Source: Crossaster papposus
Lineage: Eukaryota; Echinodermata; Asteroidea; Velatida; Solasteridae
Assembly (NCBI GenBank): GCA_037893245.1
Contig: JBAIAA010000025.1
Span: 2,418,001-2,482,000, forward strand
DNA length: 64,000 bases
Reading direction: 5' to 3'
The first letter of the stretch is position 1. Each line of letters begins with the position of its first letter. The notes beneath the pieces are model-generated. The model was not told the DNA's origin. It was given only the letters and a program-made list of their open reading frames with translations, and did not search any database. The position numbers and the translations under genes were made by a program. Below, one piece after another: positions 1-64,000 of the stretch.

Positions 1-731
1 TTTGAGGCCAAGTGGCCTTGACCCTCTGAAGCTTAAGGTTGAGGCCTGCAAATGTATATAATTATTACAACTACAAGTACATACTGTACATGTACTATTA
101 GTTCTTCCACTCCTTTCCCCTTAAGGCCCCTTTTTGTATTTCCTCCCAACCAGGTATAGAGGCTTGTGTGCCCCTTCATGTTTGTTTCCTGTACATGTAC
201 GGTACATTGTCATTTTGACTGTAAAGACAATATCAGGTAGTACAACATTATGTGTCATTTGCGAACATAAAAAAACAAAACTACTGAATTATTCTGAAAT
301 ACATGTACCTCACTTGGCTGTAAGTGATTAACAGTCTCAAGCATCCTGTTAAATCATGGCACCTAGTGTACTTATGTTTTTAAGAAAATTTAACATTTTC
401 ATCATTTCCAATGATTGCTGTCAACTGCGAAAGACCGGAACTTGAAGTTTGTGGGGATTGATACAATAATCCAGGATTTTTAATTTATCTTGTGTGCGAA
501 AAGCACGTAACCCTTCCTTCCGGTCTAAATCGTGAGTGCCGTATACTTTGAAAGTGGAAAATGATGTGAACTTTATTACTTTCAACAATGTTAGTCTCTG
601 ATTAGTTGTACTTTACAAAATGTTACCAATTATGTCATAAAATGTTATAGCGTCCTCTAGCGGCAGGTTAAAATATGTTTAATATTTAATATGAGGATTG
701 ATAATGACTGAATTTTGTTGAGTAGGGCAAG
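1..731. other. Non-coding, no gene seen
   Basis: No open frame of convincing composition on either strand. The stretch is AT-rich, with scattered TACATGTA-type words. Bases 495-580 are related to 4525-4617 (listed separately). Confidence 0.6.
495..580 (+). repeat. Short dispersed repeat, copy 1
   Basis: Shares the ordered words CCCTTCCTTCC, AAGTGCC/GAGTGCC and TTTGAAAGTG with 4525-4617 in the same orientation. Too diverged to place in a named family. Confidence 0.5.
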
Positions 732-1168
732 CCGAGGATTGATAGTCCCAGAATATTATCAGATTTCTGGCAAATCTGGGAATAAATTCCTTACCAAGAA
801 ATATCTTCACCAATGTCTTTGTAAAGGTGTCTACTAACACATTTCAAAAAGTTTAAATCCAACTCCTCTAGGAAAACCTGCAACAGCTGCTGAAAGTTGG
901 GGTACCTGAAATTTTACAAGGGAAACATTGAAAATAATTCTGCCTTAAGCAGCTTGTGAGAGGCCAAAATAGGGTTGTTAGTCATGATTCCGAATCGACT
1001 GCAAGCATTTATTTTGCACCGAAATCACCCCTTGGAGAAAATTGGACATTACTTTAGATTACTTTACATTACTGTTACGCGAGGATTGTCGAGACAGATA
1101 TCAAATGTATCATCAGCTTTTGAACCTTATATTGTACATACGGTAGACCCACGAACCCACATTTCTGC
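732..1168 (+). repeat. Dispersed repeat family F1, copy 1 (uninterrupted)
   Basis: About 435 bp that reappear in reverse orientation at 2886-3243 plus 3870-3915. Matching landmarks include a lysine-poor AT stretch around 782-860, the CCCCTTGGAGAAAA region near 1030 and the GAACCCACATTT end near 1160. No coding content. Because it lacks the insertion present in copy 2, it shows the empty target site of that insertion. Confidence 0.8.
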
Positions 1169-1467
1169 ATAATTCACGTATGGAAAATTGATTGTAATGG
1201 TTATTTTAATGGTTTAAATCTTCCATATAGGCAAAACCTTAAATGGCCTTTTATTGCAACAAAACAAATACCGGTACGTCTAGTCAATATCCAAAATGTG
1301 TAAGTATTTGCTGAAAACCAACACGCTTCTAATGGCTATAGAAAACTGCCCAACATTCTAAACTTTAATTTGAGTGGTAATAAAGGCAGGAACACTATTA
1401 AGGCTACATGTATGTCTACCCCAAAATTATCATTCTGTGCGCGGCGCATAAATTAGGGATAGACTGA

Positions 1468-2385
1468 GGTGGTGTGTAGGTGTATTGGTGGATAATACCA
1501 GTCAGACAGACCGAGGATTATATTGTGGATAGTACCCAGTCAAACAGACTGATGTGTATGGTGGATAGTACCAGTCAAAGGTGTGTATTGGTGGATAGTA
1601 CCAGTCAGATAGACCGAGATGTGTATAGTACCAGTCGGACTGAGGTGTGTATTGATAGATAGTACCGGTAACGGTCAGAGGTGTGTATTGCTAGATACAT
1701 GTACCGGTACATGTAGTACGAGCCTCCGTCGAGTTATGGGGACAGGCTCTTTTGTTTGGAAAAGACAGACCGAGTAGTGGGGACGTTTTCGAGTCCCCAT
1801 AGCGCGTTGGGTCTTCAGTAAAGGTAGAACAAGGTTAAATTGGGTTAGGGTATAACGAAAGTACCTGTATCGGTATAATGAAAATGTAGAAGAGGACAAA
1901 TTAGGGCGATGCTGAAAATGTTTGAATTTTAGAGTGTTCTGAGTTTGAGATTAGAGAGATTTCAGTTTACACACAAACCCTATGGATTGTCCCCATAACG
2001 CTATGTACCAAAAGAATTGGTGTACCAGTCAGGGGATATATTGGTGGATAGTACCCGTCAGGTGTGTGTATTAGTGAATAGTACCAGTCAGACAAACTGA
2101 GATGGGGTACGTACTGTATTGGTGGATAGTCCCAGACAAAGGTGTGTATCGGTGGATAATACCAGTCACACAGACTGAGGTGTGTATTGGTAGATGAGTA
2201 CGTACATCAAGACTGAGGTGTGTATTGATGGATAGTACCAGTCAAACAGACTGAGGTGTGTATTAATGATAGTACCAGTCAGACAGACTTAGGTGGTGTG
2301 TATTGGTGGGTAGTACCAGTCAAACAGACTGAGGTTGTGTGTATTGGTGGATAGTACCAGTCAGACAGACTGAGGTGAGTTAGTC
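1468..2385. repeat. Degenerate minisatellite, unit about 36-38 bp, interrupted
   Basis: Tandem variants of a unit built from TATTGGTGGATAGTACCAGT and CAGACAGACTGAGGTG run from 1468 to 1690 and again from 2025 to 2385. The intervening 1690-2025 segment is unrelated (GGGGAC-rich, ending CCCCATAACGC) and looks like an insertion into the array. Units differ by substitutions and by missing halves, so the array is old. Confidence 0.85.
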
Positions 2386-2885
2386 TTACATACGCACTGT
2401 GGACCTCCGAACAATTGAAGTCCACAGGATGCGGGAAGAGGTTACGGTTTGTGGACTTGGACAGGTCCACAGTCCGTTTTGCCGTCTCTTTGAAAAAGAG
2501 CTTGAGTAAAAAACAGGTTAATAAAGAGGCCCATAATCAAAATTGGAGGTTAAATTTGTTTGGGGGAAGCAGTAATTTTTTTTTAAATATAAATCTTTTG
2601 AAGCATTTTTTCTCAGTTATATTTAAAAAAATGAAGATTTACAATTGTAGTGCTATATCAGATGCTATGGGAAGAGAATGACAAGACCTGTATTCAATTT
2701 AATTTAGGGATCAAAACAATCTTTTCAATCGATCAGATCTGAAAATATAGGTGTCTGAGAAACCAAAATGCCGTAAAACCAAAATATTATTTGTTAAAAG
2801 AAAAATCACTTCTGAGACAATAAACAGCCCTTTACGTAAAAATGTATTTTCCGACATCAGACACATTTTTGTAGAGCGGGTCACA
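2386..2885. other. Non-coding, no gene seen
   Basis: AT-rich spacer between the minisatellite and repeat F1 copy 2. No supported gene or RNA. Confidence 0.55.
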
Positions 2886-3243
2886 AATGTGGGTTTTTAG
2901 GTCTATGTACAACATAAAGTTCAACAGTTGTTGATATATTTTAAACCGTCGCAAAAATTCCCGTGTGACAAAAATCTAAAGTAAAGGCCGTTTTCCTCTA
3001 AGGGGTGGTTTTGGCGCAAAACAAATGCTTGCAATAGAGTCAGAATCATGAAAAACATAATTGTTACCTCTCCTAAGCTGCCTAAGGCAGAATTAAACAT
3101 TTTCAATTTTTCCCTTATAAGGCTTCAGGTACCCCAACTTTTAGCAGCTCTCACAGGTTTTCCTAGGGGAGTAGGATTAAAACCCTTTGAAATGTTTTAG
3201 TAGACACCTTTACAAAGACATTGGTGAAGAAATTTCTTGGTAA

Positions 3244-3866
3244 TGCTAGGTTCCAGTTTCACGATTCGCGCCACGATTGAAATCGTGGTCTTAATCGTTG
3301 TCTTAATCGTGGAGTAATCATGGTTGCAGTCTTCACTCTGTAAAAGTTCAAGAAACAATGAAGTCCGTGGTCAGTCGGGCTGTATATATACCCGTCGGAG
3401 TCCAATCGTGGCTCACTCTCGATCCTGATCGTAAAAGACATCGCTACCACAATCATATCTGATCGCAACAGAGCGCATCGGTTCGTGATGATCATATCGG
3501 AACGTATCGGAACGTATCGGAACGTATCGGAACGTATCGGAACGTATCGGTACCAGATCGTCCCAAATCGGGGACCCCAATCGTGCTGATCGTGTCAGAT
3601 CGGGACCCAATCGGGGACCCAATCGGGATAATCCTATCAGAACGTATCTGAACGGGAGATCGGATCATGACAGATTGTGTCACCTGAAATTGACCAATCG
3701 TGACTATATCGCATCTAAGCACACCAAATTGTACAAGAACTTATCAACTCGCAGTAACTCGTATCCAAACGTGAAATTTCAGAAAAGAAAACGAAAATTC
3801 CACGATCAGCTACGAATGGCCAATCGTGGCGTTCGTAACGGAGGGCACGACAGTGGGAACCTAGCA
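3244..3866. mobile_element. MITE with TAA target duplication (PIF/Harbinger-like)
   Basis: Starts TGCTAGGTTCC and ends GGAACCTAGCA (11-bp perfect terminal inverted repeats, weaker pairing further in). It is flanked by TAA at 3241-3243 and 3867-3869. The uninterrupted F1 copy at 732-1168 reads straight across the site with a single TAA. A 3-bp TWA-type duplication is typical of PIF/Harbinger elements; there is no transposase here, so family assignment is inference. The interior is rich in CGATC/ATCGT words. Confidence 0.85.
3491..3550. repeat. 10-bp tandem repeat inside the MITE
   Basis: Five exact units of AACGTATCGG plus one variant (ATCATATCGG) at the left edge. It lies within the Harbinger-like MITE and contributes short open frames that are not genes. 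Confidence 0.9.
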
Positions 3867-3915
3867 TAAGGAATTTGTTCCCAGATTTCACAATATTCCC
3901 CGACTATGAGGATGG

Positions 3916-5009
3916 TTGGTAGCAAAAAGGGCCTAGAGGGTTAGGGTTAATGTAAAAGTACTTTTCAAACTTTTCTGGTTTTTTGTGTGTGCAAAAACCG
4001 AACTTAGACCTTCTGACACCTTTGAAATTTCATATGATTGCACGGCGCCCTTGATTGCACGGCGCACGTATAATACGGGTATATTATATTGTATCGAGCG
4101 TACTGACATTGTACAAACAATGCCAGAGAAGAAGATAGGACACTGGGTATCCATTTGTAACATATGAAACAATGAGTCATCAAATTGGGCTATGGGGAAG
4201 GGCGCCGCTTACAGCACATACATGTACCGGTAAGTAAATGTGCCTTCGGCAATGCAGAGGCACACGTGAATTATCCCATCATTTTGCAGTGTACGCGAAC
4301 TTTTGCACAAGCACATTTAACAGAAAAAAAATTTGCATTCTCATAAAACTTAACCTTAGTAAGACCCTAAATAGTGAACTCATGTCTTGCAAACAGAAGT
4401 CATCCTGACATCATCATGGGTCACAGACGTCACCTTAAAGGTTAAACATTATTAAAAATCTATAAAAAATTAACAGAGAAAAACCAAAATTTTAAATTTG
4501 TGGCAATTGCTAGAACAATCGTAAATGTGCGTAAAATCACTTGACCCTTCCTTCCAGTCGTAACCGGAAGTGCCTTATAATTTGAAAGTGAAAAACGATT
4601 TGAAGTAGTGACTTTATTTTAAGTTTTAATTCTTTAAAAACACTTCATTAAATTTTTGTCAATGCTTCTTTAGTTTTACAACTCCCATACTTCACAGGCT
4701 GCATGGCAGTGCCTGCCCATTTTATTTCAGGTATTAAAATGCATCATAATTGTTTACACGATTTTCATCTATTTCAATTCACAAAATAATGCAATTGCTG
4801 GTCACTATAAACTTCCATATTTTATCGGCGCATGATTATAGACTGATTTGATAATAGTATGAGAAGATTTAAAAGTTTAAATGGTGATTTTTTTAGAAAC
4901 ATATACATGTAAATCTAATTTAGGCAGTATTTAATTTAGGTGATTTTAGCAGCCATTTTGGATGTTAGTGGCCAAATTCAAAATTCCGGGTGGGTGTATT
5001 TTGTGGGTG
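3916..5009. other. Non-coding, no gene seen
   Basis: Only the short repeat copy at 4525-4617 is recognisable. The next TRIM37 exon (rest of the coiled coil) was looked for here and not found. Confidence 0.55.
4525..4617 (+). repeat. Short dispersed repeat, copy 2
   Basis: Direct-orientation partner of 495-580. Confidence 0.5.
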
Positions 5010-5016
5010 TATTATA

Positions 5017-5167
5017 CGTGTTTTTCATGCTAAGCAAAAACCAGTTGATTATCAATCAAAAAATGTAAAGATCTCGTAAAAATTTGGTCTGTAACCTTGT
5101 TTTTGCCAAGGACACATTTTCATGCTAAGCAAATTTTAGTGCTTAGCAGCTCCGTAAAATTGGCCCC
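5017..5167 (-). mobile_element. Truncated copy of the GGGGCCAATTTCAC MITE
   Basis: Carries one terminus of the MITE found whole at 30764-31006 (GCTTAGCAGCTCCGTAAAAT, then TGGCCCC) and its adjoining interior. The opposite terminus is missing, so only about 60% remains. Confidence 0.8.
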
Positions 5168-5209
5168 TGGTCTGGGATCTGTCTAGTATACATGTACTAC
5201 CAGGACATA

Positions 5210-5447
5210 CCCAGTCGGCAAAACTATGTTTCAAACACAGGTTAATAAGAAAGAAGAAAAGCGAGTCTTGGCGAGGTAAAATGAAATAGCCAAACACGCG
5301 TCTCAAATGTGTTCTAGACGTACTACAGTGTAATATGCGTGTCTGAAACTACTGTTAAACACGTGTTCATTTAAAACGCGTGTTTGGATATATCATTTTA
5401 CCTCGCCAAGACACGCGGTTTTTTTAAACATACTTTTGCTGACTGGG
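5210..5447. mobile_element. Palindromic MITE with TA target duplication
   Basis: Begins CCCAGTCGGCAAAA and ends TTTTGCTGACTGGG, flanked on each side by TA. Inner arms also pair (CTTGGCGAGGTAAAAT with ATTTTACCTCGCCAAG; AAACACGCG with CGCGTGTTT). TA duplication points to the Tc1/mariner group; no transposase present. Confidence 0.85.
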
Positions 5448-5530
5448 TAGTACAAAAACAGTGATTGCATACAGCCTCTCTGAATTTCATTCAGGTGGGA
5501 CAACAAACAAAGAAATAGAGCTTAACTTAC

Positions 5531-19671
<14,141 letters not shown>

Positions 19672-19903
19672 CTACAACATTATGAAAATAACAAGAATGA
19701 TGCAAATTTATTCAAATAAAACAAATCCCCCGCCAAATATGGCACCGCCCCTTGAATGTCAAATTTCCGGAGATCTATCAGTGTCAAACATTTCTTTGGG
19801 TTTAACCATGATGACCTTGTCCTAGAGATGACCTATGGGGTAAAAAATTAATACATGTAAGTTTTTCTAGAGGACCAAAGGATCAACTCATACTGTTCGT
19901 AAG

Positions 19904-20318
19904 GAAATGGGTCAACTCGTACCCGAGTCAACTCGTACCCGAGTCAACTCGTACCCGAGTCAACTCGTACCCGAGTCAACTCGTACCCGAGTCAACTCGT
20001 ACCCGAGTCAACTCGTACCCGAGTCAACTCGTACCCGAGTCAACTCGTACCCGAGTCAACTCGTACCCGAGTCAACTCGTACCCGAGTCAACTCGTACCC
20101 GAGTCAACTCGTACCCGAGTCAACTCGTACCCGAGTCAACTCGTACCCGAGTCAACTCGTACCCGAGTCAACTCGTACCCGAGTCAACTCGTACCCGAGT
20201 CAACTCGTACCCGAGTCAACTCGTACCCGAGTCAACTCGTACCCGAGTCAACTCGTACCCGAGTCAACTCGTACCCGAGTCAACTCGTACCCGAGTCAAC
20301 TCGTACCCGAGTCAAATC
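19904..20318. repeat. 16-bp satellite array S16, copy a
   Basis: About 25 nearly identical units of GTCAACTCGTACCCGA. The left edge GGAAATGGGTCAACTCGTAC is identical to the reverse complement of the right edge of the array at 29021-30489. Only the last unit is diverged. Period 16 is not a multiple of three, so all frames of one strand stay open; the resulting ORF is not a gene. Confidence 0.97.
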
Positions 20319-21735
20319 ATACAGGTACTCCCCTCCCGTTAATTGAATGATTTTGACTGTTCGCTGAAAAAGTTTGATGACCTCGAATGGTTGCTTAATT
20401 ACCGGTTCGCGCACATACAATACATGGCTCATTCTATAAACTTGGGGTCCAAGGTGTGACATGATTGAGGGTCAAATTTTAAATTGCTTTAATTGACAGT
20501 TTAAATGCATTTTTACCTAGTCCCAAGTATCAATATTTATGATTTAATCATCATTAGTGAACAGCTTTATGTATGAAAATATTTCAGCTGTTTGAATTAA
20601 AGGGCAGCCTAAAAATTACCAAGGTAACAGGGACAGGACAATTTGCAATGCCCACCCATGTATAAAAAGGATGAAGCTTGACTATTTTAAGATGACTTTT
20701 TCAACCATTGAGCCGAGTTTCATATGGGAAATAATAAATATGTCATGTGGAAAGGGTATCAAAAAGCAAAAATGTCTGTTAAGGCATACATGTACCGTAC
20801 CTTGATGTGACGGCTAAAAAAAAGGACAAGTGCTTGTTAACTTTTGTATTAAATTTAGTTTTTTTTTACAAACCTCTTACTGTATACTGTATGAGTCAAA
20901 TTATCTTAAAATTTTAACGTTGGTTATTTGGTTTGCTTTAAATATTTACTTATTTTAAATTGAAAGCATTTAAGTACATGTTGTTTCCTTGGATTCTAAA
21001 GAAACATATAATATGTCAGAGGTAACAGGGACGGGAAACACTATAAATTGGAATAATATTTACAAAACACAATAGCTTGTTTTCCCTTTCAGCAAAGCTG
21101 AAAATCCATTGTTATCCAGGTCTCTTTATTTATATCAGGCCATCCTTGCGTGTCAGAGGTAAGGGAAAATGGGGTGGTTTTCAAGAAAAAAAGGGTCTCC
21201 TAAAGACACCAAATAGTCTCCTATAATTAAACCGTACTTGTATTTTGTCCCAATTTCTAAGAACATCTATATGACACACTTAAATGCGAAAAAATGGAAC
21301 AAAATGTATTAATAAGGGTCATTTTCCCCTCAAACTGTGTTCCCACTTGACATGCTGTTTAATTCTAAAGTGTGTGGTGTGTTAGTTGTACAATGTTTCA
21401 AGGTGCTAAAGCGCTTTGCTGTGCCTCACTCAAAAATTGCCCTCAAGCAGTTCTTGCAAAGGAGGCTTGGTTGACAAAATGGCCCCAGTTGTAAGAGAGC
21501 GTATTCATCTACTTTTCTTCAAAATTTTCAACTTTGTAAACATTGTTTAAATGAACAAACACTTTAAATTCTTCACATTTTATACTAGTATACATTCAAA
21601 TGCATTTTCTTCTTTCACATTTTATTGATAATTTCAGGAATTTCAAATACCGGTACCAACACGTTGACCACAACTTTTGTACTATACATGTATATCACAC
21701 TCTGTATTTTAGAGTAAGCAAACTTGTTACTTCTA
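20319..21735. other. Non-coding, no gene seen
   Basis: AT-rich. 20428-20462 is related, inverted, to 27270-27300 (TTTATAGAATGAGCCAT). The first TRIM37 exon should lie above 19671 but no ATG-plus-donor candidate with a family match was found. Confidence 0.5.
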
Positions 21736-22126
21736 CAGTCAAACCTGCCATTGCGGCCACCTTGATACAGCGGCCACCTGGCTTAACTGGCCACCCTTGC
21801 TTGGTCCCAGTTTGATTCTTGCATAAACATACCATAACCATTTCTGCTAATGCGGCCACTGCGTAACGCGGCCAGTGGCCAACCCATAATAGCCCACAGC
21901 AAATAAAATGTGTACAATTACATTGCCGTGAAACCTGTGTACTCCGGCCGCAGAAATGAAGTGCGCCCTCTGTTGACTTTGAAATCTCCCCTGTAGTTTG
22001 GTTCTTGGACTTCATACATGTATGTATAGGTGTGTGTACATGTGTACGTCTTGCTATAGTGGCCACTTGCGTATAGTGGCCACGAAAACCGGCACCGTCG
22101 ATGGCCGCTATATCAAGGTTTGACTG
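21736..22126. mobile_element. Tc1/mariner-type (pogo/Tigger-like) MITE
   Basis: Starts CAGTCAAACCTGCCATTGCG and ends TATATCAAGGTTTGACTG, flanked by TA at 21734 and 22127. Inside are several GCGGCCAC/GTGGCCAC subterminal repeats. CAGTCAAACCT with GCGGCCAC is a widely seen signature of non-autonomous mariner-superfamily elements. The internal open frame has no transposase motif. Confidence 0.88.
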
Positions 22127-22430
22127 TACCTTTATAGAAGTTCCACCAATTTAGTAAATTGTTCAGTTCAGTTCAACTTCATTTTTTAATTGTTCTGTTG
22201 AGACTACAAATTGTGTGTCACTCGGCTGAGAAAGGCTTTGCTTTTTTGTGGAATAATTAACTGTGTTTTGTTTTGTTTATTAGGAAGGGTGTACAACCAT
22301 TGTAATATTACTGGCAACTTCAACATTTAATTCACTGCAACAGTACTGGTTCTTGATTACTCTTTGAAGTTCTTGTTCAGAAAATTCATAAACAATGGTC
22401 CTTTTGTTTTTAAACAGCATAGTTGGAGGT

Positions 22431-22625
22431 AGCCTTGGTCAAGACGAGTTCATCGTTATCCGTCCGTCGTTATCCGTCCAGAAATACACACCACGCGCGC
22501 CCCGCATTATGCTGCTAGCTTGCGCCACGTGCAAAGATACAGCGCGAACAGCGACCTCATACGGCCACTATTTATGCAAATCAACTGAGGCTACTTTTTC
22601 GCCTTGGATCAATGGCTTTTGAAAT
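22431..22625 (+). repeat. Left arm of inverted repeat around the helicase exon
   Basis: GTTCATCGTTATCCGTCCGT, a CGGCCACTATT...ATGCAAATCAACTGA block and TTGGATCAATGG occur in the same order, inverted, at 23735-23896. The arm contains the octamer ATGCAAAT. The homology looks older than that of the other inverted repeats here (about 75% by eye). Confidence 0.75.
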
Positions 22626-22795
22626 CTTATGTTTTTCCTATATTTGCGCCACATTTCTAGCGCATGACCTCGTATGCGAATACAGATAAGTATAGACGGG
22701 GCTAAGATGTGGAGTGTCCAATCACAACGCGGTTGGATCCCGACGTCATCAAACTAGATGCAGTTACTTATTTGCAGCATGACATTTAAGACAAA

Positions 22796-23008
22796 ATGGC
22801 GGATATTCAGTGTCGTCTGTCGTCTGAAGATCTGTCGTGTTGTTTGAATTTTGCAGCGGATAAATTGTCCCTTGAAGATTTTAGACCCGAGCAGCGAAAG
22901 GCCTTAGAATCCTTTCTACGTGGTCACGATGTTTTTGTGAATTTGACGACAGGTTTTGGAAAATCCGTCATTTTTCAGGCAGCCCCATTCAGGAAGCTCG
23001 CACGCAGG
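22796..23008 (+). CDS. Probable first exon of a RecQ-like helicase
   Basis: ATG at 22796 in good context (GACAAAATGG) opens a frame reading LSLEDFRPEQRKALESFLRG, then HDVFVNLTTGFGKSVIFQAA. FRPEQ is the Q-like entry motif of RecQ helicases and TTGFGKS is the Walker A (motif I) loop that binds ATP. A CAG/GTACTC donor-like site at 23008 ends the protein-like part; beyond it the frame loses character. Motifs Ia to VI are not in the window, so this is either exon 1 of a gene with a long intron, or an isolated duplicate. It is head-to-head with TRIM37 and lies between inverted repeats (22431-22625 and 23735-23896), which raises the possibility that a mobile or duplicated unit carries it. Confidence 0.6.
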
Positions 23009-23734
23009 TACTCAGCGTTTTTCAGCGTTTTGGTCAGTTTCTTATCGCTGCATAATCGGCATTATACCCAGGCATGCTGGTCTGTGCGTTATCGCCACAC
23101 TGTATGGTCCAATCATGGTCCAACGCTGTGGGGAGGGGGCATGTTTGCGGCTGCAGAACCAACCTTCAAAATGATTGCAATATCGTAATTTAAACAGGGA
23201 CAAGTGTCTTATATCCTAAATAACTCCTCTAATTATTTTCTTGGCAAAATTCAGCCGGCAAGGCATTTAATCAGAGTTCCGCGTTTTACCGAGGCAAGTT
23301 TTTTCAGCTGGATTAGATGCGTGCGATATAATGTAGGGCCGAGTTCGACACGATTCAATAGAGTCGCGGCCTTCTCCAGTCGCCGCAGTTGAAAACTCAA
23401 AACTAAGCAGCTAAACGCAACTAGTTTTGATCATAACATTGTCAACATTCAAGCAAATACCCAGCAAAACGAGCGAAAATAACTGCGACCCTCACCAATC
23501 AAGCAAGACAGTTCAAATCTTCATGTGTAATTCCTACAAGCCTTCGTAAAAAATCACTCAACTTTCTCCGATAAAATATTATGACGTCAACGATGGCGGT
23601 GTCCGTAAACACTTGCGAGCTAGCTATGACCTTTCACCGCTAGCTCAAATTATGCAGTTTCTACGCAACAATCGACCAATAAGAAAACGACTATAAAGGT
23701 CAGCTTAATCTATTAGCATAATGAGCACCGCCCC

Positions 23735-23896
23735 CAAAACCTCAACTTAACCATTGATCCAAGGTGTTGAACCATTGATCCAAGTATCTTCAGTTGATTT
23801 GCATAATAGTGGCCGCGTGAGGTTGTTGTTTGAGCGTTGATTACCGCTGCGCCGTACGTACGGACGGGTAACGATGAACGCCTTGACGAAGGCTAA
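23735..23896 (-). repeat. Right arm of inverted repeat around the helicase exon
   Basis: Reverse complement of the 22431-22625 block, again with ATTTGCAT next to AGTTGAT. CATTGATCCAA is duplicated here (23753 and 23772). Confidence 0.75.
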
Positions 23897-23919
23897 GTTG
23901 GAGGTTAAAAGACTTGTTC

Positions 23920-24034
23920 TACATGTACATGTACATGTACATTTTATGTACATGTACATGTACATGTACATGTACATGTACATGTACATGTACATGTACA
24001 TGTACATGTACATGTACATGTACATGTACATGTA
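23920..24034. repeat. (TACATG)n microsatellite
   Basis: About 18 units of the self-complementary hexamer TACATG, interrupted once by ATTTTATG at 23941-23948. Both strands stay open, which creates Met-Tyr and Val-His repeat ORFs that are not genes. Confidence 0.97.
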
Positions 24035-25051
24035 CCGGTACACCGTCCAGGAGATGGGTGTGTTCACTTCCTTCTGTCCAGTAATATCTTCCACATTTGT
24101 TTCGTCTCATGAACTTCAAACCAACTGTGCTGGCTTGATGGTCACCTGCAATTTATTTAACAAAAAAGAATATGCTGTGTGTTATGTCATTATTCAACCT
24201 TTTAATATTTTGGGGGATCTTCTTCAGCAAGCTTCTTTTTACGACTACGTTTCTTTTTTGTTTCTCCTGAAAAGGCTGGTCTGGCTGAAATACTACATGT
24301 ACATGCCCACATGTTTCTTGCTTGATTTGGCTTGGGGCCGTCTTATGTCTGGATGAGAATTGGAGCCGTATTTTGAAGGGATTCATTGTGTAGCTGACAG
24401 AATCTGAAAGAAAATTGTGATTTTTGTCCAAGATTTTTGTTAGTAAGTTTATATTGTATTTTTTTGTATTGGGGAAGCAGTATAATTACATAAAATTAAT
24501 TGTCAATGTTATTTATTTTCTGCAATTCTTTACCAATTGTGAAGCCAAGTTTGAATAAAGGTTAATTGAAAATTTGGGCGTACCTCCGGGGTATGACAGC
24601 TTTAGAAAAAAAAACAGCGGTGCTATTGAAACCCCTTAGCTAGAGTTATATTTACCTTTGACTCACCACTTTGACCTTTTGACCCTAAAACCAACCCTGA
24701 CTTGCTTCTTCCCAAGAGCCAAACAAATAAAAAATTATAACAATAATAAAAGAAATTACAACAGGGGGGTGGGGTGTCCCGCGCCACTGACTGAAAAACT
24801 TTACAAACCCAAATAATATTTCCAACTCAAGTTATCCGGAAACCGGGCAGGACGGACTTCGTAGGCGTAGCCCTAGTCTATAGCCCCACACTGTCTGTGC
24901 TGTAGGCCATGGAAATCATTCGGTCTTAAACTCGGCATGCAGGTTCCCTTACCATTATAGCTCATCGCTATTTCGCAAAAATTATGACTTTTCCATGGTT
25001 TCGTCTGGTGTAATTTGTCTCTAACTCTGCGATCTAAAGTAAAAAAAACAA
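24035..25051. other. Non-coding, no gene seen
   Basis: No supported gene. AT-rich, with ordinary short ORFs only. Confidence 0.5.
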
Positions 25052-25241
25052 TTCGCGATAAACCTAACCAAAATGTGGCGGAAGAAGTCTGCGCAGGTGC
25101 GGCGTGCACAGCTCTGCAGTATTTTTCATGCATAAACTGTTAACTGCGCGCTAGCCAAGCGCCCTCTGTTGTTCGGTGCGACAAGCTGTGCACGCCTACG
25201 CGGACTTTTTCCGCCATATTTTTTTTGCGTTTATCGCGCTA
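25052..25241. repeat. Imperfect inverted repeat, possible MITE
   Basis: 25052-25122 (CGCGATAAACC...GGCGTGCACAGCT) pairs with 25185-25241 (AGCTGTGCACGCC...GCGTTTATCGCG). The arms include TGGCGGAA / TTCCGCCA. No clear target duplication, no coding. Confidence 0.65.
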
Positions 25242-25519
25242 TATATATTTTTTTACCGTATATTTGCAAACTTGCTTTATAAAGTGATATTATTGGCCCA
25301 GGCTTTCACTTTTAGAAACAACTAGATGTATCGATGATACAAGTTTTTTTAAAAAGCTCCAACGGTGATTCCGAGCCGAGGTGTGATTTAAAACAATGGC
25401 GACAAAATTGCATGGTGGCCGGCATATCGGGGACAATAGGAAATTACTGTCCCGGGTTACGCTGACCTGAATGTACCCGTATTATTCGGAAACTTGCATT
25501 ATAAAGTAACATTAACCCT

Positions 25520-25965
25520 AACGCTCCTCAATCCTCAAAAATCCTCATTGCAGTTTGAGGATTTTTGAGGATTGAGGCTGTATGTTTTGTTTTTTTAAAT
25601 GAGGATTTTTGAGGATTGAGGCACAATGTAATTGTTTCACAATGTTTCAAGTGTGGAGGATTTTTGAGGATTGAGGCACAATGGGGTTTTCAAAAAATGA
25701 GGATTTTGGAGGAATGAGGCTGAATGGTGTTTTCAAAAAATCATAATGAGAATTTTGGAGGATTGACTTTTTTCAATCCCCAGAATCCTCATTGCAGTTT
25801 TGGAGGATTAAAAAAAATGAGGATTTTGAAGAATTGAGGCACATGATGTTGTTTCAAGTGTGGAGGATTTTTGAGGATTGAGGCTAGATGGGGTTTTTAA
25901 AAAATGAGGTTTTTAAATAAATGAGGATTTTGGAGGATTGAGGATGGTTGCTAGCAAAAAGGACA
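25520..25965. repeat. Degenerate tandem repeat, GAGGATTTTTGAGGATTGAGG type
   Basis: Roughly ten variable copies of a unit built on GAGGATTTTNGAGGATTGAGGC, with inserted TTTTCAAAAAATGA spacers. The right end runs into a 43-bp stretch (25941-25983) shared with 3907-3949. Confidence 0.85.
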
Positions 25966-25983
25966 TAGGGGGTTAGGGTTAAG

Positions 25984-28333
25984 GATGTAGGTTTTTAGGT
26001 TTAGAAAGAGTGCATGTATCTAAAGAAAAGAACAACCGTCATTTCAACGTGTGATTGGAAACACAGGCAACAAAATCACGAACCTGGCCGGCGTATCGGG
26101 GACGAAAAAAGTATTCATGTAACAATCGATTTGATAACATCGTTACAGAGATGATGTTTTTATAGAAGTAATCATTGTATAAGGTGTGACCAACAAAATA
26201 TTCATACATCGAACAAAACAAGTCATGACCTACATGTACATGTAGTACAATCGTACATGATACATGTACATATATATGTTAAAACTTACCTGAACAAGAA
26301 TCTGATGACCGGAGTAACACGGGACGGGAAATCCTTTAACGTCCACCGAAGACTTCCATCCTGGTCTAGTTAAGTTTCACGAACTTCAACTTTCTCAGTG
26401 TCACCACAAATTTCCCTTCCACTGATATTTAAAATTTCAGTCACAAATGTGACAGTTATCCACTTGGTTTTTGTTAAATGAATCAAATTCTAGCTGCCAC
26501 CGTAACGAAATCGACTGACAAAATGGACAACAAATTTGGGACGGTCAAACTTTGCCAGCCAGTCACACACGATAGAAAATAGCACAAGTGGCACTTCGTT
26601 GGCGACAAGAAAGTGTACGTATGCATCAGAGTAACTCTATCCTTATTCACATCCGTTCGGGTTTTCCAAGTATTTCCACGTAACACGCTCCCGGGGACAG
26701 GAATTGATCACGCTTTTAATTCTCCACGCACATCTTTGCATGAAAGTGAAACATTTACCACGTAAGTTATTTATCTTGTTCAGAAAACTCGAGCCAAGAT
26801 ATGTTGATGGTTCTTACGTGGAAAATAACGAGCTGTTCTGGGTAGAGCTGCACTGAATTGTGCACAACCAGCGTAACACCGTGGAACAGAAACAAAGTTA
26901 CGCTGGTATACTGCCGGATTCAACAGACTTTTGCTTGAAATGCATTGTTTGTAAAATGCCAATACTTGCATGGATTATTAAGTCAATCATGGTGATGAAA
27001 TGAGTGTGTTTTAATTGGTTCAATTTATTTGTCTATTATAAGAAAACATGTAATAGTGAGTCAGTGTTCTCATGTCACACTTTTGGGGTTGAAACTACCA
27101 TATGACAGGCAGACATTTTGTATCGTAGAAAAAATGTGAACCACAATTAGGATCAAACTAATACAGCTTGAACATCATGACATTGGGGGGTATTATGCAA
27201 GAAAACTTTCAGAGTTAACAATCTTCTCTTTAATTAATAATGGCACTTAAAGATGAACAATGTGGTAAAAGCTGGACCCCGAATTTATAGAATGAGCCAT
27301 ATAACCCAAACCAAAGGTATTTTTGTTTGTGTCTTATTTGTTACATTGGCCTACGTTAGAAGCCTACCTCAACCGTGGCTTCTTCCATTGTTGAACCATG
27401 GAGCTACCCAGTAGGAGCAGAACCTAAAATTCAACGAAACGATGACTAACGTTAGGATGCTTTAAACATGAAGTTTAACAACTGCACTAATAGTAATAGT
27501 ATGTACATGTACAGTCATTTTCCTAGTTCCGGATTTTCCTACATGTACTTTCCAGATTTGTCCTGGTTTCAGATTTTTCCGGGTTCCATATTTGTCCTTC
27601 ATGTACATGTACAGTATGTAGTTTCAGATTTTTCCTACGGTAGTTCCAGATTTGTCTTAACTTGCAGGGACCCCACTCAGCCTAACCAGGGGTCCTATTT
27701 GTCGTGGCGCTGTGTATGGGGATTGTGAACGACGTCCAATTTCATTTACCGGTAGTTTCTACTTGTTTCTTGTTATTCGTTATTTATTTTATCGTTTCGA
27801 TGCTTAAGGTGCGTAGCGGTTACTGAAAAGCAACTTACATGTATGTAGTGATTGCACTCTCTTCCAACTCTACCTGATTCGTCTTATTCTAATAATAATA
27901 TCCAGAAAATATTCTTTTCCTAAAATAGATTTCCTACTCACACTTTGACCGAAAATCATGGGAGCTACAAAACCACAATAAATTTACATCTTTCATAACG
28001 TTTTTTTTTTTTTTAAAGATTATGGACAGAATCGTCCTTGACCCGAGTCCTGCATGTGTGTGTGGACAAAGGACACCTAGTGATCACTAATAGTGGTCAT
28101 TTTATTCAAAGCTACAAAAACACAGTCTTGGTCCAATTATTGTCATCTCTGGACCAAGCCTTAAGCCTCATAAAATTTGTTTACATAATTTGGTCAGTAA
28201 TAGTCAGTAGGGGTCATTTTCTTTAAAATTACAAAATACTTGTCTACTAATCCTGGCGGGAACTGGTTAACCAGTTCGCGCCGGGATTATTTTAACATCA
28301 CCGAGCCGAGGAACGGGATTATAACATCACCCA
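25984..28333. other. Non-coding, no gene seen
   Basis: No convincing gene. 27500-27665 has a loose repetition of TTTCAGATTTNTCC. 27270-27300 matches 20428-20462 inverted. Remainder unique AT-rich. Confidence 0.5.
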
Positions 28334-28374
28334 GCTGATAATTACCCTCGCCTTCGGCTCGGGTAATTATCAGC
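28334..28374. other. Strong hairpin
   Basis: GCTGATAATTACCC and GGGTAATTATCAGC form a perfect 14-bp stem around a 13-nt GC-rich loop. It sits in GC-rich sequence with the word CCAGTTCGCGCCGG 65 bp upstream, which also occurs at 10570. Confidence 0.7.
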
Positions 28375-29020
28375 ACCCAGACTCCAAGCAGTATTAAACA
28401 GAGTGTTCACCATCTTTCACTCCGTTTGGCGGACTGATCATCAGAGGGAGCTGACAGTTTTGTGGAGCTGCGCGTGGCAACACCTGCAGTTTAATCTCTC
28501 ATTAGCAATTGGTTTTCGTAACAAAGAATGACAGAGTGATTGACAAATTCCCTATAGCTTCCTTGAAAAGCCCTATTGGGTTGGAAAGCAGTAAACAAAT
28601 TCGCATCAAATTATGCGATCAACTTGTCCCCGGCGCTCCGAAAAAAAACCTCATAAAAACAAGAACCAAACATGATTATTCCCCCCCCCCCCTCAATTTT
28701 CTGTATAAATAAATAGTTATGAGTTTAACTTTTTGGGCTTCGAGGATTTAGGCCTACTGCTTTGTCATTAATTTCTACCACCGAAATCGATTAAGTGGAT
28801 TGAAACAAACATCAAAAGGTATTTTCTAAAACTCGGATAAAAATAATCAAGATTATGAATGCAAGAGAATTAATCAGGGGAAAAGTTTACCCACATCGTC
28901 TTTTCAGTTGTTCTACAAGGCCGCTCGAGGGCAAATGATACAAATTATAGAATTAAAAACACATGTAACTCAAACTATACACAAACGGGATGAGTGCTCA
29001 CGACTTTAAATTATCCAGGG
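28375..29020. other. Non-coding, no gene seen
   Basis: No gene recognised; an A/C homopolymer patch at 28680-28692. Confidence 0.5.
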
Positions 29021-30489
29021 GGCGAGTCGATCAGGGGGCGAGTCGATCAGGGGGCGAGTCGATCAGGGGGCGAGTCGATCAGGGGGCGAGTCGATCAGGG
29101 GGGCGAGTCGATCAGGGGGGCGAGTCGGCCTGGGGGCGAGTCGGCCTGGGGGCGAGTCGGCCTGGGGGCGAGTCGGCCTGGGGGCGAGTCGGCCTGGGGG
29201 CGAGTCGGCCTGGGGGCGAGTCGGCCTGGGGGCGAGTCGGCCTGGGGGCGAGTCGGCCTGGGGGCGAGTCGGCCTGGGGGCGAGTCGGCCTGGGGGCGAG
29301 TCGGCCTGGGGGCGAGTCGGCCTGGGGGCGAGTCGGCCTGGGGGCGAGTCGGCCTGGGGGCGAGTCGGCCTGGGGGCGAGTCGGCCTGGGGGCGAGTCGG
29401 CCTGGGGGCGAGTCGGCCTGGGGGCGAGTCGGCCTGGGGGCGAGTCGGCCTGGGGGCGAGTCGGCCAGGGGGCGAGTCGGCCAGGGGGCGAGTCGGCCAG
29501 GGGGCGAGTCGGCCAGGGGGCGAGTCGGCCAGGGGGCGAGTCGGCCAGGGGGCGAGTCGGCCAATGGGCGAGTCGGCCAATGGGCGAGTCGGCCTGGGGG
29601 CGAGTCGGCCTGGGGGCGAGTCGGCCTGGGGGCGAGTCGGCCTGGGGGCGAGTCGGCCAGGGTGCGAGTCGGCCAGGGTGCGAGTCGGCCAGGGTGCGAG
29701 TCGACGCGGACGCGACTTGACGCGGACGCGACTTGACGCGGACACGACTTGACGCGGACACGACTTGACGCGGACACGACTTGACGCGGACACGACTTGA
29801 CGCGGACACGACTTGACGCGGACACGACTTGACGCGGACACGACTTGACGCGGACACGACTTGACGCGGACACGACTTGACGCGGACACGACTTGACGCG
29901 GACACGACTTGACGCGGACACGACTTGACGCGGACACGACTTGACGCGGACACGACTTGACGCGGACACGACTTGACGCGGACACGACTTGACGCGGACA
30001 CGACTTGACGCGGACACGACTTGACGCGGACACGACTTGACGCGGACACGACTTGACGCGGACACGACTTGACGCGGACACGACTTGACGCGGACACGAC
30101 TTGACGCGGACACGACTTGACGCGGACACGACTTGACGCGGACACGACTTGACGCGGACACGACTTGACGCGGACACGACTTGACGCGGACACGACTTGA
30201 CGCGGACACGACTTGACGCGGACACGACTTGACGCGGACACGACTTGACGCGGACACGACTTGACGCGGACACGACTTGACGCGGACACGACTTGACGCG
30301 GACACGACTTGACGCGGACACGACTTGACGCGGACACGACTTGACGCGGGTACGACTTGACTCGGGTACGACTTGACTCGGGTACGACTTGACTCGGGTA
30401 CGACTTGACTCGGGTACGACTTGACTCGGGTGTAAAATTTGGGGTACGAGTTGACTTGGGTACGAGTTGACTCGGTACGAGTTGACCCA
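29021..30489. repeat. 16-bp satellite array S16, copy b (mosaic of blocks)
   Basis: About 92 units, all 16 bp, in successive blocks: GGGGCGAGTCGATCAG (to 29118), GGGGCGAGTCGGCCTG (to 29463), GGGGCGAGTCGGCCAG, a two-unit TGGGCGAGTCGGCCAA block, the CCTG form again, GGTGCGAGTCGGCCAG, then about 40 units of GACGCGGACACGACTT (29720-30340), then GACTCGGGTACGACTT, then GGGTACGAGTTGACTC. Only three units near 29095-29120 and the 3' edge deviate in length. All three minus frames are open over more than 460 codons, purely because of the period. Confidence 0.98.
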
Positions 30490-30763
30490 TTTCCGATCGG
30501 AATGCTTCCGCCAGCCATGCTTCAAACCATTCAATCAGATATTTCGACAGATATCATTATCACTCAGTTGGAAGGGGAAACTACATCCGATTGATGGCCA
30601 CAATAAAATGTAATTTAAGACTAATTTCTTACCCACTTCATAAGCGTTGGCGTTTCGCCCTCGCGGATACGGCCATCTTGGCATGCATCTTGGATGCCTA
30701 GCGCCCTCTAGTATCGAAAATTGGGTTACGTACGTCAACATGTGAATCGTCAGACCCTCTACA

Positions 30764-31006
30764 GGGGCCAATTTCACGGAGCTGCTAAGCACAAAAAATT
30801 GCTTAGCATGAAAATGTGTCCTTGGTAAAAACAAGGTTACAGACCAAATTTTCACGTGATCTTTATTGTTTTTGATTGATAATCAGCTGGTTTTTTGCTT
30901 AGTATGAAAAACACGTAGAATTTTGGCTGATAACTTGTTTTTAATGAGCAAGACTTTTTTGTGCTAAGCAAATTTTTGTGCTTAGCAGCTCCGTGAAATT
31001 GGCCCC
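30764..31006. mobile_element. Complete MITE, GGGGCCAATTTCACGGAGCT termini
   Basis: 243 bp with inverted termini of about 30 bp: GGGGCCAATTTCACGGAGCT at the left and AGCTCCGTGAAATTGGCCCC at the right. CTAAGCA words are iterated inside. A truncated relative lies at 5017-5167. No coding and no obvious target duplication. Confidence 0.9.
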
Positions 31007-31053
31007 AGGCTCTAGTCCAGGAGCTAGCAGACTTTTATCGGTATTATGAGTAC

Positions 31054-31486
31054 GTGCGTTCCACTTACGCGAACTGTTTGCGCGAACGTTCGCCAACGTT
31101 TTGAGTTGGCGTTAGTTAAAGTGGAACGATATTTTAAAAACTACGTTTTCAAAATGGCGGCGCCCAGTGAAAGTGACATCGTTTGGTTCGCTGCTTTTTG
31201 TCCAACTCATTATTTTTCTTTAAAAGATCCCTGTGAATGCTCAAAACAATCCACCGTTTATAACGAAAAGTATAAAACGTAAATAAAAACCGTGAAAAGA
31301 ACCCTGCCGTCTGCTAACCGCTTCGCCATCATTAAAATACGTCACTGGCCAACAGCGAACAGCTCGGAATGTCGTTCGCCGTTTTCGCTAACGTTGGCCA
31401 ACATAATTGGCGCACATTGCGTTCCACTCACGCGAACAACGCTAACGTTGGCCAACGTTGGCAACGTTCGCTGGAGTGGAACGCAC
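31054..31486. mobile_element. Element with GTGCGTTCCACT termini and a small ORF
   Basis: GTGCGTTCCACTTACGCGAAC at the left pairs with GTTCGCTGGAGTGGAACGCAC at the right. AACGTTGGCCAACGTTGG-type words recur near both ends. An ORF at 31154-31282 begins AAAATGGCGG and reads MAAPSESDIVWFAAFCPTHY then FSLKDPCECSKQSTVYNEK. It resembles a first exon but matches nothing I know. Could be a non-autonomous derivative of a larger transposon. Confidence 0.6.
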
Positions 31487-31597
31487 CCCTGAAATGAGTA
31501 GCTAGGACTATGTGTGGGAACCCTAAAATGTGGATTCTTAAGTTTGGCACTCTTGCACTGCCCCCTGGGGGCACTCTCAAAATGATCCCCCTAACTT

Positions 31598-31900
31598 TTG
31601 TATCGGTATTGGTGGCGCCCGTACGAGGACTATTTTTTTTGGATATGTACTTCAAGGCAGTCTTATTTCAAAAAGCCAATTCTTAAGTTTTCAACTATTA
31701 TTACTAATTAGCCACTTAATAATGGCCTAATTAACGCTAATTAGCACCTTTATCGGTATTGTCACGTACGAGGACACATTTTGGCTCAAATGTACTCCAA
31801 GATATCCTGATTACGAATATCTAATTCTTAAGTTTCAACTCCATGTACTAATCTACTTAAGAATGGGTCAAAGATCGATAATTGACCTAATTACGTTTTT
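31598..31900. repeat. Diverged tandem duplication, about 155 bp
   Basis: ATCGGTATTG...CGTACGAGGAC...CAATTCTTAAGTTTTCAACT (31598-31750) is repeated as ATCGGTATTGTCACGTACGA...TAATTCTTAAGTTTCAACT (31752-31900). The second copy is the start of the large inverted repeat. Confidence 0.75.
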
Positions 31901-31916
31901 GGGAACGATGGAATAA

Positions 31917-32175
31917 TGTGACCCGCTCCATCGAAATCAGGAATAAGTCTCAAAAAAGTTATGGTCTGATGAAGATGACAGGTGTATATTTATTTGCCAA
32001 ATCCACATTCCGAGAAAAACAGCTCTGAAATAAACAAAATTGACCAAAATCATACGGACAGCACAAACAAATACTTGGTCACGATTTTCACCCATAATGC
32101 ATTCAGTCACTTCAACGGCCGATTGCGTAAAACGGCCTCAGCGACTTATTCCTGATTACGATGGAGCGGGTCACA
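31917..32175. mobile_element. MITE family M2, copy in left arm
   Basis: Termini TGTGACCCGCTCCATCGAAA and GATGGAGCGGGTCACA; TA on the right, TAA on the left. The inner part of the terminal repeat continues ATCAGGAATAAGTC. Confidence 0.88.
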
Positions 32176-32551
32176 TATGCCATTTCTCCGGAACCACATG
32201 GGGTAGAGGATTGAAATAAGGTTTAATGTGAAGGTCTAAACATTGTGGACAAGGACTTGTCTTCATGGCTTAAACATACAATTAAGCCTAAAAGTGTACC
32301 CTTTTGACCCACCACGTATTTATAATTGTATCGGTATGATCCGCTTAAGAATAAGAATTCGGTCAACCTATGAAAGCATGTTTAAGCTATTATTGAGTTA
32401 TTCCTCATGAAAAGGAGGCCTTCTTCATAAGTTTAATTTACCAAGAGCTTTTCCGAGTTTTCATGTTTATTTTAAGAATTGCTCGCATCTAATTATTAAG
32501 CTGGATAGTACAGTAACCATGTGTCTGTGTCTAGGACAATAAGACTATATA

Positions 32552-33355
32552 TCGTCACCGACACCACGAACTGGCACCCTCTGCATCACATGTGTACAAA
32601 AAATTCAAAAAATTCGAAATTGTTTTTATTGCTGAATATATCATTTTGTGCCATGAAGTATAACATGGCGAAATTGTTTTTTCTTAAATCATGTTAATTT
32701 GCTAATTTTTATTGGGGAGTTTTGCAGAAATTAGTCCATTCTGTCGTTTTTCGGTTCCACGAAGTGACACTGCACTCAGTGTCAGTTCGTGAAAACGAAA
32801 TTGCGGAGGCGCGCTGTGAAAAAGATTTCACGAACTGGCACTGTCTATACAACGTACCCAGGGCAATGTTGTATCACGCCGTGTATACGTATCACGTTTG
32901 TCTACGAAATAAATAGAACTCGATGTTGTCAACACGGCGGCACCCGAGCACTGTGTGCGCGCACTCCCCGAAAACGCGACAGTTTTCGTTTTCACGAACT
33001 GGCACCCGGCACTGTGTGCGCGCACTCCCCGCAAACGCGTCAATTTTCGTTTTCACGAACTGGCACTCACTCACTGCAATGTATGCGCGCACTCTCCGAA
33101 AACGCGACAGTTTTCGTTTTCACGAACTGGCACCCGTCTTAATCATTTAATTATTAATTAACTAACCATATTTTCACAATATAAAAATTGTGTTTCAGCA
33201 GTTAACGAATTGTTACGTTTAATGATACCAAAATCCCTCAAGTAGACGGATTTGTTGACTAAGTAAACTCGTGTCAAACCTTTAAAAGCGTTTTTCTCCG
33301 AATTTTATTTTTGTAACGGCGACCACTGGGTGTCAGTTCGTGGTGTCGGTGACGA
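32552..33355. mobile_element. Iteron element IE1 (CACGAACTGGCAC type)
   Basis: 804 bp with termini TCGTCACCGACACCACGAAC and GTTCGTGGTGTCGGTGACGA, flanked by TATA on both sides. It is absent from the opposite arm of the large inverted repeat, so it is an insertion. Internally a unit of about 62 bp (GCGCACTCCCCGAAAACGCG then ACAGTTTTCGTTTTCACGAA then CTGGCAC) is repeated three to four times at 32940-33135, with a further motif at 32826 and one inverted near 32776. No transposase. Confidence 0.9.
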
Positions 33356-34816
33356 TATATGCCCCATTGTTCATTGTACCTTATAAAATAAGCAAGAGCT
33401 CTCGTGACAGATGAGGGCACTGGACAGAAGATATTGATTGAAATCATGAACTTTAATTAAAAATCAAATCAAAATTACGTGTAACACTTAATATGTATTT
33501 GAGTCATGTTCTCAGTTTGCGATTTGAATGGTTACAAATTATGGAATCATTCAATTCCCGGCTGGACATTTCCATCTTGTTTCAATTTAAATCACTCAGC
33601 TGTTAACTTAGTTCTCTTCGGAAAGTCCTTCCTCTTCATCAGATGGTGCGACCTCTTGCCTTTCCTCACTCCCGTCAGTCTTCATTTCATCTTCTTCTAA
33701 TTAATTAAAAATTTAATTAAAAATCAAATCAAAATTACGTGTAACACTGTCACAATACTAAACACATTAATTACAATATTACACTGCACTGCACTTGAAT
33801 TGGAATGAATCTATGTTAATACAAGAACTATAAGGATCTGCTTAGTGTGACAAATTGCAAATATTGACCTATATATGATACAATAATGATCTACGTATTA
33901 ATCTCGAACAAGCTAGCCAGCCCATGCCTAAACATGCAAATACTTCTTTGAAGTACGGTGCAATATTGCAGTTACTGTATATTATTATTATTATATCTTA
34001 TAATCTTGGTGATTTATATTTCCCAAACATGTTATCCATGAATAAAGCTGCAGCGCCTTGCTTACATGGATGTAAGTTCCCGGGTGTAAGTTATAATAAT
34101 TTTTCAAATATATATGCATTTTAACTGGCAGACTATTATCATGTCAAAATGTACTGGTAGCTAAAGTACCATGGACATGAATAAACTCAAGTTGCATTTA
34201 CAGCAACTTTTATAGATGACTTCAATATAAGGACAAGATTAATGTGATTTAGTAAAGTAAGGAATAGCCTGTATCATAAATCGCTACAATTTTGTGTACT
34301 TCATGATTCATAATCCAGAAACTTAGCGTTTTAAAAATCATACTGAATCGGCAGAAGCCGACTATTTGCCCTGCGAACGAAGAATTGTGGCTGGCTGCAG
34401 TCTTTGGAAAATAGAGCATCTAGAAACTACATGTAGTTCGGGGGGTCTCCCCTTGGATAAGGGATCAGTTAGGTTTCTGTTCTACAAATATGTTCATAGC
34501 GTCATGTAGAGGACGAGGAGGTTAATACTGATTCTTGGTAAGCAACATTCATCATCAACCGCAGCTTATTAAGAAAAGATTATCAAAAAAGTGTGGAAAT
34601 AACCTGTAAAAGGTTTCCGTATTGTTTACGGTAAAGGTATGTAAATAGGACTATTTATTGTGAGTAGGCCTGGCCGTATAATTGCGAGTTACATTTTATT
34701 GGCACATGCACCGCCACAATGAAATATCTCTCCGTCTCCTTTAATTTGTTGTGATGCTTGTAGTTTAGAAGATTTTGTAAATGTTCTACTCTTAGCTATG
34801 CAAAACACCAATAAGC

Positions 34817-34984
34817 ATGATGTCAGGGTATGGATATACACTCCAATCTGGTTTGAACTTGAAGGACATCAACTACGTACCGCAAACCCTCGTAGAAGAA
34901 GATGAAATGAAGACTGACGGGAGTGAGGAAAGGCAAGAGGTCGCACCATCTGATGAAGAGGAAGGACTTTCCGAAGAGAACTAA
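34817..34984 (+). CDS. Small acidic ORF at the centre of the inverted repeat
   Basis: ATG ATG TCA ... TAA, 55 codons: MMSGYGYTLQSGLNLKDINY, then VPQTLVEEDEMKTDGSEERQ, then EVAPSDEEEGLSEEN. The last 29 residues including the stop are repeated, on the minus strand, in the left arm (33613-33699). The tail has 14 acidic residues in 29. Not recognised; it could be the C-terminal exon of a host or transposon protein captured by the inversion, or a small protein. Confidence 0.35.
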   Translation: MMSGYGYTLQSGLNLKDINYVPQTLVEEDEMKTDGSEERQEVAPSDEEEGLSEEN

Positions 34985-35711
34985 GTTAACAGCTGAGTGA
35001 TTCAATTTGAAACAAGATGGAAATACACCAGCCGGGAATTGAATGATTCCATAATTTGTAACCATTCAAATCGCAAACTGAGAACATGACTATAATACAT
35101 ATTAAGTGTTACACGTAATTTTGATTTGATTTTTAATTAAAGTTTATTTCAATCAATATCTTCTGTCAAGTGCCCTCATCTGTCACGAGAGCTCGTGCTT
35201 ATTTTATAAGGTACAATGAACAATACGGCATATAATAGACCTAGACACAGATACATGGTTACTGTACTATCCAGCTTAATAATAATGCGAGCAATTATTA
35301 AAATACACATGAAAACTCCGAAAAGCTCTTAGTAAATTAAACTTAATAAGGCCTCCTTTTCATGAGGAATAACTCAATAATAGCTTAAACATGCTTTCAT
35401 AAGTTGACCGATTTCTTATTCTTAAGCGGATTTGTGCATCAGATGGACACTTAAGAACGAGTTTTTCGTATTCTGGGTTGCCAGATGAACATGTTGACAT
35501 AAGTTTGGTGGACGTACTCGATCATACCGATACAATTATAAACACGTGGTGGGTCAAAAAGGTACACTTTTTAGGCTTAATTGCATGTTTAAGCCATGAA
35601 AACACCAACAAAATACTACTTTAACAACTGGTCCTTGTCCACAATGTTTAGACCTTCACATTAAACCTTATTTCAATCCTCTACCCCATGTGGTTCTGGA
35701 GAAATGGCATA

Positions 35712-35964
35712 TGTGACCCGCTCCATCGTAATCAGGAATAAGTCGCTGAGGCCGTTTTACGCAATCGACCGTTAAAGTGAATGCATGGGTGAAAATCGTG
35801 ACCAAGTATTTGTGTGTGCTGTCCGTATGATTTTGGTCAATTTTGTTTATTTCAAAAGCTGTTTTTCTCGGAATGTGGATTCGGCAAATAAATATACACC
35901 TGTCATATTCATCAGACCATAACTTTTTTGAGACTTATTCCTGATTTCGACGGAGCGGGTCACA
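35712..35964. mobile_element. MITE family M2, copy in right arm
   Basis: Same element as 31917-32175, in the opposite arm, cleanly flanked by TA (35710-35711, 35965-35966). It was present before the inverted duplication formed. Confidence 0.88.
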
Positions 35965-36299
35965 TATTCCATCGTTCCCGAAAACGTAATTAGGTCAATT
36001 ATCGATCCGACCCATTCTTAAGTGGATTAGTACATGGAGTTGAAACTTAAGAATTAGATATTCGTAATCAGGATATCTTGGAGTACATTTGAGCCAAAAT
36101 GTGTCCTCGTACGTGACAATACCATGTTTTACCAGAGTAAATCATGTGTGAGACGGACGTACGTGTTCTGTGAATCCTCTGCCAAAATCGTCATCACTTG
36201 GCCTATAAAACTCTTCTCGGTCATCTGATTTATATTATAACCGAACATCCGTGATCTTCTTACACCCAAGAACGTAAGAAAGCTCAGATTTGTGAATTT

Positions 36300-37130
36300 C
36301 TGCCATCAAAAAGGCCAAAAAAAGACAGAAAAGTTCCAGCTACTGTCGAAGAATCGGACGATACAGGCTTCGCGCCAGGTCATGTGACCCGGTCGTCAAA
36401 CCATCAGACCCAGCGGCCGATTACACCAATGCCATCGCAGCACTACGGCTGGAAATCAAAGGGCTGGCAGCCGATTTGAATTCCAAAATGGACAAAGCAA
36501 TCCTCAACCAAGAGAAACTCCTGAATAGAATAACAGGTGTTGAGAAACAAACAGCAGGAGTTGGAAGAATCGCTGGGCTTTTCTTCCAAATCGATTGAGG
36601 AAATGCAGTCGAAGCAGGAATCTATGACAGAAAGGATCTCCCGGTTAACCATCGAAATGCAGACGGCGAAAATGAAAATAAGTAATCTCCACGAAGCTAC
36701 CCTGAAACTGGAACGGCATTCTCGCAGCTACAATCTACGCTTCGTCGGAATTCCAGAATCCCGGTCGGAGAATGCTGCATTTCCCTACAATGAGGTAAAA
36801 AAGATTCTTACCGAGAAATTTCAAATGCCAGATGAGGCCGAGGTCGAAAATGCCCACAGAATCGGACGTGCTCCCCAGTCCCCCACTGACAAGCCGAGGC
36901 ACATTCTTGCCAAGTTCATTTATCGTCCGGAGCTGCAATCCGTCCTGACCCGCGCCAAGACAGCGCTAGTGAACACAGGAATCTTCACCATGCGAGATCT
37001 CCCAGCTGAAGACGTCAAAACAAAAAGATTTCTCTGTGACATAATGAAGAAGGCCCATGAAGAAGGTAAACATGCCGTCTTTCGTCGAGGCATGTACATC
37101 AATGGAGTGAAATACATCTCTCCGTCATGA
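36300..37130 (+). mobile_element. L1/Tx1-type LINE ORF1 (coiled coil plus RRM-like domain)
   Basis: An N-terminal piece (ALRLEIKGLAADLNSKMDKA, about 36440) is in one frame. The main open frame 36537-37130 is in another, so one frame change separates them. The main part has a coiled coil (EEMQSKQESMTERISRLTIE), then the hallmark LERHSRSYNLRFVGIPES, then VENAHRIGRAPQSPTDKPRH and LAKFIYRPELQSVL, ending YINGVKYISPS. This is the layout of L1-like ORF1 RNA-binding proteins. No ORF2 follows; downstream are T-runs and a poly-C tract. Probably a truncated LINE. Confidence 0.8.
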
Positions 37131-37369
37131 ACAAGTTGCAACGACGTAACAAGTAACTACATCCATACAAAGGCCAAGGTTGTTTTTTTTTTTGTTTTTT
37201 TTGTGGTGTCGATTCACGTGGATTCACAGTAAGTTAATTTGTAACTTTACTACTTATTGTCCTTGTCTCTGTTTATTTATCTACTTATTAGTGTAGTGTG
37301 TTCTTCTCTCAGTAAACAATTCCTGACAAATGCTTCAATTTAGATTGTGTTTCAACTTTCATTTGTACA

Positions 37370-37377
37370 CCCCCCCC

Positions 37378-37409
<32 letters not shown>
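37370..37409. repeat. Poly-C tract
   Basis: About 40 bases, all C but for one A. On the other strand it is a potential G-quadruplex former; its length is unreliable in assemblies. Confidence 0.95.
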
Positions 37410-37839
37410 ACTTTACGTACATGTACGTGTACCACTACTAACGCGCGTTGAATGTGTTAATTTTTAACTGGTACACGGTCCGTTGTTAACGTGCAACGTT
37501 AGCGTACACCGCGCAACATGCAGTATTTCCGCAAGGGCGATTTGGGCATGCTGCCAACTTTCCGCAAATAACGCGGGAAAGAAAATTACTGGATTCACTT
37601 TTCGTCTGCTGCTGCCGGCCTGCACTGAGCATGCGCCGTACAATTGTACGCGTACCGTACCGCGGCGGCGTATGCAATGCCTTTGAGAAAGATGTTATGA
37701 TCGAAACGTCAAGCCCTCTTTTAAGATTTGTATATTTCAGGTCACTTTAGTCAGCAAGCAGTTTGAAACAGCTTTCGGATATACTTTATGTATATAATTC
37801 GTTACAATTTAACCAATTTAATTCGAACATGATCATCCA

Positions 37840-38563
37840 CAACGTTATTAATTGGTTTTCAGGACAACCTTAATCCGACGTTTGGTTATGGCCGGCTTAG
37901 GGTAATAACATGATGATTAAAAGCCTATTACGTCAATGCGACGTCTGCTTAATGACGTTCATAATTGCTTATAATACCAACCTTAATCGGACGTTTGGTT
38001 AGGCTATGGTCAGCTTGTGGTAATAAAATGATGGTTAAAAACTTACATTAAAATGACGTCTATGCAACGTCTGATCAATGACGTTAATAATTGGTTATAA
38101 TACCAACTTTAATCAGACGTTTGGTTATGGTCAGTTTGTGGTAATAAAATGATGGATACAAACTGACATTAAAATGACGTCTGTGCAACGTCTGATCAAT
38201 GACGTTAATAATTTGTTATAATACCAACCTTAATCCGACGTTTGGTTATGGTCAGCTTGTGGTAATAAAATGATGGTAAAAATCTGACACAAAAATGACG
38301 TCTTATATGCAACGTCTGCTCAATGACGTTATTATTTGGTTATAATTCTGCCTAAAATTTTACGTTCATTTTCGGTCACATTTCAGTTATCTTGGTCGCG
38401 ACCAACTTTCAACCATACTACGACGTCAATATGACGTTATAAACTTACCTCGAATTCTTGTCGCCAATCGGACGTTGTCTTTTGGTCACTATTCAGTAAT
38501 CTGACGTCGCGACTAAAAATAAACCATAACATGACGTCAGAAAGACGTCGTGTGCCTGCTGGG
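37840..38563. mobile_element. One end of a DNA transposon with GACGTC subterminal repeats
   Basis: Four copies of a 112-126-bp unit (AATCCGACGTTTGGTTATGG, then GTGGTAATAAAATGATGG, then AACGTCTGATCAATGACGTT) run from 37840 to 38345. They are followed by denser GACGTC/AACGTC words and a sharp right end GACGTCGTGTGCCTGCTGGG at 38563. Read inward that end is CCCAGCAGGCACACGACGTC, a terminus type I recall from non-autonomous DNA elements. No matching left terminus found. No coding. Confidence 0.6.
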
Positions 38564-38797
38564 GACAGGGTGAGAACAGACCCCATCGGGAAGTCTGGTA
38601 TCGACCTACCAAGGGGTGAAGGTCGGTTACAAAAAACAGAAATCCCTGAAGTAGAACCAGAGTCAGCGGAGTTGGAGACAGAAAACCAATACGCTGAAGA
38701 TATCAACACCAAAGGGTATAAGACACAAGTGTACCATAAGAGTCCACCGAGACGGTACCCAAAGCGGACTCACAGGCTGCCCTTGCGCTATCAATAA
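38564..38797 (+). mobile_element. Possible LTR retroelement fossil (C-terminal pol-like tail)
   Basis: The open stretch ends PPRRYPKRTHRLPLRYQ, the arginine- and proline-rich tail style seen at the C-terminus of Gypsy-type integrases. Only this end is recognisable, so the element is broken and the call is tentative. Confidence 0.35.
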
Positions 38798-38894
38798 ATC
38801 ATACAAAAATGTATTTTTCAGAGGTTTACATAGTGCCTAGGCTTATGAGTCTTTTCTTTTGTATTTTGACATGATAAACAGAGAGGAGAGAAAA

Positions 38895-39329
38895 TATAAA
38901 AGAGAGTAGGAACAGGTCCTTCAGGTGCCGGGATTGCCCGATGACCTTCCCATTTCGGCAAAGGCGTTGGCGCCACATCCGGGAGACACACGGGCCAATC
39001 ATGTACCGTACCTGTATTGCAGACAGTGTTCATACAGAGCAACTAGGAGAGACCGTGCAGAGGCACTACTCCTCATTTCACAGTAAGAAGGTGCATGAGG
39101 TGGAGAAGATCCAATGAGAGCAGGAAAGGAAGGAAGAGGAGGTTTTTCCAAGGAGGCATGGAAAGGTGCGAAGCCTTAAAAACCCACCGCCCGCAACAGC
39201 GACCAGAGCCCCGCCTCAGGCGATGACACCGCGGTACGGGAGAATTCGGCCAGAGGTGAAAGTGATGTTCGGGTGCTGAGCCTATCTCCCTGCCAAATAT
39301 CTCCCCTGATGGCTATCTCGTCCCCGGAG
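38895..39329 (+). pseudogene. C2H2 zinc-finger coding sequence, 5' part
   Basis: Two C2H2 fingers: FRCRDCPMTFPFRQRRWRHI RETH (C-x2-C-x12-H-x4-H), then YLYCRQCSYRATRRD with QRHYSSFH, the second running across two frames. A Lys/Glu-rich linker and a Pro-rich stretch (NPPPATATRAPPQAMTPRYG) follow. No start codon assigned. The reading resumes on the far side of the hAT element at 45204. Probably a decayed host or element-borne DNA-binding protein; no family recognised. Confidence 0.55.
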
Positions 39330-39445
39330 CAGGGTTGTAGTCGAGTCCCTGCAAGTCCTTTCACAAGTCCTTTCGTGAAGCCAGTCACAAGTTCCTTCAT
39401 AAAGGCAGTCACAAGTAACTGGATGAACAATGACAAAGAAATGCA

Positions 39446-40963
39446 TGCCTATGCACTCAAAACTCGCATCCCTTTTCAACAAATCTCGCATTCCTTTTTT
39501 GGCCTGGCCTAGCTACCGTGCCTAAATACAATGTATATGCACTTAAAACTCGCATCCCTTTTCAACAAATCTCGCATCCCTTTTTTGGCCTGGCCCTATC
39601 GTGCCTATATACAATTTTTATGCACTTAAAACTCGCATCCCTTTTCAACAAAGCTTGCATCCTTTTTTTGGCCTGGCCCTACCGTGCCTATATACAATGT
39701 TTATGCACTTAAAACTCGCATTCCTTTTCAACAAATCTCGCATCCCTTTTTTGGCCTGGCCCTACCGTGCCTATATACAATGTATATGCACTCAAAACTC
39801 GCATCCCTTTTCAACAAATCTCGCATCCTTTTTTTGGCCTGGCCCTACCGTGCCTATATACAATGTTTATGCACTTAAAACTCGCATCCCTTTTCAACAA
39901 ATCTCGCATCCCTTTTTTGGCCTGGCCCTACCATGCCTATGCACTCAAAACTCGCATCCCTTTTTTGGCCTGGCCCTACCGTGCCTAAATACAATGTATA
40001 TGCACTCAAAACTCGCATCCCTTTTCAACAAATCTCGCATTCCTTTTTTGGCCTGGCCCTACCGTGCCTATTTTTATATACAATGTTTATGCACTTAAAA
40101 CTCGCATCCCTTTTCAACAAATCTCGCATCCCTTTTTTGGCCTGGCCCTATCGTGCCTATATACAATTTTTATGCACTTAAAACTCGCATCCCTTTTCAA
40201 CAAAGCTTGCATCCTTTTTTTGGCCTGGCCCTACCGTGCCTATATACAATGTTTATGCACTTAAAACTCGCATTCCTTTTCAACAAATCTCGCATCCCTT
40301 TTTTGGCCTGGCCCTACCGTGCCTATATACAATGTATATGCACTCAAAACTCGCATCCCTTTTCAACAAATCTCGCATCCTTTTTTTGGCCTGGCCCTAC
40401 GTACCGTGCCTATATACAATGTTTATGCACTTAAAACTCGCATCCCTTTTCAACAAATCTCGCATCCCTTTTTTGGCCTGGCCCTACCATGCCTATGCAC
40501 TCAAAACTCGCATCCCTTTTTTGGCCTGGCCCTACCGTGCCTAAATACAATGTATATGCACTTAAAACTCGCATCCCTTTTCAACAAATCTTGCATTCCT
40601 TTTTTGGCCTGGCCCTACCGTGCCTATATACAATGTTTATGCACTTAAAACTCGCATCCCTTTTCAACAAATCTCGCATCCCTTTTTTGGCCTGGCCCTA
40701 CCGTGCCTAAATACAATGTATATGCACTTAAAACTCGCATCCCTTTTCAACAAATCTCGCATCCCTTTTTTGGCCTGGCCCTACCGTGCCTAAATACAAT
40801 GTATATGCACTTAAAACTCGCATCCCTTTTCAACAAATCTCGCATCCCTTTTTTGGCCTGGCCCTACATGCCTATATACAGTTTTTATGCACTTAAAACT
40901 CGCATCCCTTTTCAACAAAGCTCGCATCCCTTTTTTGGCCTGGCCCTACCGTGCCTATAAACC
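39446..40963. repeat. 83-bp satellite array S83, copy a, with higher-order repeat
   Basis: Unit: CCTATATACAATGTTTATGC, ACTTAAAACTCGCATCCCTT, TTCAACAAATCTCGCATCCC, TTTTTTGGCCTGGCCCTACC, GTG (83 bp), with a CTCGCATCCCTTTT word twice per unit. A shortened unit recurs (39933, 40489). The block 39601-40100 is repeated at 40153-40650 with the same private variants. Open frames through the array are an artefact of the repeat. Confidence 0.97.
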
Positions 40964-43867
40964 TGGAATTTCACTTGTTTATTCTCATCAACCACAGTGT
41001 CTACTGCTCTAACAACTCCTATACGTGTTTTGGGTCGCAGAATAAAACCCGACGTAGATATGTTGTCGATTCTGACTGGAAAAGTACCATCAAGTTTCAC
41101 AAGTGTTGATGCTGTCAAAATACCAACAGGAAGGTGGTCAGAAGACCTCAAAGGTTCTACTACTGCAATCTGGGATGGAGATAGGCCCCTAGTTTCTGCC
41201 ATAACCGTTACTGTTGATTCTGGTGGGATAAAGATGTTCTCACTACAGGCAACCTTCGCAAACCCGATGACTTCCTGTTTAGCCTTCTGTGTCAAATTGT
41301 TACAAGACAGGACTGAGGTAATAAATGAAAGTGAAGGAGAATGGGCTACATTGCTTTCGTCTATAGCTTCGACGAGTGATAGCAAAATATTCATGCCAAG
41401 TAAACCTGGTATTTGTCTCTTCTGTTCTTTGTGTTCTTCGTCAACTGAATCTTTAACTACGAGGATGCCAACCTGTGGGATTAATATCCCCTCGATCTCA
41501 ACATCAACTTCAATGTAACCAACGTATGGTATTTCGAGACCATTGGCGGAAGTAATTCGTAACCATAGATTGTTACTTTGTATCTGGGTATCATTAGGGT
41601 TAAATAAGGACTTAAAGCCTTCTTCAGTAAGGGTTGTTACCATAGAACCCGTATCGACCAGACACTTGACATCTTTTCCACCAATGTTGGCCACTATTGT
41701 TGGACAAGTACCTACAAAGCGATGATTCAAAGGACCTGTCGAGTCCACTCTCTGCCTCCCTACCGATGGACTCGGAACGGGGGGAGGGTCTAGTTTCCCG
41801 ATGAAGACTTTTCACCGACTTCTCTCCTCAGCTTCTCAATAGTCCCCTGTGCCTCTTTAAGTTGGAGTTTAAAGCACCTATCAATTGTATGACCAGTTGT
41901 CTTACAGAAATCACACTTCATCCTACTTCTACCTTTGCGATCTGTGTTTTTGTTGTGATCCTCTTTTATTATGTGCTCATGTACCAGGTTGGTAATCTCA
42001 TCAATTTGTTTTTGTTGTTGCTGTATTTGTTGTTGTTGTTTGTGAACAATGTCAGTCAATGTTTTTGTTTCTGCCATGAAACTTGTTCTAGCTGTCTGTA
42101 TAGTGGTTTTCTGTTGTGGCGTACTAAGCTCATCAGCCCAATTGATAGCTTCAGACCTTAATGTGAGAAATTCAGTAGATTGCTGCCTTGTGGCTTGTGT
42201 ATCGTTTGACTCATCAGCCCAATCAATAGCTTCAGACCGTAGGGTGAAAAAGTCAATTGTTGGGGTGTCTTTAACTCTTTTCCTCAAGGTCTTTCTCAAG
42301 AGGCTGTCAGACACACCATCCGCAAATTGGTCACACAAAACCTGCTGTTTGTGAGTAGTCAGGTGTGGTGATTTTCTACTTGCCCTATCAAAAAGATCTA
42401 AGAGAGCATGAGAGAAATCTCGGATATTTTCGCCTTCTCTTTGTTTTCTTTCGAAAAAAGATCGCTGTAAATGAACTGAAGACCCCTGGTCACCAAATAC
42501 TTCTCTAAGAATGCGAAAAACATCCTCGACCTTTTTCCTGGGTCTAAATTTTACTTCTTCCCTAGCTGGCCCAATTAAGTGTTGAAAAACGAAATCCACT
42601 TTATCTTCTTCAGACAAAGGGCGAGACCGAATTGTTGCCTTGACGTCACAAATCCAGTCTTCTAGTTTCAACAAAGCATCGGGTGAACCTGAGTAAGATG
42701 CAAGCTTTTTCTGACTAGGCATAAGTAAGAATGCTGGATTAGGTTTAGGTTTAGACTCTATGGTGGCTGCTTTAAGTTGATCTTGTAATTTCTGTATCTG
42801 AGCCATCATGTCAAATTCATACGTCTTTTTGACTGGCGTCCAAGTTTCTTTATCCCCAGTAGCCATTGTGGCATATACATTCAAAGACTTCTGCTGATTA
42901 TGGGGAGAAAAGGTTAGTACATGTCCAATCCCAATCAAAATTACAAGCAATGCGAGCAAGCAATCAGCAGGAATTACCTTAACCGAAGCGGTTTTAAGGG
43001 ATATGCGCGTCATGTATACGGATGAGCTGTACATTCGCGGACTACAGGCGAGTAGCAAGTGGATTGCCGTTGATTGTGGGGCGGGGAAGAGGCATGTGGT
43101 GCAGAAGACACAACTGTCCCGTACCGTTTGGCTTTCACCTGCAGAATTTATAAAAAGGGAAAAATACCTACGACGGAGTCGGTAATGGTTTAGAATACAA
43201 TAAATTCTTACACCTACTTTACCACTTCAATGCTCACCTAAAAAAATTCAGGTTAAATGGGATTATCTTCCAAAGCCTTACAACCTGGCAATCACTGAAT
43301 GTGATATGGCTCACAAAATCCCCAACAACGTGCACATATATTCAAGGATTAGGAATATCGTTTAAAGCAACTGTTTTGTGGATATTACCAATCGGGTTAT
43401 TGACACGATACAATGTCAAATATGAGTTTCACGATTATGCAAATTCATTTAATATGCAAACAAATTCCATACAAATTGTGCACAGCCCAATATATTATTA
43501 GAAGTAAATGCACATAAAAGTTCTTGAAAAGTGACGAATTGTTACCAGTCCCTCTATTTTCAGCTTCCGGTCCGTGAACGATGAGGTGCTGTAAACGTCT
43601 CAGGAGCGGGCCACATTCACTAAAATGTTCATCAATGTGGTAGAGTAAACACAACTGATGCTGGTGGAGGCCAATAGTGGTCTTCTCAAGTCGGGATAGA
43701 AAGGCAGCTCACTACAGCTCACTGCAGCTCAAACACGGACGGTAGTTCCAAGGTTTTCGGTTCTCAGGTTGGCGGTTGATATTGCCACGCCCAGATGTTA
43801 AAAGTAATGACTGTCGTTTGTAATTAGTTCTCAAAATAATTTGTCACTGATCCTGCCGACTACGCCA
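40964..43867 (-). mobile_element. Ty3/Gypsy-type LTR retroelement fossil: gag, protease, primer site
   Basis: On the minus strand, from high to low coordinate, come: a primer-binding site at 43867-43850 complementary to the 3' end of tRNA-Ser including CCA; a leader of about 1 kb; gag from about 42866 (MATGDKETW) with a CCHC knuckle (CDFCKTTGHTIDRC); and an aspartic protease (CLVDTGSMVT, later PGLLGMN). Parts of the 5' LTR should lie directly above 43868, but I could not fix its limits. RT, integrase and the second LTR are not here, so it is broken. The gag and protease frames are largely open, suggesting moderate age. It sits within the 83-bp satellite. Confidence 0.85.
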
Positions 43868-44987
43868 TTTTTGTGTAACCGAGTTGTTTCCGGTTAGGAC
43901 ACACGGGTCAGTGACGATTAAGGAGTCAGGAGAGTGTATATGATCTGTGAGATAATCCGGGTTTTATTGTCTTTGGTTGAGATGTGAATTGAAAAGTTAA
44001 TTAAACCCGAAAAAAACGACAGTCATTGATGGTGGTGAATTCTGAAAAATAGAATTAAATACATATAATTAAATATTTGTACAATGAATTTCAATAACTT
44101 TACAATTATTGTACATTATTCAATTTATATTTAGGGATCAACAGTGCATCCCTTTAAACATTAAAACTGATGTGTAGCAAATGTAGCTTCATTTGCGCCT
44201 TATAATAATATTAACAAAACAGTCTACCGCTTAAAATAAAACAGATGCGAACTATAGGTGAATGACGTACCCAATGTTACGTTGCCGGCCGTATAAGGCT
44301 CAAAAGAAGAGAGCACGGTCACTCGTATGACAAGTAAAGGTTGCTGCAATATAGAAATACACGTATTTACAATAAATATCGGCAATAGATACGTTTGAGT
44401 TTGTTATTAATTAAGAATGTAATTTGGAAAGAAACAATTTACTGTTATAATTATAAATGTTTGTTTGTATAACAGCCAGATTTTAGCACAGTCATTATTT
44501 TGCAACATTAGATTCATTCCATAGAAGTAAACTATACGAATACAAATAAAATCTCATTAATGTTGTTACAGTCAAAGCACTTACCGGAAAAGCTGTGTGC
44601 TCTACACCTTTGCCTCCGTTTTCCTGATGACAGATGATCGGCAATAAGGATAATATTAGCCGTAATTAAGCTAAGGTGTTCTCTCGGCAATCGTCGAGAG
44701 AGAAGTGTTCGTTTACACTTCCTTGAACGAACGAGAATATTTAAAAAGAATGTCCGGCATGTCAACGCCCCAAACAAGAATTTTTAAAGCGCCCGCTAAA
44801 AGTTACGCAACAAATTAAAACTACGCTGGTGGCGCTGTTTAACAAGCTTATTACAAACCGCTGGCGGCGCTGTTTCGCAAGCTTTGCCACACGCGCGCCA
44901 TGTAATGTATACAAACAAATATACATACTGTACTGTACAACACAAAAACAATGTCGGGACCTGGCAGCATACGTCTGGCTGGTCACA
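43868..44987. other. Presumed LTR-containing stretch, no gene
   Basis: AT-rich sequence directly above the tRNA-Ser primer site, so part of it should be the 5' LTR of the Gypsy fossil. Without a second LTR its ends cannot be set. 44800-44880 carries two GCTGG(T/C)GGCGCTGTTT words. No gene seen. Confidence 0.45.
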
Positions 44988-45092
44988 AATGTTTATGCAC
45001 TTAAAACTCGCATCCCTTTTCAACAAATCTCGCATCCCTTTTTGGGCCTGGCCCTACCTTGCCTATATACAATGTATATGCACTCAAAACTC
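44988..45092. repeat. 83-bp satellite S83, copy b (short piece)
   Basis: One full unit plus part of another, same orientation as the 39446-40963 array, ending at CTCGCAAG where the right part of the hAT element begins. Confidence 0.93.
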
Positions 45093-45203
45093 GCAAGTGT
45101 CGAAGCTGATTTGAATAGCTTGTGATCTGAATTTGAACTGGAGGACTTATGATGGACTTGCGGGGACTTTCAGGGACTTGTGATGGGCTCGACTACATCC
45201 CTG

Positions 45204-45527
45204 CCCCGGAGCATCATATTCTACAAGTGGTGGCCGTCCCAAAGCCGATTTCAGGGAAGCCGAGAGGGATGCTGGCCATGGCACCACCACCCAGTGCTTC
45301 ACCGTCCTCATCCACCGCGTCATCCATGCCAAGCTGGAGGAGGACCTCTGGGTGCAGCAGCTGAGTAGCCCCCCACCCCACAAGGTTAGACGCCTCGCCA
45401 CCGTGAAGGTCTTCACCTGCACCGACATACTCGTGGAGGACCGCATCATCCGACGCACGGAGGAGACGGAGACATACTGGAGAAACACGAGTTCTGGCAA
45501 AGAAGAAGTTACGCAGGCCCAAGACTA
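45204..45527 (+). pseudogene. Zinc-finger coding sequence, 3' part
   Basis: Open frame ending in TAG reading GRPKADFREAERDAGHGTTT, QCFTVLIHRVIHAKLEEDLW, VQQLSSPPPHKVRRLATVKV, FTCTDILVEDRIIRRTEETE. GC-rich and protein-like, unlike its surroundings. Removing the hAT element and one CCCCGGAG copy would place it directly after ISPDGYLVPG encoded at 39270-39329, so it is the continuation of the zinc-finger sequence. Function unknown. Confidence 0.55.
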
Positions 45528-46671
45528 GGTCAAGGTTAAGATTAAAGTGTTTCTTGTTCTGTTTAATGTTTTAAGTAAAAGTATAATTATGGTTATTACT
45601 AAGTAGTTTATGACCGAAACTGATTTACGAATCATTGAAATTCCATTCTTGTTATCTTTGTTATAGCTGCAAATTGATGCTCGAAATAGTGTAGATGTTT
45701 TATTGGACCAATATTATGCATGTATAAATCATTTAACAAAATTCTACCTTTTAATCATTATCTTAACTTTTGATCAGGTAAAAGTAGGCTATTAATAACA
45801 TCTTGATAATTAAGGCAGTACATATTTTTTTACAAAGTATATTCCTGCATATTTAATGAACCTGAGTTTTTTTGTTTTTTTTGGTAATCCTGGTTAGACT
45901 TGCATAAGTCGCTTGTCGCTGTCATTATTCCTGCTGATTAGACTGGGGTCAGTCTAGCATATAGCTCGGGCCTGTGTGGCGAACGGCGCAGACTGGTATG
46001 CAAGTCTATTCATATTTATAATATTGTGCACAAGGTCTATAGGACATTTTGCTAGTGTAAATGTACGTGACCCACTTGGTTACGTCATTGGTTTTAGCCA
46101 ATATGGAAACGGTAAAGCCATGTGCTGGGCTCGCGCTTAGCACATGGTGTAGGTAGAATTTGTGCCCACATCTTAACGTTAACAGGAATACAGTAAATAT
46201 ACGATCCTTCAGTACTTGGGGTTTTCTTGTGATGGAGGCCGAACGATCAACGCTGCTAGCGCTATAAAGAACGGGTTGCCTGCTGATTGAGAGACAGGTA
46301 CTGTTATTGAGAGACAGGTACTGTTATAGTCTAGTATAAGTTAGTTATTGTTCTCTATTGCCAGCAAGAACTTGCTTATCTCATAGGAACTTAATTTAGG
46401 GTTAACTCCTTTGCTGTGTGCTTTATCGTGTCCGTGTAATTTCGCTCGGTGCAAGCAGAGTACAGTGCCATAATCTGTATACACCACCGGGTTTATTTAG
46501 TGCTGGTCACATAGTTTAAGGGCTGAGAAATAGGATACGGGTTGAGCGTCCGCGTCTGCAAGAAATTTAAGGCACCCTCAGAACGGGGTTCAAACGGATA
46601 GCGAAAGTAAGAGCTCTGATCCGTATCACTTCGGCCCGATTTCCATCAATTGTATTATAGTTAGTTACCTT
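45528..46671. other. Non-coding, no gene seen
   Basis: AT-rich. AGACTTGCAT (45898) and ATGCAAGTCT (46000) are a 10-bp inverted pair around a GC-rich stretch. GAGAGACAGGTACTGTTATT is doubled at 46288-46327. No gene. Confidence 0.5.
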
Positions 46672-46988
46672 TTGTGGGTTACCTTTTGTAGGTTACCTCT
46701 TGTGGGTTACCTTGGGTTACCTCTTGTGGGTTCCTTCATATGGGTTACCTTTTGTGGGTTACCTTTTGTGGGTTACCTCTTGTGGGTTACCTCTTGAGGG
46801 TTACCTTTTGTGGGTTATTACCTCTTGTGGGTTACTTCATGTGGGTTACTTTTGTGGGTTACGTTTGTGGGTTACTTTTTATGGGTTACTTTTTTTGGGT
46901 TACATTTGTGAGTTACTTTTGTGGGTTATCTCTTGTGGGTTACATTTTGTGGGTTACCTCTTGTGGGTTACACTTGCGGGTTACCGAT
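46672..46988. repeat. GT-rich minisatellite, TGTGGGTTACCTTT type
   Basis: About 20 imperfect units of 12-16 bp built on GTGGGTTACCTCTT. Strong strand asymmetry (few C on the plus strand). Produces a WVTLCGLPLVGY-like repeat frame that is not a gene. Confidence 0.92.
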
Positions 46989-47469
46989 TTATAGTTCTAC
47001 TGCCATATATTTATTGTAATATTCCAAGAGCCAATAGAGATCTTGTAAATAATAAGTGATTACGAGAGTGATTAAACCAAGTATAACATATGTTCCTGAA
47101 AAGAAATAAACTGTTTCTTGTCCATCATTGTATCCTAATTATTGCATGAATCCACTGGGTTACCAACCAACTACAAATCAGGTGGCATATTGCTCTCTGC
47201 AGTTCCGACAGGCATGACGAGGAATCAAGGTGAGATCCGCCACAATACTTTGAAGTTCATACGATCATTGACGTTCAAATGTTTTGGAAAACAGTTTGAA
47301 ACTTAGCACAAGTCAGAATGAATAAACTGTTCAAGTGATCTGCCGAAATGAAGTCACAAAATCACAGTCCATAATATTTCGACGCATGTGGTTTCGGTTC
47401 AAAATGTTCTCCTGGTATAAGCAAGGTATATTGTCACAGTAGTTTCACTATTCCGGTAAAGTTGACAGA
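46989..47469. other. Non-coding, no gene seen
   Basis: No gene or element recognised. Confidence 0.5.
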
Positions 47470-48246
47470 CTGAGGACTCTTCAGACCGTAACCCTGGTTT
47501 GGGAGGCAAATAGGTACCACACCTTGCCCAGGGTTGACCTGAGACTATGCAAGACAGGGGAGTCTATTCCCCTGAGATGTCCACGTGACGGACATCTGCA
47601 TACTTTCCCTCAGACTAAGAGTTCAAGTAATGATGATTATTCGACGTCCTGCTCTAGAAGCAGACACATGCTTGGTAATAGGTCTGACCAAAACTGCAGT
47701 TTTGGTCTTCCCTTTGACACTGCGTACGTGTCCTCGTTTATCCATAAATACCCCCTGAACAAGTCCCATTAGCAGGAGTTTCTCGTGGCGCTGTTTTCAA
47801 CGATGAGTACGACATCACCCTTCGCTATGTTTCTGCTAGGTTAGGACTACTTCTGGTGTTGTTGAAGGGTAGGTAGTTAATCTCTAGTCCATCTCTTCCA
47901 GAAGACATCCGCCATGTACTGCATCTGACGCCATCTCCTTCATGAGTACTGGTCCTCCTGGAAGAAGACTCCAGGGGGGCAGTGTTGAATCAGGTTTCAG
48001 AAGTATCAGGCTGTTCGGCGTGGTGACACTCAAGTCATGAGGGTCATCCGATGCTCGTGTCAGGGGTTGGATGTTAATTACAGCCTCCACCTTACACATG
48101 GAGGTGCGCAACTGTTTCTCACTTTGTAACGGCTTCATGTACTGCTCACTCAATATGGCGTGGATAATTTTACGTATTGTTCTGATCTGCCTGATCTGCC
48201 TGATCAGTGTACTGGTGCATGAGCTGGTGTCGATGGAATCGGCCAC
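47470..48246 (-). mobile_element. BEL/Pao-type retroelement fossil (integrase C-terminal part)
   Basis: The minus strand reads MCKVEAVINIQPLTRASDDP then HDLSVTTPNSLILLKPDST, the conserved end of BEL/Pao integrases (EVEAIIN.RPLT, DPNDL, LTPNHLLL). A downstream run of the style GDVVLIVE and SVKGKTKT follows. Broken, with at least several breaks; gag, RT and LTRs were not seen. Confidence 0.75.
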
Positions 48247-48391
48247 TTCAATGTGAATAGCACTGCTAGTATTTTAGTAAGGCACGTAAATATCAGCCAC
48301 CACGTTCAGTTTTCCTGGAATGTGACCTACACTAAGCAATATTACTAGAGAGAATGTAACCGTTATTTCTGGCATTGCATTGTTATTACCA

Positions 48392-48910
48392 CCCGATATT
48401 AGCAACACACTCTCGTAAAAGTTGGTACCTTAATCCTGTCTTAACTTATTCTTCATATTGGGGCTTGTGGTTTACAGACTGGCAGTTTTATGTGCGGTCA
48501 GGGAATTTCAGTCTTTCAACAGTGGCTGGGTCAGTGGAAGTTCAACTTCATGGTCAACCCCCTGGAGAAAGGACCAGGTCAACCTCATAGGGAACTGTAC
48601 TGCCATGTACAGTACATGTACATGTACTACACTACACACACACTATGGACTTCGGCACAGAACAAAATAATGACCGTGAACTATAGGATTTTATACTGAA
48701 AGCAAGAATCTAATAATATGAACCAAAAATTTGTAATACCAGAGAAATAAGATTATAATAATATGGATCGGAAAACTATCATTGACCCCAGCTAAGTCAA
48801 ATTACTAAATTTAACTTTTGTATAATACATTTGAATACTCAAATTAAGTAAATCTTAATTCTCCAATTAAGTTCGTCAAAATGAGAAATCTAGCTGATAA
48901 AGAAAAGTCT
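48392..48910 (+). repeat. Dispersed repeat family A, copy 1
   Basis: About 510 bp that recur inverted at 62455-62980. It begins AACACACTCTCGTAAAAGTT then GGTACCTTAAT, the same head as family B (51354), then diverges from B. Ends at the TTAA occupied by MITE M1. No coding assigned, although one frame is similar in both copies. Confidence 0.85.
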
Positions 48911-48914
48911 TTAA

Positions 48915-49316
48915 AGGGATCGTATACGTTTGGTAATTACTCCAAACATTAATGGCAATAAAAACTAACTTTGTAAGGAGTATACAGCAGCTTTGGATAG
49001 TATAATGCATTTTTAAAAACTTTTAACTTCGAAGTACTGCGGTTATTGAAAAAGATATCACTTTTTATACCCAAACATTTGAATATGAGAAGCGTTACCG
49101 TGCAGTGACGTTTCTCAGATTGTGTATTCCAATGCAGATTGTTATTCCTGCGTGGACATAACCGCTCTAGATTTTTAGCAATAGCCCATCTCAAAATCGC
49201 TACCACCTTTTGAAATGAAATTTGTACAGGTTAGTTTTATGGTAGGCCCTATATAAAATTATCTATAACTATAGGATTGAAACAAAAAGTGGGTTCCAAT
49301 TACCAAACGTATACTT
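48915..49316. mobile_element. MITE family M1 (TTAA target), copy 2
   Basis: Left terminus AGGGATCGTATACGTTTGG after TTAA (48911). The right terminus ends CCAAACGTATAC and has lost the last bases, so no right TTAA is seen. Confidence 0.88.
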
Positions 49317-49854
49317 TGCAGAGGCTAAATAGATTAACACGTCAGCTAACGTGCAAATTCTATTGCTAAATAGAGCAAGGTTATATTGATCATGCAGTTC
49401 TGTAAAATGGTGTTTGGATGTATTATTGCATAATTGTAGTCAGTAGATTAATTTTGCAATATTGTGGCCCGTTTGTTCTCATAATATGGGGCATTGTTTT
49501 TTGTGAAGTTATAATAATATAATATAATCTCGATTTGTAGTGAAGTATGTCTGCTCGTATACTATGGTGAGGAAATTGTATATACAAAACAAGGAAAACC
49601 TCTCGAAAACGTGACATGATAAAGTTCTTAGGAAGACTTCAAAGGAAACTAAAACGATTGAAGTTGGATCGAGTCGAGCCCGTTGTATCATCAAAAATTA
49701 TATAACTGACATATAGATCCGTGTTATTAATTGGTGGACAAACTAGTGGGTCTATAGTGTGTGCATGCATGGAATAATAAATGGACTAAATTTTAATAAG
49801 ATGAGGTAAGATGAATAATCAAACATTTTTGTATAAAAACTAAAACCGTTTTCT
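49317..49854. other. Non-coding, no gene seen
   Basis: AT-rich, nothing recognised. Confidence 0.5.
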
Positions 49855-51236
49855 ACAAATCTCGCATCTCTTTTTACCTGGCCCTACCGTGCCTATATAT
49901 ACAATGTACATGCACTAAAACCTCGCATCCTTTTTCTCGCATCCCTTTGTTTACCTAGTCCTACCGGGCTCCGTGCCTATACAATGTGTATGCACTTAAA
50001 AAACTCGCATCACTTTTCTCAAAATCTCGCATCCCTTTTTGGCCTGGCCCTACCGTGCCTATGCACTCAAAACTCGCATCCCTTTTCAACAAATCTCGCA
50101 TCCCTTTTTGGGCCTGGCCCTACTGTGCCTATATACAATGTTTATGCACTTTAAATTCGCATCCCTTTTCTACAAAGCTCGCATCCCTTTTTTGGCCTGG
50201 CCCTACGATGTATACGACTTAAAACTCGCATCCCCTTTCTACAAATCTCGCATCCCTTTTTTGGCCTGGCCCTACCGTGCCTATATTATACAATGTATAT
50301 GCACTTAAACTCGCATCCCTTTTCTGCAAAGCTCGCATCCCTTTTTTGGCCTGGCCCTACCGTGCCTATATACAATGTTTATGCACTTAAAACTCGCATC
50401 CCTTTTCAACAAATCTCGCATCCCTTTTTGGCCTGGCCCTACCGTGCCTATGCACTCAAAACTCGCATCCCTTTTCAACAAATCTCGCATCCCTTTTTTG
50501 GCCTGGCCCTGCTGTGCCTATATACAATGTTTATGCACTTAAAACTCGCATCCCTTTTCAACAAACTCGCATCCCTTTTTGGCCTGGCCTTACCGTGCCT
50601 ATATGCACTCAAAACTCGCATCCCTTTTCAACAAATCTCGCATCCCTTTTTTGGCCTGGCCCTACTGTGCCTATATACAATGTTTATGCACTCAAAACTC
50701 GCATCCCTTTTCAACAAATCTCGCATCCCTTTTGGGGCCTGGCCCTACCGTGCCTATGCACTCAAAACTCGCATCCCTTTTCAACAAATCTCGCATCCCT
50801 TTTTTGGCCTGGCCCTACCGTGCCTTTGCACTCAAAACTCGCATCCCTTTTCAACAAATCTCGCATCCCTTTTTTGGCCTGGCCCTACTGTGCCTATATA
50901 CAATGTTTATGCACTCAAACCTCGCATCCCTTTTCAACAAATCTCGCATCCCTTTTTGGGCCTGGCCCTACCGTGCCTAAATACAATGTATATGCACTTA
51001 AAACTCGCATCCCTTTTCAACAAATCTCGCATCCCTTTTCAACAAATCTCGCATCCCTTTTTTGGCCTGGCCCTACTGTGCCTATATACAATGTTTATGC
51101 ACTCAAACCTCGCATCCCTTTTCAACAAATCTCGCATCCCTTTTTGGGCCTGGCCCTACCGTGCCTAAATACAATGTTTATGCACTTAAAACTCGCATCC
51201 CTTTTCAACAAATCTCGCATCCCTTTTTTTGGCCTA
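49855..51236. repeat. 83-bp satellite array S83, copy c
   Basis: Same unit and orientation as 39446-40963 but with more length variants (units lacking the TATATACAATG part, one doubled half-unit at 51010-51050) and more substitutions at the left edge. Short ORFs across it are artefacts. Confidence 0.96.
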
Positions 51237-51353
51237 ACTAGTTCAGTTAACCTACACATGAAGTAAAGTTTTAATTTTGTTTGAGAACACGATTACGCCT
51301 ATAGTCCAGAAAAAAAAACGTTTCGTTTTTGTTCTATTACGAAGCTAATATAC

Positions 51354-51715
51354 ATTACCAGCACGTTGTCGTGAAAGTTGGTACCTTAATATTTCTACAC
51401 AAAACCCCCGACACCAGGGGTTTTGTGTACACACCTTATCAGCTTGATCAGACGGTTATTTACGACCCCCATGACAGCGGCCAAGCCGCAAGCCTGGGAG
51501 ATGCCTTTTCCAGCTCCGACTGCATGACCACAGTCTTACAATATTATTGCATATATACATGTACATGTACATGTACTTATAAGGTGTACAAATTCTATGT
51601 ACTTGTACAATTTACATGTGGTTGTAGAAACTATGCACATATGCAAGATGTACTTTGTCAAGCTTCAAGCATTGAGACTTATCCCACCCGTGAAGTCAAA
51701 TACATATTTGTTATT
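51354..51715 (+). repeat. Dispersed repeat family B, copy 1 (uninterrupted)
   Basis: Recurs inverted at 61040-61783. It contains an internal hairpin (ACAAAACCCCCGACACC / GGGGTTTTGTGT) and a TACATG microsatellite patch. The frame KVGTLIFLHKTPDT then YDPHDSGQAASLGD is shared by both copies but ends soon after, so coding is doubtful. At 51671 it shows the unoccupied site of the M1 MITE present in copy 2. Confidence 0.85.
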
Positions 51716-53087
51716 GATTCTTAACAATTGTTCATTCCTTTTCATAACGTACTGTATAGCATAGAAGTCTAAATAATTAGTAGGTTCCAGAAAAAGGTCC
51801 CTAGAATGAAAACTACTTGTAAAAAATCCATTTATCTATTCTGAATTGTTCACCAAATAACTGTAGTGGCAATTGAACTGTTGCTGGCAGTACAAAGGAA
51901 ACAAGTTGCACTTTTTTTCTGGTTGTATCCTTGAATTTCTATCAAAAGAAATAATTCTGATAACAAAGTAACGTATAGCAAACCATGATCAAAGGCAGAT
52001 ATCTGTAGGGAAATTACAGTTGTAAGTTTTAAGATGAATCACAGGTCCTTTGTGTTGTCAGGGACACACGCCTACGACATCTATTATAATCACAGTAGGT
52101 GAATTAAACTGCTTGAACTGAAAAGCAATGAACCTCGACCATGACGATGGCAGTTATTTATGCTTACGGCGGGCGGTTGTAGTCGCTTTATTATTCGACT
52201 TTTTTCAAAGAGGCGACTATTTATTACCGCTCGGCTCCGGTGATACCTTTGTATTTTACCAGCTATGTGAATAGTACTGCGTTCACACACTTCCCAAACG
52301 TAATATAAAGGTTTACGTCCTTTCATTTAAACTAGTCATGCTTTACACCAATTCCTGATGTTTTACTCTGCAAGATTGTTCCTAATTATAAAATCTAGAC
52401 TGATAAAATATTATCGACGTGGCCCAAATTTCCCCTTTTTTTTAAGATTTAAAAAAAATATATATTTGCGGTTCCTCGTAAGAAACTAAACTCTGCGCTG
52501 TAAAAGATTATTGCTATGAAACATTTCTGCCACTCGAAGGCAATTACCCCTATCCCATTCATGTTTTTTTTATCTATTTGTTTTAGTCACTAATATCAAT
52601 TTAAATTGAATTTATTTTCAAATCTGCTTTACTGCATTACGACATTAAATTAAATAAGACCAAAGTTAATCTGCGGAGACTGAAGACGCCCCAAGATTTG
52701 TACTCATTACATGTGTATAATAAATGTATGTCCAACTACAAACTTTGCAGTTTGCATCAACTCCTTACAACTTCATATCCTTGAAGCCTTTGATGGGTTA
52801 TCCAATATATGGTATGTGTGTGTTCACTGCATGTGGTGACTGGTAAATTAACATCAACAGTATTGGTAGATATAAACAAGCTGATTGTTGTATAAAGACA
52901 GCTGTGGTTGCTGTAGGCCAGGATGTGAAGTCCCTTGTGTAATCAGTCAGTACGCATGCAGCGCGCGTTCGTTTGGTTTGCAATGTATTGCAACGATAAA
53001 ATGAATATTCTTGAGATTGGATACCACATTTAAAATTGTAAGGGTCTTTAAAACAGCAATTGTATTAACAAATGAAGTACGTGTAGC
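51716..53087. other. Non-coding, no gene seen
   Basis: Unique-looking AT-rich DNA; no gene or element recognised on either strand. Confidence 0.5.
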
Positions 53088-54095
53088 CTTATTATTATTA
53101 TTATTCTGGTTTATTCGTATTAAAACACGAGGTAGGCAGCCACAGAAGAGTAGCTGAAGTGACCACGTTTACACTTTACAAGAATTAAAAATTGTTACAT
53201 AGCAGTTAAAAAGAGTGGAAGTATAAAATTACACAAAGTACTCACTTGCACCTATATTGTAAACAATTAAGAATTACAAAAGTTTAGCTAAAACAGGAAT
53301 TGTGGACTTCATGTATCTATCAGTTTTGCACTTGGGTATAACAAGCGTAGACGTGGAACTGTTTCTGAGTATTCTGGTGAGTTGTGTTATTCAATTTAAG
53401 AGGGGGGGAGCATATTTCTAAATCTGTTGGAATGTAATAGTTTAGTGCCAAAGTTATACAGTAAGGTGTCTCTCCTAGTTTCAAGGCTAGACATACCTAG
53501 AACTTCCAAAGCATTGGAGTAACTATGATATCGATGATAGCCTAACATAATGCGACAAGCACGTTTTTGTACATTCTCAATTCTATTAGCCAGTTGTTTA
53601 CTTATCGAGGTATGCCAGACTTGGCTGGCATACTCTAAAACTGGTCTAATGTAGCATGTAAAGACGGAAACTAAGTCAGTCAAGGGGGCGTCATATTTTG
53701 TAAAAATACATAAGGTAAATAATTTTCTAGAGGCTCTAGAGACAATATCAGCAACATGAATGTCCCATTTGAGATCACTCTGAATCGCGACTCCCAACAG
53801 TTTCATATGATTAACCTTGTTTAGGGATATGTCATTAAGAGTAAACATGGGGTTAGGTGTAACTCGTCGTAGGAAACTGATCTTCATTACTTGACATTTA
53901 GCAGGTTTGGGGAGAACATCGTTAGCTTTGGACCATTCTGAGAGATCATCAAGATGGGATTGAAGTTGAGCATTTTCACCATAATTAACTATATCCCCGA
54001 GGGTCAGGTCGTCCACATATTTCCAACGTTTATGGCTTCCAATAGCAGCATCGTTAACTAGGACCAGAAATAGTATAGGGCCTAACTTATCGTTT
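53088..54095 (-). mobile_element. CR1/Jockey-like LINE, 5'-truncated
   Basis: The minus frame 54093-53396 is open through the RT catalytic box (KYVDDLTLGD) and the following blocks (MKLLGVAIQSDLKWDIHVAD, IRPVLEYASQVWH, RRDTLLYNF) to the stop. A 3' UTR follows, then an AATAAACCAG(AAT)n tail at 53090-53110. 5' truncation falls just upstream of GPILFLVLVND. The long open frame suggests a fairly young copy. Confidence 0.88.
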
Positions 54096-55072
54096 ACAAG
54101 AAATAAAAAAAAGAACTATTTTGAGAGATATAAGGATCGCGAATGTATTCTTTAACACTAGTTATCCTACACAGTGTAGATACACGCTCGAGTACATGCA
54201 CTCTGGTTTGTACACAAACCGTCAGTACATATGGTTCATGCCGGGGGGGGGGGGGGGGGGACGGAGGGGGGCCCTTCGAGGCTGCGATTGCGAAACGCTG
54301 TGATAACGTCCATTTTCAAAATAGGGGGTAACAATTTTTTCATGCGAAAAATAAAGAGTTTTTGGCATCCAATCTTAACATCTTGTCTTTTGTAGTTGAT
54401 AAAAATTGTTATTTACCTTAATTTTTATCATCCAATGACAAAAATTGTATTGAAAATGAAAAAGCAGTCGAAAAAAATGAACATTGACGTACCGTTGATG
54501 CACGTGTTGGGCCAATATTGTTCACAATAAATCTTTGGGCATGGGCCAGGCAGGCACATGTTAAAGTCGGGCGACTTTACTCCGCGTTTACCCTACGTAT
54601 AAGCCTGTGTGGAGCAGGGGACCCGACATGCGAAAGCGCCCTTGAGTTTAGTATAACAATGCATGAATGGTCAAAATTATTGGTCAACCAACCAGGTCGT
54701 TTGGGGATTTGACCAATGGGGACAGTGCAATCATGGCTTTTACGCGCTTTGATCTGAGCGGCAAGAAAACACTTTTGCGTGGGCTGTGATCTGACTAGAC
54801 CGTGTGGCGCCACCCTTGACCGAAAAGCAATCAACCTCTGCTGTGACAATGATGAAAAGATGTTTACGCTTTCCAGAACTCGTGGGGCGAAACTTGTTAT
54901 TCAATTTTATTCAAAAAGGGCAATTGTTTGCATCTTTCGACGGAAGTTGGTTGTATTGCATTGTAAAGCTGCATTGATGTAAAGTCCTTTGTTATCCCGA
55001 GCATCACTGGATATGGGACCGGCTTTCGTGTAAACTCGGCTTTCGTGTTCGAGGTCACTGCATGAAGCTTTT
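54096..55072. other. Non-coding with a poly-G tract
   Basis: 54243-54260 is an 18-base G run (possible quadruplex). No gene; short ORFs show no family features. Confidence 0.5.
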
Positions 55073-58000
55073 GTACAAAAACAGATCGACTCGATGGCAG
55101 TGGGAAAAGCAACAGGCCTTGATGGCGTAGGCCTAAGTGTAAAGATCCTAAAGGTTGCTTGTCCATATGTAGTTAACTCGTTAACGTATATATTAAATTT
55201 CTCAATAAGAAGTGGTCAATACCCTAATGCTTGGAAACATGCTTCTGTAATTCCAATACATAAAGGTGGGGACAAAGGTTGTGTTAATAACTAGTATCGG
55301 CCAATTTCCATTCTTCCGATTGTCTCAAAAATTATGGAGAGGGCCGTGCACGATCTGTATTCCTACCTTGATGAAAACCGTTTGATCTCCCCTTGCCAAT
55401 CAGGTTTCAGACCCCTGCATTCAACATAAACCATTCTGCATGGATTAATTGATAATTGTCTCCGTGCAGTAGAGCACGGGAAAACCACTGGCACTGTTTT
55501 TATTGATCTGAGCAAGGCTTTTGATTCAGTAGATCATACACTGTTAAAAAACTGGGCAAAATAGTACTGGGTAAACTCAATCAGCCAATTGTTGGTGAAA
55601 TGTTGTTCAACTATTGAGTACATTTGATAGTTGGGTAAGCAAAAACATCGACAACGTAGTTAGTCATGTTAGCTGGGCAAACATTGCCCAACTATGTTGT
55701 ATTATTATTTTCTTTGATCCAACCACGAATTGTTGGGTAGAAAGTGGAGTAACAATCTCAACAGATGGACATTACGGTATGACGTTATCAAATTGTTGGG
55801 AATGTTATCGTCGTGCACACGCCATTTTGTCGGCCAGACATAATGCAGCCTATATCCTGCAGCAGTAGCCGACCATGAACAAACAACTGAGAGGCAATGG
55901 CGTTTTATCAAATGCCGAAGTTATAGAAGAGCGAGGCATAAACGCCTCGGTGGACGTTTTGTGTAGGTGAGAATTGTACATGTGTCATAGTTTATAGAGA
56001 GAAATTATTATACAGGAACGAGTGTGCCTGTTTGAATGTGTATGGACCAGAACTGAAAGTTGCCCAGTACTGAGTACAGCTAACGTTGTGACGTGCTTAC
56101 CACACAATACCGCATTGAAATGCTATAGAACTATTTCGTATGAACTCAGTGTTATGGTGTCCCAAAGTCTTAATCCTCCAGTTGGCAACACATAAATCAT
56201 TACTTGTGAGGAATAACCCACCCCCAATATTTTGGGACATAAATATTAACATTAAAAAACACGTATAGAACTTACATGGTTTGGGCCTTTCCTTTCCAAA
56301 TATTGGGAACATGTGCTCCTATTTCCTCCCAAGATTGGGTATAATCTCACATGTTCCTCAGACAGTGAGTATTTTGCTCTTCCAAAATGTTGGTTAAAAC
56401 GCTCTCGTGTTCCCAACAATTTGTTCCTGTTCTCTCAAACTAAGGCATTTTCTTTCTTAATACATAAAGACATGTGCTCCAAGAGTTTGGAATGCATGTT
56501 ACTTTCTTCCCAAGGATTGGTGGTGAACTATAGTATACTAAAAGTTCTTTTATTGTTTATTTTTGATACAGAAGATATCCAACTACTTTTTCCACAAGCG
56601 TCTTGACTCACAAATGTCTTCGTTTTCATCGAGAAGCTAGGCCCATCCACAACCGTATGTCTGTCAAAAAAGACATAGATGTTTGCTGAAAACCGGACTT
56701 TTCCCTCGATTGCGAGTATCAACAACAACTAATCCAAGGGGGTTGGACCTTCTTACAGACGTATGTTTGCAACAAATAACCTGCTGCTTCTAAGAACCTT
56801 TGTTTGCCCACGTTAATGCTACAAAACAAGTCGACCCTGAGGCAGCCTCAAATAACATTGCAGTTGGTTCTGATGAGAGGTAGAATGCAAAATGTTCTTT
56901 GGAATGAAACATGATGTTTACTCTCTTTTTTCTATTTGTAAGACGTTTGAAGAAAACCTGTCTTAAGTCTAAGAACCCCAAAACGTGTTGATTGCGAAAT
57001 TACATGGGGAAAATTTGCTTTTAAGACGACATTTTTCATTGTTGTGTTTGTATGAGACTTGTCCTTTCAATGTTGTATTGGGTTCTTGCAATATTAGTCT
57101 TTTGAAAGAGAAAGTAAACAGCTTTTGAACGTTTTATTTTTACAGATTGATAATGAAGTTTGCAATAAAATATACAAAAAGAAGCCTCGTTTTCAAGCTA
57201 TCCCTTATTTAGGCGTACCGCAAACACCAACAATTGGTCAAAAATATGCCCTAAATTTGAGAAAATCTGTACAATATATTACCCAATTATTGAGAGAAAA
57301 ACACTAACCAACAACTGGTTACCAACGTTTCACCAACAATTGGTTCTTTACATTTACCCAACTCATGGGTGATTAAAAGTATCCAACTGTTTTGTCTGCA
57401 ATATTACCCAACTTTTAGGTACATTTTTTGCCCAACAGTAGTTGGAACTGTTTTCGCTCAAAAGCTGGGCATGTTGACTATTGTACCAACGTTGGGTAAA
57501 AATTGGGCAAAAAAATACCCTTTTTTTCTTGCAGTGTAATATTTTATTGGAGAAGCTACAATTGATGAATTTGTCTGCGTCGGTTATGACTTGGTTTAAG
57601 TCATATTTAACCGATCGCAAACAATCAGTTTGCATTAAAAAACGCTACTCTGGGGATCTACCTCTCAGAACTGGCGTTCCATAAGGATCAATTTTGGGAC
57701 CTTTGTTGTTCATAATTTACACAAAATATCTCACGATGCATTCCCGAAAACTGCCAAATGCACATGTACACAGACGACTCCACAATAACATGTAGCTCCT
57801 CCAGCCGAGATGAAATAGAACGTAGCCTTAACACAGCAATGGCAAATATTAATGATTGGGTTGCCCAAAATAGGTTAACAATTAACGCTACCAAAACTAA
57901 GTCTATGGTCATCGGCTCTAAACACAAGGTAGCTTCAACCCACCTTAACATTGTTATTAATAACGATCAGGTCGAACAGGTTACGTCATTCAAGTGTTTG

Positions 58001-58415
58001 GGTGTTATCATTGACGATTCACTAACATGGTCTCCTCATTATTGATTATATAAAAAACATAGTTTCTTCTAAACTAGGCATGTTAAGTAGAATTCGCCAC
58101 ATCATCCCGAAAAGCAGTCTGCATACTTTGGTTAAAAGTTTTGTAATACATGTACCGAGTTTGGACAATTGCTGTACGGTTTGGGGAGGCAGATACAATG
58201 CACATAATAACTTGCTCAACCGACTGTTAAAAAGAGCCGCCAGATTAATCCTTGGTTGTCCATATCTAACTGCTTCGAGTATGTTTAATGAACTACCTTT
58301 TGCCGAGAGAATCTGTTTCAAAAAAGGTATCCTAGTGTACAAATGCATACATGAGTTATGCCCAGAGTACATGGGTCACATTACACGTCATTCCACACAC
58401 TTTTTTGCTCGACCC
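55073..58415 (+). mobile_element. CR1/L2-like LINE RT, interrupted by a 2-kb DNA transposon
   Basis: RT pieces in order: GKATGLDGVGLSVKILK (55100), NAWKHASVIPIHKGGDK (55230), YRPISILPIVSKIMERAV (55297), FIDLSKAFDSVDH (55500), then after the insertion NILLEKLQLMNLSASVMTWF (57539), LRTGVP.GSILGPLLF (57665), FKCLGVIIDDSLTWS (57990), LLNRLLKRAARLILG (58215), KKGILVYKCIHELCPEY. Several stops and frame changes make it inactive. The 3' end is overrun by the inverted-repeat element starting near 58437. Confidence 0.85.
55539..57536. mobile_element. 2.0-kb DNA transposon, CACTG termini, TA target
   Basis: Begins CACTGTTAAAAAACTGGGC and ends TTTTTCTTGCAGTG, flanked by TA on both sides (55537, 57537). 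GTTGGGTAA / TTACCCAAC words are repeated near both ends. Possible captured or transposase exons on the plus strand: 55875-55966 (ATG in context GACCATGA; VLSNAEVIEERGINASVDV; then GTGAGA) and 57146-57307 (after TTTTTACAG; IDNEVCNKIYKKKPRFQAIP). No catalytic triad recognised. Family uncertain; CACTG with TA flanks does not by itself settle it. Confidence 0.75.
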
Positions 58416-58436
58416 CCTCCGATTTCGATGAAATTT

Positions 58437-60136
58437 GGTGTGTGGCTAGGTACTCATGAGAAACTCTGATACGCAAAATGTTAGCGAAATTCGGTCATTT
58501 TTTGTATAGGAGCTGGAGCAGTTTGAAGTTGTAGGGTGTTTTGCCGCAAGAACCCATCAATCTACCTAAAAATGGCCAAATACCCCTACAGAATGGTTTG
58601 ATCTCAGCAAGTGAGGTATCGTTGGAAAAAGCACAAAATTCTCTATCCACCTTTTTTATTCGTGAGATAGTTAACCATACATGGCGCACACGACTTCAGG
58701 AGAAAAATGACTTTAACGACCAACAAATCGTCACCGACACCACGAAGTAGCACTCGACCATTATTAGTAAGACAAAAACTATTATATTTTAAATTCTACA
58801 ATTTAAAAAGTTAATTATTATGGTAAATAGGTTAATGAGTGTAAGTAAAATAACGCGGTTTGGTGGATTGTTCGTTTTCACGAAGTAAAACTCTATAGTG
58901 TTACTTCGTGAAAACGATTCTGAGCACTTTGCATGTCTGTGTAGTTCCACGAAGTGACTCTTTACTCTCGTCCCCAGGGGTACACGCACATGTACCACCA
59001 GACGGACATTTTACAGTGTACATGAATTGTACGCGCGCTCAATCAGTGCATTACGACGCTCTACGGTCATTATTGAAAACGACGTTGCATTCAAAGATTT
59101 CGTTTTCACGAAGTAGCACAAGCACTTGTGTGCGCGCACTATACGTATTTCCTGCAGATTTCGTTTCCACGAAGTAGCACTGAGTTGTATGTGCGCGCAC
59201 TGTACGGTTTTCCTGCAGTTTTCGTTTTCACGAAGTAGCACTGATAATATCTTTGTGTACGCGCACTGTACGGATTTTCTGCAGATTTCGTTTTCACGAA
59301 GTAACACTCTTCTTAAATCTTTAATTAATTCGTAATTAATTAACCCATGGAAACATAAGTAACACATTCACGACGTTTTAATGTAGTACTTTATATAAAT
59401 CCCAAACAGGTTTTCAATTCACATTTTATTTGCGGGATAATAACTTGCAAACATTCAAACGCGTTTATCTTCAAATCAAAACTATTCGCTGTGTGTACAT
59501 GAGTGCTACTTCGTGGTGTCGGTGACGAAATGTGTAACATCACTCCTATGAATGCGGATACAGTCACAATTATCAACTATTATGCATGTACATGTATCTC
59601 GATCTCGGTAAACCGAGGCGGGCATTGAAAATACCGAGATCGAATTCAAAAATACATGCATAATAGTTGATAATTGATACTGTATCCGCATTCATAGGAG
59701 TGATATTACACATTTGTTGGTACATGTAGTTAAAGTCATTTTTCTCCTGGAGTTGGTAATTGCCCAAGCTGATTTTTCGTGTGCGCTATGTACAGTTAAC
59801 TATCTCACGACTACATCAAAACCGGAGCATATACTTTTGAGATAATTGAGGTCAAATGGCAAGGTCACCTTAAATGACCCAGATTTGGGTCAACACATGA
59901 AAGCATGTCAAGTGACATATTGGTGGATAGAGAATTTTGTGCTTTTTCCAACGATACCTCACTTGCTGAGATCGAACCATTCTGTAGGGGTATTTGGCCA
60001 TTTTTAGGTAGATTGGTGGCCGGGGTTCTGGCCGCATAACCCCCTAAAACTTCAAACTGCTCCAGCTCCTACAAAAATGACCGAATTTCGCTAATATTTT
60101 GCGTATCAGAGTTTCTCATGAGTACCTAGCCACACT
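58437..60136. mobile_element. Inverted-repeat element, 1.7 kb, with arms over 300 bp
   Basis: Outer ends GTGTGGCTAGGTACTCATGA and TCATGAGTACCTAGCCACAC. The arms pair through AGGAGCTGGAGCAGTTTGAA and GTGAGGTATCGTTGGAAAAA to the central ATGCATGTA/TACATGCAT near 59580-59655. The left arm holds an 801-bp insertion (IE2). About 110 bp (59800-59925) is present only in the right arm. No coding. Confidence 0.88.
58728..59528. mobile_element. Iteron element IE2 (CACGAAGTAGCAC type)
   Basis: 801 bp with termini TCGTCACCGACACCACGAAG and CTTCGTGGTGTCGGTGACGA, flanked by AA on each side. The intact opposite arm reads straight through CCAACAAATGTG, so one AA is the duplication. Inside, TTTTCGTTTTCACGAAGTAG then CAC is repeated about every 60 bp (59098-59306), with divergent units at 58876 and 58949 and one inverted at 58900. 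No transposase. Confidence 0.9.
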
Positions 60137-60302
60137 ATAGCTTCTAAACTTACAGACTGATAGCAAGAAAAGTGTTTACTCGCTAAAACAGTTAATTGTT
60201 AATAGTGTATCAATTCTAACAAGGATATTAAAAGCAAAATGTGTTTCTTGAACATTTGTTTGTTACGTTTGCACGAATCATCATTTATCGATGGATGATT
60301 AA

Positions 60303-61019
60303 AGATGGACTACAACGAAAACTCACACATTAAATTTATTATCGGACCTTGTTTATGTTGTGTTCAGGTAACACTTTATTGTTATGGTCATGTTTTTCTC
60401 TAAATAATTTTTTTGCAATTTGACCGACAAAATTAGACCTCGATTCTTCGATTTTGAAATTTCCCGCCCTGTACTGGTTCCCGGCAAAGATCCACTGAAA
60501 ACCACAATGAAATCCACGATATAGTACCAGCGGACTTGTAAACCAGCGAAAAGTGATGACGTACTACCCATGAAAACGCATACATGGTGGCCCTGAAGGG
60601 ACTCCGCAGATCGCGAATATCGACGTCAAATTTGACGTCAATTATTTCACGACTTTCCAAAAAAGTCGCGAATATTTACGTCAAATTTGACGTCGATATT
60701 CACGACTTTCCCCCAAAGTCGCGAATATTGACGTCTAATTTGACGTCAATATTCGCGATCTGCGGAGTCCCTTCAGGGCCACCATATGTATGCGTTTTCA
60801 TGGGTAGTACGTCACACACAAAGTATGAATTATTTATGAGTTAAGGGCTTTTGCTGAAACTGAGTTTTTTCTGGGTCGTAGAACGCCGATCAATTTTGTT
60901 GTTTTTTGCATGAAGGAACAAGATTTATTGAATACTAATGATATATTAGTAATCATTATACATTTCTCGAACAAAAAACAGCAACACAGCCTTTATCATT
61001 ATTCCGTTGTAGTCCATCT
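60303..61019. mobile_element. TTAA-target element, 717 bp (piggyBac-like, non-autonomous)
   Basis: Starts AGATGGACTACAACGAAA and ends TTCCGTTGTAGTCCATCT, with TTAA at 60299-60302 and 61020-61023. The related sequence at 63605-63625 has one TTAA and no insertion. No transposase; it carries a palindromic element inside. Confidence 0.9.
60557..60814. mobile_element. Near-perfect palindromic MITE with GACGTC iterons
   Basis: Ends TGACGTACTACCCATGAAAA and TTTTCATGGGTAGTACGTCA; arms of about 85 bp pair with few differences. The centre consists of repeated palindromic blocks (GTCGCGAATATTGACGTC...GACGTCAATATTCGCGA). Nested within the TTAA element. Confidence 0.88.
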
Positions 61020-61097
61020 TTAAAAGTGTATACACAAACAATGCATTATGATTGTATGAACAATATACTTCACGGGTGGGAAGTCTCAATGCCTTAA

Positions 61098-61471
61098 AGG
61101 GATCGTATACGTTTGGTAATTACTCCAAAAATTAATGGCAATAAAAACTTACTTGGTAAGAAGTACAGCAGCTTTGGATAGTATAATGCATTTTTAGAAA
61201 CTTTTCACTTCGATGGAAAAAGATATCACTTTTTGTCCCCAAAAATTTGAATCTGAGAAGCGTTACTGCAGTGACGTTTCTCAGAGCGTGTATTCCAAAG
61301 GAGATTATTCTTTCCGCGTGGACATAGCCGCTCCAGATTTTCGGCAATATCTCAAAATCGGTACCACCTTTTGAAATGATTTTTTTACAGGTTAGTTTTA
61401 TGGTATATATCTATAACTATATAGGATTAAAACAAACAATGGGTTCCAATTACCAAACGTGTACGATCCCT
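61098..61471. mobile_element. MITE family M1 (TTAA target), copy 3
   Basis: AGGGATCGTATACGTTTGG to CCAAACGTGTACGATCCCT, exact TTAA on both sides (61094, 61472). The unoccupied site is seen in the family B copy at 51671. Confidence 0.93.
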
Positions 61472-61924
61472 TTAAGCTTGACAAAGTAAAATCTTGCATG
61501 TGTGCATAGTTTCTACAGCCGCATGTAAATTGTACAGTGTAAATATACATGTACAGTACATAGAAATTGTACACCATAAGTATATGCAATATTATAAGAA
61601 TGCGGTCAGCAGTCCAAGCCCGAAAAGGTCATCTCCCAGGCTTGCGGCTTGGCCGCTGTCATGGGGGTCGTAAATAACCGTCTGATCAAGCTGGTAAGGT
61701 TTGTACACAAAACCCCCGGTGTCGGGGGTTTTGTGTAGAAATATTAAGGTACCAACTTTCACGACAACGTGCTGGTAATGAGAGTCAGGAAAAGGTGTCG
61801 TGTACACCAACCTCCATACACAGTTATGTCATAAATTCATCCACATTTTCTTCCGCGTCAGTTTATTAAATACGAATGAAATGTAATGCGAATTTTTCAC
61901 TATGTTTGCACTGACAAATCTAAA

Positions 61925-62060
61925 TTCAATCATGGATGACTGGTTGAAGGACAACCAACATATCGGTTATGAATGACCAATAGATTGGTTGATACCTTCA
62001 ACCAATATGACTGGTTGACGGACAACCAACGCATTGGTTACGCTTTAACCAACACGTTGG
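61925..62060. repeat. Clustered ACCAAC / GTTGGT motifs
   Basis: At least eight GGTTG(A/G)/CAACCA words alternate in orientation in 135 bp. They look like the subterminal repeats of a DNA transposon whose remaining parts are not seen, similar in style to the GTTGGG words in 55539-57536. Confidence 0.6.
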
Positions 62061-62064
62061 TTAA

Positions 62065-62450
62065 AGGGATCGTATACGTTTGGTAATTGGAACCCCACTG
62101 TTTGTTTCAATCCTATATAGATATATACCATAAAACTAACCTGTCAACATTTCATTTAAAAAGGTGGTAGCGATTTTGAGATGATTATTCCTGAAAATCT
62201 AGAGCGGTTATGTCCACGCAGAAAGAATAATCTGCATTGGAATACACAGTCTGAGAAACGTCACTGCAGTAACGCTTCACAGATTCAATTTGTTTGGGAT
62301 AAAAAGTCATATCTTTTTCCATAACCGCAGTACTTCAAAGTGAAAAGTTTCTAAAATTGCATTATACTATCCAAAGCTGCTGTACTTCTTACCAAGTAAG
62401 TTTTTATTGCCATTCATTATTGGAGTAATTACCAAACGTACACGATCCCT
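62065..62450. mobile_element. MITE family M1 (TTAA target), copy 4
   Basis: AGGGATCGTATACGTTTGG to CCAAACGTACACGATCCCT between TTAA at 62061 and 62451. Adjoins family A copy 2 exactly as copy 2 of M1 adjoins family A copy 1. Confidence 0.93.
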
Positions 62451-62454
62451 TTAA

Positions 62455-62980
62455 AGACTTTCCTTTATCAGCTATTTCTCATTGTGACGAACTTAATTGG
62501 AGAATTAAGATTGATTTTCTTAATTTGAGTATGCAAATGTATTATACAAAAGTTAAATTTAGTAATTTGACTTAGCTGGGGTCAGTGATAGTTTTTCGAT
62601 CCAAATTTTATTGTAATCTTATTTCTCTGGTATTACCACTTTTTGGTTCATATTATTAGATTCTTGCTTTCAGTATAAAATCCTATAGTTCAGTCATTAT
62701 TTTGTTCTGTGCCCAAGTCCATAGTGTACATGTACGTGTGTGTAGCTGCGTAGTACATGTACAGTTCCCTTTGCTAGCTATAATGGGGTTGCCCTGGTCC
62801 TTTTCTCCAGGGGGTTGACCATGAAGTTGACCCTCCAATAACCCAGCCAATGTTGAAAGACTGAAATTCCCTGACCGCACATAAAACTGCCAGTCTGTAA
62901 ACCACAAGCCCCAATATGAAGAATAAGTTAAGACAGGATTAAGGTACCAACTTTTACGAGAGTGTGTTGGTAATGTACGT
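62455..62980 (-). repeat. Dispersed repeat family A, copy 2
   Basis: Reverse complement of 48392-48910, including its GGGGCTTGTGGTTTACAGAC and CAACCCCCTGGAGAAA landmarks. Confidence 0.85.
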
Positions 62981-63169
62981 ACGAGTTGAGCCACCTGTTG
63001 TTTTGAAAACAGATTGACTATGGTCTACCCTATCTTTTGACCTGAATTAATAGACAGATTCTATTTTGAAATTAAAGTGTTTGTATGAGTTTAGCTATAC
63101 GCATCCGATATCGATATGTAACCATTTGTTTATTAGGAAGTGGCAATAAACAAACGAGCGCCGTATAAG

Positions 63170-63417
63170 CAGGGTTGTAGTCGAGTCCCTGCAAGTCCTT
63201 TCACAAGTCCTTTCACAAGTCCTTTTGTGAAGCCAGTCACAAGTCCCTTCATAAAGGCAGTCACAAGTAACTGGATGAACAATGACAAAAGGAATGCCTT
63301 TTGTCAAAGCTGATTTAAATAGCTTGTGATTTGAATTGGAACTTAAGGACTTGTGATGGACTTGCAGGGACTTACAGGGACTTGCAGGGACTTGTGATGG
63401 ACTCGACTACATCCCTG
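63170..63417. mobile_element. Complete hAT-type MITE, 248 bp
   Basis: CAGGGTTGTAGTCGAGTCCC to GACTCGACTACATCCCTG. It is flanked by CCGTATAAG on the left and CCGTATAG on the right, an 8-bp duplication with one base of drift. Contains tandem CAAGTCC(T/C)TT words. Same family as the split element 39330-45203. Confidence 0.9.
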
Positions 63418-63670
63418 CCGTATAGCTTCTAAACATGTTAACATACTGATAGCAAGAAAAGTGTTTACTCTCTAAAAACAGTTGTTATAGTGTATATAAT
63501 GTTATTAATTCTAACAAGGATTTTAAAAAGCAAAATGTGTTTCTTGAACATTTGAAACTTTACTTTTCACCTTGTCTCAGTTTGTTATGTTTGCACGAAT
63601 CATCATTTATCGATGGATGATTAAAAGTGTATACACAAACAATGCATATGCTTGATTGAATAATATTGTG
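63418..63670 (+). repeat. Dispersed repeat family C, uninterrupted copy
   Basis: Matches 60138-60302 and 61020-61060. Reads through GATGATTAAAAGTGTATACA without the 717-bp insertion. Confidence 0.85.
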
Positions 63671-64000
63671 GCGGACTTAGGTAACGAATGTTCCCATTAC
63701 TAAAAATAGTAAGAATTGCAGTGACGCTCCAAGTTTTCCTCAATGCAACTTTAGAAAAAAAGGTATTTAAAAAAAAAAAGAACAAATCAAAGTTTTAGTG
63801 CAAAACATTGAATTAATAACAATCAATTTTTGGAGAAACATACATTAATATTTAAACTAAATTAATGTATAGAATTTGTTTCAGGATTCCTAATGAATAA
63901 AAACTGTTCATCAAATTACTCTCCAATAGCCTGAATTTTCAAAATATTGAAATTTATTAAATTGATTTATTTTAATATAAAATAACGATATTTTATCTTA
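63671..64000. other. Non-coding AT-rich end of window
   Basis: Nothing recognised. Confidence 0.55.

Follow-up and report, generated by a model that had tools for sequence, protein, structure and literature searches.

IE1 and IE2 in the window

The window, the whole 64,000-nucleotide stretch of the Crossaster papposus genome (1.02 Gb) that was analysed, contains two cut-and-paste DNA transposons, IE1 and IE2, which are recently active and encode no protein of their own. The elements, their ends and an empty site for IE2 are as follows.

32553..33354, + strand: IE1, non-autonomous TIR transposon of 802 bp with 18-bp TIRs, flanked by ATAT on both sides
32553..32577, + strand: IE1 left end in motif reading, CGTCACCGACACCACGAACTGGCAC
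33330..33354, - strand: IE1 right end in motif reading, CTGACAC after CACGAA
58729..59527, + strand: IE2, non-autonomous TIR transposon of 799 bp with 18-bp TIRs, flanked by AAAT on both sides (locus L042)
58729..58753, + strand: IE2 left end in motif reading, GTAGCAC
59503..59527, - strand: IE2 right end in motif reading, GTAGCAC
59645..59765, - strand: empty site for IE2, the opposite arm of the host inverted repeat, with uninterrupted CAACAAATGTGTAA

The termini of both elements read CGTCACC...GGTGACG, and no ORF of at least 150 aa is present inside IE1 or IE2. Inverted ends, a fixed-length duplication, the lack of a transposase gene and the existence of coding relatives with the same ends together identify them as MITE-like non-autonomous TIR elements. 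The empty-site arm is identical to the near arm, once IE2 and one AAAT are removed, at 91 of 95 aligned bases with 6 gap positions. The first-pass annotation located both elements and its listed motif copies correctly. Its 19 shared terminal bases do contain common ends, but the elements begin and finish with CG...CG and the outer T/A is part of the 4-bp target duplication. Its statement that the IE1 termini continue with CTGGCAC holds for the left end, whereas the right end carries CTGACAC.

Inner sites and arrays

A 13-bp core, CACGAANTRRCAC, is common to the ends and to a series of inner sites within each element.

32758..32770, + strand: IE1 inner slot 1, GTGACAC form
32779..32791, - strand: IE1 inner slot 2, inverted, CTGACAC
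32829..32841, + strand: IE1 inner slot 3, CTGGCAC
32948..33136, + strand: IE1 tandem array of 3 units, spacing 61 and 67 bp
58879..58891, + strand: IE2 inner slot 1, GTAAAAC
58898..58910, - strand: IE2 inner slot 2, inverted, GTAACAC
58948..58960, + strand: IE2 inner slot 3, GTGACTC
59107..59307, + strand: IE2 array of 4 sites (three GTAGCAC, one GTAACAC), spacing 61, 61 and 66 bp

IE1 slot 2 and IE2 slots 1 and 2 had been overlooked in the initial reading. The third form, GTGAC, that it described is found at 32758 and 58948, and the inner copy that starts at 32829 carries the CACGAACTGGCAC core without the TTTTCGTTTT prefix. With at most one mismatch allowed, the window holds 12 occurrences of the 15-bp motif TTCACGAANTRRCAC, six in IE1, six in IE2 and none anywhere else, against an expectation of 0.11, and none of 100 shuffles reaches 12. 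Each unit of the IE1 array contains a palindrome like TGTGCGCGCAC plus TTTTCGTTTTCACGAACTGGCAC, and in the IE2 array the last three of the four sites lie in full tandem units. These units are 87–92% alike within IE1 and 82–84% within IE2, compared with 64–73% between the two elements, and the slots are largely homologous between the IE1 and IE2 subfamilies.

Copies across the genome

Exact ends of the form CGTCACCGACACCACGAANNNNCAC number 649 genome-wide; their 7-bp tail is CTGRCAC in 412, GTARCAC in 224 and something else in 13. The best 40 of 674 scored IE1 candidates all show 99–100% identity. Among 34 sampled elements (IE1-like and IE2), 31 have identical 4-bp flanks and three do not; 30 of the 31 duplications consist of A and T only, being AAAT/ATTT, ATAT or AATT. 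The best-match loci also include ATGT, ACAT, TATT, TTGT and ACTT, one each. A 2-bp (TA) target duplication is ruled out by these 4-bp flanks. Eight of the 27 other sampled IE1-like copies differ from the window IE1 by less than 1%, which is a mark of recent activity.

The 22 highest-scoring IE2 loci (L039–L060, a set that includes the window copy) fall on one insertion site, and their counting as independent insertions was rejected. Inner sites track the dialect of their subfamily with slot-specific exceptions: the element's own dialect predominates across the 34 sampled elements in seven of the eight IE1 slots and in eight of the nine IE2 slots, the exceptions being IE1 slot 1 (GTGACAC) and IE2 slot 3 (GTGACTC in 4 of 6, these four copies representing one insertion event). 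All 27 sampled IE1-like copies that keep slot 1 have the GTGACAC tail there, 26 as CACGAAGTGACAC and one as CACAAAGTGACAC. The ends are similarly distinct, with CTGGCAC at the left end of 20 of 28 IE1-like copies and CTGACAC at the right end of 23 of 28. Some mobile copies are without part of the array units.

Coding relatives and the DUF7869 protein

A likely autonomous relative of the kind that the first-pass annotation proposed looking for was found in the form of longer elements with the same ends that encode a DUF7869 protein. The first family, fam1, has 11 near-identical protein copies (95–100% identity). An exact GTAACACAA end lies 1.2–5.1 kb 3' of the DUF7869 segment in 10 of them and is absent from the remaining copy, C616:81551. 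Nine elements have both GTAACACAA and CTGGCACAA ends, including a decayed copy, C538, which stands outside the 11 protein copies and, read whole, exhibits an ATTT target duplication. The fam1 elements have one GTAACAC end and one CTGGCAC end, and their array reads CTGACAC. IE1, IE2 and fam1 all have arrays of approximately 61–67-bp units close to one end. A 173-bp alignment of IE1 in reverse with the left end of fam1 is 71% identical (E 3e-16). Where they can be aligned, both window elements show about 70–74% similarity to the end region of fam1, which makes fam1 a cousin of IE1 and IE2 and not their direct parent.

The protein of the second family, fam2, is 67–68% identical. The two copies seen (C158 and C251) feature GTARCAC at both ends, as in IE2, and in each of them 1624 bp separate the protein segment from such an end on its 3' side. 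In four other copies, 57% identical, one GTA-type site was detected 1.9–2.0 kb 3' of the protein segment on the same strand. On the basis of these shared ends, fam1 and fam2 are likely the autonomous partners of the IE1/IE2 family.

The coding-element protein matches Pfam DUF7869 (E 3.9e-7; score 30.3 bits, cut-off 26), and two other coding-element segments returned no Pfam family. NCBIfam gave no matches for this protein and a PDB sequence search gave no relatives up to E 10. AlphaFold modelling of one DUF7869 segment from single-sequence input had a mean pLDDT of 31.6. Two pattern stretches were seen in viral contigs, where tblastn gave no relative. Literature searches on DUF7869 and on GQNKN with transposase found no paper.

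Comparison with known transposons

Termini of EnSpm/CACTA elements, including Chapaev, start with CAC, and this assignment is rejected by the CGTCACC termini of IE1 and IE2. Tc1/mariner elements, which duplicate TA, are excluded by the 4-bp duplications, AAAT and AATT among them. Kolobok and Sola3 duplicate TTAA, which is found in none of the 31 duplications, and membership of these groups or of piggyBac is thereby rejected. The hAT elements duplicate 8 bp, unlike the 4 bp of the IE1/IE2 family, and no hAT domain was identified in the coding-element segments scanned.

Sola2 elements are described with 4-bp AWWT target duplications and short TIRs (PMC3627910), and both traits are present in the IE1/IE2 family (ATAT, AAAT, ATTT). 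The comparison covers duplications and TIRs, and the protein found here matches only DUF7869 in Pfam; end-like inner arrays are not mentioned for Sola2 in the part of PMC3627910 drawn on here. A short transposase-binding motif in both subterminal and terminal sequence is reported for the hAT element Herves, in a paper whose reference list includes Ac, Tol2 and Tag1 (PMC3143072), and a short motif is likewise located in both regions of IE1 and IE2, where it may be bound in the same way. The subterminal enzyme-binding sites of piggyBat, which are reported to restrict activity (PMC11707139), also resemble the subterminal sites of this family as putative enzyme-binding sites, although piggyBac duplicates TTAA (PMC2872659). 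The coral CMITE elements encode no protein, and one family shares its TIRs with a coding partner (PMC2872659), as IE1 and IE2 share ends with theirs. CMITEs are about 100 bp with TTAA duplications, and between their families conservation is higher in the internal region than in the TIRs (PMC2872659), whereas IE1 and IE2 are 802 and 799 bp with 4-bp AT-rich duplications.

Origin of the match between ends and inner sites

A transposon with end-like inner sites is supported by the anatomy, the target duplications and the coding relatives, with transposase binding predicted from sequence. IE1 and IE2 are non-autonomous members of a cut-and-paste family whose enzyme is probably the DUF7869 protein of the longer elements. 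This protein would bind the 13-bp core in the two ends as well as in the inner sites, with the outer CGTCACCGACAC required for cleavage, and the array may aid enzyme loading or pairing ahead of excision and of insertion into AWWT sites. Each subfamily would descend from one founder, its array having grown by tandem duplication of a unit with the lineage variant, and the match between ends and iterons would exist because of this descent. The CTG and GTA dialects would then persist, perhaps through enzyme contact with the first and third bases of the 7-bp tail. The matching is real, but it is mostly family inheritance and is not a record of many independent events; as the slots are homologous, only about three lineages are available and statistical power is nil. 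The proposal that the sites in an element match the ends of that element describes IE1 and IE2, but strict self-matching is directly contradicted by fam1, with its mixed ends and array. Expansion of the array in each lineage, which the first-pass annotation had set against its own proposal, largely accounts for the tandem units but leaves the termini and the other slots unexplained.

It is rather unlikely that each dialect has its own transposase, with selection keeping ends and iterons matched, fam2 driving IE2 and an unseen CTG/CTG family driving IE1. The rarity of other tails among the exact ends, the predominance of each element's own dialect and the two GTA/GTA copies of fam2 are consistent with such co-evolution, and subfamily-specific recognition is possible for IE2. 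The mixed dialects of fam1 and the small number of lineages argue against it, as does the CTG side: the 100 CTG ends listed of 412 revealed no coding family of the CTG/CTG type, and none of these ends lies near the 83 listed protein matches. A purely passive status of the inner sites, as tandem repeats that play no part in transposition, is quite unlikely; the tandem form of the arrays and the mobile copies short of units fit this, but the inner sites share their core with the ends, CTGACAC arrays lie near the gene 3' end in the fam1 coding copies, and the GTA-type site recurs in the four more distant copies. Homogenization of ends and iterons within each element by gene conversion, as initially suggested, or by gap-repair copying is also quite unlikely. 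Tandem units are similar within a lineage, and at two slots of the IE1 array, 440 and 568, some copies read CTGGCAC and others CTGACAC, in favour of conversion, but the distinct left end, right end and slot 1 are retained in most of the sampled IE1-like copies, at up to 5.7% divergence. Ongoing conversion is thus unsupported given the homologous slots, the within-lineage coalescence of array units and the stable slot identities; an older episode may have preceded each founder.

Significance

The IE1/IE2 family, interpreted as a cut-and-paste family served by a DUF7869 enzyme, is a new example of an already known kind of system. It ties a domain of unknown function to a transposon family that has been active recently and has hundreds of ends within a single genome. 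The two end dialects, spread over about three lineages, provide a natural set of site variants for testing joint change in the specificity of a transposase and its binding array. An unlikely extension is that DUF7869 proteins form a transposase group, unnamed in the literature searched, with two site dialects, in which the GTA/GTA family and IE2 share one specificity, while fam1, with its mixed sites, makes up a two-dialect group that also moves IE1. If true, the ends and subterminal arrays would record single-base switches in transposase DNA specificity.

Elements in the window and the insertion of IE2

Two non-autonomous DNA transposons with terminal inverted repeats, IE1 and IE2, are present in the window, together with two other features:

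32553-33354: IE1, 802 bp, starts with CGTCACCGACACCACGAA and closes with its reverse complement
58729-59527: IE2, 799 bp, starts with CGTCACCGACACCACGAA and closes with its reverse complement
40912-43058, - strand: gag-like retroelement remnants, with PNMA (E 7.3e-8) and an aspartyl protease (E 2.8e-8) in adjacent frames
36537-37130, + strand: L1 ORF1-like RNA-binding domain (Transposase_22, E 3.6e-5)

The 15-mer TTCACGAANTRRCAC occurs with at most one mismatch at 12 places in the window, all inside IE1 or IE2 (0.11 expected), and the observation of the first-pass annotation is confirmed. The layout is of an already known kind; subterminal transposase sites are documented for other superfamilies (PMC3143072, PMC11707139). 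IE1 is flanked by the 4-bp target duplication ATAT and IE2 by AAAT. IE2 interrupts one arm of a long inverted repeat; the other arm (59645-59765) keeps the site uninterrupted, which identifies IE2 as an insertion that duplicated 4 bp of its target. When IE2 and one AAAT are removed from the near arm, 91 of 95 aligned bases are identical between the arms, with 6 gap positions. Within 57228-61030 (locus L042), IE2 forms part of a longer repeat, and 22 loci (L039-L060) carry an IE2-type element at the same site. In an ungapped comparison of 500 bp per side, five of the 21 other loci match the window exactly on each side, two do so almost completely, and the remainder diverge on at least one side within these flanks. 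The window copy of IE2 has been multiplied as a passenger of the longer repeat.

Genome copies and target duplications

In the 1.02-Gb assembly (1841 contigs), the terminal 19-mer was found with at most two mismatches at 1355 places, compared with 30 for the backwards control. The size of this assembly and the L1- and gag-like frames of the window were taken to mark a eukaryotic genome. The best 40 of 674 IE1 candidates were scored, and all 40 exhibit 99-100% identity. Among 100 exact ends listed, 35 end pairs were identified, including the window's two, of which 34 were analysed (C18:266958-267761 was left out); these comprise 28 IE1-like and 6 IE2-like elements. Eight of the 27 other IE1-like copies diverge from the window IE1 by less than 1%, and the maximum is 5.7%. 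Of the 30 unpaired ends among those listed, six were read (L005-L008, L077, L097) and another, C25:1670332, adjoins a coding copy by its coordinates.

Identical 4-bp flanks are present in 31 of the 34 elements and absent from three, the types being AAAT/ATTT (16), ATAT (7), AATT (7) and AACT/AGTT (1), although L041, L042, L049 and L075 belong to the L039-L060 site and L035 and L036 have common flanks. The best-match loci L009-L068, partly non-independent because L039-L060 are one site, have identical flanks in 58 of 60 cases, with ATGT, ACAT, TATT, TTGT and ACTT seen once each. These duplications fit AWWT, the form given for Sola2 in PMC3627910.

Several unusual copies were also observed. L083 (C72:1163391-1164992) is a 1602-bp IE1 copy in which slot 3 and the array are separated by approximately 800 additional bases. 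L082 (C349:1195459-1196863) consists of two IE2-like copies head to tail with one common right end, with TAAT before each left end and after the right end. One end variant recurs at 56-69 kb intervals at C103:672387, 741116, 806606 and 862758, which suggests a segmental tandem duplication.

End dialects and the origin of the match

Genome-wide, 649 exact ends are followed by NNNNCAC and fall into two dialects, CTGRCAC (412) and GTARCAC (224), with 13 others; the dialects differ at tail bases 1 and 3. Of the 28 IE1-like copies, 20 have CTGGCAC at the left end and 23 have CTGACAC at the right end; slot 2 (the slots being inner site positions) is CTGACAC in 25 and slot 3 CTGGCAC in 24, and slot 1 is CACGAAGTGACAC in 26 of the 27 copies retaining it. 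In the tandem array, the slot at 440 reads CTGGCAC in 12 and CTGACAC in 6, and the slot at 568 reads CTGGCAC in 20 and CTGACAC in 6. All slots of the six IE2-like copies have tails starting with GTA, apart from slot 3 in the window type (4/6), which has GTGACTC there and GTAAAAC in slot 1; the other two have GTAACTC in slot 3.

The 7-base tabulation proposed in the first-pass annotation thus exhibits a strong association between ends and inner sites. IE1 and IE2 are alignable end to end and their inner sites lie mostly in homologous slots, with one extra array site in IE2, so the association is pseudo-replicated, with two founders rather than dozens of events.

Tandem units are 87-92% identical in IE1, 82-84% in the last three units of IE2 and 77-84% in the coding element, compared with 64-73% between IE1 and IE2. 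Units are thus more alike within than between lineages; each lineage expanded its own unit, and neighbouring array sites therefore have a common variant. The first array site of IE2 has unrelated surroundings (53-62% to other array units). Gene conversion between ends and iterons had also been proposed; as a continuing process it is made unlikely by slot-specific bases that are retained across copies. Founder inheritance with tandem expansion explains the array, but does not cover the termini or slots 2 and 3, which still need older homogenisation or selection. The palindrome TGTGCGCGCAC(A), in exact or nearly exact form, is also found in the array units of IE1 (32948-33136), IE2 (59129-59310) and the coding element (L097, ~5700-6020), and is possibly a second binding site.

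Coding relatives

Probable autonomous relatives were sought and found as elements with related ends encoding a DUF7869 protein. The first family (fam1) was reached through the rare end GTAACACAA. The C-terminal part of the L097 open frame matches Pfam DUF7869 (E 3.9e-7); upstream in this frame (L097:2-2900, + strand) a long stretch of degenerate repeats containing TPDPDKTYSAQTPVMAFGG-like motifs was seen by eye. With 82 of 238 candidates scored, the fam1 protein segment gave at least 83 genome matches, of which 11 are at 95-100% identity to the query, and the DUF7869 model gave at least 177 (150 of 358 scored), with matches in 0 of 14 control genomes. In all but one of the 11 fam1 copies the GTAACACAA end follows the segment on its 3' side at a distance of 1.2-5.1 kb. 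Exact GTAACACAA and CTGGCACAA ends number 11 each and form nine pairs; the paired ends are 8.7-23.1 kb apart, except in the C538 copy, where the distance is 6.3 kb. This copy was read complete (L096 and L067): its target duplication is ATTT, its frames are broken, and it contains a nested IE2-like element close to the right end.

The 33 exact matches to TTCGTTTTCACGAANTRACACCAA all have CTG, under a pattern also permitting GTA; 25 of them fall within 10 of the 11 GTAACACAA elements (C538 has none), 3 adjoin the C616:81551 copy and 5 are elsewhere. With at most one mismatch there are 211 matches, and among the 100 listed some, away from fam1 copies, read GTGACACAAA or GTAACACAAA. With one GTA end, one CTG end and a CTG array, the terminal and internal variants of fam1 are unmatched. 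The proposed rule that inner sites match their own ends thus holds in IE1 and IE2, slot exceptions aside, and fails in its strongest form. The site form TTCGTTTTCACGAAGTGACACAAA, found away from listed coding copies at C31:72837, 95853, 1131967, 1494567 and 2126502 and at C59:1094629, may mark another family.

Proteins of a second family (fam2) on C158 and C251 are 67-68% identical to fam1 and are bracketed by GTARCAC ends at spacings of 10.8 and 11.0 kb; in each case the 3' end is 1624 bp from the segment. For C343 the single listed end is the one on the 5' side, and the 3' end is not exact GTARCAC. No CTG end was near a listed DUF7869-protein match among the 100 of 412 CTG ends listed, which reach contig C164; C669 is outside the listed end places. 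In four further copies, on C553, C582, C693 and C791 (57% identity), the segment is followed on its 3' side, at 1.9-2.0 kb, by a same-strand inner site of GTA type (100 of 109 such places listed), and therefore the inner motif and its position appear conserved beyond one family.

The literature searched contained no mention of DUF7869 by name. We infer that this protein is a DDE transposase, which would bind the 13-bp core at both ends and iterons and move IE1, IE2 and their coding relatives by cut-and-paste transposition. The suggestion that sites co-evolve with a transposase is kept alive for IE2 by fam2, with its GTA ends.
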